This document shows, in pieces, positions 1-64,000 of a DNA stretch of 64,000 bases (positions are counted from its first letter, which is position 1; each line of letters starts with the position of its first letter). The position numbers and the translations under genes were made by a program. Origin of the DNA: Phytophthora sp. 'mugwort' (taxonomy: Eukaryota; Oomycota; Peronosporomycetes; Peronosporales; Peronosporaceae); assembly GCA_033558025.1 (NCBI GenBank), contig JAUCEF010000005.1:2976001-3040000 (forward strand), in the 5' to 3' direction. Below the pieces are notes generated by a model. The model searched no databases, was not told where the DNA came from, and was given only the letters and a program-made list of their open reading frames with translations.

Positions 1-1323
1 AGCAATACTAACAGATTATTACGAACTGGCCCATGCTAAGGACATAAATATCCCATTCCGATTGAAACCTGTGGTGGAAGTAGATGGGGTGGTTAAGACG
101 CACAACACATATTACTTTGGTGTTCCATCAAAAAGGAAACCACTAAATATTAAAAACGACCAGCATAAGCAGGTTTCTGGTGCAGCTTGGAAGGGGCTAA
201 TGAAGAATATCAGATGGATGGATACGTTTTTAGCACTGCTTAATGGACTTGAAGACATCGATCGCTATCTAGCTGAAATTGACTACCCTTTACCTAGAAG
301 TAATACTGAGGTTATTAAATTGGTAGAGAATCAGAAGCTTGACAAAGCTCGACGCCACAATCTTGATGAAAATCTCAAAATATTGAATGAAGCCATCGTA
401 AAGTCTGCTCAGGTTATTAGACGTCAAAGTAATAAACCTTATGATCCTGAAAATGAAGATGAGCTGCAAAAGCTCCACGATGAATCTGAAGCAGCATATC
501 AAGTATACGGAGAGGTTCAAAAGCGTTATGAAGAAGCGAAGATGGCAATCAAAGCCAACAAATCAAAATCGGCGAGATCTGCACTAAAGGCAGCGACGTC
601 AGCAATGAGAGCTACAAAGGCTGTCTTTGCAGCCAAGTCTAAAAGATATAGCCAGGCTTTTAGAGATAACCTTGCTCTGCAGGAGCAGATCACCGTCGAT
701 AAATTTGCGGAACATCAAGATGAAAAAGCGGTCAGAGGAGTTATGAATGATATGAAAACTGTTATCAGTGGTGAAGGTCTAGAGGGACGTGGTTTGCGAG
801 GAGCTGGTGTAGCTCCTCTAGAAGGTGTTGTCAGACGTGGTAGAACCTACAATCTTAACGAGATTCAGGGATTAGCAACCCCCAGCGCTTATACGTATCG
901 CCAGCTTGGGAGCAAGTACATCCGTATCCTGACCTTGATGCGAAGACACTCGTAATTGTGCAGCCAAACCGGCGCAAATGCGGACCTAAGTGCCAGATTA
1001 GTGATAGCCTTCAAGCAATGATCCGGACTCTTGTATATAAGAACCATATCGATCAAGCTTCGTATGACAAGCTCAACATCGATGATAAAAAAATGTTCAA
1101 GGAGATCCTAGCGATAACACATCTCCAGTACAATTTTCACGATAAGCTCACGGACCCACTGGAGACGCTCCGTGCTGAGTATGATAAGCTGAAAGGCGAG
1201 CTTGAGCTTGGAAATGATAACCCCAGCATCATCAAGCAACTAAAATCTCTCACGGTGGATATGTACAGCAATCGATTGATTGGAGATAAAGAGTTTAAGG
1301 AAATTGTCACTCGACTACTATAG
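1..1323 (+). pseudogene. Polinton large structural-type gene, 3' part (left-arm copy)
   Basis: The reading frame is open from position 2, so the gene enters from outside the window. It is lysine- and alanine-rich with a helical, coiled-coil-like middle (about 300-700). At about 921-927 a one-base loss moves the frame: the upstream frame stops at 953-955, while the downstream frame carries a sensible continuation that runs to 1321. The C-terminal part has the motif GELELGNDNPSIIKQLK. The same one-base break is in the right-arm copy, so it predates the inverted duplication. Function is not recognised; by length and place among Polinton genes it could be a capsid-related or other virion protein, which is inference only. 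Confidence 0.7.
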
Positions 1324-1386
1324 CGCAGAGCTTAGAGAACTTGTTCTCAGATCTGCGATCCTTCGGACTTCGTTCTAATAAACAAT

Positions 1387-1653
1387 ATGTTCTTCTTCAA
1401 CCCCCGCATTATTTTCAGCTCAGGTGGTAGCTATGGCGACAACGCAGATAATAATGTTGCTGAACTCAAAGCTATCATGAAGAATCTAATTATTCATGAG
1501 CGCCCTCAGAAGACGCAGGCAGCTGTATGGGCAACTGATCTCGACAAAAGTATCAAGAAGGTTGACGTTTCAACCCAAACTGAAGGTGGCCGTGTATGGG
1601 CTTATCAACCTAAACAAAAAAAGAAGCCTTCAACGAAGACGTTTGCTCTCTAA
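1387..1653 (+). CDS. Polinton small protein (left-arm copy)
   Basis: An 88-residue protein starting MFFFNPRIIFSSGG and ending in a lysine-rich tail (KQKKKPSTKTFAL). No recognised domain. It lies 63 bases after the large structural gene on the same strand and overlaps the 3' end of the convergent gene at 1650-1895 by 4 bases, the tight packing typical of Polintons. An exact inverted counterpart is at 18,981-19,247. Confidence 0.6.
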   Translation: MFFFNPRIIFSSGGSYGDNADNNVAELKAIMKNLIIHERPQKTQAAVWATDLDKSIKKVDVSTQTEGGRVWAYQPKQKKKPSTKTFAL

Positions 1654-1895
1654 GCAATGCCACTCCGCACGAATTTACCCTCGATAAATGTTAATTTTTT
1701 ATCGCTGATACTAACTTCAAATATGGCAGACTCCCCGTCATGGTTTTTGGTTGGGATGAATACAGTATCACCAAGAACGATAATTTGGTCAGCTTGCAGC
1801 ACCGTAGCTCCGACGACCTGGCTTGGCTCATCAAGCCTAAGCTCCTTACTTGGCATACAACCCATGGTTGAGGTGGTGAAAGCACCGATTCGCAA
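1650..1895 (-). CDS. Polinton small protein, unknown (left-arm copy)
   Basis: An 81-residue protein starting MRIGAFTTSTMGCMPSKE, with a beta-rich looking C-terminal half (VFIPTKNHDGESAIFEVS). No recognised family. It is convergent with the preceding gene, with a 4-base overlap. The counterpart is at 18,739-18,984. Confidence 0.5.
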   Translation of the reverse strand: MRIGAFTTSTMGCMPSKELRLDEPSQVVGATVLQADQIIVLGDTVFIPTKNHDGESAIFEVSISDKKLTFIEGKFVRSGIA

Positions 1896-1945
1896 ACGTA
1901 GTTTGCTTGATATACCCTAACAGAGTAGGGCCTACGAACTATACC

Positions 1946-2236
1946 CTACCAAAGAAAACTCTTGGAAAACCAGTCCGCTGTATATGGTGGGTAGTCTATT
2001 TTGTGCCGCTTATAGTAGCGCTCACGGCGTTTTGGGTCGTTGTGGTCTAAATGCACGAATGCTTGTAACGGAGTTCTGTCTCTAAAATGAAAATATCTAC
2101 TATCGCCAAAATCCACTCTATACAACCTCTCACCGTCTCTGATCCAAACACGGTATTTCTTGTGCTTTAATGGGCTGATCTGCCACCGTTCGATCTTCAT
2201 AATGTTTATAATCACAGTTTGTGCATATTTATCCAT
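1946..2236 (-). CDS. DUF5754-like Polinton protein (left-arm copy)
   Basis: A 96-residue basic protein. The C-terminal half has the pattern YRVDFGDSRYFHFRD, then HLDHNDPKRRERYYKRH and a final ADWFSKSFLW. This layout (FGD, HxDHND, RRxxYYKRH, WFSxxxLW) resembles a small family found in large DNA viruses and virus-like mobile elements that I recall as DUF5754; the name is from memory and should be treated as tentative. Function unknown. It overlaps the S74-like gene at 2229-2510 by 8 bases in an operon-like fashion. The counterpart is at 18,398-18,688. Confidence 0.55.
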   Translation of the reverse strand: MDKYAQTVIINIMKIERWQISPLKHKKYRVWIRDGERLYRVDFGDSRYFHFRDRTPLQAFVHLDHNDPKRRERYYKRHKIDYPPYTADWFSKSFLW

Positions 2237-2510
2237 CTATTTGCACCTGCTGCTCTTGAATGGCTTTACACAACACACTTACTAAACTAGATAAATCAAT
2301 CCCCATTGGATTAATAGGTTCGCCTGATTCATTCATTTCATCGTCAGGTGATTCAACGCCTGAAACGCACTCGGGGATGATATCAACTATCTCCTGAGCA
2401 ATAAATCCAACGTGCTCGCTATCATCACTACGTAGCGAGAATTTTCTTGGTTGCACCCCAGACTCGAGCACCTCTGTCAGTGACGACTCGTCCGCTGCTC
2501 TCGGCTGCAA
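2229..2510 (-). pseudogene. S74-type intramolecular chaperone domain, N-terminally truncated (left-arm copy)
   Basis: The last ~70 residues read HVGFIAQEIVDIIPECV, a short linker, then an NPMGIDLSSLVSVLCKAIQEQ helix. This is the hallmark of the C-terminal self-cleaving trimerisation chaperone (peptidase S74) of phage tail fibres and endosialidases, also seen in virus-like elements. The preceding fibre or spike part is missing: near 2,450-2,475 the sequence changes to the CT-rich repeat region. A normal protein would have hundreds of upstream residues. The counterpart is at 18,124-18,405. Confidence 0.6.
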
Positions 2511-2764
2511 GCTTCCCTGTCTGTTCGCCGACGCTGCAGACGTCCCTCAAAGCGATGTGGCTCACCGTCGAGTTGCTTCTCATCACCGTCGCGTCCATCA
2601 AGGTCAGGGCGTCAATCCATTTCAAGCTACTTGCTCCATGCATGCCTCGGTGTCATCACTCCATTCTGCTTCCATCATCCACACGATCATCTGCCCGCAG
2701 CGTCATCACCGGCTCAATCATCCTCCTCATTCACTTTGTCGGCGCACTTCCTGCTGCCTGCTAT

Positions 2765-3030
2765 GAGTCCATACCTCGGCGGATATGTGCGTACTTCGGC
2801 GAGTACACTCACGGCTGCTGCGCTCTGTGCCCGTGCTCTCTGCTGCCTGCCCTGAGTCCATACCTCGGCGGATATGTGCAGTACTTCGGCGAGTACACTC
2901 ACGGCTGCTGCACTTCGCACTCGTATGCCCTATGCACATCGATTTCACAGCTTCTGCTTCCACCCTGAACCCGTATCTCGGCGGATACGTGCAGTACTTC
3001 GGCGAGCACAGTCCACGGCTTCTGCTTCAG
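2765..3030. repeat. Three-copy degenerate minisatellite
   Basis: Three head-to-tail units of roughly 90-110 bases share a core of the form CCATACCTCGGCGGATATGT, followed by GTACTTCGGCGAGTACACTC and a CACGGCTGCTGC tail. The third unit is the most diverged. The inverted counterpart is near 17,604-17,870. Confidence 0.8.
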
Positions 3031-3184
3031 CTCTCATCCGCCCTTCATCATCCTCTCATCCTCCTCATCCTCCTCTCATCCATCCCTCACGCAGAAGCAC
3101 ATCGTGCGACAACCGGTTCGCTGCAGCGCCCCTGGCCACCGACGGTGTCTCGCCACGTAGCATCATCATCAGTCGCACAGAATG

Positions 3185-3290
3185 GTTACCGCACTTGCGT
3201 AGGACTGGTTACCCCGCTCAAGGGAGTGTTACCTCACCCGCACGGAGTTTCACCGTACTCGCAGAGGAATGGTTACCTCGCTCAGCATCT
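3185..3290. repeat. Short tandem repeat with GGTTACC core
   Basis: About four degenerate units of 26-32 bases contain variants of GGTTACC(G/C)C or TGTTACCTC, each followed by a CGCA/CGCTC stretch (GGTTACCGCACTTGCG, GGTTACCCCGCTC, GTTACCTCACCCGCAC, GGTTACCTCGCTC). Confidence 0.6.
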
Positions 3291-3978
3291 CTCAGCACTT
3301 CTCTCCCAGCAATCATCCCAGCCATCCGCTTACTTACCAATGCTTACCTCACACCTTTGTCTCTGCTGCTCTGCATCTTCACTGCTTTCCATGTCGGCGG
3401 TATCGCGTTCCACATCACATCCAAATCCACTCGAAAACTCTGTCATCACTTCATCCACGGTCCAACTCGTCCACTGGCGGGCGCCGTTGCTTCACTTCGT
3501 CTTCATCTGCACGCTGCTCTCGTGCTCTTGCATCTTCTTCTGGCTGCCGCCGGGCTTCTGCTGCTTGCCGCTGTCGTGCTGCTGCTGCTTCTCGCTTTCC
3601 CTCGTTCATCTGCTGTCATGCTGCTGTAGGCACTGCTCGCTCGCCGCTATCGTTCTTGCTGAACTTTCGGCTGGCTGTCGTCAGCCTCCTTCGTCAGCCG
3701 TTGTGGGGGTTCTGAGGGCCGCTGATGTCGTAAAGTCGCGTCTTCGCTCCCCGCTGCTATCATGCGTCTGCATCCTCGGCTTCGGTTCCGTGGCGTCTTC
3801 TCCTGGCTGCCGCTGTCGTCTGAGCCCCGCGCTGGCTTCATCTGCTCTCGTCGATCTCGCTCTGCTGCGGTCTTCGTCGTTCGGTCGTGCCTCCTTCTTC
3901 TTGCTGCTGTCCGGCTACCTCTTGAGCTGCCTGTGGCTGTTGTTGCGCTTCATCTGCATGGGCATGCCGTTCTCGTTC

Positions 3979-4829
3979 ACAGAGGTCGACAGCATCGAGG
4001 ACCCACAAAACACCCCAGCCAAACTATATATTTTTGGATTCGCCATAGAAAATGTGAAAAAAGTAAAAAACCTTCCGGTGCCGTACGACACGTAGAACAT
4101 GCAGAAACTGCAAGTCAGTTGCACCCGGTTTAAGAAGCCGCGAGCCTACGATTTACGCAACAGTGCGCAATAATCCGAAGGTGATTTTGTCCAATCAGAT
4201 ACCTTTATTTTCGCTGGGAAGGCTCTAACGAGGACCACGACAATCTCGTCGCTGTCGCCGTCTTTCCACCGCCGATAAGCTCCGCTCCACGCTCCAAGGC
4301 ATGCACTGCATCGACTTCCTTCAGCAGATCTAGCTCAACACAAGCGCTGAGAAGTCCGCGCAGCCCTGTGAGCCCAAGACCACCCTTCTGAGCGTGTCGC
4401 TTTCCTGCATGCAGTCGTCCAGTGCAGGCAACTACGGCTTGGCGCTCACCGTCTCCGACTTGGGGTCTTCGACACTTGCACGTCGAGGCTTCTTGGGCTT
4501 GCGGTTCTTCATTGCATTTGCCTGCGTTTACAACTATCAACTCCGTTTTAGGTTATAAATAACGACGATTTATTTTTAAAACCGATATCTGAAACGATAT
4601 CATATTGGAAAGGGTACAACTAGATCCAGGCGCAATGGTCACGCATGATTCGCCAAAACTAGACATGGGCTAGGTTTATTGCCTTTCCCTCCACTCTGCT
4701 TGGCGAAGACTGTGGTTTTCACCATAAATAGAGCTCGCTGAAATGCACATGCTGGCCAAATCTGACAAAAATTGAGCTAAAATTGACCGAGTTGTGTTTT
4801 TTTGGGTCCTCGATGCTGTCGACCTCTGT
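3979..4829. mobile_element. 850-bp segment with 27-bp perfect terminal inverted repeats
   Basis: The 27 bases at 3979-4005 (beginning ACAGAGGTCGACAGCATCGA) are the exact reverse complement of 4803-4829. The inside differs from the flanks: AT-rich stretches near 4,020-4,080 and 4,550-4,620 replace the CT-rich flanks. A 111-codon frame (4205-4540, minus) inside it looks broken, because sensible short runs occur in different frames. I found no transposase and no clear target-site duplication (flanks CTCGTTC and CAGTTTC). It could be a MITE-like element. Alternatively the termini could be a shared coding motif, since both read TEVDSIEDP outward-in. Confidence 0.5.
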
Positions 4830-6209
4830 CAGTTTCGTCTTCTTCTGCTCGGTGACGTCGGTTAGCTTCATCTTCGGTCGTCGTTCTGCTGCGTCTTCTG
4901 ACTCTGCTGTCGTTCAGCTCCATCTTCTGCTGTCTGCAGCTGTCGTTTTGCTGCGATCACTGGCGCTGGTCGCTGCCATCCCGCTGTTCTTCTTCTAGAT
5001 ATATCTGTCGCGCTGTTTGGTCTTCTGCTGTCTGCTTCCCGTCTTTCTCTGGCTACCGCCGGGGTCTGGTCATTCAGCTGCCTGCTGCCACCGGTCGGCT
5101 GCGTCCTCTTCTCTTGTATCACTGCTTCTCTGTCTGACCTGCTGCGGCTGTCGGAACTTCGCGCTGTCTTCTTCTGCTGTCGTGTCAGTGTGCCTGCTGC
5201 TGTCGCTCCTGTCGTCCCGCTGGGGCCTCTTCAGCATGATGCTGCCGTCGTGATGCGTCTTCTGCTGCTTGTTGCTTGTTGCTGTCGGTTGTTTGCTGGT
5301 ATCGGTTGTTGCGCCCTCATCTTCTGTTCTGCTCCGTAGTCCTTGCTGGGCTGTTTCTCTGCTCTCTGGTCTCTGTTGACGGTTGCACCCGTTCCTCGCG
5401 GTTCACGCCGGTGACGCTCGGTATCATGAGGGCTGGCTTCGAGCTGTTTATCTCGCTGGTGCTAACTGTCATGCAGCTCAGTCCCGGCACTCCTTCTGCT
5501 GCTCTGGGTCGTGTCCGCCAGGCTGGCTTCTCGCTGCTCATCCCTTCGGCTGGCTCACGGATAGCATGCGCTGCTCCACTGCTCGTTCGCTGTTGCTCTC
5601 TCGTCTCGACGGCGCGTCTTCTGCTGTCAGGGCCTTGGTTGTCTGGCTGATCTTCTCCTGGACGTCGGGCTCTTCACTCGCCGCCATCGTCGTTCTTCTT
5701 GGCCTCCTTTCACCTGCCGTTTTCGTAGTGCTGCATCTTCGGCTGTCATCCGTCGATGTCTTCCTCTGTCTGCCGATGTTATACTTCCGCTGGGTGTATG
5801 TGTCGTTCTCTGCGTCCTCGGCTCTCTGGGATCGTCCTTGGCTGCTTGTCGCTGTCGCTGCTCCGCCTCATCAGCCGTCGTTCATCTTGCCCCCTCTTCC
5901 ATGCTCGCTCCTGAGCGGCTCGGGTTCGTGCCGCTGGGCCTAGCTTCACTTAGTAGGCCCCTGTATGACCACCAAGTAAGCAAGCGCACAGTACTTGCTC
6001 GAGTTCGTCAAAGTCGTATAGCTTGCCAAATGCAACACAAACACACATATGGCCGCCGAGGACTCAATCGAAGTCCTCCCGCCGGTGCCACGTGAGTAGC
6101 CCCTATTTGTATTAGTGATGAGTGTGCGATCTATAGTCGTCGTCCTGCTGCTCTGGGCTTCGATGCGAATCTGGAAGTGTCGGCTTCATCCTCACCCACG
6201 CGCGAGCAC

Positions 6210-6905
6210 CCCTTGCACCTCATCCAGCAACTTCAACCCGAAGATCGCGGGCCAAACAGCCGTTCCAGATAGGATCTGGTTGCTCGTTTGGAGTCCGTCG
6301 AGTCAACGCTGCATTGTTCGTGTCTTCTGTGGGTTCGGACCGCTTAAGAGTTTCACTCTTCTTACTGGACGACGTGAACTCTTGGTCGTCCAGCCGGTGC
6401 ATGTACAGCCGTCGCGCCAGCTTGGCCATCTCGCCAGGCGCCAAACCGCCGAAACACAGCTTGTTCACCGTGTGCGACGCGTTCACCAGCGACGAGTCCA
6501 TTGAGTACGCCGGGTGGCCAGGTGCACGTGGAAGTTGCCGGGCTTCACGTACGTGTGGCCGTACAGCCGGCAGCCCTCGCCGAGCGAGCGATCACTTTTC
6601 CCTCGTCGCGCACGTCCTTCTTGTCCTGCTCAAACAGCTCCTTCTTCCGGGCCCCCACAACGTTCACCTCGCCTGCCATGAGCTGTTTGACTTCCACGAA
6701 GGCCTCGACTGCGGTCCATCGCAGTACATTCTACGAGCGAGACATCGCCGTCCTTGAGGATCGTGGGGTACGCGCGGATGAATTGCTTCATACACCTGCG
6801 GGTGCGCCTGACAGTCCACTGACGCGACGCGTACATGCAGCCGCCGCACCCCGTGCATTAACCGCCGCAGTGCGGCGTCCGCTACCTTCAAGTTGTTCAT
6901 CTGAG
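6210..6905 (-). pseudogene. ERV41/ERV46 (ERGIC)-like protein fragment, broken (left-arm copy)
   Basis: On the minus strand three frames in turn carry related pieces. The best stretch reads EGCRLYGHTYVKPGNFHVHL, then YSMDSSLVNASHTVNKLCFGG. This matches the pattern of the lumenal domain of COPII-vesicle cargo receptors of the ERGIC/Erv41-Erv46 family (CxVxG...GNFH...SHxVxxLxFG), including the PDI-fused versions. At least two frameshifts separate the pieces, and neither the N-terminal membrane segment nor the C-terminal anchor is visible. It is a decayed fragment carried by the duplicated block; family assignment is by motif only. The counterpart is at 13,729-14,424. Confidence 0.5.
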
Positions 6906-6933
6906 ATATCCCGCTATTTTCCACGTTTTTAAT

Positions 6934-6984
6934 CGACTTTTTACTTTTTTACAGAGGTTTCCACTTAAATTAAGTAAAAAGTCG
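6934..6984. repeat. 13-bp perfect hairpin with 25-nt loop
   Basis: CGACTTTTTACTT at 6934-6946 is the exact reverse complement of 6972-6984. It sits just beyond the ERV-like fragment. It could be the end of a small element or a transcript terminator; nothing else supports either. Confidence 0.45.
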
Positions 6985-7694
6985 CGTAAAAAAACAACAC
7001 TGGTCAAGGCAGTGCTTCGAATTTGCGAGAAACTTTTCACAAACGCAAAGCGCCGGAAACTTCGATGATGCGACGACCGATCCTGACGTCTGCTGCGCCA
7101 GATCACGATGGAAACTTCAACGCTGAATCGTTGAAAACGCATGGAAATCGACCAGCGTGAAATTTTCAGGATCGACGAGCGCTTCACTAACTTTCCGCTA
7201 TGCGGATGCGATTCTCGAATCACACCAGAGAATCCTCCGTGCGATAGCGCGTCTGATGAGCTTGGGATTTCCCATGGTTGGGATACGACGCCGGAACGCG
7301 GCGGACACGTACAGTACTGGAGGCGAAAAAAAAAAATACACAGACTCGAATTCTGAATTCTGAAGCGATATAACAACAAGGTATTACTGCATGCATCATC
7401 AATCATTACGCACTGAAATTACGATCACAAACAAACCGCTCTACTGCTTCATCGAAAAGCTCTCTTGGCGGATCGTGCTTGTCGTTCGACCCAACCTTTA
7501 CTCCTTAAGCGCGGAGCTTTCGGCCGCCCGGCACTTTTTCATCGGGGTGACAGCGGCAGTCGGCGGGGTGGCAGCGGCAGTCGGCTCAGTTGCAATTGGC
7601 GTGGTCGGGGCAACCGTGGTCGGGCTCGACGTCGTGGAGATCGATCCGTTGGGCTCGGTGCCGTTGGGCTCGCCGGCGTCAGACTCGTACCCTG

Positions 7695-8672
7695 CTACTG
7701 GAGCGTGAGGAGACCGGGGCGGTACGGCTGCTTGTCATACGCTGCGCCTCTGTTGGGATTCTGACCTTGGTACAGCAGCTGCAAGTTGCACGGATCGATC
7801 GTCATCTTCTCGTCAGGGTCGCTGCGGATCAAGTCGCCGTGGCTGATGTCGTTGGTCCACGTTGCACCACTGTTGGCTTTGCCGGCGAACGGCGCGCTCT
7901 CACTCGTCGCCTGCGGCGTCCACGTACCCCCAAGATCCGTGGCCGTAAACGAACGGAAGTAGCGGCCGTTCTTGCCCATGGCCTCGACAATCATGAGGTA
8001 CTGGTCTTGGCCCTTCACTGTGTAGACTTGGACCGCTTCAAAGAGATTCTTTTTCGTGTCGCTCATGACAACGGCCGACTCCGTGCCAAAGTCGCCTGGG
8101 AACTGGCCAATCGGCATGCTCGCGCGGTAGATTTTGCCGTTGTCACCCGCGAAGAAGAGGTACATGTTCTTGCTGTCACCAATGACCGTCTGGTCAATGG
8201 GGCCAGTGTCGGAGCCCGTGATCTTGCCCGAGAAGAGCGGCAGAGGCTCCGACCAGCCATTGACGTTGCTCGGGTCCTTGGACGTGCGGTACGTGAAGGT
8301 GGTGGGGCCCCACTGGTGGGCGAGGACCCAAATGTTCTTGGGACGGAAGAGGAAGAGCGTCGGTGCAACGGCACTGAACGGCGTCGCCGTTTGGCTGGCG
8401 GTGGCCATTTCGTTCCAGTTGGAGAAGAGACCAAACGCCATCGAGCCGTAGCCGTTGCCATTGTGGTTGGAGCCGTACACGAGGTGGCTTCCTTTGTACG
8501 CCGCGCACGTAAAGTCCTTGAGCGAGAGCCAGCCACTCTTGGGCTCGGCGAGCGCCGCGTCGGGCGACGGCTTCCACTGGTACGTCTTTGGGAGCGTGCA
8601 CTGGGCCGCGCCGCCCGTGGACGCGAGGGTGACGAGCGCGGCCGCGGCGGCCAGCGTCCGGAGAACAAACAT
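7695..8672 (-). CDS. GH62 alpha-L-arabinofuranosidase, left-arm copy with premature stop
   Basis: A secreted enzyme predicted to release arabinose side chains from arabinoxylan in plant cell walls. Residues 1-23 are a signal peptide ([18 protein letters not shown]), and the mature domain starts near [17 protein letters not shown]62 landmarks are [38 protein letters not shown], and NLFEAVQVY followed by YLMIVEAMG with the likely acid Glu. Compared with the right-arm copy, a CAG codon is TAG here, ending the protein after 325 residues and removing a Ser/Thr/Pro-rich tail whose codons persist at 7497-7694. The catalytic domain is complete, so the protein may still function. The 5' leader (8,690-8,800) has one copy of a unit that is doubled in the other two loci. 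Confidence 0.9.
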
Positions 8673-9176
8673 AGTTGTGAAGAAGAGTGGGGAAATGCGA
8701 GACTGGAGTCAGCGAGAGATCGGTTCGGCGAGCAAGAGAGACAGTGACACGAGGACGGTTGGTCTCCAAAGACAGCTGGAGATCGGTTCATTGTCGCGAG
8801 AGGGAACCAGTCGTGACGCGAGAATGGGACGAGAAGCCATGACGATATGTGCAGTCCGACGTCATTATGTCTCTGGACGCATGCCTCTCACTTTAGAAGG
8901 GATCACCACACGACGCGATGCGGATACCCTCACGCAATGGCGACGTGAGTCTCAGCAAGGTACTGATCTCTATAATTAACTGAACTGAGAGTTTATGTTC
9001 TAAAAAAGGGTTCAGTCTCACTGACGCTGCCTTTGTCGCTGTAAAGGCATGGGGGGGACGCTTTCAACATCGTTTTCACGATCACCAAACTCGCAACTCG
9101 TACGCTTAAGGGACATGACGGATTGAGCGGTTTTAAGACCACCTAAAGATGGAAAAGGAGCTGCTCACGCTCTCAC

Positions 9177-9262
9177 GTGGTCGAGAGGTTGTGTCGTAAA
9201 AATAGCAGCTGGCCCTAAAGAATGTCCTAGGATTATTCTTGTTGATAAATTACGGAAAGTAA
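9177..9262 (+). repeat. Dispersed repeat ending AAATTACGG
   Basis: The stretch GTGGTCGAGAGGTTGTGTCG, then AATAGCAGCTG and, some 40 bases later, GATAAATTACGG recurs in related form at 29,447-29,500, 29,548-29,634 and 31,259-31,334, and inverted at 11,295-11,385. It lies directly against the point where the GH81 fragment is cut off. Confidence 0.7.
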
Positions 9263-9295
9263 AAAACTGACGGTGTAATGTGCTGCGACCCACTA

Positions 9296-9596
9296 CTTCT
9301 GTTGTGGTGTGGATGAGGTTCCCCCACCACTTGTTGGTGGGTATGGGCTTGGTGAGCAGGTCGGACGCGACGTTGATAATGGGGGCGAGCGCGGTTAGTC
9401 CTTTCTTGCGTTCGAACAGCGTCTCGGACGGTGCGTCGGTAGCGAATGGTGCGAGGTATCTGGATTGGATCCCGTTGGTTGCCTTGATGTCATCTTTGGT
9501 ATTCTGCGCCACGTGTTGGTTTGTGTTGATAGCATTACTAGTTGTAGTACAGCTAATACATGTCGTCGCCAAAAGTAGCTGGAGAGACCTCGTCAT
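9296..9596 (-). pseudogene. GH81 endo-1,3-beta-glucanase 5' fragment, minus-strand paralogue
   Basis: Starts at ATG 9596 with a signal-peptide-like MTRSLQLLLATTCISCTTTS, followed by the GH81 N-terminal stretch TDAPSETLFERKKGLTALAP and KPIPTNKWWGNLIHTTTE. Homology stops at the TTTE codons; after that the sequence is the TAGTGGGTCGCAGCAC junction and the dispersed repeat. Only ~100 of the usual 650-700 residues remain. The identical truncation exists at 31,377-31,678, so it predates the block duplication. Confidence 0.85.
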
Positions 9597-9811
9597 GCTT
9601 GTCGGAGCTCTGGGGTCCCAGTCTTGTAAGCTGACGTGTAGTTTGACGCTGGATCCTGGTTTGAAAAAAAGCACGTGTTTAAACAATTTAGTAAAATCGA
9701 ATTGACTGTATTATGACTATTTGATTGACTAGAAGCTTTTTATTCAAAACTTGAGAAAGATTACTAATCTAATCTGATTAGGGTACATGTACACGAGAGC
9801 TTGTCTTTGTT

Positions 9812-10285
9812 GTGTATTGTACCCTAATCTGTGAGAATAATAACGTTAAGCGGCTCGTGGTGAGGTGTTCTCAATGGAGTGGATCATATTCGGTTTGGGA
9901 ACAAATCAAAATGACGACGACAGCTGCCACATTGCACTGGTCGATTCCGTCCCGATCAGATGTCTCCATCGAACGCGAGGATGTCGTCACTCCGGATATT
10001 GACTGCGTTTTACAGTCTCTTACGCTGCACGAACTTCATGCAAAACACCCCGGAAGAATGACACGCAGACAAAATCGAGCTGCAGTTCCAATTCACCTAT
10101 TATTACCATACCTTGTACATACTGCTTCATTATTACTGCGGTCCTACGAGACTGCACCAAAGAAGCACAGTGCTGCCTTGCTACTGGCAAGTTGCTCAAG
10201 TGCAGCAACGTCCTTTTGTCGATTTTTAGGCAAAAGGACGTTGCAGCACTTGCGCATGCCGCACAGCGTTCGTTACAATACCTAA
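9812..10285 (+). CDS. Hypothetical open frame in the palindrome spacer
   Basis: A 157-codon frame with no domain I recognise. It may start at MTTTAATLHWSIPSRSD (9911). It is conserved at 31,893-32,366 with a single visible residue change. The 3' part runs through a strong hairpin (10,198-10,251), which argues against the end being coding. The same stretch on the minus strand is also open in the third locus (32,101-32,724). Coding status is uncertain. Confidence 0.25.
   Translation: MYCTLICENNNVKRLVVRCSQWSGSYSVWEQIKMTTTAATLHWSIPSRSDVSIEREDVVTPDIDCVLQSLTLHELHAKHPGRMTRRQNRAAVPIHLLLPYLVHTASLLLRSYETAPKKHSAALLLASCSSAATSFCRFLGKRTLQHLRMPHSVRYNT
10198..10251. repeat. 21-bp hairpin (one mismatch, 12-nt loop) near the palindrome centre
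   Basis: The arm at 10,198-10,218 (AAGTGCAGCAACGTCCTTTT...) pairs with 10,231-10,251 with one mismatch; the loop is TCGATTTTTAGG. The same hairpin is at 32,279-32,332 in the third locus. It could be a small-RNA precursor, a MITE remnant or a cruciform-forming site. Confidence 0.75.
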
Positions 10286-10933
10286 ATCCACATTGTGTAG
10301 TTAAGTACAGTATTATGAAAGCAGTGGTGCTGAGTCCAACCACACACACACACGAGCTCGTGACAGAGGCTTACGCGGCCTTATTCTCATCGTGCTCTCG
10401 CTGGTTGACCAGCTGGAACCGACTGTGCAATCGGCAATGAAACTCCAGGTACGCGAGCACCATGTCTGTGTGGCGTTCGCACAAGCTGGCTGACCTGTAC
10501 GTAAAAAAATAGCAACGCTAAATACTTTGTCCATACGGTACTTTCTTCCAAGAGACTGACATGTGAACTGCATAACGTTGTAGCCATCGAGATGGTACTA
10601 GGTTCTATCCCGAGAGCTGAGATCAGGACTTGCACTTCGTCCACAACAGCTGTCGCTGACTAAGTCTACATTCCTTTGGCTGCGTCAGTTGAAGCACGCT
10701 TGCGCTCCGTTGAGCTTATTTTGCCCAAATGGCTCGTTTGGAAGCCTCGCATACATCGCTCGCGATGAACAATTGACTGGGCGAAGACAGGCGATTTGAC
10801 GTTCTCCGATCGTTTACCTCGCCCAACTCCATTCAAGTTTCTGCACGAATTCTAATCCGAAGCAGCATTCCTGCTTTCACTCTGCACAGCCCCAAGCACA
10901 TTACTGGTTGAGTGCAATAAACAAGTTACTAGT

Positions 10934-11266
10934 ATGCGCACGCCCCTGAAGCCTGCTGGGTTGCTGCCGATAGCACTCGCTGCCATCGTAGTCGTACGGA
11001 TCTCCGCAGGATTCGAAGGCTCGCTCGCTAGCGACCCCTACAAGGAAGGCACGGTGCATGCAACAGGTCAAGTTCAAGAATCCACATCGACTGGCGACTA
11101 TCTTTCGCCATTCGCCACTGACGCACCGTCCGAGACGCTCTTCGAACGCAAGAAAGGACTTACCGCGCTCGCCCCCATTATCAACGTCGCGTCCGACCTG
11201 CTCACCAAGCCCATACCCACCAACAAGTGGTGGGGGAACCTCATCCACACCACAACAGAAGTAGTG
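10934..11266 (+). pseudogene. GH81 endo-1,3-beta-glucanase 5' segment, cut at the palindrome junction
   Basis: Begins MRTPLKPAGLLPIALAAIVV (signal peptide) and keeps the GH81 N-terminal part to NLIHTTTE. At about 11,261 the sequence leaves GH81 and becomes the reverse complement of the left arm. In the third locus (33,014 onward) the same gene continues through this point. The 150 bases before the break are almost identical, in inverted orientation, to 9,291-9,440. That is the short inverted repeat at which the giant palindrome turns. Confidence 0.9.
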
Positions 11267-11761
11267 GGTCGCAGCACATTACACCGTCAGTTTTTTTACT
11301 TTCCGTAATTTATCAACAAGAATAATCCTAGGACATTCTTTAGGGCCAGCTGCTATTTTTACGACACAACCTCTCGACCACGTGAGAGCGTGAGCAGCTC
11401 CTTTTCCATCTTTAGGTGGTCTTAAAACCGCTCAATCCGTCATGTCCCTTAAGCGTACGAGTTGCGAGTTTGGTGATCGTGAAAACGATGTTGAAAGCGT
11501 CCCCCCCATGCCTTTACAGCGACAAAGGCAGCGTCAGTGAGACTGAACCCTTTTTTAGAACATAAACTCTCAGTTCAGTTAATTATAGAGATCAGTACCT
11601 TGCTGAGACTCACGTCGCCATTGCGTGAGGGTATCCGCATCGCGTCGTGTGGTGATCCCTTCTAAAGTGAGAGGCATGCGTCCAGAGACATAATGACGTC
11701 GGACTGCACATATCGTCATGGCTTCTCATCCCATTCTCGCGTCACGACTGGTTCCCTCTCG

Positions 11762-11925
11762 CGACAATGAACCGATCTCCAGCTGTCTTTGGAGACCAAC
11801 CGTCCTCGTGTCACTGTCTCTCTTGCTCGCCGAACCGATCGCGAACCGATCTCCAGCTGTCTTTGGAGACCAACCGTCCTCGTGTCACTGTCTCTCTTGC
11901 TCGCCGAACCGATCTCTCGCTGACT
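11762..11925 (+). repeat. 77-bp tandem duplication in the GH62 5' leader
   Basis: Two near-exact copies of the stretch around GAACCGATCTCCAGCTGTCT to CTCGCCGAACCGATC lie just upstream of the GH62 start. The third locus has the same duplication with a 6-bp longer unit (83 bp); the left arm has a single copy. Confidence 0.9.
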
Positions 11926-11959
11926 CCAGTCTCGCATTTCCCCACTCTTCTTCACAACT

Positions 11960-13135
11960 ATGTTTGTTCTTCGGACGCTGGCCGCCGCGGCCGCGCTCGT
12001 CACCCTCGCGTCCACGGGCGGCTCGGCCCAGTGCACGCTCCCAAAGACGTACCAGTGGAAGCCGTCGCCCGACGCGGCGCTCGCCGAGCCCAAGAGTGGC
12101 TGGCTCTCGCTCAAGGACTTTACGTGCGCGGCGTACAAAGGAAGCCACCTCGTGTACGGCTCCAACCACAATGGCAACGGCTACGGCTCGATGGCGTTTG
12201 GTCTCTTCTCCAACTGGAACGAAATGGCCACCGCCAGCCAAACGGCGACGCCGTTCAGTGCCGTTGCACCGACGCTCTTCCTCTTCCGTCCCAAGAACAT
12301 TTGGGTCCTCGCCCACCAGTGGGGCCCCACCACCTTCACGTACCGCACGTCCAAGGACCCGAGCAACGTCAATGGCTGGTCGGAGCCTCTGCCGCTCTTC
12401 TCGGGCAAGATCACGGGCTCCGACACTGGCCCCATTGACCAGACGGTCATTGGTGACAGCAAGAACATGTACCTCTTCTTCGCGGGTGACAACGGCAAAA
12501 TCTACCGCGCGAGCATGCCGATTGGCCAGTTCCCAGGCGACTTTGGCACGGAGTCGGCCGTTGTCATGAGCGACACGAAAGAGAATCTCTTTGAAGCGGT
12601 CCAAGTCTACACCGTGAAGGGCCAGGACCAGTACCTCATGATTGTCGAGGCCATGGGCAAGAACGGCCGCTACTTCCGTTCGTTTACGGCCACGGATCTT
12701 GGGGGTACGTGGACGCCGCAGGCGACGAGTGAGAGCGCGCCGTTCGCCGGCAAAGCCAACAGTGGTGCAACGTGGACCAACGACATCAGCCACGGCGACT
12801 TGATCCGCAGCGACCCTGACGAGAAGATGACGATCGATCCGTGCAACTTGCAGCTGCTGTACCAAGGTCAGAATCCCAACAGTGGCGCAGCGTATGACAA
12901 GCAGCCGTACCGCCCCGGTCTCCTCACGCTCCAGCAGCAGGGTACGAGTCTGACGCCGGCGAGCCCAACGGCACCGAGCCCAACGAATCGATCCTCCACG
13001 ACGTCGAGCCCGACCACGGTGGCCCCGACCACGCCAATTGCAACTGAGCCGACTGCCGCTGCCACCCCGCCGACTGCCGCTGTCACCCCGATGAAAAAGT
13101 GCCGGGCGGCCGAAAGCTCCGCGCTTAAGGAGTAA
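11960..13135 (+). CDS. GH62 alpha-L-arabinofuranosidase, full-length right-arm copy
   Basis: The intact 391-residue version: signal peptide, GH62 five-bladed propeller domain (about 25-320), then a Ser/Thr/Pro-rich tail (about 327-377, [12 protein letters not shown] and [10 protein letters not shown]) ending [14 protein letters not shown]. The tail could be an O-glycosylated linker. Differences from the left arm include S for A in TGGSAQ, E for K in [10 protein letters not shown], and S for R in QNPNSGAAY. It acts outside the cell on plant arabinoxylan, by family. This is the copy most likely to be functional. Confidence 0.93.
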
Positions 13136-13728
13136 AGGTTGGGTCGAACGACAAGCACGATCCGCCAAGAGAGCTTTTCGATGAAGCAGTAGAGCGGTTT
13201 GTTTGTGATCGTAATTTCAGTGCGTAATGATTGATGATGCATGCAGTAATACCTTGTTGTTATATCGCTTCAGAATTCAGAATTCGAGTCTGTGTATTTT
13301 TTTTTTTTCGCCTCCAGTACTGTACGTGTCCGCCGCGTTCCGGCGTCGTATCCCAACCATGGGAAATCCCAAGCTCATCAGACGCGCTATCGCACGGAGG
13401 ATTCTCTGGTGTGATTCGAGAATCGCATCCGCATAGCGGAAAGTTAGTGAAGCGCTCGTCGATCCTGAAAATTTCACGCTGGTCGATTTCCATGCGTTTT
13501 CAACGATTCAGCGTTGAAGTTTCCATCGTGATCTGGCGCAGCAGACGTCAGGATCGGTCGTCGCATCATCGAAGTTTCCGGCGCTTTGCGTTTGTGAAAA
13601 GTTTCTCGCAAATTCGAAGCACTGCCTTGACCAGTGTTGTTTTTTTACGCGACTTTTTACTTAATTTAAGTGGAAACCTCTGTAAAAAAGTAAAAAGTCG
13701 ATTAAAAACGTGGAAAATAGCGGGATAT

Positions 13729-14424
13729 CTCAGATGAACAACTTGAAGGTAGCGGACGCCGCACTGCGGCGGTTAATGCACGGGGTGCGGCGGCTGCATG
13801 TACGCGTCGCGTCAGTGGACTGTCAGGCGCACCCGCAGGTGTATGAAGCAATTCATCCGCGCGTACCCCACGATCCTCAAGGACGGCGATGTCTCGCTCG
13901 TAGAATGTACTGCGATGGACCGCAGTCGAGGCCTTCGTGGAAGTCAAACAGCTCATGGCAGGCGAGGTGAACGTTGTGGGGGCCCGGAAGAAGGAGCTGT
14001 TTGAGCAGGACAAGAAGGACGTGCGCGACGAGGGAAAAGTGATCGCTCGCTCGGCGAGGGCTGCCGGCTGTACGGCCACACGTACGTGAAGCCCGGCAAC
14101 TTCCACGTGCACCTGGCCACCCGGCGTACTCAATGGACTCGTCGCTGGTGAACGCGTCGCACACGGTGAACAAGCTGTGTTTCGGCGGTTTGGCGCCTGG
14201 CGAGATGGCCAAGCTGGCGCGACGGCTGTACATGCACCGGCTGGACGACCAAGAGTTCACGTCGTCCAGTAAGAAGAGTGAAACTCTTAAGCGGTCCGAA
14301 CCCACAGAAGACACGAACAATGCAGCGTTGACTCGACGGACTCCAAACGAGCAACCAGATCCTATCTGGAACGGCTGTTTGGCCCGCGATCTTCGGGTTG
14401 AAGTTGCTGGATGAGGTGCAAGGG
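13729..14424 (+). pseudogene. ERV41/ERV46 (ERGIC)-like fragment, right-arm copy
   Basis: Inverted counterpart of 6,210-6,905 with the same breaks. The clearest coding piece is 14,133-14,270 (MDSSLVNASHTVNKLCFGG); the preceding piece (GHTYVKPGNFHVHL) is in another frame at about 14,065-14,115. The frameshifts are shared by both arms and therefore older than the palindrome. Confidence 0.5.
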
Positions 14425-14529
14425 GTGCTCGCGCGTGGGTGAGGATGAAGCCGACACTTCCAGATTCGCATCGAAGCCCAGAGCAGCAGGACGACGACTA
14501 TAGATCGCACACTCATCACTAATACAAAT

Positions 14530-17500
14530 AGGGGCTACTCACGTGGCACCGGCGGGAGGACTTCGATTGAGTCCTCGGCGGCCATATGTGTGTTTGTGTT
14601 GCATTTGGCAAGCTATACGACTTTGACGAACTCGAGCAAGTACTGTGCGCTTGCTTACTTGGTGGTCATACAGGGGCCTACTAAGTGAAGCTAGGCCCAG
14701 CGGCACGAACCCGAGCCGCTCAGGAGCGAGCATGGAAGAGGGGGCAAGATGAACGACGGCTGATGAGGCGGAGCAGCGACAGCGACAAGCAGCCAAGGAC
14801 GATCCCAGAGAGCCGAGGACGCAGAGAACGACACATACACCCAGCGGAAGTATAACATCGGCAGACAGAGGAAGACATCGACGGATGACAGCCGAAGATG
14901 CAGCACTACGAAAACGGCAGGTGAAAGGAGGCCAAGAAGAACGACGATGGCGGCGAGTGAAGAGCCCGACGTCCAGGAGAAGATCAGCCAGACAACCAAG
15001 GCCCTGACAGCAGAAGACGCGCCGTCGAGACGAGAGAGCAACAGCGAACGAGCAGTGGAGCAGCGCATGCTATCCGTGAGCCAGCCGAAGGGATGAGCAG
15101 CGAGAAGCCAGCCTGGCGGACACGACCCAGAGCAGCAGAAGGAGTGCCGGGACTGAGCTGCATGACAGTTAGCACCAGCGAGATAAACAGCTCGAAGCCA
15201 GCCCTCATGATACCGAGCGTCACCGGCGTGAACCGCGAGGAACGGGTGCAACCGTCAACAGAGACCAGAGAGCAGAGAAACAGCCCAGCAAGGACTACGG
15301 AGCAGAACAGAAGATGAGGGCGCAACAACCGATACCAGCAAACAACCGACAGCAACAAGCAACAAGCAGCAGAAGACGCATCACGACGGCAGCATCATGC
15401 TGAAGAGGCCCCAGCGGGACGACAGGAGCGACAGCAGCAGGCACACTGACACGACAGCAGAAGAAGACAGCGCGAAGTTCCGACAGCCGCAGCAGGTCAG
15501 ACAGAGAAGCAGTGATACAAGAGAAGAGGACGCAGCCGACCGGTGGCAGCAGGCAGCTGAATGACCAGACCCCGGCGGTAGCCAGAGAAAGACGGGAAGC
15601 AGACAGCAGAAGACCAAACAGCGCGACAGATATATCTAGAAGAAGAACAGCGGGATGGCAGCGACCAGCGCCAGTGATCGCAGCAAAACGACAGCTGCAG
15701 ACAGCAGAAGATGGAGCTGAACGACAGCAGAGTCAGAAGACGCAGCAGAACGACGACCGAAGATGAAGCTAACCGACGTCACCGAGCAGAAGAAGACGAA
15801 ACTGACAGAGGTCGACAGCATCGAGGACCCAAAAAAACACAACTCGGTCAATTTTAGCTCAATTTTTGTCAGATTTGGCCAGCATGTGCATTTCAGCGAG
15901 CTCTATTTATGGTGAAAACCACAGTCTTCGCCAAGCAGAGTGGAGGGAAAGGCAATAAACCTAGCCCATGTCTAGTTTTGGCGAATCATGCGTGACCATT
16001 GCGCCTGGATCTAGTTGTACCCTTTCCAATATGATATCGTTTCAGATATCGGTTTTAAAAATAAATCGTCGTTATTTATAACCTAAAACGGAGTTGATAG
16101 TTGTAAACGCAGGCAAATGCAATGAAGAACCGCAAGCCCAAGAAGCCTCGACGTGCAAGTGTCGAAGACCCCAAGTCGGAGACGGTGAGCGCCAAGCCGT
16201 AGTTGCCTGCACTGGACGACTGCATGCAGGAAAGCGACACGCTCAGAAGGGTGGTCTTGGGCTCACAGGGCTGCGCGGACTTCTCAGCGCTTGTGTTGAG
16301 CTAGATCTGCTGAAGGAAGTCGATGCAGTGCATGCCTTGGAGCGTGGAGCGGAGCTTATCGGCGGTGGAAAGACGGCGACAGCGACGAGATTGTCGTGGT
16401 CCTCGTTAGAGCCTTCCCAGCGAAAATAAAGGTATCTGATTGGACAAAATCACCTTCGGATTATTGCGCACTATTGCGTAAATCGTAGGCTCGCGGCTTC
16501 TTAAACCGGGTGCAACTGACTTGCAGTTTCTGCATGTTCTACGTGTCGTACGGCACCGGAAGGTTTTTTACTTTTTTCACATTTTCTATGGCGAATCCAA
16601 AAATATATAGTTTGGCTGGGGTGTTTTGTGGGTCCTCGATGCTGTCGACCTCTGTGAACGAGAACGGCATGCCCATGCAGATGAAGCGCAACAACAGCCA
16701 CAGGCAGCTCAAGAGGTAGCCGGACAGCAGCAAGAAGAAGGAGGCACGACCGAACGACGAAGACCGCAGCAGAGCGAGATCGACGAGAGCAGATGAAGCC
16801 AGCGCGGGGCTCAGACGACAGCGGCAGCCAGGAGAAGACGCCACGGAACCGAAGCCGAGGATGCAGACGCATGATAGCAGCGGGGAGCGAAGACGCGACT
16901 TTACGACATCAGCGGCCCTCAGAACCCCCACAACGGCTGACGAAGGAGGCTGACGACAGCCAGCCGAAAGTTCAGCAAGAACGATAGCGGCGAGCGAGCA
17001 GTGCCTACAGCAGCATGACAGCAGATGAACGAGGGAAAGCGAGAAGCAGCAGCAGCACGACAGCGGCAAGCAGCAGAAGCCCGGCGGCAGCCAGAAGAAG
17101 ATGCAAGAGCACGAGAGCAGCGTGCAGATGAAGACGAAGTGAAGCAACGGCGCCCGCCAGTGGACGAGTTGGACCGTGGATGAAGTGATGACAGAGTTTT
17201 CGAGTGGATTTGGATGTGATGTGAAACGCGATACCGCCGACATGGAAAGCAGTGAAGATGCAGAGCAGCAGAGACAAAGGTGTGAGGTAAGCATTGGTAA
17301 GTAAGCGGATGGCTGGGATGATTGCTGGGAGAGAAGTGCTGAGAGATGCTGAGCGAGGTAACCATTCCTCTGCGAGTACGGTGAAACTCCGTGCGGGTGA
17401 GGTAACACTCCCTTGAGCGGGGTAACCAGTCCTACGCAAGTGCGGTAACCATTCTGTGCGACTGATGATGATGCTACGTGGCGAGACACCGTCGGTGGCC

Positions 17501-18180
17501 AGGGGCGCTGCAGCGAACCGGTTGTCGCACGATGTGCTTCTGCGTGAGGGATGGATGAGAGGAGGATGAGGAGGATGAGAGGATGATGAAGGGCGGATGA
17601 GAGCTGAAGCAGAAGCCGTGGACTGTGCTCGCCGAAGTACTGCACGTATCCGCCGAGATACGGGTTCAGGGTGGAAGCAGAAGCTGTGAAATCGATGTGC
17701 ATAGGGCATACGAGTGCGAAGTGCAGCAGCCGTGAGTGTACTCGCCGAAGTACTGCACATATCCGCCGAGGTATGGACTCAGGGCAGGCAGCAGAGAGCA
17801 CGGGCACAGAGCGCAGCAGCCGTGAGTGTACTCGCCGAAGTACGCACATATCCGCCGAGGTATGGACTCATAGCAGGCAGCAGGAAGTGCGCCGACAAAG
17901 TGAATGAGGAGGATGATTGAGCCGGTGATGACGCTGCGGGCAGATGATCGTGTGGATGATGGAAGCAGAATGGAGTGATGACACCGAGGCATGCATGGAG
18001 CAAGTAGCTTGAAATGGATTGACGCCCTGACCTTGATGGACGCGACGGTGATGAGAAGCAACTCGACGGTGAGCCACATCGCTTTGAGGGACGTCTGCAG
18101 CGTCGGCGAACAGACAGGGAAGCTTGCAGCCGAGAGCAGCGGACGAGTCGTCACTGACAGAGGTGCTCGAGTCTGGGGTG
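14530..18180. repeat. GA-rich strand-asymmetric repeat region, right-arm copy
   Basis: Mirror of 2,455-6,100, GA-rich on the plus strand. Read in this direction it gives Glu/Arg/Ser/Thr-rich disordered text in patches that change frame (for example around 14,830-15,090), as expected of an old decayed low-complexity coding stretch. Includes the minisatellite at 17,604-17,870. No credible intact gene. Confidence 0.65.
15805..16655. mobile_element. 850-bp inverted-terminus segment, right-arm copy
   Basis: Counterpart of 3,979-4,829; the 27-bp termini lie at 15,805-15,831 and 16,629-16,655. It contains the broken frame at 16,094-16,429 (minus-strand equivalent in the left arm). Read in adjacent frames it gives MKNRKPKKPRRASVEDPKSE and, further on, DEIVVVLVRAFPAKIK, so an old gene with frameshifts is possible. 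Confidence 0.5.
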
Positions 18181-18405
18181 CAACCAAGAAAATTCTCGCT
18201 ACGTAGTGATGATAGCGAGCACGTTGGATTTATTGCTCAGGAGATAGTTGATATCATCCCCGAGTGCGTTTCAGGCGTTGAATCACCTGACGATGAAATG
18301 AATGAATCAGGCGAACCTATTAATCCAATGGGGATTGATTTATCTAGTTTAGTAAGTGTGTTGTGTAAAGCCATTCAAGAGCAGCAGGTGCAAATAGATG
18401 GATAA
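18124..18405 (+). pseudogene. S74-type chaperone domain, truncated, right-arm copy
   Basis: Same protein end as 2,229-2,510. The recognisable part begins near 18,195 (RKFSLRSDDSEHVGFIAQEI). The ~60 bases before it belong to the GA-rich region and contain CTGACAGAGGT, which also begins the inverted-terminus segment at 15,803. A recombination or insertion junction probably lies at about 18,160-18,185. Confidence 0.6.
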
Positions 18406-18688
18406 ATATGCACAAACTGTGATTATAAACATTATGAAGATCGAACGGTGGCAGATCAGCCCATTAAAGCACAAGAAATACCGTGTTTGGATCAGAGACG
18501 GTGAGAGGTTGTATAGAGTGGATTTTGGCGATAGTAGATATTTTCATTTTAGAGACAGAACTCCGTTACAAGCATTCGTGCATTTAGACCACAACGACCC
18601 AAAACGCCGTGAGCGCTACTATAAGCGGCACAAAATAGACTACCCACCATATACAGCGGACTGGTTTTCCAAGAGTTTTCTTTGGTAG
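18398..18688 (+). CDS. DUF5754-like Polinton protein, right-arm copy
   Basis: Identical in reading to the left-arm copy at 1,946-2,236 (96 residues, basic; HxDHND, RRxRYYKRH and WFSKSFLW pattern). It starts 8 bases before the end of the S74-like gene, on the same strand. Downstream (18,688-18,738) an AGGGTATA motif is repeated in both orientations around the intergenic stretch. Confidence 0.55.
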   Translation: MDKYAQTVIINIMKIERWQISPLKHKKYRVWIRDGERLYRVDFGDSRYFHFRDRTPLQAFVHLDHNDPKRRERYYKRHKIDYPPYTADWFSKSFLW

Positions 18689-18738
18689 GGTATAGTTCGT
18701 AGGCCCTACTCTGTTAGGGTATATCAAGCAAACTACGT

Positions 18739-18984
18739 TTGCGAATCGGTGCTTTCACCACCTCAACCATGGGTTGTATGCCAAGTAAGGAGCTTAGGCT
18801 TGATGAGCCAAGCCAGGTCGTCGGAGCTACGGTGCTGCAAGCTGACCAAATTATCGTTCTTGGTGATACTGTATTCATCCCAACCAAAAACCATGACGGG
18901 GAGTCTGCCATATTTGAAGTTAGTATCAGCGATAAAAAATTAACATTTATCGAGGGTAAATTCGTGCGGAGTGGCATTGCTTAG
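18739..18984 (+). CDS. Polinton small protein, unknown, right-arm copy
   Basis: 81 residues, counterpart of 1,650-1,895. Convergent with the next gene with a 4-base overlap of the 3' ends. Confidence 0.5.
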   Translation: MRIGAFTTSTMGCMPSKELRLDEPSQVVGATVLQADQIIVLGDTVFIPTKNHDGESAIFEVSISDKKLTFIEGKFVRSGIA

Positions 18985-19247
18985 AGAGCAAACGTCTTCG
19001 TTGAAGGCTTCTTTTTTTGTTTAGGTTGATAAGCCCATACACGGCCACCTTCAGTTTGGGTTGAAACGTCAACCTTCTTGATACTTTTGTCGAGATCAGT
19101 TGCCCATACAGCTGCCTGCGTCTTCTGAGGGCGCTCATGAATAATTAGATTCTTCATGATAGCTTTGAGTTCAGCAACATTATTATCTGCGTTGTCGCCA
19201 TAGCTACCACCTGAGCTGAAAATAATGCGGGGGTTGAAGAAGAACAT
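18981..19247 (-). CDS. Polinton small protein, right-arm copy
   Basis: 88 residues, counterpart of 1,387-1,653. It is the last gene of the minus-strand series that starts with the polymerase at 27,545. The Gly-Ser turn near the N-terminus (FSSGGSYGDNAD) and basic C-terminus do not identify a family. Confidence 0.6.
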   Translation of the reverse strand: MFFFNPRIIFSSGGSYGDNADNNVAELKAIMKNLIIHERPQKTQAAVWATDLDKSIKKVDVSTQTEGGRVWAYQPKQKKKPSTKTFAL

Positions 19248-19310
19248 ATTGTTTATTAGAACGAAGTCCGAAGGATCGCAGATCTGAGAACAAGTTCTCT
19301 AAGCTCTGCT

Positions 19311-21640
19311 CTATAGTAGTCGAGTGATAATTTCCTTAAACTCTTTATCTCCAATCAATCGATTGCTGTACATATCCACCGTGAGAGATTTTAGTTGCTT
19401 GATGATGCTGGGGTTATCATTTCCAAGTACAAGCTCGCCTTCAGCTTATCATACTCAGCACGGAGCGTCTCCAGTGGGTCCGTGAGCTTATCGTGAAAAT
19501 TGTACTGGAGATGCGTTATCGCTAGGATCTCCTTGAACATTTTTTTATCATCGATGTTGAGCTTGTCATACGAAGCTTGATCGATATGGTTCTTATATAC
19601 AAGAGTCCGGATCATTGCTTGAAGGCTATCACTAATCTGGCACTTAGGTCCGCATTTGCGCCGGTTTGGCTGCACAATTACGAGTGTCTTCGCATCAAGG
19701 TCAGGATACGGATGTACTTGCTCCCAAGCTGGCGATACGTATAAGCGCTGGGGGTTGCTAATCCCTGAATCTCGTTAAGATTGTAGGTTCTACCACGTCT
19801 GACAACACCTTCTAGAGGAGCTACACCAGCTCCTCGCAATCCACGTCCCTCTAGACCTTCACCACTGATAACAGTTTTCATATCATTCATAACTCCTCTG
19901 ACCGCTTTTTCATCTTGATGTTCCGCAAATTTATCGACGGTGATCTGCTCCTGCAGAGCAAGGTTATCTCTAAAAGCCTGGCTATATCTTTTAGACTTGG
20001 CTGCAAAGACAGCCTTTGTAGCTCTCATTGCTGACGTCGCTGCCTTTAGTGCAGATCTCGCCGATTTTGATTTGTTGGCTTTGATTGCCATCTTCGCTTC
20101 TTCATAACGCTTTTGAACCTCTCCGTATACTTGATATGCTGCTTCAGATTCATCGTGGAGCTTTTGCAGCTCATCTTCATTTTCAGGATCATAAGGTTTA
20201 TTACTTTGACGTCTAATAACCTGAGCAGACTTTACGATGGCTTCATTCAATATTTTGAGATTTTCATCAAGATTGTGGCGTCGAGCTTTGTCAAGCTTCT
20301 GATTCTCTACCAATTTTATAACCTCAGTATTACTTCTAGGTAAAGGGTAGTCAATTTCAGCTAGATAGCGATCGATGTCTTCAAGTCCATTAAGCAGTGC
20401 TAAAAACGTATCCATCCATCTGATATTCTTCATTAGCCCCTTCCAAGCTGCACCAGAAACCTGCTTATGCTGGTCGTTTTTAATATTTAGTGGTTTCCTT
20501 TTTGATGGAACACCAAAGTAATATGTGTTGTGCGTCTTAACCACCCCATCTACTTCCACCACAGGTTTCAATCGGAATGGGATATTTATGTCCTTAGCAT
20601 GGGCCAGTTCGTAATAATCTGTTAGTATTGCTTTAGCATCATTGTCTGCGTTGCTCAGGTTTTGGTTCATATCTTCATCAGCACCACTATAGAAGCCTTG
20701 TTTTTTATCTTCCTCGTCAATTGGTGTGAAATCCTTTACATCAATTTCTTTGTCCTTTTCGCCTACAAATTCCAATTTTAGTCCTCTCTCTTTAACCGAA
20801 TTGACAAACTTTTGAAGCGTCAACACCCAATTAACTTTCTTAGTAATAGCTGGCTTTGCTCGATTTGTCTTCAACCCATAAACAGAAACGGAATTACCAT
20901 CTATCCACACGTATCCATCGTTATCAATGGGGAAGAGGTTTAGCAGTACCGGAAAGTACTGGGACAACTTTTTTTCTTAAACCATTAGATTCAAGAATAT
21001 CCCTGTTCTTGTGAATAAGCCAAAACAGTTTGATCTTACTATCAATCTGATCGGACGTGGTAGATGTTAAATTGTCGAAAAGGAAGCTATCATCAAGTCT
21101 TTGCTTGATAAGATCTGCAACATCTCTCTCTGAAGCATTCACTCGTTTTCTCTTAGAAAGCGTCTGCCATACCTGATACGGAGTATTTTTATCTTCCTGC
21201 TTCATTTCACCGCGTCGCTTCTTTTCTTTGATGTAATCAAGAAATCGAACATCGTTTGTTAGAATCTCTCCAATATGACTATATGTCTCAGCCCAATCAA
21301 TGCTTGGAACTAACACTAGTTTTCCAGACTTAATACTATAAGTCTTAGCACCTTCTCCTATGTAGTACTTAGTCAGCTGGTGACCATTATGAGAAAGGGG
21401 ATGAATACGCAAATCCGCAAGAATCTGATAAATTTCAAATATCTGAGCAACAGCTTCCTTTGATTTATTTTGATCGTTTAACTCATCATCGAATAATTTA
21501 TCATCTTTAACTAATGAGGGCTTCGCTTCGGTTGTTGAAGGTTTGATATCGACAGGTGCAACTTGCTCCACCGTAGCAAGCCTTGTAGGTCGTATATTCG
21601 TTTGAGCATCATCGTCTACCATAACAGGGCGGGCGAACAT
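19311..21640 (-). pseudogene. Polinton large structural-type gene, broken by frameshifts
   Basis: About 770 codons in pieces. Piece 1 is 21,640-20,924 (starts MFARPVMVDDDAQTN, with a globular YQILADLRIHPLSHNG region). Piece 2 is 20,967-19,678, with a long Lys/Ala/Glu helical segment. Piece 3 is 19,675-19,311. Pieces 1 and 2 meet at a run of four C (about 20,931-20,934); one C fewer would restore a plausible continuation. Pieces 2 and 3 are separated by a one-base loss shared with the left arm, and piece 3 has a further one-base loss in an A-run (about 19,440) unique to this arm. The GELELGNDNPS-type C-terminal motif survives in the left arm only. The product is unknown; a capsid-related role is possible from position and size. 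Confidence 0.7.
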
Positions 21641-21965
21641 TTACGTCTGGTCCTCGCTCATCGGTTGATACCTCAGGGTTTATCTGGGAGTTTTCATCAC
21701 TCACCGTTTTTTTTAAGATCTCAGCAAGACTCTTCTTCAGCTCTTCAGGTGTCTCTTCATCAGGCCCTACTGAAATATCAGTCTGTGTTGATTCAGTTGA
21801 TTTCTTGGGAAGCGTAGTTATTCCATTCGAGATATCACTAGCCCAAGAGGCTCCTTCATACATCTCACGCTTAGCATTGGATTGACGGACACGTCTCTGA
21901 GCTCGTTCAAGAAGCTCTTGACGCTTTTGCTCTCTTTGAGCTATCGATGAGAAATTGGGGAACAT
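21609..21965 (-). CDS. Polinton protein of unknown function
   Basis: 118 residues starting MFPNFSSIAQREQKRQELLE: a charged N-terminal helix (Arg/Glu/Gln-rich, residues 8-35), then an acidic, disordered second half (TESTQTDISVGPDEE). Its 3' end overlaps the start of the large structural gene by 32 bases, as expected of compact Polinton gene sets. It is outside the visible palindrome, since the mirror would lie left of position 1. Confidence 0.6.
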   Translation of the reverse strand: MFPNFSSIAQREQKRQELLERAQRRVRQSNAKREMYEGASWASDISNGITTLPKKSTESTQTDISVGPDEETPEELKKSLAEILKKTVSDENSQINPEVSTDERGPDVNVRPPCYGRR

Positions 21966-22007
21966 CGTGCTTATATTCAGCGAATCATAAAAAATGATTA
22001 CTCGTAA

Positions 22008-22313
22008 TTACCAGTAGTTCGGCATGACAGAGTCGTGTCGAAACGGTGAGTACGAATGACAAATGTGATTGCGTTCTTTTAGGAGACTCAGATATCGGCC
22101 TTTGATGCAATGGAATGGAACACCAAATATTTTTTCCAACTCTTGACGATAATTCCGATTAACTACGGTTTTACGAAAATTTTCGCTTGCATCAAGGTTG
22201 ATCAGCTCATTCTTGATTCGACTAACTTCCTGAATAACCCAAAGCTTACGTCGAAGCTTGGTCAGCTTACGTTCTTTCTCTATGCAATTACACATCGAGC
22301 AACGAAGTTGCAA
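22008..22313 (-). CDS. Small basic Polinton protein, unknown
   Basis: 101 residues. The N-terminal MQLRCSMCNC could be half of a metal site; then a basic helical stretch (RKLTKLRRKLWVIQEVSRIK) and a C-terminal part rich in aromatic and His residues. No family recognised. It lies between the integrase and the 118-residue gene, same strand. Confidence 0.5.
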   Translation of the reverse strand: MQLRCSMCNCIEKERKLTKLRRKLWVIQEVSRIKNELINLDASENFRKTVVNRNYRQELEKIFGVPFHCIKGRYLSLLKERNHICHSYSPFRHDSVMPNYW

Positions 22314-22431
22314 AGCGATTTGCGTTATCTATATATCAAGTCATATATTTTCAAAATATTGGAAACATATTGGAACTAATATACACGAGCCAAAGCTTTA
22401 GAGGATGTCTCTATTTTTATTTATTCAAAAG

Positions 22432-23511
22432 CTAATCTGAGCTCATTTTTTTCCAGTACTCCTTCTCAAGCGTTGATCTACGATTCTTATTGATCAGGCG
22501 CAAATTATCTTGAGGTTCCCATGAGTCAGGCTCATTCCCAACCCACTGAACCAAGTATTTGTACTTTCCCGATCGCATCTTTTCGTGTTCTAAGATCTTC
22601 TCGGCTTCAAAAATATCGCCCCTATTAATTGTGGCATCAGTTGATTTCGTTTGCACGATCTTTAAATCGTTTGGAGCTTTATAGAGTGTATGGCCATTCT
22701 TTGACCTGATTTCAACTCGGTATCCGTCCATACCTATAATTGTGTACACAGCTTTGCTCCATCGAGCTGCTTCCTTACCAAAAGTTTGCTTCTGCAGCCG
22801 ATAAAGGACATTGCTGCCTAATTCAAGCTCCTTTTCAATTTTTTCTGCTTCTTCTTGGTTATGAGCAAGCTCAGACTCCATCACTTTACCTTTCGCATCG
22901 TTTGGGGTCATACCAATCGATCGGTGAAACGTGCTATTGTAGTTTCCAATAATGTCATTGATAAGTTTTTGCGAAATCCGTTTGGGAGACATTTCAGTTA
23001 GTCTCTGCTTCAACGTTCTGTTAAATCTCTCGATTTTCCCCATAGTGCCATGATCACCGGGTTCATTGTTGTAATGGTCAATTTTCTTGGATTTAAAAAA
23101 TGCTTCTGCTTGTTTGTTCATGAATTCACTTCCGTTGTCGCTTGTGAGGATATCGACCTTATTACTACGAACGAATGCTTTCAGACCTGTGAGTACGGTT
23201 GGAGCAGTCTTGTTCGATAATAGCTTAGCATAACCAAGGCGAGAGTTGATGTTGATAGCCGTCAAAATTGGACGTTTTTCCCAGAAAGCAAGATCCATCT
23301 GCCAAGAATTGGGATTATGAGAAGCAATCTTAAAACCATCATACTTACGCTTCTGCTCTTGAAATCGTTGAATGTCCGTCTGGGATGAATACCACGCTTT
23401 CTCAAATTTGAGTGTGATCGTGGGGTCTAATTCCCTTGCTTTTTGACACAAAGCTTGAGCACCGACATATCCCGTTTTCGGGTCCTAGTATAGCTTTGAC
23501 AGCAGATCCAT
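22432..23511 (-). pseudogene. Polinton integrase (retroviral-type rve) with chromodomain, early in-frame stop
   Basis: Would insert the element by DDE strand transfer. Catalytic residues are visible: Asp in WQMDLAFWEKR, Asp in ILTSDNGSEF 51 residues later, Glu in GTMGKIERFNR after a further 35, i.e. D-51-D-35-E. The C-terminus is a chromodomain (IFEAEKILEHEKMRSGKYKY, then LVQWVGNEPDSWEP), which directs integration to marked chromatin in related elements. The natural start is ATG at 23,511 (MDLLSKLY...), but the ninth codon after Met is TAG (about 23,484), followed in frame by DPKTGYVGAQAL, the usual N-terminal pattern. The frame from 23,451 on is 339 residues. A single base separates TAG from a Tyr codon, so the break is recent or an assembly error. 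Confidence 0.9.
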
Positions 23512-23557
23512 GTTTCTATGTTGTGCGAGACAAAAAACTCCCCACACGTGTAATTGC

Positions 23558-26500
23558 TTATATATCCAAAGCTACTGTCGTAATACCATCCTCAAGTACG
23601 CGACGCTTGTCGTAATAATAATTGAGGGCCGTCTTCGTTTGGCTGTAGGTGATAATTGACTTAGTCTCCTTGCTCAGTCGAAATCCCTTGTTAGTTCCCT
23701 TTAGTGTTATGCGATCACGTACAACAATTTCAAAGCCATCTGGGTTAAGTACATCGCTGTTCCGACCACCTCCCTGTTGGACTCCCTTGACACTAACCTT
23801 GACCTTGTATGATTCGTCTGGCAGGTAGCATATATAGTTTTTTGAAGACAGAGATACCATAGCATCACCAGACCACTCATCCTTAAACAAGCCAGGTGTG
23901 CGTCGATCAAACTTAGCAACGTCATTGCTATAGTCGCGTGGGAACCAATCGTACTTGTGCCGCTTGAAGTGATCACGTAGCTCGGGCTTGATACAGTTTT
24001 GAAACGGATTTTCACAGCTGAATGCGATGTATGCCGAGTCTGTGTCCATCTCTTGGTATTGAAAGTCCGATCGATCGAAGTAAAAGTCGATACAGTCATA
24101 GTAGAACTGTAGCATGCGTAGTTTAGCCAGCGGATAGATGGCAATTGACAAATGGATCGGATTCTTGTTCTTAAGTCGCCGTTTCTTCATGGTGATCTCA
24201 CACGCATCATTAAGCTCTTCAAGCCCATGGAATGTGAAGTGGTCGATTCTGTTCTTGATGGCTTTGTCGTTAGACTCGTACTTAATCTCCTTGTGCTTGC
24301 TCATGTCCATACCAGATCGACCGAAAGCGCTGTTGCCTACCAGTTTCATCATCTCAGCGATCATAGCCTTGGACTTGTCAGCATCACCCTCACGTCGAGC
24401 GTTAAAAACTGTTTGCATAAATGGTTCAAACGCTTTGTGGGAGTTGGCTTCGATGAAAGAGTACGTTTTTGTAATCTCCATTCCATGGCTGATGTACCAC
24501 TTGAGCAACGGAGCATATATCAGAATTTTTTCACCAAAGTAGCTACCAATAAGCTTACGAGCTGGTTTTGCTCGGCTTTGTTTGCGCGCCTCATTGTACT
24601 TAAACATGTGCTGACCGATTACATTCTCATCGCTACAGTCGATAAGCTTGTTTTTGAAAATAGGGGTCATCTCACTAAAGTACTCTTTGAGGTGTTGTGG
24701 AGTACGAATATCACACTCGAGGAAGCCAAAGATTTTGTCATCCTTGATATCATCGATAATCCCGTCGTACGCTTCGATAGTGGTTAGGCGTCCGCAAGGC
24801 ATCTCATTACCAAGGGCCCATAGGTACAAGGCATTGGCATCATATCCGATAATCTTCTTACAGAGCTTACCACCGCGAATCTTGGTCTCATTTCGCTTGG
24901 CGTAGCGATTGAAGATGATTGACGGACCGCCAGCAATGTTAGCCTTCATCTTAGCGTAAATGTCCTTCTCTTCTCTGTCAATGCTATACACAAGCTTGTC
25001 TGAGTTGAACTCGAGGAGCTTCTTGTATCGAAAACCTCTCAGCGACATATCCTTGCGAGCAACGTTGCACTCGATACAGCTGATCAAGATATTACCATCG
25101 ATATGACCAAGTTTATTGTTGATTCGATCCGCTGAAGCAGTGTCAGCAGTCAGCTGACAGTAGCATAGCCCACATAGATACTTTTGCTGCTTCAGAAGGA
25201 AGTCAAGGTGTTCAATAGTCATATTGAACTCTCGTTTGGCCTCAGCATCCTGAATCTTGTATCCGCTCATGCGTTTGGTTGGGAAGTTAAATTCGTTTGC
25301 AGACTCCTTGGTAGGGTACTGAAGATTGTTGAAGCATGTTTGATACATGACCTTTTCCGAGAGACCAGGGAGAGATACACCATCGGTAAACATATCAAGA
25401 TCAAACTGCTTGAATAATTCACGCTGAGCCTTAACAGCCTTGATAAATGGAACTACGTCAAGATTGTTGTACCAAATAAGTAGATCCTTGATCGACTTCA
25501 TTTTATAGTGTTCCCAGACAAAATGAACGCGCTTGTAGTCATCAGCACTGATGCTGGTGCCACGGAGCTCACTGTCGAATCCAGACTGGGGAAGCACTTT
25601 GGTCTCGTTAAGTACATTGAATGAGGTGATGTACTCATACGGGAATATTCCCTTACCCAGACCACAGATACATCGAATCTTGTCATCACACTTGCAATCA
25701 CCTAGGTATGTTGTCAGGTATTTACTGTAGCTCGTTCCTGCTGGTACGTAGTTGCTAATGTCAAGCATCTTCATATCCGATGTGGCAATACACATGTAGC
25801 TTGGGTTCTTGATGACTGATTTGATGTTGTCTGTTCCTATGGTAGCGAACAAGTCTGCCTTGATCAGATTAATATCGTAGCGTCCTGAGTCCTGAGTTAA
25901 ATCCAAGGACCGGAACCTGATCCAAGGTTTGCTTGATCTTACCGTAGTCCGAGCGCTTTTTACAAAAGGATAGCTTGCTATGAAAATCGAAGAAGCTGGC
26001 AAAATCGCCGGATTGGATCGAAGCATCCACATCCTCTATCTTATGCATATTATCAAAAGAAGCGCCTTGGATGCCCATACCTACCAAACCGTGAGCATTT
26101 ATGATCTTACGAAGCAATGTCTCGTATTTGGAGACATTGTATTGCTGGATCTTCGCTCCGACAACGTTAATGTACTGGAACATATCCTTGAGCAAAAGCT
26201 TAGGATCATCATTGACAAAGCAGCGAACCTCTTCCGTCAAGCTGTCTGCTACCGAGACAGATACGGGGATGTGCTCATTTGTGAAGACAGTACTCTCCCC
26301 GTGCTGAGTCGCTGTAGGCTTCAGAACGGCCTCAAAGTCGTACACAACAAAGTGATCAAGGTAGTGGTCTTTTTCCTTGATGGAGTACTTCGTCAGTAGA
26401 GAACGGATTGTATTCGAAGCTGGTCGATATATAGTTGGCTCTTCAGGAAACGATTCAATATTTACGAGCTCACACTGGTTCTTCTTATGGTTTCGAAGCT

Positions 26501-27545
26501 TGTCGGAGCTGACAAATATCATCTCACACTTGACGCATTGGTACTTGCGCTGAAGCATATCGATATTCTTGATGTAGAGAGCGTGATTCTCGTGGGACAG
26601 AATATTGACAGCATCAAACTCCTTATCCGAACGCCGAATGCATTCAACGTTGCCCGTTTCTACATCCATGGTGAATACGTTGATGCTAAGCTGGAAGCAG
26701 TCCTCAAGCTCATCAAACTGGAGAATATCGATAGGTTTGAAGCTGCGAAACAGACTTAGATTAAAGTTAATATCCTTGTACGAGCAGTACTGCTTGAATG
26801 CTTGCTTCACCAGCGCTTGGATTCTACGTGGATCTTTTTTGGAGTCCTCCTGCTTGTGGTATGCGATGCAGTGAAACACGCACTTGTTGTTAGTCTTAGG
26901 AAAATTGATTACACTCTTGTTGTCGCGGATAACCTTAGGAATGACGGCTTCACTATCACCGAGTGCGTGCTCGCGTTGGTAAATGAAGATTTTGAATCCA
27001 GTGATTGCCTTTACCAGGTATCCAGACTTAGGGTAGTTTAGCTTATCAGCTAATTCCATCGAGCGAATCTCCGAGATGACCTTCTTGCGAATATCAGCCT
27101 TGCTATTGATAGCGATCGGTGAGCTAAACACCGAGGTATTGCTCAAATTCGGGTGGAAGTAGCGGGTTTCGCTATCATCTGTTCGACTAACGAGGTCATA
27201 TCCAAGAGCGATCTTGAAAGCAGACTTCTGACTTGCAAGTACGTTCTCGAGCTTGTCGTAGAATTCAGCAGGCTGAATCCCCTCATATAGGTGCGACTCG
27301 ACATGATTGCCTTGGTAGAAGCGATACTTCGGGTCAGCCTTGTAGTCGGGAGATGTATGCTTCTTGAGAGTATCAATACCAATCTTGTACTGTTTTGCTA
27401 CCAGCTCCATATTTATGAGGTTGGAGATGTTGCTAAAAAATACCATTCTACCTGTACGCCCCCGCACCTTAACACGATAGCTACTACCCCATTTGATAGG
27501 ATTAATATTCAATCGCTTTAGACCTTCGAGCTCGTATGCAAACAT
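23558..27545 (-). pseudogene. Polinton protein-primed family B DNA polymerase, split by a 7-bp duplication
   Basis: Two overlapping frames. The first (27,545-25,869, 558 codons) has an N-terminal extension with a VFHCIAYHK stretch, a Cys-His finger (YQCVKCEMIF, then NHKKNQCE) and the exonuclease motif I in VVYDFEAVL. The second (26,032-23,558) resumes in exonuclease motif II (SGRYDINL), has an HNH-type zinc motif (about residues 281-328: CGLCYCQL, SADRINNKLGHIDGN, CIECN), polymerase motif A (GYDANALYLWAL, about 396), motif B (KLVGNSAFGRSGMD, about 564) and motif C (MDTDSAYIAF, about 660). In the exonuclease II codons the heptamer ACTCAGG occurs twice in a row (about 25,885-25,898), shifting the frame. 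All catalytic motifs are otherwise present, so inactivation is recent. Confidence 0.92.
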
Positions 27546-27756
27546 GTCGCCTATATATGCTTGGCTAAATTATTCCCCGTAGATATGACTTTATAATTAT
27601 TTGACCTTGTATCAGGATCGACTTTATATCTTAGTCATTTACAAAATATTCTGAAATTAATTAATTAAATATTTGGCTTAAACCTTTTTGGAGGTTTTAA
27701 GCCATTGTCATTGACTATATTGGGATTGGCTTTTTATTTGAGAAAAAATTAATTAA

Positions 27757-27969
27757 TTAATTATGTTCAGTTTCGTTGTTAGGTTCGGCTTTGTCATCAA
27801 TAAGTTCGGTTTTAGGCTTTCGCTTGCGAGCTCGAATTTGGTCTCTATTCTTATCGTCGTAGCTCTTTTGATATGACAAGCGAGCGTCGCGTGTGCGCTG
27901 GTAGTAGCGCTTCTGTGCTGCCTTAATGCGCTCTTTGTTAGCGAGGTATTGTTCAGGTGAGTACGTCAT
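27757..27969 (-). CDS. Small basic Polinton protein
   Basis: 70 residues, highly basic, beginning MTYSPEQYLANKERIKAAQK, with repeated Tyr/Arg spacing (RYYQRTRDARLSYQKSY) and a C-terminal RKRKPK patch. It is the most upstream gene of the minus-strand series. Possibly nucleic-acid binding by charge; not recognised beyond that. Confidence 0.55.
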   Translation of the reverse strand: MTYSPEQYLANKERIKAAQKRYYQRTRDARLSYQKSYDDKNRDQIRARKRKPKTELIDDKAEPNNETEHN

Positions 27970-28108
27970 CTTAGTATATTACTAACTTTATATTTATCAG
28001 GATTAAAAAATATTTGACTCGACAGGTTACTCGATAACAGACAGCATGGGATCTATCATAATTATTGACTTAGTTTTCGGAATAGCCTTTCAATTGTAAG
28101 CAACGTTC
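27970..28108. other. AT-rich outer end of the Polinton, terminal repeat not confirmed
   Basis: The AT-rich composition of the element (TAGTATATTACTAACTTTAT near 27,972) gives way to GC-richer DNA by about 28,090. Polintons usually end in long inverted repeats beginning AG. I could not find an inverted partner near 18,200, where the other visible side is interrupted by the repeat region, so the true partner end is either deleted or outside the window. Confidence 0.35.
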
Positions 28109-29197
28109 TCACTTCGACTTTTCTTGTTTGCATTCCTGCTCGTGGTCCGACAACGCGCCGTAGATCATCTCGCACGTATCTCGCAACGTCTTGATGTCTA
28201 TTGTTTCCGCTGACCCACCAATCGTGCAGGAGTCCATTACAATCGTGTTCTCACCGCTTCGGTACAGCTGCCACTTGATGAAGTCCGTCACAATGCCGTA
28301 AGCGACATACACACCTTCGCGGTCAGCAACCGCTTCGCATCCGACGAGCGCCTGTGCTTTTCCTTGATCGAAGTCGTTCCTTTTGGCTTCCACAATACAG
28401 ATCTTCGTCTTACCGCGGGTGAGCACGAACTCAAAAAATCGTTTGCGTGAACATTGTTGCCGTCCACCGATTCTTCGACCTCGAGGTTTACGTCGTCGAA
28501 CAAGTTGCAAAGCATAATGAGTACGGGCACGATAAAGTGATAACGCTTTGCTTCCTTGGCTGCGTCGGCGTATCCGTTCATCGCTTTCGAAGCGTATGTC
28601 AGGTATTCCCACAGAAAGTTAAATTTATCCTCGGGGATCGGTTTGCGATTCTGTCTGTAGAGTTCGTAGTCGAGCACACTCTTAACCTCGCTCCATCTCA
28701 CATAGGAGTATCCGGTTGACGTGCCATCTCCACCGTTCGTCTTAGCCTTCTTGTTCTTGTCGAGGATATCGTTGAGTTCTCGCCAGCGCTTCCGTCGATT
28801 TTCACTGTGAGTTATCGCCGAGGGCAAAGGGCTATCCTTGGCGACTTGATTTGACCCATCGGAAACCACCAGCACGTGGATCGTCCTCTTCGTCGGAGCA
28901 TCACCAAACAAGTCGCCAATCTCGTCTGCGGGTTTCCACGTCCAACAGTGAATTAACTTGCTCGGGAACAGCTCCACTCCGCATAGCAACCACGGCAGGA
29001 TCCTTGGATGAGAGCCACGCGCCGCCCTCCGTCTTCGCCAGAAAGAGCTGCAGGTCGTCGGCATCGATGTCCTTCAACTTGCTTGGCTTCTCCACCTTGA
29101 TCGCTTTCTTCAAGTCATCCACCGAGTCGCTCTCATCCACTCGCACCGAGAACGCGCTGCCAGCCACGCCAACAATCGCACAGAAGAGCTTCACCAT
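28109..29197 (-). pseudogene. Crinkler (CRN) effector with REase-like C-terminal domain, frameshifted
   Basis: CRNs are host-targeted proteins of oomycetes. The N-terminal header starts MVKLFCAIVGVAGSAFSVRV and has the signature LQLFLAK with a DLKKAIK helix before it, then a header end with HVLVVSDGS. The C-terminal part has FEFVLTRGKTKICIVEAKRN and GIVTDFIKWQLYR, the pattern of the restriction-endonuclease-like (PD-(D/E)XK type) CRN module; VEAK supplies the E-x-K. Two frameshifts are visible, near 28,945 (after VNSLLD) and near 28,435 (after DGNNVHA), so three frames carry the gene and the full product is not made as written. It lies 140 bases beyond the last Polinton gene. Confidence 0.88.
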
Positions 29198-29429
29198 CTT
29201 TCCTCGAGCCGGCAGATTCTGGAATGAGGAAGAAGGGAGGGGGAATTTCTGGTGTACTTAAGCGGACATGAAGGTGTGTGACATAGATTTTCAACCAATG
29301 ATGAGACGCGCTGGTCCGAACTAATCCTTGAGGTAAAAATCTGCCGGCGTAATGTTCTATTGCTTTTATCAACATAGTTTGCACGTTGTCGGTCGAGCGG
29401 TACCGAAATGCCTAAGAAACAAAAGACGT

Positions 29430-29639
29430 GGCTCTCGCTATAAGGTGGTCGAGAGGGTGCGTCGTCAAAATAGCAGCTGCTAGATCTCAACGGTTGAGCG
29501 ATCCTAAAACTACCCTAGTATTGTAAAGTCGTGGCTATAGCTCTAAGGTGGTCGAGAGGTTGCGTCGTTGAAATCGCTGCTGTCCCGAAAGAAGGTTTCA
29601 GGAATGTTCTCGGTGGTAAATTACGGTCGGGCTCGGAAG
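29430..29639 (+). repeat. Two tandem copies of the dispersed AAATTACGG-ended repeat
   Basis: AAGGTGGTCGAGAGGGTGCG with AATAGCAGCTG (about 29,443-29,480) and AAGGTGGTCGAGAGGTTGCG (about 29,546-29,566), the latter running on to GGTGGTAAATTACGG at 29,634. Immediately after it begins the duplicated GH62 block, cutting into the GH62 tail. The same family abuts the GH81 truncation at 9,262 and 31,334. Confidence 0.7.
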
Positions 29640-30673
29640 GATCGATCCGTTCGGCTCGGTGCCGTTGGGCTCGCCGGCGTCAGACTCGTACCCTGCTGCT
29701 GGAGCGTGAGGAGACCGGGGCGGTACGGCTGCTTGTCATACGCTGCGCCTCTGTTGGGATTCTGACCTTGGTACAGCAGCTGCAAGTTGCACGGATCGAT
29801 CGTCATCTTCTCGTCAGGGTCGCTGCGGATCAAGTCGCCGTGGCTGATGTCGTTGGTCCACGTTGCACCACTGTTGGCTTTGCCGGCGAACGGCGCGCTC
29901 TCACTCGTCGCCTGCGGCGTCCACGTACCCCCAAGATCCGTGGCCGTAAACGAACGGAAGTAGCGGCCGTTCTTGCCCATGGCCTCGACAATCATGAGGT
30001 ACTGGTCTTGGCCCTTCACGGTGTAGACTTGGACCGCTTCAAAGAGATTCTTTTTCGTGTCGCTCATGACAACGGCCGACTCCGTGCCAAAGTCGCCTGG
30101 GAACTGGCCAATCGGCATGCTCGCGCGGTAGATTTTGCCGTTGTCACCCGCGAAGAAGAGGTACATGTTCTTGCTGTCACCAATGACCGTCTGGTCAATG
30201 GGGCCAGTGTCGGAGCCCGTGATCTTGCCCGAGAAGAGCGGCAGAGGCTCCGACCAGCCATTGACGTTGCTCGGGTCCTTGGACGTGCGGTACGTGAAGG
30301 TGGTGGGGCCCCACTGGTGGGCGAGGACCCAAATGTTCTTGGGACGGAAGAGGAAGAGCGTCGGTGCAACGGCACTGAACGGCGTCGCCGTTTGGCTGGC
30401 GGTGGCCATTTCGTTCCAGTTGGAGAAGAGACCAAACGCCATCGAGCCGTAGCCGTTGCCATTGTGGTTGGAGCCGTACACGAGGTGGCTTCCTTTGTAC
30501 GCCGCGCACGTAAAGTCCTTGAGCGAGAGCCAGCCACTCTTGGGCTCGGCGAGCGCCGCGTCGGGCGACGGCTTCCACTGGTACGTCTTTGGGAGCGTGC
30601 ACTGGGCCGAGCCGCCCGTGGACGCGAGGGTGACGAGCGCGGCCGCGGCGGCCAGCGTCCGAAGAACAAACAT
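29621..30673 (-). CDS. GH62 alpha-L-arabinofuranosidase, third copy with replaced C-terminus
   Basis: 350 codons. Signal peptide and full GH62 domain as in the other copies (TGGSAQ as in the right arm, NPNRGAAY as in the left arm). After [11 protein letters not shown] the frame runs into the neighbouring repeat and ends TDRSFRARP, so the Ser/Thr/Pro tail is lost. The catalytic domain is complete and the enzyme could be active. Confidence 0.9.
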
Positions 30674-30714
30674 AGTTGTGAAGAAGAGTGGGGAAATGCG
30701 AGACTGGAGTCAGC

Positions 30715-30882
30715 GAGAGATCGGTTCGGCGAGCAAGAGAGACAGTGACACGAGGACGGTTGGTCTCCAAAGACAGCTGGAGATCGGTTCATTGTCGCGA
30801 TCGGTTCGGCGAGCAAGAGAGACAGTGACACGAGGACGGTTGGTCTCCAAAGACAGCTGGAGATCGGTTCATTGTCGCGAGA
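30715..30882 (-). repeat. 83-bp tandem duplication in the GH62 5' leader
   Basis: Two copies of the leader unit (TCGGTTCGGCGAGCAAGAGA ... TTCATTGTCGCGA) before the GH62 start at 30,673. The right arm has the same duplication minus ATTGTC at the joint; the left arm has one copy. Confidence 0.9.
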
Positions 30883-31376
30883 GGGAACCAGTCGTGACGC
30901 GAGAATGGGACGAGAAGCCATGACGATATGTGCAGTCCGACGTCATTATGTCTCTGGACGCATGCCTCTCACTTTAGAAGGGATCACCACACGACGCGAT
31001 GCGGATACCCTCACGCAATGGCGACGTGAGTCTCAGCAAGGTACTGATCTCTATAATTAACTGAACTGAGAGTTTATGTTCTAAAAAAGGGTTCAGTCTC
31101 ACTGACGCTGCCTTTGTCGCTGTAAAGGCATGGGGGGGACGCTTTCAACATCGTTTTCACGATCACCAAACTCGCAACTCGTACGCTTAAGGGACATGAC
31201 GGATTGAGCGGTTTTAAGACCACCTAAAGATGGAAAAGGAGCTGCTCACGCTCTCACGTGGTCGAGAGGTTGTGTCGTAAAAATAGCAGCTGGCCCTAAA
31301 GAATGTCCTAGGATTATTCTTGTTGATAAATTACGGAAAGTAAAAAAACTGACGGTGTAATGTGCTGCGACCCACT

Positions 31377-31678
31377 ACTTCTGTTGTGGTGTGGATGAGG
31401 TTCCCCCACCACTTGTTGGTGGGTATGGGCTTGGTGAGCAGGTCGGACGCGACGTTGATAATGGGGGCGAGCGCGGTTAGTCCTTTCTTGCGTTCGAAGA
31501 GCGTCTCGGACGGTGCGTCGGTAGCGAATGGTGCGAGGTATCTGGATTGGATCCCGTTGGTTGCCTTGATGTCATCTTTGGTATTCTGCGCCACGTGTTG
31601 GTTTGTGTTGATAGCATTACTAGTTGTAGTACAGCTAATACATGTCGTCGCCAAAAGTAGCTGGAGAGACCTCGTCAT
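31377..31678 (-). pseudogene. GH81 5' fragment, minus-strand paralogue, third locus
   Basis: Same truncated gene as 9,296-9,596 (start MTRSLQLLLATTC at 31,678), cut at the same TTTE codons and followed by the same junction and dispersed repeat. It differs slightly from the left-arm copy, for example in the length of the A-run after the break. Confidence 0.85.
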
Positions 31679-31892
31679 GCTTGTCGGAGCTCTGGGGTCC
31701 CAGTCTTGTAAGCTGACGTGTAGTTTGACGTTGGATCCTGGTTTGAAAAAAGCACGTGTTTAAACAATTTAGTAAAATCGAATTGACTGTATTATGACTA
31801 TTTGATTGACTAGAAGCTTTTTATTCAAAACTTGAGAAAGATTACTAATCTAATCTGATTAGGGTACATGTACACGAGAGCTTGTCTTTGTT

Positions 31893-32366
31893 GTGTATTG
31901 TACCCTAATCTGTGAGAATAATAACGTTAAGCGGCTCGTGGTGAGGTGTTCTCAATGGAGTGGATCATATTCGGTTTGGGAACAAATCAAAATGACGACG
32001 ACAGCTGCCACATTGCACTGGTCGATTCCGTCCCGATCAGATGTCTCCATCGAACGCGAGGATGTCGTCACTCCGGATATTGACTGCGTTTTACAGTCTC
32101 TTACGCTGCACGAACTTCATGCAAAACACCCCGGAAGAATGACACGCAGACAAAATCGAGCTGCAGTTCCAATTCACCTATTATTACCATACCTTGTACA
32201 TGCTGCTTCATTATTACTGCGGTCCTACGAGACTGCACCAAAGAAGCACAGTGCTGCCTTGCTACTGGCAAGTTGCTCAAGTGCAGCAACGTCCTTTTGT
32301 CGATTTTTAGGCAAAAGGACGTTGCAGCACTTGCGCATGCCGCACAGCGTTCGTTACAATACCTAA
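31893..32366 (+). CDS. Hypothetical open frame, third-locus copy
   Basis: Counterpart of 9,812-10,285, including the hairpin at 32,279-32,332. On the opposite strand a 207-codon frame (32,724-32,101) is also open but is interrupted in the spacer copy by small indels. I cannot decide whether either strand is coding. Confidence 0.25.
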   Translation: MYCTLICENNNVKRLVVRCSQWSGSYSVWEQIKMTTTAATLHWSIPSRSDVSIEREDVVTPDIDCVLQSLTLHELHAKHPGRMTRRQNRAAVPIHLLLPYLVHAASLLLRSYETAPKKHSAALLLASCSSAATSFCRFLGKRTLQHLRMPHSVRYNT

Positions 32367-33013
32367 ATCCACATTGTGTAGTTAAGTACAGTATTATGAA
32401 AGCAGTGGTGCTGAGTCCAACCACACACACACGAGCTCGTGACAGAGGCTTACGCGGCCTTATTCTCATCGTGCTCTCGCTGGTTGACCAGCTGGAACCG
32501 ACTGTGCAATCGGCAATGAAACTCCAGGTACGCGAGCACCATGTCTGTGTGGCGTTCGCACAAGCTGGCTGACCTGTATGTAAAAAAATAGCAACGCTAA
32601 ATACTTTTGTCCATACGGTACTTTCTTCCAAGAGACTGACATGTGAACTGCATAACGTTGTAGCCATCGAGATGGTACTAGGTTCTATCCCGAGAGCTGA
32701 GATCAGGACTTGCACTTCGTCCACAACAGCTGTCGCTGACTAAGTCTACATTCCTTTGGCTGCGTCAGTTGAAGCACGCTTGCGCTCCGTTGAGCTTATT
32801 TTGCCCAAATGGCTCGTTTGGAAGCCTCGCATACATCGCTCGCGATGAACAATTGACTGGGCGAAGACAGGCGATTTGACGTTCTCCGATCGTTTACCTC
32901 GCCCAACTCCATTCAAGTTTCTGCACGAATTCTAATCCGAAGCAGCATTCCTGCTTTCACTCTGCACAGCCCCAAGCACATTACTGGTTGAGTGCAATAA
33001 ACAAGTTACTAGT

Positions 33014-35389
33014 ATGCGCACGCCCCTGAAGCCTGCTGGGTTGCTGCCGATAGCACTCGCTGCCATCGTAGTCGTACGGATCTCCGCAGGATTCGAAGGC
33101 TCGCTCGCTAGCGACCCCTACAAGGAAGGCACGGTGCATGCAGCAGATCAAGTTCAAGAATCCACATCGACTGGCGACTATCTTTCGCCATTCGCCACTG
33201 ACGCACCGTCCGAGACGCTCTTCGAACGCAAGAAAGGACTCACCGCGCTCGCCCCCATTATCAACGTCGCGTCCGACCTGCTCACCAAGCCCATACCCAC
33301 CAACAAGTGGTGGGGGAACCTCATCCACACCACAACAGAAGACATAATTATTAACACCGTCGCCAACCCCGCCTGGTCCAACCCGTATGCGCTCAAGTTG
33401 CCCAATGAAGCACCATTCGGACTACAGGCATGCTACTCGTACACATACCGCCAAATGGCCGACGAGGTGGACGGTGTCGTTAAGTACTACCTGCACGAGT
33501 TCCACAATGACGTGACGCTGTCTGCGAGTGAGTTCGGGTCCACCAAGCCGGACTATGAGGTGTATTCGTTCAGCGATATGGGTGTTGCCGTGCGGACGTG
33601 TGTGTCAGGCAGCTCAAACTGCATGGACTCGGCACTGGTGCAGGGCATGGCGTTCGTGTCGGCGACGTACGCTGGTTTGACGCCCCGCATCGAGTCTGAC
33701 TACGCTATGACGCTGCTGGACAGCTCGACGCCTGGCAAGTACGTGGTGCAACTCGCGAACAGGCAGATATGGGTGATGTTTGCGAGCGATACGAGTGTTT
33801 CGTTCTCGATTGACAATGCGGGGTCGGCTCTGGTAAGTGATGCAGCTTACACTGGAACGGTTCGAGTAGCGATACTCCCCGAGAGTGGCGACAAGGGCGT
33901 GTACGATGACTACGCGTCGTGCATTGTCCGCGGTGTGACGTGTCGGTGCAGTCTCGAACGAGTTATTCGTTCGATTGGGAGACCGAGGGCAGCGGGTGCG
34001 GCAGTAAGGGCCTGTTGCATTTTGCGCTGCCGCATCAGGTGCAAGTTATAAGCGGTGCTACGACGATGCAGAGCAAGAATTCCGTCGTGTTGCACTCGAG
34101 CACGCGCGGTGCTATGGTGGGCCAAGTGACGACGTCGGGAAGCTGGACGTTGTCGGAGCCCGAGGCGGACGAGGAGGTGGACTTCTATCCAGCCAACAAG
34201 CCGTCAGCCGATGTGGTCTCGCAGATTAAGCTTCTGTCCACATTGCAAAGCGACATCGATAGCGAATGGGTCCTGGACAAAGGAAGTTGATACTTCAGTG
34301 GAAAAGCATTTCAAAAGTATGCTTCCTTATGTCTGATGGCAGCTGACATCACGGTGGCTAGAGATGACTCTATCTTACTTCGGCACTGTCTCGACAAGCT
34401 GGAAGCACTTGTGAGACCGTTCGTGACGAACAGCCTCACGGTGCCTTTGGTGTAGAGATGACATACAAAGGCATCGTGACAAGCTTAACGTTCACCACTG
34501 GCGACGTAAACGTCGATTTTGGCAATGGGGTGTACAACGATCATTATCACTACGGCTACTGGGTGACGGCGTCAGCTATCCTGAAGAAACTTGATCCATT
34601 GTGGTCAGGTATGACGCAACTCGACACCATGGTGTCGACGCTACTCCGTGATGTGGCTAACCCCAGCTCGGACGATCCATATTTTCCAAAGTTCCGGTAT
34701 TTTTCCTGGTACCTCGGCCACTCGTACTCGCATGGTGTGACCCCCATGGCTGATGGCAAGGACGAGGAGAGCACCTCAGAGGAAGTCAACTTCTACTACG
34801 GCATGATGTTTGGGGCAAGGTGACGGAGAACAAGGTCGTGGAAGACTTGGGCAGTCTCATGCTGCGCCTCAACGCTCGTGCCGTGCGAACCTATTTCCTC
34901 ATGACATCTGACAACACGGTCCACCCTCCTCAATTCGTGCCTAATCACGTCACGGGCATCTTCTTCGACAATAAGGCGGACTACGCGACGTGGTTCAGCG
35001 CCGAGAAGTACTGCATCCATGGCATCCAAATGATCCCCGTGTCGCCCATCAACGGTTTGGTGCGGACAGCGGCGTTTATCCAGGAGGAATGGGACGACAT
35101 CCTGTCCAAGGAAGCGATTGTCACGGGCAGTGACACGGCCAACGCGTGGCTCTCGCTGCTGCTTGTAAACGAGGCTGTCATCAACCAAGCAGATGCATTG
35201 GCGAAACTGGCGACGGCCACCATGGACGATGGTTTGACTCGTTCGTGGGCTTTGTACAACGCAGCATCTCACCGCCCGATTCAAGCAACTACGTACCTGG
35301 AAGTTGAAATGGGTGCGGCCGGTGAGGTTGGTGCTAATCCTACGTTGCACACGTCGTTCAACTTGAATGACAAACGCAATTTACTGTAA
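33014..35389 (+). pseudogene. GH81 endo-1,3-beta-glucanase, nearly full-length but multiply broken
   Basis: A secreted beta-1,3-glucanase family that cuts glucans of cell walls. Signal peptide MRTPLKPAGLLPIALAAIVV, then the GH81 N-terminal domain to about 33,930. Breaks: a frameshift near 33,930; TGA at about 34,288 inside a Tyr-Phe-Ser-Gly stretch; TAG plus frameshift near 34,453; a frameshift near 34,815. The catalytic-loop signature, normally NDHHxHYGY, is NDHYHYGYW here, one residue short. The later Glu-rich motif EESTSEEVNFYYGM is intact. The last piece runs to 35,389. It cannot make a full enzyme as written. Confidence 0.92.
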
Positions 35390-35652
35390 AACCTGAGATT
35401 GTCCTCTAGTGATGCCCTACCTCTGTTTTAAATATCATAATTATCTGTTGTCAGATCGGAGCCCGCATAAATCAACTGTGACGGCAAGTGCGTTGGCCAT
35501 TGGCGAGTCGCTAGGTCACCCTCCTCAGTGAGGACGCTGGACGAGCTCAGTGAACAGTTTTTTCACCTTTCATTGTCAATTTCTTGTCGTGGTGATAAGG
35601 CGCAAGTTCACGGTGGAAAGAGAAGCGGTCTGAAGTCCAACAACTGGAGGCT

Positions 35653-35970
35653 TTGAGCGTCCGAGCGGTTGCCAATACGCATAAGCTCGACAGGGAGACT
35701 GTTCGCAAGTGGATGGGTCAGAAGAATGAGCTCCAGTTTGTCAACCGCGGACACTATCGTCTCCCCGGTGGTGGCCGATTTGTCGTGCCCGACGAACTTG
35801 AATGCAGGCTGCTGGAGATGACCGAGACGCAGCGACTCCGACGATGGCGAGGCTTTGTCGACACGATTGCCTCTAACGACATGCTTGAAGTACTGTACGT
35901 ACACGAGAAGGACGCATTGACAATTAGACAGGTTTTAATCTCCATCCCTTTAATAGTGCCCCACCTGTAA
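35653..35970 (+). pseudogene. Helix-turn-helix transposase-like N-terminal fragment
   Basis: The frame upstream of the listed start (from about 35,610) already reads KRSEVQQLEALSVRAVANTH; it then continues HKLDRETVRKWMGQKNELQF and LPGGGRFVVPDELECRLLEM. This is the layout of a psq/CENP-B-type HTH and spacer found at the start of pogo/Tigger-like or other DDE transposases. It ends after about 120 codons with no catalytic domain, so it is a remnant. Confidence 0.45.
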
Positions 35971-36086
35971 TAGTGCCCAACGGGGCAGTATCGCAGGTCT
36001 AGCAAAAACAAACAAATTTATGAAACTTATTACAATTAATAGGATCCCGGGCCACTCAGTGAGGAGATCCATACACGAAATCTCCA

Positions 36087-38075
36087 GTGATGGTGAAGCG
36101 CGGGTCCAAGCCCAAGTCGCGCTCCGCCGTGGGCCAACTGCAGGCGGCGCTGACGCGCTCACTAAAGGAGAGCGTGGAGGAGACCGTTAGCTCCGTGTGC
36201 GAGAGCTTTCAGCACGCGGTGGCGGAGCAGACGGCGGCGGTCGCGTCCACTGACGAGGGCAGCAGCTACGACCGGTACTACAAGAATTGCCGCCGCCTGG
36301 TGGACTACATCCAGCAGCACATGGAGGCGTCACCCGGCTTTAGCGAGCAGATGGAACGCATCATCCTAGCCAGCCACAGCGGCGCCACAGAGCGCGTGCT
36401 CAATTCGGTGGTGACCAAGGAATTGTGGTTCCATCGGCGCGGAGACGTTACACAGGAGCCCGAACGCGGGACGCGCAGCAGAAAGAGCGGCAACAGTAGC
36501 GGTGGTAGCGGACGATCACGGTCAGCGCCCAAGAAGACCAAGAGGGAACTCTCGACGTCTTCGTCGTCCAGGATGGCGACCCGAGCGTCGACTGAGTCCC
36601 CCGCCATGCACAGGAGGGATGCAGCGGGCAACAAGAGATCTACGAGAGGCAGTCCGTACGATGAACAGCCCATGAAGAGACCGAGATGTGCGGCGAGGAA
36701 AGCGATCCAGGAGACGTCAGAGGAAGAGGAGGAGGAGGAGGAGGAAGAAGAAGAGGTGATGCCAGTGAAGTCCCGGAAGAAGCAAGAGGAAGATGAAGAG
36801 CAAGAAGAGGCTGAAGATGAGCTGCTGTCATTCAAGGACGCCATTGGCGAGCTGTGTTACCCGGATCGACGCACTCCATCTGAGACCAAGTTCTTTAAGG
36901 AACGACTGCGCAAGTCGATTCAGTTTGTGGACGCGCTGCTGTGTAAACCACCACCAGGAAAGGTGTGTGGACGTGGATGCAAGAAAATCCGCGCGCAGAT
37001 GTGCAGCAGCTCCACTCCCTGCAAGAACAGGATGTGCCGTATTTGGCACGATGTGGAGGCCCACACGGACCGCTGCCAGAACCCGCAGTGCGAGTTTAAG
37101 AACCGAATTCTGCTTCGTGAAACGATGCACAAGCTGGAGATGAAGGAGCAGCAGATTGCGCTGGCAAAAACTGAATTGGAAAGCAAGCAGGCCAAGCTGA
37201 AGGAAGCTGATGACGATGATAAGGAGGCCTTCGAGAACGACATTGCGAGCTTGGAACATGATCTTGAAGAGTGCGACAGTGAGCTCGGCGTATTGGAGGC
37301 GACCAAGAAAACATTCTGGGGCAATTTGAATGAAATTGGGATCGAAGTGTCCGATGATGTTGTCGATAACTTCCCTGATTTCGCCACGCACTATGAGGAG
37401 AAGAAGGCTCCGCGCAAGGCACGAAAGGCTGTGGCTGCTTCTACCACGCCCCTTTCTTCGGCGTCGAGTCGAACCTCGCGTGCTGCTGCTCGACATGGCA
37501 GTGCTGGTCCACACGGGGGTGACGGCGAGGATGAAGATGAAGCCGACGACGCTGACGGCGAGAGCGTTGGTGGCAATCTTCGTCGGCGTACCGCGCGCAG
37601 GAGCACATCAAGCGGACGTCACAGTGCCCTGTCGCACCATAAGAGTGACGAGGAGACAAAGGATGGGGATGAGGAGACGAAGGGCGAAGATGATAACGAT
37701 ACGTATCATCGTGACCTAAACGACCTCCCTCGGCCAGATGAGCCACCACTTCCACCTGTTGGTCCTCCTCCGTTCCGACAAAATCCTGAATTCGACCGGG
37801 AATATGCCCCCGTCATTGCTTCGGGCTATTCTATTCGCCCACCGGCCGACGATCTCGAGGCTCCAGCAGTCGCTACTGCTACAAACATTGAACCGGCCAA
37901 GGAAGTCGAGTCCTCTGGCGAGAACGGTCTGACGCCGGAGCAATTGGCTGATATGAAACGAGCTAGCGAAGAGATCTCTGGCATCATGGCGGGCATGGCT
38001 GCCAATCTGCCCGCAGTTGAACCGCAAAACACGACTGGTTTTACCATTCATGGCAACCAGCCGCAAAACCCGTAA
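36087..38075 (+). CDS. Acidic nuclear-type protein with Cys/His (TAZ-like) cluster
   Basis: 662 residues, no intron evident. It has a conserved-looking helical N-terminus (about 10-125), a Ser/Arg-rich linker, a polyglutamate tract (about 211-223), a Cys/His cluster at about 291-335 (VCGRGC, CSSSTPC, CRIWHDVEAHTDRCQNPQC), a coiled coil (about 345-410, LEMKEQQIALAKTELESKQ) and a disordered Pro/Asp/Glu-rich C-terminus. The Cys/His spacing recalls a TAZ zinc finger (CBP/p300 type) but without a convincing full match. It is the first gene of the gene-dense compartment. Function not known; nuclear or chromatin role is inference. Confidence 0.75.
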   Translation: MMVKRGSKPKSRSAVGQLQAALTRSLKESVEETVSSVCESFQHAVAEQTAAVASTDEGSSYDRYYKNCRRLVDYIQQHMEASPGFSEQMERIILASHSGATERVLNSVVTKELWFHRRGDVTQEPERGTRSRKSGNSSGGSGRSRSAPKKTKRELSTSSSSRMATRASTESPAMHRRDAAGNKRSTRGSPYDEQPMKRPRCAARKAIQETSEEEEEEEEEEEEVMPVKSRKKQEEDEEQEEAEDELLSFKDAIGELCYPDRRTPSETKFFKERLRKSIQFVDALLCKPPPGKVCGRGCKKIRAQMCSSSTPCKNRMCRIWHDVEAHTDRCQNPQCEFKNRILLRETMHKLEMKEQQIALAKTELESKQAKLKEADDDDKEAFENDIASLEHDLEECDSELGVLEATKKTFWGNLNEIGIEVSDDVVDNFPDFATHYEEKKAPRKARKAVAASTTPLSSASSRTSRAAARHGSAGPHGGDGEDEDEADDADGESVGGNLRRRTARRSTSSGRHSALSHHKSDEETKDGDEETKGEDDNDTYHRDLNDLPRPDEPPLPPVGPPPFRQNPEFDREYAPVIASGYSIRPPADDLEAPAVATATNIEPAKEVESSGENGLTPEQLADMKRASEEISGIMAGMAANLPAVEPQNTTGFTIHGNQPQNP

Positions 38076-38487
38076 AAGCGGTACGTCCGCCAGCCATCAC
38101 TGGTTGTCAGGGTGAACCTAGCAAGGTTTTATTTGCCAGTCGTGAGCCAACCGCAAGCGAAGCTTTTGCAAGCAGATAACGTTTTATTTTTTTGCATTAC
38201 AAGGGGATAGCAGGTATGTGAGTAATGTGGGTAAGTTTCAATCAAAGCAGAAGCAGCTCAGCATGTGAAGAGTACTTCTGCATTCTTGGTCACCCAGTCT
38301 GCTTTGTGGCTACAATTGATCTACGGACTGCTATCACGTTAGGAGCTTTGTAACGTTGGAGGGCGACAAACTTGAAAGCTTATAATTAGAGAAGTATTTC
38401 TCGTCTGTTTGATGTTATGAGCAGGTTCACTTGAGTCAAAGGTTCATCACAGTTTAGGTCGGGCAGAGTGGTGGGAAAGGCTGGACA
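38076..38487. other. Intergenic stretch, no gene seen
   Basis: 410 bases between two plus-strand genes, with no open frame of note. It should hold the terminator of the upstream and the promoter of the downstream gene; I see no distinct motif. Confidence 0.6.
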
Positions 38488-41400
38488 ATGTCGCACCATT
38501 CTGTGGGGTTTGAGGGGGTTCCTCTTGCGAGGGATGGATCATCATCACGTATGCTCCACCTTACACGAGGCGATGAGGATGACGTTGGAGGAGATAGATC
38601 CACGTCGGCAGGTCTGGATGAAGATAATCCGTCAAAATCAATTGATGCGCTTGGAGAGGTGGAGGAAGCTCTTGACGACGGCGTGCTATCAAAGGAATTG
38701 CCTCTGCAATTGAAGCTGGAAATGCTGCGTGGGAAGCTTTCACGACGCAACCTGGTTCTTGAAGTTATCCGCCGCGCGTATTACCGAGATGTGATTATTA
38801 TCAAGGAGGAGCTGCGTCAGTATGGAGGGAACTTGGGCCACACGGGATCGGCAACCTCGTTGCGAGGGGAGATATCAAAACTGCAGCGAACCCCATCTCG
38901 TCAGATATTGTCCGGGTCATCCCCATCAATTGATGGCGGGCTTTCTAGCGTACCATCCGTGGATCTGCGAGAAGCACTACCCCTGTTCGCACCGAGCGAA
39001 ACAATGCTTCAAGTGCACCCCTGTGAGGCCTGCGGTGGTCATTTAGAGCTTGTTCATGGCGAGGTGCGTGATTACACTGTGTTTTTTTTCGACAATCATT
39101 AACAATATGTTGGTGTTTGCTGGAAGTGCAGAGCAAAGAACTTAGGGCAGCTCGACAAGAAATGGCTCGTGCGTCTAAAGGAGAGCAACAAATGCGTACC
39201 GTGGTACACCGAATGCGCTCGGAGGCGAAACAAATGGAGGAAGTTAATGAAGCGCTACAGCAGCGAGTCAAGGCATTGATGAAAGAGAATGCGTACACTT
39301 TGGAGCAGTTACAGGCTGCTCGAAAGATGGAGCGCGAACAAAAGGTGATTATTGCTGGCATGCGTTCCAAGCTCCAGCTCTCTCAAGCCACTCAAGACGA
39401 GATCGATCGTCTTGCAAATGAGTACAAGGACGTTAAGCAGCAACTCATTCGCTCTAATCACGACCGTGATATTTTCTCGGCCTCAAATAACCATCTTAAA
39501 GAGGAGCTAGCTGAGGTGACCAAGACTTTGCACGTCGTCAAAGTTGAAAAAGCTCAAATCGAGTCTGATTTCGGCACAAATTGTACGTTCAGCACTGAAA
39601 ATGATGCTTATTGTTTGACTGATGACACTTGCATTTGTGAATGTCAGACTACCGTCTTCATGAAGAAACCAAAAAGGCCCGACAACAGGCCGTGGATCTC
39701 GCAGCACGCGATGAGCAGCTCCGGGAAAAAGTTGCTCTTTGTGCCGAGCAACAGCAATCTTTGACATCTCTCAAAGAGGAATTGGTGTCGACATTGCAGC
39801 GCTCCGAACAGACCAAACGGCATCTTGAAGACCAGCTTATTGAAGAGGAGCGGGCAAGAGAGGAGATGCAAGAGCAGAACCTAGAGTTTCGACGTATTAA
39901 CAAGAAGCTAGTGCGAGACCTGGAGAGTATCCACAACCCCTCAATAGATATGGATCCATCAATGCTCGAGATTGTGGAAGAGCAGGAGAAACCGGAACGC
40001 ACCAGCTCCAAGAAAGACCGTCCGCTACGACCACAAGCGGCAAACCAGGCAGTGGCTGTACGAACCAACGTGCGCAAAAAAAATGATGATCTTCAATACC
40101 AACTGGAGTGGGCCTTAATGCGCGAGAATGACCTAGCAGGCCAGCTAGCGCGTAACACTGGTGGCTCCAGCAAAGCACCTGGCTTGAAGCGGGTGCTCAG
40201 TAGGATGCCAAGCAAAACTATCATTACCCGCCAGCCGATTCCCGAAGGAGAGGTGGCTCGAGCCACCACAGGAGCCGCAGAATCAACGACGGCTCCGGAT
40301 AGTACGCGAAAATCAATTCAGGGTGAGTCCAGCCGACCAAGTAAAAAACCTTCCACCAACATGCAGACTGACTCTGGCCAAGAAGACTCAGACTCCTCGT
40401 TGCAAGAAAAGGATGAATCGCAGGATACCTTAGAGATCAACGAAAAGAACTTCGAGGCATACCACAAAGAAGTCGCGCGCATGCTGACGGAAGTGAAAGA
40501 CGGCAAAGATAAAATTGCTAAGCAGCAGAAAATGATCGCGGTACGTTTCGGCTATCAGTGGCAGTGCAACACCGTCATTGCACATTTTTATTGTCCACTT
40601 AAGTTGACACCTTTTCCTTGCGTTTGGATCAACTTTACAGGAGTTCGATCGAAAGAACCATGTTCTGACCGACCGTCTTGAAGAGTCCAAACTATCTATC
40701 GAGGCACTAACTGGCAGGTACGAACGCGATTAGTAGTGCGAGTTCTCATCCATAAAGGGCTAACATCGAGTAATCATACCGATATCGGTGACGAAACTAT
40801 AGTGTGAATGCACTCAAGATGCGGCTGAACCAGGATAGCGCTGGTGCAAGCGAGATGATTGAAGACATGCTGCGACAAATTGAAGAGGGCAAGCGAGATC
40901 AGCAGTATGAGGTTGAGCGAAGTATGGTTCTGATGGCTTTCTTACGCCAAGTCTCGGAATCGGTGCATGAGGTCAGCGATAGTAAGGCGCTCGTTCTAGA
41001 GCTCGAACTTGACGCAGTCCCGCCCGATGACCCCAATGAAGCTGCACGTTATGGTGAGGGCGGTATGCAGATGATGGAGCTGCAGCGTAAAAAACGAGAA
41101 GTGCGCCGCAAGGTGCTCATGGATAAGGCCATGAAGAAATTTGCAATCTTATGTCACAATCGAGCCGAACTGATCGGAGTCGAGATGCAAAAAATGAGAG
41201 CAAGTTTTGAGCGCATGCGTGAAGACCTCGACCAAGCCGAGAACAAAATTGACTCAGATCAACTTCATATCCGGACGCTTGAGGCAGAGATCGCGAAACT
41301 CCGACTCACAGTCGAGATGGGGAAGAACAATTTAGGGAAACTGGAGCGGGCTCTGGCACGTACTTTTAGTGGCAGAAACCAAATTGAGGATTGATGACCA

Positions 41401-42378
41401 CTAATATTTGCTTCGTGCTCTGTTTGTTCTTGGATTAGAAACAAACAACAGAGGAGCTGAACGAGTACACGATGAAGTTTAGAATTCAGGGAGAGGAAAT
41501 GACGTTCCTCAAGGGGGAACATGAAAAGCTGGGAGAAGATCAAAAGCGACTCACTCTATTGTTATTCGAGAAAACCAAGGCCTGGCAAAAAGAAATCAGC
41601 ACGAACGACAGGGTTTGTAATCGCAGTCACTGTACGATGCGAAGTGACCAGCTTCTAACTGTGTATGCGTGTTGTCAATCAATATCAATGTCAAAATGTT
41701 GCCGACAAATAGTGTAACCAGAAGATCGAGAAACTGGAGGAATCTATCGCTGGCATCACGAAGGAGCGGCAAACTTTACAGCAAAAGGTTAGTGTTTTGA
41801 TAGATATGTGTGTAAACTGTCCTTACAATACCTTGCAATAGCTTGACGAGATCGAGGAGCTGGCCGAGTTTCGCCGCCGTACAAACCGTAGCGTGGAAGT
41901 ATCGGCGATTACTGAAACAACCGAGTCGGAAATTCAAACTGATCGGTGGAAACCGCAAGGATTGATCCTGCGGCAGCGTAATGGTCCCGATCGCATGCCG
42001 CAGCGATACCTAGGTAAAGCATCAGTCATGATTCATTGCCCCGAGTTGAGTCGCGCTTCAGAAATGGATACAACACCAATTCAGAATCAGGAGCTTGGGG
42101 CTTTATCCGGTTTAAGAGGAAGCATGACCCAGATAGCAACCGACACGGATGAACAGATGCGTGGACTGCTTGAACTGAAAGTATATCCTTCAATCAAGGC
42201 TGGCGGCCGACAGATCAAGACGAGCTATGCTAGCTCTCGTCCGAAGGCGCTATCACGACTCTATCTGTCGTCTGATGGGGTTTCTCAAAAGTATATTGCA
42301 CCGACTCCACAGCAGGGTCATGGCGAGGCCACTCAGCAGCGCGTATCGTTCGATGGCAGACCGTCGACAGTCGTATGA
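38488..42378 (+). CDS. Large coiled-coil protein, eight exons
   Basis: Exons with matching phase and GT-AG sites: 38488-39063, 39132-39582, 39648-40540, 40641-40717, 40803-41359, 41452-41612, 41722-41787, 41842-42378. These total 3,318 bases, or 1,105 residues. The N-terminus (MSHHSVGFEGVPLARD) is disordered and followed by a short helical stretch. A CxxC (HPCEACGG) ends exon 1. Long coiled coils span exons 2-3 (RSEAKQMEEVNEALQQRVKA) and 5-7, and the C-terminus is Ser/Thr-rich and disordered. No motor or enzymatic domain. Such proteins are often cytoskeletal, ciliary or centrosomal, but nothing here proves it. The minor uncertainty is the exon 5/6 joint, chosen because only GCAC|gtactt with caacag|AG keeps frame. 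Confidence 0.8.
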
Positions 42379-42464
42379 TAGGACACCAAAAACAAATTAA
42401 AAGAGGTCACGCGAATGTAGATTGAAAGGAGTATGACCTACGTGAACATTTTCCACAACCAAAT

Positions 42465-45400
42465 TTAATGCTGCGGGAATGTCTTTTCGATGAATCGCAC
42501 GCCTTCGACTTCGAGTCGCGCAAGAGCTGGGCCGTAGATATCAGGAGTCGTAGGGGTCAGAACACCGCGACCCTGAACGGCGTCCTGCAAGATTAACTGC
42601 ACGCCAATGGCAGCACTCAGTCCAACCGTTTTGGCCATAATCGTGTCACCCTTCTCGGAGCCATAGCCCACGAACGTCGATGTGCGCTTTTCTCTCTTAC
42701 CGTCTTCGTACTCGATGCCGAACTCATGGTGCATGATGGCCATATCACGTTCTCCAGGCTGGTACGCCAACTTGTCTTGCAATAGTGCACAGAAAGCGTC
42801 AAGGATGGAGGGGGCTTTGATCACTGACGTAGTGCGATCAAACGCACCAAGCCACTGGAGGAACCCCTGAGCATCGTCGCGGAGACCTTGATGTCCACCT
42901 AATTGAGTAAGAAGATCTGGCCAAGTGGCTGGGATGGACTTGGACGGATCGGTGTCAAAGAGGCCCAGCTTGCGTAGCTGGTACAGGATCTGACAGCAAC
43001 CACTGTAGCGCAGAGTACCGCGATATAGTGAGTGGGCCTCTGGAATGCCATAAATTTCACCGTACGGGAGAGAGTTGCGGTTTGGAATCTGCTCGATGTT
43101 GAACGCTGGCAAGAAGTTCACGCGTTCGCTACTATTAAGCAAGTCGTCACCTGCCACATTAATGATTTTGCCGACTTTACGATACTGAGCCGCATTCAAT
43201 GCTGCTGTGAGCACGCCACGGGGACTCCAACTGAACTTGTAACCAATGGCGTTGTCTACAGCCTCTGGTGCTGGTAGGCCGCCACAGACGGACGAAAAGG
43301 ACACGATTTTACCCGAATGAGCCTTCACCTCATCAATGACCTTCATCGCACTCATGTGATCCATACCCGGGTCAAGACCAATTTCACAAAGGATAGGGAT
43401 ACCAGCCTTCTTTGCCTTGGTGTCCAGCTCCTTCATTTCAGGTGACACATAACTAGCAGTCACGAGAGGTGTTGCGTGCTGAATGCAGCGCTGGGCTATG
43501 CTTGTGTGCATGGCAGCCGGTAATAACGACACAACACAATCGGCTTCTGCGCAAAGCTTGTCGACACCAGCAGCATCTTCAGCCACGTTTACTACATGAG
43601 GCTTAATGTTTCGGCGAGAGATCTTGTGCATCATTGCCTTTACTTCACCGTCGATGCCCGAGACCACGTGAATTTCGTTCCCTTGTTCACGGGATAAATA
43701 TTCCACGAGTGGTGATGCCACCAATCCAGCGCCAAAGCACACGATCTTGCTCTTCCTAGGGTCTGATACCGATACATCAGTTGTCGTGTTGGCAGCTGCA
43801 TCTTTTCTCACTACAGCACCCCGTGTCTTCGAGTAATTTGTACCGCACAAATCGGGTAACTCAGTGACCGTTGCCGTGGCCCCTGAAGTCAACTCCGCTA
43901 GAGAGCGGATCTTCGTGATAATCGCATCCAGCGCATCACGGTCAATCATACTAATCTGAACGATGGCGTTGGATATCGTGCTGTTGCCACTGTCTCCGAC
44001 TCCAGCATTCGGACGTACTTCACAGTCCACAAGGTGAAAACCTCCGTCATGGTCTTCAATGAGATTGAGTGCCTGGTTGATGAGCCCTGTATCAAAAAGG
44101 TGCCCTTCAATCAGAATGCACGTACTGCCGGCGACCTCTTGTTGCGCATTCAAGAACTTGTACTGCTTGCTACGCTCACGCTCGGCACGCATACGGTGGA
44201 TGTACTCGTATTTCGGCGCGAGCGTACCTTTGCTAGCGATGCAAGCGCCGCGCAGCTCAGCAGGCAGCTCCTTTTGCTCATGGAGAGGAACATTGGATGA
44301 CGTGGTATTCGACAGCGCCGTGACGTATCTTACCAGTCGATCACCGAATTGCTGACTCGACTCGCGCGCCAGCTCGCTTGGCAAGATGTCGACCCCCATC
44401 ATCATGATACCATCGTCACCCTCGAGGCCTCGACTGTCTCCATCTTCGCGCATTTTATCTTCAGCAACGTCGTACAGAGCAAACGGTCGCTCAATCTCGG
44501 TGGCACGCTCCAAAAACTCAATACTGCCGCCAATATCGCACGAAATATCGGCAATTCCGAGCAGTTTACGATTGCCAGATTTTCGAAGCTCACGAATCTG
44601 CTCTCGCGTGATCAACCTTGGAAAGCGGTCATCCCAGTACATGCAGTTGACCAGCATCGAAGTATATGGCAGCACCTTCTTATGGAACGCAGGATCGTAC
44701 TGATGTGGGTTCTGGTAGTAATGCGAGCGCGTATTCTCGCCGGTGTACCCCGGCTGGGGCTTCACAAAGAAGGCCGGATCATCGATGATCGTGCCATAGA
44801 GAATGCGGTTATTCTTTGGCAAATGCGGCAGCTCTGATGGATGCACCATCTCGTGCGGCATCAGCTTGAAGATCTCCTGCGCCCCTTTGGACACGTTGCC
44901 ATTGCCCGTGAAGGCGAACGTCATGGGGGCTAAGTCACCGGGCAGCCCATCGACCCGGATCCTCCTGCCCGCAGCTTCCACTGCATCTTTAGCGTGCTCC
45001 AAGTCCGCGTACATGTAGGCAGACGCGACGTTAACGAAGGGCGAGGAGATGCCCATGTTGATGAGGCGTTCTCCGAGACCTCGGAAACCTGCAATCATTC
45101 CGGCTCTCCCTGCGTTGCCTCCGAAGGCAATGAGACGCTTACCACTCTCCTTAGTGATGCACTCGTAGTCGATAAGCGTGACGCGGCGCTGCAGCACGGC
45201 GTCCAGCAGCGCCATGTTCTCGGGCTGCGCTTTAATGGTGTGACTGAAGAAGAGGTACGTCTTGTCCGCCAGCAACGCCGGCTCGGGCACTTGCTTAACG
45301 CCCACGATGACGTTGGCAGGCCCCAGATCTTCGGACAGCATGGCCCCCGCGCGCACGTACTGTTCGTCCGAGAAGACGCGCGCAGTGGACGGCTGCACCA

Positions 45401-45512
45401 GCACCTGCACGCCGCGCGCCACCAGCTCCTGGACGTGCGCGGGAGTGAGCGGCGCGCGGCGCTCCCACTTGTTGTACACCTCACGTACAATGCCCACGCA
45501 TTTTCCCGGCAT
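42465..45512 (-). CDS. AASS: Bifunctional lysine-ketoglutarate reductase / saccharopine dehydrogenase
   Basis: Catalyses the first two steps of lysine breakdown through saccharopine, usually in mitochondria. A single uninterrupted frame. The N-terminal LKR half begins MPGKCVGIVREVYNKWERRA (chosen start, 45,512; an upstream in-frame Met at 45,635 would add 41 residues that could be a targeting peptide). It has YLFFSHTIKAQPENM and AFTGNGNVSKGAQEIF. The SDH half starts with a Rossmann motif IVCFGAGLVASPLVEYLS (about residue 630 of the longer frame), then ILCEIGLDPGMDHMSAMKVI and YGIPEAHSLYRGTLRY. Length (about 1,015 residues) matches the fused eukaryotic enzyme. It is convergent with the coiled-coil gene (86 bases apart). 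Confidence 0.97.
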   Translation of the reverse strand: MPGKCVGIVREVYNKWERRAPLTPAHVQELVARGVQVLVQPSTARVFSDEQYVRAGAMLSEDLGPANVIVGVKQVPEPALLADKTYLFFSHTIKAQPENMALLDAVLQRRVTLIDYECITKESGKRLIAFGGNAGRAGMIAGFRGLGERLINMGISSPFVNVASAYMYADLEHAKDAVEAAGRRIRVDGLPGDLAPMTFAFTGNGNVSKGAQEIFKLMPHEMVHPSELPHLPKNNRILYGTIIDDPAFFVKPQPGYTGENTRSHYYQNPHQYDPAFHKKVLPYTSMLVNCMYWDDRFPRLITREQIRELRKSGNRKLLGIADISCDIGGSIEFLERATEIERPFALYDVAEDKMREDGDSRGLEGDDGIMMMGVDILPSELARESSQQFGDRLVRYVTALSNTTSSNVPLHEQKELPAELRGACIASKGTLAPKYEYIHRMRAERERSKQYKFLNAQQEVAGSTCILIEGHLFDTGLINQALNLIEDHDGGFHLVDCEVRPNAGVGDSGNSTISNAIVQISMIDRDALDAIITKIRSLAELTSGATATVTELPDLCGTNYSKTRGAVVRKDAAANTTTDVSVSDPRKSKIVCFGAGLVASPLVEYLSREQGNEIHVVSGIDGEVKAMMHKISRRNIKPHVVNVAEDAAGVDKLCAEADCVVSLLPAAMHTSIAQRCIQHATPLVTASYVSPEMKELDTKAKKAGIPILCEIGLDPGMDHMSAMKVIDEVKAHSGKIVSFSSVCGGLPAPEAVDNAIGYKFSWSPRGVLTAALNAAQYRKVGKIINVAGDDLLNSSERVNFLPAFNIEQIPNRNSLPYGEIYGIPEAHSLYRGTLRYSGCCQILYQLRKLGLFDTDPSKSIPATWPDLLTQLGGHQGLRDDAQGFLQWLGAFDRTTSVIKAPSILDAFCALLQDKLAYQPGERDMAIMHHEFGIEYEDGKREKRTSTFVGYGSEKGDTIMAKTVGLSAAIGVQLILQDAVQGRGVLTPTTPDIYGPALARLEVEGVRFIEKTFPQH

Positions 45513-46009
45513 ATTTTGATCAACAAGTGCTGACTTGCGTCTGGCGGCGTCAATCGGGAAATGAGGGTGAATGCGCAGGTTGAAGACGAAGATTGAATCG
45601 GAAGCGGGTGAGCCGTAGTTGCAATTTGAAATCAAATATGTTTGAAGAGTATATTATATGACGCAAAAACGGCATTTTAAAGGCATACATTCAAACTCAC
45701 CTTGGTGATAATCGCATAGTATCGGATACTGGAGGTTATTGACTTTGAGTATTCTTCTCTATAGCGGTCATTTGGTTGAAGTTGTGGCTGCTGGACGTGC
45801 GAGATGGGTTTAACGTATAACGTAGACGAAGCTTGCTGCAGACGACAGATCAATGTACAAGTAGCTGGTGGCATTCAATCAACTGACGTGGCTGGTGCTC
45901 CCAAGCTTTTGCTTAGACGCCGCCCGCGCTTGATGTGCAATGGATCCACTGTGTGAACGGCTTTCAGGCTATGACGTGTCCTGGGTCATGCTCTTTGGCA
46001 GTTGCACGT

Positions 46010-46810
46010 ATGCAAGACTCCGCACCTCCCGCTGTTGTGGCGCCGCGCTTCTTCAGCTTCAAGGACTTCCTGTCCGAGGCCGATGCCGCTGCATTCTTCG
46101 AGCTGCCGCACGCCGAACAGGTGGCCAAACTGACGCAGTATCTTGACTTTCTGGGACAACAGCCAGATGCAGCGCAGTTCACGACATCGTCCAAGGCCTC
46201 TATCAGCTTCGCCATATTACGGAACGGCAATGGCGACGCTGCTCACGATGCAGACCACGATGCGGGCTCTGCACCAGATGTAGTTCTATTATATCAAGTA
46301 CTGGAAGGACGGACTCGGAGCGGCTTTGGTGCCTTCGGTACTGAGCCGGGCTTCTTGCCGCAAAAACGACTGAGCTTGGAGGTCGCTCGCAGCGTCGAGA
46401 AGATCGGCCATACGTACATCGTCGAGCGCAACAAGCGCGGCATTGTAAAGCCACCGGTACTCAACAGTCGCAGCTTCTTTTTCTACTGGTGCCACGCAGA
46501 GAAACAGAAGCTCATTGATATTCAAGAGAAAATAACAGCCAAAGAGCTGCCTCCGGAGCGGAGGCGGGCGTTCTGGCAACGCATCACAATCATCGTTGAC
46601 CGAGCAATGTGCGACGATTGCATCCGTTTTGCGGAGTGCTTCGCGCGCTTTGAAAGAGCGTATATCTGTATCCAAGACCCGGAAATCACGCGAGTTTTCC
46701 CCCCATCGAGCACTGAGCAACTCCATCGAATTCCTGCTATCCATAGTGACCTTGATACAAGAGACAGAAGCTCTATCCTTGTCAAAGAGGATGAAACAGA
46801 TGTAGATTAG
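46010..46810 (+). CDS. Putative cytidine-deaminase-fold protein
   Basis: 266 residues from Met 46,010 (an in-frame upstream Met at 45,935 would add 25). The C-terminal half has YWCHAEKQKL (His-Ala-Glu) followed about 37 residues later by RAMCDDCIRFAECF (Cys-x-x-Cys). This is the zinc and proton-shuttle pattern H-x-E ... C-x-x-C of the deaminase superfamily, most like DYW-type or related nucleic-acid deaminases. Flanking strands look right (HTYIVERNKR, RITIIVDRA, ERAYICIQDP). The N-terminal 150 residues match nothing I know. Substrate unknown. It is divergent from LKR/SDH (about 500 bases between starts) and its end overlaps the next gene by a few bases. Confidence 0.65.
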   Translation: MQDSAPPAVVAPRFFSFKDFLSEADAAAFFELPHAEQVAKLTQYLDFLGQQPDAAQFTTSSKASISFAILRNGNGDAAHDADHDAGSAPDVVLLYQVLEGRTRSGFGAFGTEPGFLPQKRLSLEVARSVEKIGHTYIVERNKRGIVKPPVLNSRSFFFYWCHAEKQKLIDIQEKITAKELPPERRRAFWQRITIIVDRAMCDDCIRFAECFARFERAYICIQDPEITRVFPPSSTEQLHRIPAIHSDLDTRDRSSILVKEDETDVD

Positions 46811-48104
46811 TGGAAAAGTCTTCCCAGTGTTCCCTTGCGCTTCAGTCGCTGTCGTTCATTATCCTGTGGTGGCTGATTGTAGGCAGCTTCTTTCAGTGTC
46901 ACTGCTGCAATTCTATTTTGTAGATAAATACGCTGTGTCAGGAATTCCTCTTGCGTCATCAGACTGCGTTCACGTTGCTGCACTAAAAGTAACTGAAATC
47001 GCTCTTGTGCCACTGCCTGCGTCGTTAAAGCTCGCTCACGATGTGATACTAGCTTCCTTTCCTTCAAGATGCACACGCCGAGCCTCCAGCTATAAATTAG
47101 CAAACGACAGTCACTTAGCAAGCGCTCCAGGTGTGATGTATCTAATGCAATGGTGTTTTGATACCTCCAATTCATAAGCTTTCATGCTGGTCATTTGCTG
47201 AATGTGAGCAGCATGTAGTTCGTCCTTCGTCAATTTTTGGCGCTACATAACAAAAAAGAAAAACAATCATGTAAGCCTCTACGATGCCCAAGTCGTATTT
47301 TGTTGCGAATCATTATTATTCGAACGCACTGCCTCGGCATCCTGGTATTTACGCTCTAATTTGGCCTGAAAGCTCGCAAGTTCCGACTCTTTTTCAGTTA
47401 ACACGCGCTCTTTCACTTGCAACTATCAGCCCATATCGGTGACAAGTACCTATGAGCACTCAGCCCAATACTCAAAAAAAAATCAGTTTACGTACGTGCT
47501 TCTCCCTCTCCTTCATATGTGCTTTTGAAAATGCTAGCTTCTGAAAGCGTATCAACAAAGCGCGATTAGTGACTGGTCTTTCAATGAAGTAGCAGAAAAA
47601 ATCGTTTCACGTACTTTTTCACGAAGATCAAGGATAGCTTCACGATCATCCAGTCCATTATTCATCGCAATTGTCTCAACTTTGTCATTTTGAGGCTGCT
47701 GTTCCAAGGCCTCGTGCAAACGCGCTTCTAGTCGAGTAATTTCCAGAATACGAGAGTCTAGGTCTCGTTCCTTCTCGGCTACGCGCTGCAATTCATCTTC
47801 CAATGTATGCTCCATTAGCCGGATGCTTCTCTCTCGCGACTACAACCACAAATCATTTTCAATTCATGTACAGCGCGAAGCAAAGAGGCCTTCATCTAGA
47901 AGCCTTTGATACCTGTAAGTTTTGGTGTTCCTTCATGACGACGGCCTGCCATAGAAAAAAAATCAAGGTCACTCGAAAATAAAACACAATAGAAAGAGAG
48001 GAGTTGCTTACGCGAAGAGCATCTAACTGCTTCTCTCGCTCCCGCAACTTATCCTGGTTGCATTGCTGCGGTGCCTCTCCTACATCTGCAGTGGAAACAA
48101 GCAT
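46807..48104 (-). CDS. Small coiled-coil protein, about seven exons, last exon out of frame
   Basis: Exons join in phase 0 with clear GT-AG sites: MLVSTADV...KQLDALR; AVVMKEHQNLQ; a long exon SRERSIRLMEHTLEDELQRV...; KLAFSKAHMKEREKH; LQVKERVLTEKESELASFQA...; RQKLTKDELHAAHIQQMTSM.... All are charged heptad-like coiled coil. The last exon begins LEARRVHLEGKEASITS and then stops, while the adjacent frame continues RERALTTQAVAQERF... to 46,807, so either one base is missing near 47,035-47,045 or a splice is wrong. Further 5' exons (one candidate near 48,340-48,430, QHKDRQLPARQTEW) are possible. Function unknown. Confidence 0.6.
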
Positions 48105-48439
48105 CGGATACTCCAATCAACATATTGACCCGTTAACGAGCAGCAGGTTCCCTTATTAACGCACCTAGGATAGTAAGTTCCTGTAAGTCCCGTGGTGACT
48201 CCGATCGTTCGTCCTGCTAACGATGCCAAGCATTGATCACGGTGACCATTTCATAGCTTTCAAACAGCTACGATAACGCGTACATCATTTATGCCCCCTG
48301 ACGAAGCTGCACAAGGACGTAAGCCTCCTTTTACTGCCTTAACGTGGCAACGAAGAGCTCGGAATCCGCCTGTTGCGCAATCCATTCCGTCTGTCGAGCA
48401 GGCAGCTGTCTATCCTTGTGCTGCTAAACAAAAATGAAC

Positions 48440-50054
48440 CAGTCCCAGCTCGCAATCGTTTTAACTCGTAACTGCTAATCACCGATGCTGTCTGTCATCA
48501 ATAATCTTGTGGAAAGATTATTGTCGTGTCGACGCAGTCCTTCGACAACTACTATAAAGACGGGATTGTAGTTGTCGCTGATGCTGGGCTTGCTGTTTGG
48601 CTTTGACGTAAAGCTTCGCACGTTATGACAACTTTTGAGGCGGTTAGCCGCCGAGCTACTCTACGTGTAACGATAAATTGAACTATAATACAGAACTGCT
48701 GACAATATAGATTTTTGATGATCGGGCATATTCTGGACAATGTACGTACTGTTGCCGGGACTATTGTCGCCTCCGAAATAAGGCTGTTAATCCTTGCGCG
48801 ATACGCGTTGGAACGGCTGGGGCAGCAAAACGCGAAGGTCTCCTTTAAAATGCTGAAGTTAGACGGCGTCGGAACGGTACATGCATCTTGTGATAAAAGC
48901 ATCAAAGCTGTCACTAGATCCCCATCTCTAATATGCCGCTGGAAACCTTAGGACATGCGTAAGTTGCACCCATGAACTACAGCTAAAGTACTTTTCAATT
49001 TCTTGTAGATGGTACATCATCTTAAAACTTAGGCGGTTAAATAGCTTGCAGAACATGACAACCCTGTAAATTTCGTTTCATAATCTACGGTGTACGCGAG
49101 TACATGTACTGGTAGCATACTAGGCACAGCAAGATTGGAGGTAATTACTCTTTACATGTAGTGTCAGCTCTCTCATTTCTCCTGTGTTGTTTGTTAGAGA
49201 ACAACGATTGATTCATCTGTATGTTTTTCTGTCTGGGAGGATCCGAGTAGCGGCTTTTGACACCGCGACATTGTCTATCGTGATGTCTCCTCTGCTAAGA
49301 CATGTTCGCCGCAATGCACACGTAAGGAACCCAGATCATGTTCAGCGCTTGGTGCATACTTCGAAGTACCTCATTTGCCGTGTCTCGGTTACCCACCTGG
49401 AACTAAGGACACGCCTCTTGGACTCTCAGACTCACCCCGATCATAGATGTGAGCTGCTTAGCCCTTTCATTAATTTCTAGCATAAGACATGAATGTGCTG
49501 AAGCGTTGAGGCTTCAGCGTTGAGAAATGGGGTCGCCAGGTTTGCTGTTGGTCAAGCGGTAGCACGATCCCGCAACGAGCTGCACTTGTCATAAACTCAT
49601 CCCGCTGGAAATTCTAACCGCCTATCGGTGTCCCAGTTGACGTTGAAAAAATTGGCGAGATCACCAAGTTGTTACTGGCCGCGGTCCCCACACTGCGAGA
49701 TACTGATGATGGAGAGCATCCACGTCGCGGCGTGAGGAGGGTGGACGACAAGTAGAGTGTGGAGGTCACCAGCTCTTCCTGGACGACGCCCCAGCCTTCA
49801 ACGTCGCGGCGCTCGCGAGAGTGTAAAACAGTCTTCAAACAGATTGTCAACGTAATTGTCAAGCGCTACATAATCAGCATGGTGTGTAAACAAACTATTT
49901 TACGGTGTAATGCTGGCCAAAAACCTCGGTTCTAGCATATGTATACTTGTCTCGCCCTGAATGTTGGTCGATGCGTCACATGGACCACCAGCGCATTGAT
50001 CAATTGTCTTCGAACCGCTTAAGTGCATCGTTCGTCTAGAGGCTCCTGGATATC
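48440..50054. other. Long intergenic stretch, no convincing gene
   Basis: Short open frames exist on both strands (about 48,552-48,951 and 49,184-49,480) but lack domains and splice support. I see no mobile-element ends, tandem repeats or RNA gene. The 3' part contains the promoter of the hydrolase gene at 50,055. Confidence 0.55.
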
Positions 50055-51588
50055 ATGCTACGAATGCTGCGCCCCATCGCCACCGCCACAGGTGCGAACT
50101 GCATATGTTGCATCCCTTATTTTTGCACGTTCACAACTGAGATGTCGACGCTGAAGCGGTGCTGCTTGCTGCAGGAGTGGCGACTGAGGAACGACTATGG
50201 CATTGGGTGCCTGCCAGCTACACGAAACTCGAGGAGGCGGAGCGAAAAATCCTCACACGCGCGATTCCGACGCCGTTTGAGATGAAGAAGGTCGCGCAGC
50301 TGGGCACCGTGGTGGTGCCCTGCTCGGACGAAACGAAGCGTGAAACAGCCAAGAACCTCGTGTTGATCCACGGGTTCGCCGGTGGCAATGCAGTGTGGGC
50401 GATGGTAATTGTGCAACGCCACTGATCTGCCGACTGCTAGAGGGCGTACTGACTGGGTTATGTTTGCTTAGAACTTGGAGAAATTGTCCAAATATTACAA
50501 TGTGGTACGTGCCCAACATTGCGACTCTGTCGAGTTTAATTGCGGAGTTTCGGGCTGATAGTTTTTGTGACAACCCATGGTGACAGTATGCGGTGGAGTG
50601 GATTGGTGTCGGCCGGTCGGATCGTCCTGACTTCAACTTCAAAGATGTACTAACTTGTCGCTTGTCACTCCGTTTGTTGTGAGACTCTCGAGAGCGTGTC
50701 TAATTCTGCTTTGTTTTCGCTTATTTGCTGTATAGTATGACAGTGCTGATGACTTCATCGTGGGGTCATTCGAGAAGTGGCAACAGGAGATCAAGCTTGA
50801 AAATTTTGATCTGTGCGGCCACTCAATGGGCGTAAGTCTCGACATGAACTACCTTGATTCGCTGTAACTGACGCTGTGTGCTCTATAGGCAATCTTTGCA
50901 TCCTCATACGCTCTGAAGCACCCCGAACAAGTCAACGTAAGTGCGGGAATATTGCTTTTGTTGGATTCTCTGCAGTCATTAATGGCAATTATTTGTTTCC
51001 TGGTGACAGCACTTAGTGTTGGCATCTCCGGCAGGCTTGCCGCACCCACCACCGCCTCCTGATCCGGCAACGGAGGAAGGAAAAGCTATAAGTCGCTCGT
51101 GGTTGACACGCATGGTCTACTCGGCGTGGCGAAACGGTATAACGCCAATGTCTCTCGCTCGTTTCGTAGGACCGTACGGTCCAAAGCTAGTGCGAAGCGT
51201 GGTGCACCGCCGGACCTCATTCATGTCCGAGGGAAGTGCTATGCGAGATGGCCGCGTCGATCTGAACGAGTTTGCTGAGTATATGTACCATAACTGGGCT
51301 CTTAAGCCTAGCGGAGAACGTGCCATGACTACACATCTCGCTCCAGGTGCACACGCAGTCCGCCCTCTCGTTGACGTGTTGCGTCCTGAAAATGTGAAGA
51401 TGCCGCTTACGTTTATCTACGGCGAGTACGATTGGATGGACTACCGCAATGGATTGGGTATTGTGGAGCTTTTCAAGGAGAATAGCCGCGCTGCTGATCT
51501 TTACCGTGTGCCGAACGGAGGCCACCAAATGTTCATGGAAAACCCAGATGACTTCAGCCGCGTTCTCATCGACAGCTTGGCAAGATAG
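50055..51588 (+). CDS. Alpha/beta hydrolase, ABHD4/ABHD5 (CGI-58)-like, seven exons
   Basis: Exons 50055-50091, 50142-50404, 50472-50504, 50587-50646, 50736-50831, 50889-50936, 51010-51588 give 371 residues with consistent phases. A lipid-metabolism hydrolase by family (lysophospholipid or acyl transfer). The oxyanion region is NLVLIHGFAGGNAVW, the nucleophile elbow FDLCGHSMG has Ser intact (CGI-58 itself lacks it), the acid is in FIYGEYDWMD, and the His is in VPNGGHQMFME. The EWIGVGRSDRP motif is typical of the group. The exon 3 and exon 6 sequences are very short (33 and 48 bases). Convergent with the methyltransferase (74 bases apart). Confidence 0.92.
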
Positions 51589-51662
51589 ACATACCAGACA
51601 ATACCTTTCTAGAACAGTAATAGACGAGTAGACTATTACTTCGTTGCATAAACCCTCTACTG

Positions 51663-52475
51663 CTACGGTTTCTGCTTCAAACGTGCTTCGAAGATCATAA
51701 TGTCGCCGCCTTCCTGAAAATCCGGGTGCAGTTCTGATCGGTCGATCGGTTCAATGTCAAATACCTTCTCGAACGTCTCGAAAAAGTTCTCTTCCGCGTT
51801 CTGACGCTTCTTGTACGCAAGCAAGACAAGCGTGGTAGGTCCGGCCAGTTTCTGAAGTGACTTCATCAATGACTCAAATGCTGACGCGTACGGGCATGCC
51901 ACAATGTCGGCTCCAAGAATGACATCATAGTGATCACGCCTGCCCACCTTGGGGATCAGGTGATGCTCCACGTCCCCCCAGAGATATTCCTCAGCACAGC
52001 AGACATCTTCTGGAAGATTGTTTACCTTGATGTTGCGCTGCGTGAGTGCAACCGACGCCGGGTCTCCATCGGTGATAACGACCCTCTTGGACTCTAAGTG
52101 GGCAGCGACGATCCCAACAAGTCCGGGGCCGCACCCCAGTTCGATGACGCGGTTCCCCTTTACCCGATCTCGATGAGCTGCCAGATACAACGACAATGCA
52201 ATGGCTGCATCGTATACCGAAGCTCCGAAGCCCAATGTCGTACCACCCCGGCCATCGCCACGCCACGCCTGATCAATGCGAATACGCTTGCCGGCGATGG
52301 GGAACCAACGCGTGGCGTCACGCAGCGCGTCGTGGTAGGGATTTCGGAATGAGAACGGCACTAACGCACTCGCCGAAGCCGCTGGAAATGGAGATGCCGG
52401 TTTCGGCTCATTGGGGAAGCTGCTCGTGCCCTCCATAGCTGCCGCTACCCTCGCGGAGGCATCACCGGAGTCCAT
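51663..52475 (-). CDS. METTL21-type protein lysine methyltransferase
   Basis: 270 residues, single exon. SAM-binding motif I is NRVIELGCGPGLVGIVAAHL, the acidic loop VVITDGDPASVALTQRNIKV, and the post-motif YDVILGADIVACPYASAFES (GADIVY-type in the family), then LVLLAYKKRQNAEENFFETF. This layout fits the methyltransferase-16 group that modifies lysines of chaperones and elongation factors; the substrate cannot be told. The first 45 residues are disordered. It ends 74 bases from the hydrolase and starts 123 bases from the end of TFIIH p62. Confidence 0.9.
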   Translation of the reverse strand: MDSGDASARVAAAMEGTSSFPNEPKPASPFPAASASALVPFSFRNPYHDALRDATRWFPIAGKRIRIDQAWRGDGRGGTTLGFGASVYDAAIALSLYLAAHRDRVKGNRVIELGCGPGLVGIVAAHLESKRVVITDGDPASVALTQRNIKVNNLPEDVCCAEEYLWGDVEHHLIPKVGRRDHYDVILGADIVACPYASAFESLMKSLQKLAGPTTLVLLAYKKRQNAEENFFETFEKVFDIEPIDRSELHPDFQEGGDIMIFEARLKQKP

Positions 52476-52598
52476 GTCAACACTGTTGTCAAAAATGACA
52501 CTAACAAACTCTATTGGTGTATTTTCTTAATGCAAATATTGCAGTTACGGTTTGGTGTTGCTGTGCTGCTGGCGTTGTTCATTCCATTCTGTGGACGC

Positions 52599-54254
52599 TT
52601 AAATAAAGGCCAGATTGAGTTGGTCATCGAAAGGCTTAAGCAATGGGGCCAGCAGGTTCTTCTCGTGAGGCGGCAGGGACTCCCGCAGCTTCACCAGCTC
52701 GTCGTACTTCGACCCCATCTTTTCTACGATCCTGTTGAGCTTGCGCTGCGCTTCCGGCCCGCCCCCTTCTGCCACCTTGGCCTTAAAGGAAAGAAAATGC
52801 CGCAGCAGCTCGCACACGTCATGGAACTGGTTGTAGACTTGCTTCTTGAACTCGTTCGGGATGTACTCAGCTGCCAACGCACCACTCGCCAGGTTTGCAG
52901 CCGAAGACGCTGAAGCTGAGTCACTTGTGGAGTCCGAGCACGCCACGACCTCGGCGAGTACGTTAAAACATGTCTTGGAAATTGGATACGCATTATCCAG
53001 CTTGATTGACGCCTTGCACGTCGCTCGGAACACCTGTGCTGCGTCAGAAAATGACAGCTTGCTTGCTGTGCTGCCATCAGCGGTACCCTTCTCCGCGTGC
53101 TGGAAGTAGCGCGACTCATCGTCCAATGTAAGTGGATTGTACGGCGGTGGGGCTTTGTCCTGTAAATCATCCAGCAGCGTTGCATCCTCCAAATTGTCAT
53201 GGTAACCTGCTTTAGGCTTCTTTTTCTGGGGCAAAAGCTGCTGTGCGTTGCCTTTGCCTGTCTTTTGCTGCTGCAGTTTCCCTGCGTGTGCCGGATCCAG
53301 CACATAAGCTCCATGTCTGTTAAATTTGGCAATGGTAATGCTGGACGGGTTCTCCTTCTCTGTTGTCTGTCTCTTCGCATGGTGCACTGCGGCATCTTCC
53401 TCTGTTGCCGTGAGATCAATCAAAGGGTCCACAATCCCACGAGGATCAATACTCACGCCCTTGGACTCTTCTGCCTCCTTCTCCTCATATTTCGTGAACA
53501 TATCCTCATGTCCAGCCTTCCTATCGCGATGAAAGTACTTGGACTTAAAGAACGCTCCCCAGAACTCTGTCTCCGTCATCTTGTCGGGCACTTGTCCCTG
53601 GTAGGCCATGTACACGGCTGGATACTGAATGAAGATCTGGTGGATCACTTCCGCGTTCAAGTTGTACTTGATCACGTTTCCTCCAGTTTCGTTGTCTGCA
53701 GCAAGATCCGTCAAGATCGCTGACGTCTTGCCCGTCTTCTGCCGCTTACTGGCCTCTCCAGCGATTAGATGGCGGCGACTCGCCCAGAAGTCCTCCTCCG
53801 AGATGAGACCATCATTAACCATCTCTATGTGCTGCCGCTTAAGCGCCGGGTTGGCAGCCAGCAGCGCCGCCCGCTGCTTAATCTCCGTGGGGTTGCACAG
53901 AGCCGCAGCGTTGGGGCGCGTCCCTCGTGCTCCGTTCTCGCGTAGCCTGCGGGCGATGAAGTCCTTGGCCTGTTCGCGCACCTCGAAGGCCTCCTCCAAA
54001 CTACCAGACTCCGCCACGAACTCCAGGACGAGAGTTGAGTTGTGCGCAAGGCGCAGACGGATCATGGCTTTGGGGCTCGAGAGCGACGACACCTGCTGGT
54101 CCTGCACAGTGCCCCATGGCACGACGATGGGCGGATGTTGCCCTGCGGACGTCTCGGGAGACGACTCAGCTGTCCAGCGCAGCCCCTTAAGCGAAAACTC
54201 AGCGCGGCCGTCGCGCTTCTTGACGCGCACCAGCGCGACGAAAACCTCTGACAT
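52599..54254 (-). CDS. GTF2H1: TFIIH core subunit p62 (Tfb1)
   Basis: Part of the TFIIH complex in transcription initiation and nucleotide excision repair. Start chosen at MSEVFVALVRVKKRDGRAEF (54,254); 24 extra in-frame codons upstream lack family character. The N-terminal PH-like domain runs to about residue 115, the first BSD domain lies around ALKRQHIEMVNDGLISEEDF, and the second around VIHQIFIQYPAVYMAYQGQV with EFWGAFFKSKYFHRDR. The C-terminal helical region ends LPPHEKNLLAPLLKPFDDQL. About 550 residues, normal for the family. No intron. Confidence 0.95.
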   Translation of the reverse strand: MSEVFVALVRVKKRDGRAEFSLKGLRWTAESSPETSAGQHPPIVVPWGTVQDQQVSSLSSPKAMIRLRLAHNSTLVLEFVAESGSLEEAFEVREQAKDFIARRLRENGARGTRPNAAALCNPTEIKQRAALLAANPALKRQHIEMVNDGLISEEDFWASRRHLIAGEASKRQKTGKTSAILTDLAADNETGGNVIKYNLNAEVIHQIFIQYPAVYMAYQGQVPDKMTETEFWGAFFKSKYFHRDRKAGHEDMFTKYEEKEAEESKGVSIDPRGIVDPLIDLTATEEDAAVHHAKRQTTEKENPSSITIAKFNRHGAYVLDPAHAGKLQQQKTGKGNAQQLLPQKKKPKAGYHDNLEDATLLDDLQDKAPPPYNPLTLDDESRYFQHAEKGTADGSTASKLSFSDAAQVFRATCKASIKLDNAYPISKTCFNVLAEVVACSDSTSDSASASSAANLASGALAAEYIPNEFKKQVYNQFHDVCELLRHFLSFKAKVAEGGGPEAQRKLNRIVEKMGSKYDELVKLRESLPPHEKNLLAPLLKPFDDQLNLAFI

Positions 54255-54440
54255 GTCGAATGGGATTTTGCACCTAGAGGCGGGAATTCCGCAATACTGG
54301 AAAGCAAATACTGTACTAAGTATCATGTAACCGGTACATATTTGTATGTTTCATACTAAAAATATCTGTAAATATACTGTGAAGGCACACCCCTGACTAC
54401 CGATATTACAATCCGACCGCATTATCACATTTGAAGGACA
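54255..54440. promoter_or_regulatory. Short shared 5' region between divergent TFIIH p62 and PIG-K genes
   Basis: Only 186 bases separate the two start codons, so it must hold both promoters. It is AT-rich around 54,320-54,380 (ATTTGTATGTTTCATACT). I cannot name a specific oomycete initiator. Confidence 0.5.
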
Positions 54441-56254
54441 ATGACGCGGCGGACGTTCTCGCTCTGGGTGCCGCTGCTGCTGGCGCTAAGCTGCGTGTGC
54501 GGGGAGGAATATCATCGCCACACCAACAACTGGGCTGTGATTGTGAGTGCAACGCATAGCAGGCTCAGTGTCACTCATAACAGCGTTCACTAACTGTCTT
54601 TTGTCCCTGCGTCGCTATATGCTTACTGCGTAGGTGGACACGTCTCGCTTCTGGAGCAACTACCGACACGTGGCCAACGCGCTGTCACTCTACCACTCGG
54701 TCAAGCGTCTCGGCATCCCCGACAGTCAGGTTGGGATGTGATAGTCGAAGCTACAAAATACTCCAGCTCGCTCACTGACGATGCTGCCTCTCATGCTGTA
54801 CCGCGACGCATTGTCTGTGGCTCTACTAGATCATCCTGATGCTGGCGGACCAAATGCCGTGCAACGCTCGCAACTGCTTCCCAGGACAAGTGTTCAATAG
54901 CCGAACGCAGAAAATTAACCTGTAAGGAACGCCACAGTCTGCAGGTTGCTAGCGTTACTGAGGACTGAAGACAGGTGGAAACAGCTTCACTAAACCAGCT
55001 TGTTCTAATTTGTAATATTTTCGTTTTATATGAAGCTACGGCAAGAACGTCGAAGTGGATTACCGCGGATCGGAGGTTTCGGTCGCCAACTTCATTACCG
55101 TTCTCACGGGTGCGGACTGCCAGGAGCAACTTTATTGGACGAGCTGCTCGTGCTAATTAAATCAATTGTTGTTTATTTAGGCCGACATGAACCCGGAACG
55201 CCCGCGTCAAAGAAACTCGACACGGATGAGAACAGCAACATCTTCGTAGGTGTCTCTCCACTTGGTATCGCGCCAACAAGCTTGTCACAATCCCTTTCGC
55301 TCACGTGGATGTTGCTGATGAATATGCGCAGCTTTACATGTCTGGACATGGTGGCGACGGTTTCCTGAAATTTCAGGTGCGTGCGTTAGGCATCCATGAA
55401 ATAGCATTGAAGGTCAACGCGGTGATGGGAGTACTTCTCTGACGTGCGTTGAACTGAGCCAGGATTTTGAAGAGATGTCGAGCCAGGACCTCGCCGACTC
55501 CATCCAAGAAATGCACGTCAAGAAGCGGTGCGTCCGAGTGCTGCCGCTGGTAGATCGGGTAACGAGACTACTAACCTACATGTTGTTGTGTGGATAGCTA
55601 CAATGAAATCTTTTTCATGGTTGACACTTGTCAGGCTGGCTCGTTGTCCAATGCACTCGAATCCCCGAAAGTGGTGACCATCGGCAGCTCGCAGACGGGT
55701 GAAAACTCGTACGCCCACCACTCTGACTTCGAGGTTTGTTGAGCATTGACTTTTATGTGCTGGTATTACCGTGGTGCTGATGGTATCTATTGCAGTTGGG
55801 GCTATCGGTCATCGACCGCTTCACTTTCTCGACGCTGGACTACCTGCAGCGGATGAAGGTCGGTGACTCCATCCGCAACGGGACCCTCCGAGACCTGTTC
55901 AACTTCTACGACCCAAAAATGCTTTTGTCGACGCCTGATTATCGAACCGACATCCTAGGCCGCTCCATTGACGAGGTACCCATCACGGACTTTCTCGGCT
56001 CGATGCTGGACGTCCACCTTCACTTCGACGACGAAGCGTATCCCATCGAGGCGTCACCGATCGGGCCCTTCGCTCTCAGCGAGGAAATTGCCGTGTCAAT
56101 AGATGACTCTGTTGGAGTACTTAACTCCCCCGCGCAGCGCAGCGGAAAGTCGACACCAGCAAACGTGGAAAGCTTTGGATTCACCAATGAGTTTTTCGTC
56201 GGGATCACTGCGGTTGTGATTGGCGCCGTGATCGTGACCACGAAAGCGGTCTAA
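54441..56254 (+). CDS. PIGK: GPI transamidase catalytic subunit PIG-K (GPI8), nine exons
   Basis: Cleaves the C-terminal signal of GPI-anchored precursors in the ER membrane and attaches the anchor. Exons 54441-54542, 54634-54729, 54830-54921, 55036-55109, 55181-55245, 55332-55376, 55463-55527, 55598-55733, 55796-56254 give 377 residues. Signal peptide [20 protein letters not shown]; then [20 protein letters not shown]. Catalytic His in [13 protein letters not shown] and Cys in [12 protein letters not shown] (peptidase family C13). C-terminal membrane helix [17 protein letters not shown]. Length and order of motifs agree with the family. No accessory subunit is nearby. Confidence 0.96.
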
Positions 56255-56461
56255 TTGAGACCGTAGTAAATCTGTTGAGAACAAATGCTTCTTTCTCTCT
56301 AGTTTTTTTGTCATGCCACTAGCGGGAAGACGAGAAGGAAGGAAGTCATCCGCGTGACAGCAAAATCTTACTATTATGAAGAACCACGAGGAAGAATAAA
56401 TCACTTACTACTAGCGTCAACAGATCTGCGGCTACAAGGAGGAAGACCCCGCTGAAGTAGT

Positions 56462-57519
56462 TTAGCCGTATCCTCGCTGGCCATGGTTGTTGGTGAGGTG
56501 CGCACGTCGGTACATGGAATTTGGGTGGTGCGGACTCGCTTCCTCCTCCTCGGGGTCGGGGCTAAATTCGTCGTCGATAGGAGGGTGACTCCGCATGAGC
56601 AGACGAACAAACAGAACGGCAATACCGGAGACCCAAATGGGCGACGTGCAAATGCTAAGCGCGATAAGCATCGGGCTTAACAGCATGACGAACGGCACAC
56701 ACACCACGGCTGTGAAGTGCCAGACAACCCACGGACGCAGCTGGGAATCGCATAGAGTGCATTTAAAACAATTATTAAACCAAGGTGACGGTCACCAAAA
56801 TATGAAGCAGAATCAAACCTTGGCAAACAACTTGGTGTTTTGGATGAACCTCGGCACAACCGCCGACACAATGCCCTCCACTGCGGACCTGCTCAGAATG
56901 AATTGCACGTCGAGTTCGTCAGATTCTCAACGATAGAACCAGATTGTCCAACGCGGCACTGACACTCACCGAATTTTGTGCACTGGCTGCATGAAAAGTA
57001 CGATCTTGGACTTGACCATCGTCACGAGCTGCTTGCCAGGCCGCTCAACGTACTCGTCCCGCTCGTCGTACTCCTCATGCCGCTTCAAGTGCAGCTTCAT
57101 GAGCTGCGGCGTGTACGGCGTGTTGAGTGGCGTCCGATCATTGCGCAGCACCCCCTGTTTTAAGACCAATGAGCTGTAACGTGAGTATGTCGTGCTTCCA
57201 TTGGAGAATAACGCGATTTAATGGAATGTACCACGATGGGCTGCAAGCCAACGCCGTGCTGCTTGCGCTGGACATACGGGTCCCACTCGGCTTCCATACT
57301 CAGCGGCATTACGCTCTCCAAGCTGCGGCCATCAGTGACGTCCACGGGTCCTACACAGGAGCGAAATGAAAATAATGACGAGTTAGCCGTCGGTATCTAT
57401 CCATCAGACGCCGTAGGCAGGGTGTGCTATATTGACGTTGAAGCTGCAGGCGGAGACGTACCGCCGTAGACTGCGGCGGTCAGCGGCGATCGCGACAACT
57501 TCTTCTTCTCGTCACCCAT
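56462..57519 (-). CDS. Multi-exon membrane protein, unknown
   Basis: Minus-strand pieces in separate frames joined by likely introns: start MGDEKKKLSRSPLTAAVYGG (57,519); VDVTDGRSLESVMPLSMEAE (near 57,345); LRNDRTPLNTPYTPQLMKLH...KLVTMVKSKIVLFMQPVHKI-type (57,169-56,966); a piece near 56,820-56,930 containing VVPRFIQNTKLFAKV; and a last exon with two hydrophobic stretches (VVCVPFVMLLSPMLIALSIC and IWVSGIAVLFVRLLM) ending in an acidic tail (DDEFSPDPEEEEA). Exact splice sites are not resolved. I do not recognise the family. Confidence 0.6.
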
Positions 57520-58046
57520 TCGTCTGATAGAGAGACGGCAGGCGGAGGCACAGAAGATGGCGCTTGGCTTGCTTGGCTGCACGTGGGGCTTGTTGGTTTG
57601 AGCTCCCAACTCGGCGAGTGACGTGAGAGCGCGTCCGCTGAGGAGCTTCGAATAAACGCAGACGGGGCGGGAAAGAGGATGGGCGAATCTGGCGGCTGAA
57701 GTATGGTGTTTTCAACATATTATTATGTGGAAAACAGTTTTTTGGTTCGAAACACCACGGAGCCAGTCTATGTATTCGCAATGCCATTGGGCTCTATACA
57801 GCTTCCTACAGGCAGATTGGGTTTCTAGACTCTTCATATACAATAAAATCAATGCTTACTCAATTACTCCTTTTTATATAATGTGTTATACAAGGCTATC
57901 CGTTATTCGCAGTATTGAGACTTGTCGGCGGGGAGAGGAGCCCACTTGAGGAGACTACAGTGTCGACCGACCAGGAGTGAAGCAGGAAGGAAGCAGCCTG
58001 TCGCCCCCAACGCCACCAGCCACAACAGACCCGCGACGCTACCACG
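57520..58046. promoter_or_regulatory. 527-base region between divergent genes
   Basis: Separates the starts of the membrane protein (minus) and the START-like gene (plus). GC-rich near the former, AT-rich around 57,830-57,900. No repeat or RNA gene seen. Confidence 0.5.
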
Positions 58047-59345
58047 ATGGCGCTGGATCTCGGCGGCAACGACCAGTACGCGCTCTCGCTACTAGGAAAC
58101 GGTAGCGACGATCAGTATGACGGCTCCACCAACGGCGGCAGCAGCGGCAGCCTGGCAACGCGCCCGTACTCCAAGAGCTCATCCGGTGTACGTGTCCAAT
58201 TGCAAGGCCGGCTTCGGACCTCTATAATGACCTCTTCCCTTCATGTTGGTTGACGTTGACAGGCGGACAATGAGCAGATGCGGACGGAAATCGTGCGTTT
58301 GGAGAACGTGCTGGCCAGCCGCATAGCGGCCCGCGCAAACCAGGACAAGTCCAACCTGCCGTTAGAGCGCTCCAGCAAAATCGAGAAGTATGTGGAGGTC
58401 ATGGAACTCACCAAGTGCTTGCGCCGCCAGAAGGAGTTCCTGCTGAGCGAGAACCGCAAGCGCCAGCGCTTCGCCGAGAAGATTCAGCAGGCCATGCCAG
58501 TGCGTGCAGACAAGCAGACCTTCTATGAGCTTGGCACAGCGGGAATGACTAACGATGCTATGCTTTTTCTTTTGCTGCTTCTAGCCGTCCACTGATAGCA
58601 TCCAGTTTATGAAAAATGTTAAATACCCACCCGATGAGGAGCTGGAGAAGACGTCCCGAGAGGCGTTTATGGAGATGATGGAGTACCAGGTGAGCGGAGA
58701 GGCCGCCACGTACATGGGCTGGCAGACGAAGCGCGAGTCCAAGTCGATGTACATGCACACATACTCCGAGAAGAGTTTCGTGGGTGAGGACATGGCCCGT
58801 GTTTTTAACGAGACATGGACGATGTTTCACGACGAGGCCAAGCAGGAGCTGCTGCACCGCCGGCGAAGCAAGTTCTGTGTACGTACCAGGCAGCTTAAAG
58901 GATTTTTTTGTGAGAAGAGTGAACATGTGGACTGACGGTGTGTGTTGTGCTGCTGTTTTGGTATTATCAGATTTTGAAAAAGATGAACGAGAACATGTAC
59001 CTGACACGCAATATTCACCAGTTTATCGGGGAGAGCTTTCCACGCCACGCTATGACGCTTGTGTGCCGCATTTCGGTTGATAAGGACACTTTTGCCATCA
59101 TCAGCAAGTCCGTGGTGCCACCTTCAAATGACGCACAGCACTTGGTGTGGACTGACGAGTGCTTCATGTGGAAGTTTGCGCGACGTGTGGATGCGCAGGG
59201 CGGATTCGACATCACCATCCGTGGCAAGTACGGCAGCACTTCTGCAGTTGCAGGCAACCGCTTGCCCATGCTCGAGTCCTACTTTCAGCTTGTGGACTGG
59301 GAGTCGTTGATCATTCACCCCATGTTCAACTTCACAGCAGTCTAG
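58047..59345 (+). CDS. Oomycete START-like domain protein with N-terminal basic helix, four exons
   Basis: Exons 58047-58187, 58263-58499, 58585-58878, 58971-59345, all phase 0, 348 residues. A Gly/Ser-rich N-terminus, then a long charged helix (QMRTEIVRLENVLASRIAAR; LRRQKEFLLSENRKRQRFAE) like a short bZIP or coiled coil, then a C-terminal globular domain with FNETWTMFHDEAKQELLHRR, YLTRNIHQFIGESFP, VCRISVDKDTFAIISKSV and WKFARRVDAQGGFDITIRGK. This is the layout of a large lineage-expanded oomycete family with START-like lipid-binding folds. Ligand and role are unknown; the family name is from general impression. Confidence 0.7.
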
Positions 59346-60484
59346 CTCCTCCATGCCGGATGCTCAGTTGATCCTCGACAGAAGGGAGTTCGTTCAAATG
59401 GTGGTGAGAGGCAGGAGGATCGCGACAGAGAGGCAGGACTTGCAGCTACTCTGCTCCCGCCCGACCAGTCCTAGCGCAACGAAGCATATTTCTATACTTT
59501 TGTTATGGCAACATTCGGGGCTACCAGTGTGCAGATCAACCACACCAGTCGAACACACTAATAATTTACTTCCTGTGTAGCTGTTTTAACCCTTTTCAAC
59601 CGCTATTCAATATGATATAGAATAATAAAACTGAAAGCATTGGATTTGTTTAATTACCAGCAAGCTTGGCAACATGGGTCATTTTCGCTACAAATGAGAA
59701 TCCCACAAATGTAAAAAGAAGCGCCGTTATCCGTGCTTAGGGTCGCGCAAAGAACACTCAATATAACGGGGTGGACAGGTTATTCGATTAGGTACGTATC
59801 CCCATGACAAAGACTGCCGAGCCAAGCGCTATGTGGACGGCAACGAAGGAAGCGTTGGACGCAGCGGCAGCGACGGAGGCCACGCGACCGTCAAGTGCCG
59901 GATCAACGGCGGATGCCACGCGAGGGTCAAGTACGGCAGCGGCGATGGCAGTGCAACACGCTACGGAGACGATGGTGTGGAATGGTTCGGATGAGGCAGC
60001 ATTAACGTTGCAGATTACCTCCATGGTGGCGGTTCCTAATCGACCTGTTGTGACAACGGCGCTGACTAGCCTCGATTTGCCAACGGAGTCGTTGGGGTCT
60101 GTTTCGCGATTGGATCAAGTACATGCTGCGATATCCAAGCCACTGCGGAAGCAGCTTTCCCGATGGGATGGAAAAAGCGCAGGCCGAGGGTCTGAGAACT
60201 ACAGTCGTGTTTGTAGCGCCAGGGAAGAGTGGGCGGCTGAATCGTCTTACTAGTGGCGTGAATTACGTTGAAGGCGAGGAAGCGCTCGTGTGACGTATGC
60301 GCATACACATGGATTGATACCAAGTGAAGTACAGTTGAGTGCAGCCACTCGGGTAGAGCTACCATCGTTTGGAGCAACAGATGTGTCGGCTTCAGTACAC
60401 TGCAGCAGCAGTTACGACGATGAGTCCAAAAGTGATACAGTGGAGGTATTCTGATGATCTATCGCATATGATAACGACAACTTC
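59346..60484. other. Transition into transposon-derived DNA
   Basis: Includes TTTTAACCCTTTTCAACCGC at about 59,585, which resembles a piggyBac terminus (TTAA followed by CCC). It also includes a 149-codon Ala/Thr/Ser-rich frame (59,804-60,253) that could be the decayed start of the transposon protein. No matching GGGTTAA end was found downstream, so the element boundary is unproven. Confidence 0.4.
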
Positions 60485-62562
60485 TTGGAGGCAATGCGAG
60501 CAGATACAACGTGCGCACCAGTATCTGAAGACGACATCAATTTGAGCGCCGATGTTGTTGATTCAGGTTATGGCTCCGAAGAATTGTCTGAAGATGGATC
60601 GGAAGCTGATAGTTCGGATTTGTGGGGTTTCGGGGATGAAGTGGATTCTAGCAGTAGCGAGGATGAAACGTTTGATATAGCGGATGAGGAGCTACGAACT
60701 ATTGGCAGCTCTGGTTGGGATTACTTTGAGAAGAACCACAGTGGTGCGATAGCTGTATGATTGCAAGAGGAGTCCTACAGTACTGACCTATGTGCTATTG
60801 ATTTTGTAAGTTAGGGAACCTGTCACTGGATGTAGCTGACGATCTTTACAGCGGTCCATGGGGTCCCACTCGATCAGCTGCTGCTTTCGCTGATTCACCT
60901 CTTGGCCTGTTCTTTTATTTCCTGCCCAAGACCATGTGGATGGCTAACGCGAATGAATCAAAAAATATCGAGCTCAATGCATCCCGACCATGGCTATGGA
61001 GAAGCGCAACCGCATGCTGCGTTTGCAGCAAACAGATTCTAGCACCAGTGTTCCCAGTCTGGAATCGATTGATGTGGAGATGAAGCACCACAAGCGCTTT
61101 CAGCCGCATGGATTTACTTTTCTTGTTGGGTTACGGATAGCCCGAGCACTGTGTCCGACACGTGATGGAGTAGCAAAGCATTGGACATCCACAGAAGACG
61201 GTGTTATTCCTCGTGGAACATGGGGTCGAAACATGACACGGGCGCGCTACGAAGAGCTCACTCGATTTATTCATTTCTCGGACAGTAAAAACAACGGGAC
61301 GCTCCACGACAAGGCATGGAAAATCCGGCCAATTCTACAGGTCATTGAAACAACGTTTCGGCGCGGATACCGTCTCGGTAAAGCCATATCATTTGATGAA
61401 GGAAGGGTACCGAACAAAAGCAGATTTAACCCGATCCGAGTCTACAACAAAGACAAGCCAAACAAATGGGGAACGAAATTTACTTGACATGCTGCCCCAA
61501 GACCGCACACTGTGCAAGGTACGTGGAAGTATACAAAACACTTTGGGATAAGTTTGGAGCTAACACACACCTTTTGCTTTGCTTGCTGTTGTCAGAAGAG
61601 TTGAGGTATACTGCGGGAAGGAACAAGTGGCTAGGGGAAATGTTGGGCCAGCCGCAGCCGTCCACAATATCTCGAAGGTTCTGTGGGGCCAACCTTCAAA
61701 GCGCCTAATCATAACGGACAAGTTTTACTCGTCAGTGTCGCTGTCTCTGAATCTGTTATCCATGGGTTTCTACCATGTCGGCACGGTGCGAACAAATCGA
61801 TTGGGTTGGTGCAAGGATATCCAGTACACTCAGAAAAAAAAGCCCCAAAGCCACACCGAGGGGAACATACCGGATTACTCAATCATTTGATCACCCGCAA
61901 CTAGTCGCGCTCTCCTGGATGGATTCGCGCCCTGCTAACTTGCTGGCAACAGGTTGCAGTACAAGAGTAACATCCGTTCTCCGAATGGAGAAGAACGGCA
62001 GCAGAACGACTGTCCTTGTCCATATATAGTGTTCGACTACCTCAATGGAATGGGTGGTGTCGACGTGCATGACCAGATCAGGCTCCAGCGCTGGTCTCTT
62101 CAAAAAACGGTGGCTCATTGAAAGTTCTATAAGCAACTCTTTTTCGGTCTGGTTGATATGGCAATGACAAATGGCTTTATCATTCACAAGACCATTCAGC
62201 AGTGAAATGGACAGACGATTACGACTCGTGCAAATTCTTGCGTCGTCTCCACAAAGAGCTCTTGGGGCTTGAAATCGCAGGTTTTGTCGAACATGCTCGG
62301 TGAAAACCTCGTCAACAGGCCGATCACTTTGATTGAACACAAAGTTGAGCAGGTCGTGGAACATCAATCAAATCAGCAGAAACGGCGCCAGTTCCTCTGT
62401 AAAGTGTGCTCGCTGATGGTCTCGGGTAAGAGCTCTGAGACGACGTACGTCTGCCCAATGTGCACGTCATTTTTCAACGCAAGAGTTGCCCTGTGTAATA
62501 TTGTCCGGAGGATTGAAGACGGCAACGCCATGACGTGTGCGCAGATTTGGCACGAAACATGA
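60485..62562 (+). pseudogene. Decayed piggyBac-type transposase
   Basis: Pieces in shifting frames. The acidic N-terminal part (60,485-60,760, YGSEELSEDGSEADSS) is typical of the family. The DDE_Tnp_1_7 core (60,990-61,487) has ELTRFIHFSDSK, DKAWKIRPILQ and the first catalytic Asp in ISFDEGRVPNKSRFNPIRVY. The next piece (about 61,679-61,885) has the second Asp in IITDKFYSSV and HVGTVRTNRLGWC. The C-terminal zinc-binding domain (62,269-62,562) has FLCKVCS, YVCPMC and TCAQIWHE. At least four frame changes and several stops are present, so it is inactive. Confidence 0.9.
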
Positions 62563-63059
62563 AAAAATGGTACTCTGCTCCCCCACGGGTGTGTGAAGCG
62601 CCTATGATTTAGAAAGAGCAAGCGAAATATCATGGACGTGATTTTTGGCGACGATGGCGGTGAGGCGTAATTTGCTTCATGAATCAAATCACCGCATGAA
62701 TCAATTTCGAGTTGAGTCGCATTGTTTAGGCCGGGCGGGGTCGAATTCTCGCCGGTAGCAATGAATTAGCTACTGAATTTCCATCTTGGGCTGGAATGTG
62801 ACCGTGATGGGGACCACTTGACGCTCGGAATGATGAAGAAAAAAATGCATCGTCCCCATGTTGAGAATGTGGGTGCGTGCACGTCTGAAGGTAGCTTCGA
62901 CGTGCTGGTTCAACAGCACGCTCGCAACCCATTGAAAGCGCATTCTCGCGCAAGTAAAGCGAACGCAACTGCTGAGGACAAAGAGGACGAGACGTCTACC
63001 AGCTGTCTGCGCTACACATACCTGTACATCAATCCTTACATCCGATGCAATGTCCACCG
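62563..63059. other. Stretch without an assignable gene
   Basis: Follows the transposase remnant. A plus-strand frame (62,818-63,174) has a start-like MTLGMMKKKMHRPHVENVGA but no domain; its distal part lies over the oxidase remnant in the wrong frame. Confidence 0.4.
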
Positions 63060-64000
63060 TGCAGAGGACTTCGGCAACTTTTACGTTCTGACGGATGCTT
63101 TCGAAGTACGCGCAGCGCGCTCAATGCGTCGACGACCCGCGCGACCAGCAGGAATTGTACGTGGCGCTGGGTGAGCGTCTGCCGCTCGAAGTGAACTGCG
63201 CCATGTTCACCTCGACGCAGCAGAACCAGGCGGACAACGAGCAGCAAGCCAAGTGGCTGCCGCTTGCTAGAGGCTTCACGATCATTGGAGCCAATGCGTA
63301 GCGGAGTTTCTTTTTTTTTTTTTTTGGGGGGGGGGGGGTGTCACGGGGATGTACGACAAGGAGACACAGGAGTTTGGCATCGACTTCTCGGCGCTGACGA
63401 GCCGAAAGTGGTAGCCCGGACTCTCGGTAAGACCGACGCATGCTATCGTAAATGCCACGATGAAGATTGATAGGGAACTTAGGGACACTCAAACGTTTTT
63501 GTGCCACTGAGGTCACCCGAGGACCACATGCCCCCTGCCCTTGATTCAGCTGGAAGATATCGGGCCCAAGATGACCTTCAACCCGCTGGATAATGGGTAT
63601 GGGGTCTTTCGCAACGTGATAATCCCCTGGAGGAACATGCTCATGAGGTATGCGAAGGTGTTGAAGGACGGGAGGTTTGATAAGCCCAAGTGCTCGAAGC
63701 TCGTGGACCTCACCATGACCCGGGTGTGGGCGTATTTGATCCTCAAGTTGAGTTTCAGTTTTAGAGTGGCGATGATGATCACGACGCGCTTTAGTGCGGC
63801 GCGTATGACAGATCAGAAGGCGAAGGAAATTGCTGGCGGTGATGCTGATGGGATCCGGGAGTTACCAGGTGCTGGACTGCTAGAACCAGCAGCATCCAAT
63901 TTTTCTAGCACTGGCGTACGCAGCCAACTTCGCAGTAAGAGCGGTGACGGTATTGCACGACGACGCGATTATTTGGTGAAGACAGGCCACAGCTCCTTAG
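63060..64000 (+). pseudogene. Peroxisomal acyl-CoA oxidase, broken copy (continues past window end)
   Basis: Pieces match acyl-CoA oxidase in order: the N-terminal lid region LGERLPLEVNCAMFTSTQQN and NEQQAKWLPLARGFTIIGA (63,095-63,298); YDKETQEFGIDFSALTSRKW followed by a stop (about 63,352-63,412); then LEDIGPKMTFNPLDNGYGVF and NVIIPWRNMLMRYAKVLKDG (about 63,550-63,670), and a C-terminal domain part KLVDLTMTRVWAYLI. The usual ELGHGSN motif after IIGA is missing and is replaced by a homopolymer tract. Stops occur at 63,299 and about 63,412, and the frame changes again before 63,540. Not functional as written. Confidence 0.8.
63311..63338. repeat. T15-G13 homopolymer tract
   Basis: Fifteen T followed directly by thirteen G, inside the acyl-CoA oxidase remnant at the place where the ELGHGSN codons should be. 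Confidence 0.9.

Follow-up and report, generated by a model that had tools for sequence, protein, structure and literature searches.

A 49,898-base palindrome with GH81 glucanase genes at its centre and right end in Phytophthora sp. 'mugwort'

Genes and extent of the palindrome

The assembly of Phytophthora sp. 'mugwort' contains a large palindrome, 49,898 bases overall and near-identical on both strands, which extends leftward beyond the window considered here (the whole analysed stretch of 64,000 nucleotides; negative coordinates count leftward of it, 0 being the final base that precedes it). The arms, about 24.1 kb apiece, occupy -14629 to 9458 (left) and 11099 to 35268 (right); the spacer is flanked by the heads of two distinct GH81 glucanase genes, G1 and G2, placed head to head. 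The features are the following.

1..9458: left arm, in-window part; extends outside to -14629
7695..8672, minus: GH62 centre-left copy; tail lost via a private stop
9296..9596, minus: GH81 head of G2, spanning about 100 codons and running into the GH62 block
9459..11098: spacer of 1640 bases, made up of about 46 G2 codons (minus), intergenic DNA and the first 55 G1 codons (plus)
10934..11261, plus: GH81 head of G1 (109 codons), continuing into the GH62 block; palindrome-centre junction
11099..35268: right arm, 24,170 bases
11960..13135, plus: complete GH62 centre-right copy with 391 aa from its ATG; PF03664 at 4.1e-146
13136..18798: X, downstream of GH62; its right edge is approximate
15805..16655: about 850 bases, MITE-like, 32-base inverted repeats at its borders; missing at the C8 locus
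18799..29625, minus: partial Polinton; left limit approximate
22435-23484: Polinton integrase with chromodomain; rve at 6.4e-9, chromodomain under its cut-off
23561-26035: Polinton polymerase-like ORF
29621..30673, minus: GH62 right outer copy, with the whole catalytic domain and a tail substituted at j3
29625..29641: j3, the junction where the Polinton meets truncated GH62; 11-base word common to both sides, found by eye
31378..31678, minus: G2 head, right outer copy
33014..35386, plus: right GH81 gene, a broken mosaic
34254..34733, plus: diverged patch, 480 bases, about 70% identical between arms
35269..35386, plus: G2-class GH81 tail adjoining the palindrome on the outside; best matches P0127, P0132 and P0142

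The inverted match is far above chance level: window positions 1-8789 align with inverted 20632-11843 over 8791 columns at 99.76% identity (18 mismatches, 3 gaps), the match extends onward up to 9458/11099, and individual inverted arms reach 100% identity over 6144 and 1193 bases. Further out, -9999..0 matches 30639..20633 at 99.81% (12 mismatches and one 7-base gap), identity being about 99.8% over most of the arm length; in the outer 4.6 kb (-14629..-10000 against 35268..30640) it is 96.4%, mostly because of the diverged stretch at 34254-34733. With this outer part excepted, the locus displays the long arms of >99% identity around a spacer by which large gene-bearing palindromes are recognised. 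The central unit occurs a third time at 29638-33341, directly oriented relative to the centre, and at the palindrome ends the flanks are devoid of similarity past a 30-base edge match. Near-perfect inverted arms of more than 9.3 kb, with the left one leaving the window, had been proposed in a sequence-only reading of this DNA and are found in the assembly; the palindrome is bigger than first noted, as that reading ended it too early (1..20633) and allotted about 2 kb to the spacer.

GH81 genes and the block joined to their heads

The G1 gene starts at 10934 (plus), and the G2 starts (near 9596 and in the right outer copy) were worked out by hand from ORFs. The best match of the G2 head (residues 1-100) is P. 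cactorum P0132 with 68% identity, that of the G1 head P. nicotianae P0121. Spacer and GH81 heads recur in all three units; both outer units run on into GH81 body, whereas the central unit passes into the block within the 163 bases of head homology, seen in the right outer unit as 31378-31540, the inverted repeat of 33179-33341. This junction of G1 head and block creates the palindrome centre, and the switch falls within 11120-11261, to the right of 11101-11119, since six sites there are G1-type and not G2-type. The G1/G2 head inverted repeat is also found outside the centre, in the same arrangement in both outer units, so the centre lies in an inverted repeat existing elsewhere, as in inverted duplications seeded by such repeats. 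Two other assignments of the 163-base repeat were rejected: it does not represent transposon ends, being GH81 coding sequence, nor filler copied from G1, the head having its own N-terminal end that matches another orthologue.

As for GH81, the gene on the left, outside the window, is uninterrupted, the one on the right is a broken mosaic, and the centre has heads alone. The right gene is near-identical to the left one, passes through the diverged patch, becomes near-identical again and ends in the G2-class tail, which starts where the right arm stops. Out of 152 columns differing between the two genes, 142 fall in 34254-34733 and 10 in the remainder of 33014-35268. The patch finds its best match in P0142 (G2 class, 235 bits), with P0122 (G1 class) and P0132 (G2 class) at 225 each, and does not clearly appear G2-derived by these scores; a genome search for its donor gave nothing closer than the left gene (76%) and C5:2851247 (70%). 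The three best matches of the right tail belong to the five best matches of the G2 head, the other two of which, P0138 and P0183, are without the tail seen here, and the tail of the left gene is closest to P0121. For the left body, identities are 87.5% to P0132 and 87.1% to P0127 (G2-class) and 86.1% to both P0121 and P0122 (G1-class), by which the body is uninformative on class, and G1 and G2 are distinguishable solely by heads and tails.

GH62, an enzyme gene rare in water moulds, occurs four times in the palindrome, each copy covering the full Pfam model, with three different C-termini among them. The enzyme genes earlier placed in the arms are genuine, namely GH62 and GH81, and the statement that they had been doubled is inexact, GH62 being fourfold and GH81 without useful doubling. 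The only long matches found for X are to contig C8 and the opposite arm; its two near-identical copies, like the two of the block on this contig (C5), both lie in the palindrome. The former description of half a Polinton is plausible, as integrase and polymerase-like ORFs were found, the rve integrase and type-B polymerase being the pair that marks Polinton/Maverick elements. The polymerase-like ORF itself has no Pfam match, its homologues being annotated as DNA-directed DNA polymerase (some with PF03175), and none was obtained for the ORFs at 19678-20973, 20927-21640 and 28291-29073; within 11261-31400 no terminal-repeat partner was found for the Polinton end. Homology to C8 (93-98%) begins right at the border of the GH81 head (11260), and GH62, X and Polinton follow in the same order on both contigs; past 19857 the Polinton parts drop to 74-76%, a divergence that simple copying of one C8 block leaves unexplained.

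Divergence and exchange between the arms

Over 16,637 bases, 22 substitutions separate the two block arms (0.13%), compared with 1.1-1.8% between C5 and C8 copies in three compared X stretches, which supports the earlier suggestion of recent origin or ongoing homogenisation. Altogether, 32 substitutions over 20,029 counted bases of the arms are unevenly placed, with 3 in 6314 bases versus 9 in 1658 (chi2 33, p 1.2e-6, for segments picked after inspection), and permutation gives p 0.016 for the longest substitution-poor span. The GH62 copies (left outer, L; centre-left, cL; centre-right, cR; right outer, R) have only 10 variable substitution sites, and their shared-derived sites conflict: 11728 groups cR with L and 12981 groups R with L, while at 12581 and 12883 cR differs from the other three. 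Recurrent mutation could be behind some of these patterns; uneven divergence and conflicting sites, both from one genome, fit arm-to-arm gene conversion.

Origin of the palindrome and its relation to known systems

We favour, with a probability of about 0.58, the construction of the palindrome at a natural inverted repeat, the head-to-head GH81 pair, by block joining and exchanges. Different heads at the spacer and the G2-type tail at the right end suggest that the ancestral locus, reconstructed from this locus alone, was probably G1(-)-spacer-G2(+). In the order and direction that we infer, the C8-related block (GH62, X, partial Polinton) would first have been joined to G2 at about codon 100. 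A second non-homologous join, that of Polinton to GH62 at j3, would have placed an inverted G1-spacer-G2head-GH62 unit beyond the block, and this unit would have fused with the G2 body via GH81 homology, so that the right end would come to carry the G2 tail. An ectopic switch within the 142 bases of G1/G2 head homology (11120-11261) would then have doubled the block and formed the present centre, followed by exchange among copies that would have homogenised and shuffled the differences. The route may have been fold-back, or unequal exchange combined with inversion.

Fold-back shares the GH81 starting point and, as a sub-route of this explanation with overlapping odds, may be held only tentatively. 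Here a 3' end, broken or stalled at the G1 head, would have annealed to the G2 head 1.64 kb off, the arm would have been copied back, and the chromosome re-entered through the outer GH81 units. The inverted orientation of both blocks would thereby be obtained in one step, inverted repeats are reported as seeds of such amplicons (PMC4256157, PMC10766186), and at 12981 the pairs are cL/cR and L/R, as predicted; at 11728, however, they are L/cR and R/cL, as expected from unequal exchange, the separation of cR at 12581/12883 does not fit either, and additional conversions would be required. Misassembly, whether from a hairpin read left unsplit or from a repeat traversed twice, is improbable: the palindrome is known from one assembly alone, but its two ends enter flanks that are dissimilar beyond the edge match, the four GH62 copies differ in bases, the arms differ at 32 substitutions and in the 480-base patch, and the centre is a 1640-base spacer instead of a zero-length fold. 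A GH62-carrying Polinton with the two arms as its giant terminal repeats is hardly credible, as the gene order shared by C5 and C8, which speaks for transposition, is set against a Polinton end lacking its terminal-repeat partner inside 11261-31400 and against a palindrome centre and ends located in GH81 genes, away from the Polinton ends. ODIRA triplication was rejected, the block having two copies instead of three with the middle one inverted.

Construction at the GH81 pair may be carried further, to a standing inverted pair that acted as an amplification site, captured GH62 and, as the palindrome grew and its arms kept exchanging, brought the gene up to four copies; this we regard as unlikely, and if true, copy number may differ among isolates. 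On this reading the captured gene would possibly have been acquired laterally, the direction of transfer not being readable from the GH62 tree (120 matches listed and two own copies).

Palindromes of primate sex chromosomes have spacers. They are reported to be maintained at >99% identity (PMC8981503, PMC3723533), which makes the earlier claim that instability necessarily implies recency overstated, the more so as the 1.64-kb spacer renders the present structure an interrupted inverted repeat. Long gene-bearing arms of >99% identity, an unpaired spacer and signs of arm exchange are common to both; unlike the primate examples, the present one was apparently built at two diverged paralogues with one outer gene broken, its location is not known as a sex chromosome, and conversion is deduced from one genome. 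Leishmania has inverted duplications and linear amplicons seeded by inverted repeats (PMC4256157), which resemble it in rearrangement at pre-existing inverted homologous sequences, but those amplicons are extrachromosomal, whereas this palindrome is chromosomal with other DNA flanking both sides. ODIRA inverted triplications (PMC10766186) share an inverted-repeat switch and a possible homologous-recombination return, and differ in having three copies instead of two block copies, and repeats of about 5 bases, 40-80 apart, instead of a 163-base repeat 1640 bases apart. Titles and abstract beginnings among the matches listed in the open-licence literature contained no comparable oomycete palindrome. 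The palindrome is of a known type, with an origin that is unusually legible: many large palindromes conceal their beginnings, whereas here centre and right end both lie in identifiable paralogous genes, and therefore seed, inserted block and exchange points can be named. How long palindromes may grow from inverted gene pairs, and how an oomycete may thereby gain further copies of a rare enzyme gene, can be tested at this locus.

Extent and layout of the palindrome

The sequence-only reading had claimed a giant near-perfect palindrome over 1-20633, and this was borne out, positions 1-8789 matching 20632-11843 at 99.76% identity (window coordinates are those of G000:C5:2976001-3040000, in an assembly of 86.26 Mb and 154 contigs; position 0 is the base directly preceding the window, and negative positions lie upstream on the same contig, C5). 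When 60 kb of upstream and 20 kb of downstream sequence were added to the window, the arm ends were found at -14629 (left) and 35268 (right), that is, arms of 24,088 and 24,170 bases around a spacer of 1640 bases and 49,898 bases as a whole. A third copy of the central unit is located at 29638-33341 in direct orientation, and sensitive comparison of the flanks (-19999..-14600 against 35200..41000) yielded a single 30-base match, at the arm edge. Below, G1 and G2 are two different GH81 glucanase genes with heads facing each other across the spacer, X is the DNA downstream of GH62, and C8 is a contig carrying a related block (GH62, X and partial Polinton).

Both arms, centre to outside: GH81 head, GH62, X, partial Polinton, truncated opposite-direction GH62, G2 head, spacer, GH81 gene
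11960-13135 and C8:808311: GH62 arabinofuranosidase

A dispersed repeat (35378-36000) adjoins the right arm end on its outer side; scoring 40 of its 161 candidates yielded at least 52 additional matches, at 72-97%. Upstream, another inverted pair is seen at L005:5603-6919 / 7168-8485 (window-relative -44397..-43081 / -42832..-41515), its 1.3 kb arms being 98.8% identical and separated by about 250 bases.

GH81 genes at the ends and at the centre

Family search gave at least 18 GH81 matches in the genome, some genes yielding more than one. The frame of the left gene is uninterrupted (949 aa stop-to-stop, 923 aa from ATG), and the right one is broken, its open stretches falling in different frames. 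The left protein shows identity of at most 87% to proteins of Phytophthora and relatives; the 87% match, to P0132 of P. cactorum (G2 class), covers 76% of the query, and P0121 of P. nicotianae (G1 class) gives 79% over 100%. The head adjoining GH62 was not copied from G1: for its residues 1-60 the best match is P0132 (53%), and over residues ~1-100 the best matches are P0132 (68%), P0183, P0127, P0138, and P0142. For the G1 head, as for the tail of the left gene, the best match is P0121. The tail past the right arm, following the common word ALYNAAS, best matches P0127 (62.5%, 32 residues), then P0132 and P0142, while P0138 and P0183 possess tails unlike it. Since G2 head and G2-type tail flank the structure on opposite sides and the tails diverge where the right arm ends, we infer from sequence comparison that G1(-)-spacer-G2(+) was the ancestral arrangement. 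It counts against this reading that GH81 bodies fail to distinguish the classes, identity of the left body being 87.5% to P0132, 87.1% to P0127, and 86.1% to both P0121 and P0122.

At the centre, the right-hand unit carries the G1 base at six head-differing sites (11101-11119) and matches the block from 11262 onward, which places the switch within 11120-11261; this interval is not narrowed, site 11161 fitting neither head and the G2 copies disagreeing at 11140. Between right and left genes (33014-35268), 142 of 152 differing columns are confined to a patch at 34254-34733, with 10 outside. Within the genome it most resembles the left gene (76%), followed by C5:2851247 (70%), no source nearer than 76% being found in the assembly, and its best protein matches are of mixed G1/G2 class. 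The patch may be a G2 remnant that conversion spared, or else a paralogue missing from the assembly may have supplied the tract.

The block, its C8 relative and GH62

Comparison of C5 with C8 (positions 10000-40000, alignments no shorter than 80 columns) aligned C8:807633-815206 with 11260-19857 in five partly overlapping pieces of 388, 194, 3997, 1140, and 2196 columns at 93.0-97.8%, the homology beginning at the GH81 head edge. Past 19857, the listed C8 matches fall to 74-76%, reaching C8:821359. The fall within the Polinton at 19857 / C8:815206 is sudden, from 94.5% to ~74%, as if two Polinton copies exchanged. The polymerase-like ORF of this element is 89% identical to a P. cactorum protein, and the Polinton end near the Polinton-GH62 junction (29422-29626) resembles the GH62 upstream stretch (73-86% over 49-138 bases). 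By eye, about 2 bases are common to both sides of the GH81-block join and an 11-base word to both sides of the Polinton-GH62 join. A MITE-like insertion of ~850 bases with 32-base inverted ends (15805-16655 and mirror copy) is present in both arms and missing from C8, thus either predating the doubling or having been spread by exchange.

At least five GH62 matches were found in the genome by family search, four of them in the palindrome and one at C8:808311. Among the best 120 of 5827 protein matches, all organism-named entries are fungi, presumably ascomycetes, and none is oomycete-named; relatives among the matches listed are environmental and fungal proteins. In the tree built from these 120 and two own copies, the latter cluster first with P0002, P0003, P0004, P0040, and P0090, entries without organism name. 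In the literature, GH62 is given as not represented in oomycetes (PMC4176579), and Pythium myriotylum as the sole species among the Pythium compared to have it, in four copies (PMC9430622). Literature and protein search together indicate that GH62 is rare among oomycetes, and its lateral acquisition is possible.

Exchange between copies, route and stability

The outer left (L), centre-left (cL), centre-right (cR), and outer right (R) GH62 copies were aligned over 11261-12995 with C8 as outgroup, with indels counted separately and both edges (the first column and 12994-13000) left out. Ten substitution sites vary, of which three are unique to cL and two to cR. Derived states are shared by cR and L at 11728, by R and L at 12981, by R, cL, and L at 12581 and 12883, and by R, cR, and L at 11971 and for a 74-base tandem duplication. 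These groupings cannot all fit a single tree. Some of them could be explained by recurrent mutation or tandem-copy loss. The 32 substitutions between arms (-10732 to 9296; indels, heads, and outer genes left out) are distributed by segment as 1/1734, 12/8999, 7/1324, 3/6314, and 9/1658 bases, which is uneven (chi-square p 1.2e-6, for segments picked after inspection; permutation p 0.016 for the longest stretch holding two substitutions or fewer). Since C5 and C8 differ by 1.1-1.8% at compared X sites (47/2764, 11/1034, 36/1965) versus 0.05-0.54% per segment between arms, the doubling, or the latest homogenisation, is younger than the C5-C8 divergence.

The left G2 head and the right G1 head run in the same direction; unequal exchange between them would have duplicated the block, and subsequent recombination between inverted GH62 copies would have flipped one of the two. 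Fold-back at the GH81 heads would give the same product in one step. Site 11728 favours unequal exchange and 12981 is compatible with both, while neither route fits sites 12581/12883 unless a conversion tract is added; the GH81-seeded origin is held more firmly than either unequal exchange with inversion or fold-back. For inverted repeats with a spacer, it goes too far to say that palindromes of this kind are unable to persist (PMC3723533; PMC8981503); the earlier point about perfect ones gains support from PMC10766186. As these sources portray known systems, palindromic junctions are unstable, the spacer being lengthened by secondary rearrangements (PMC10766186), and palindromes of sex chromosomes stay more than 99% identical through conversion (PMC3723533; PMC8981503).
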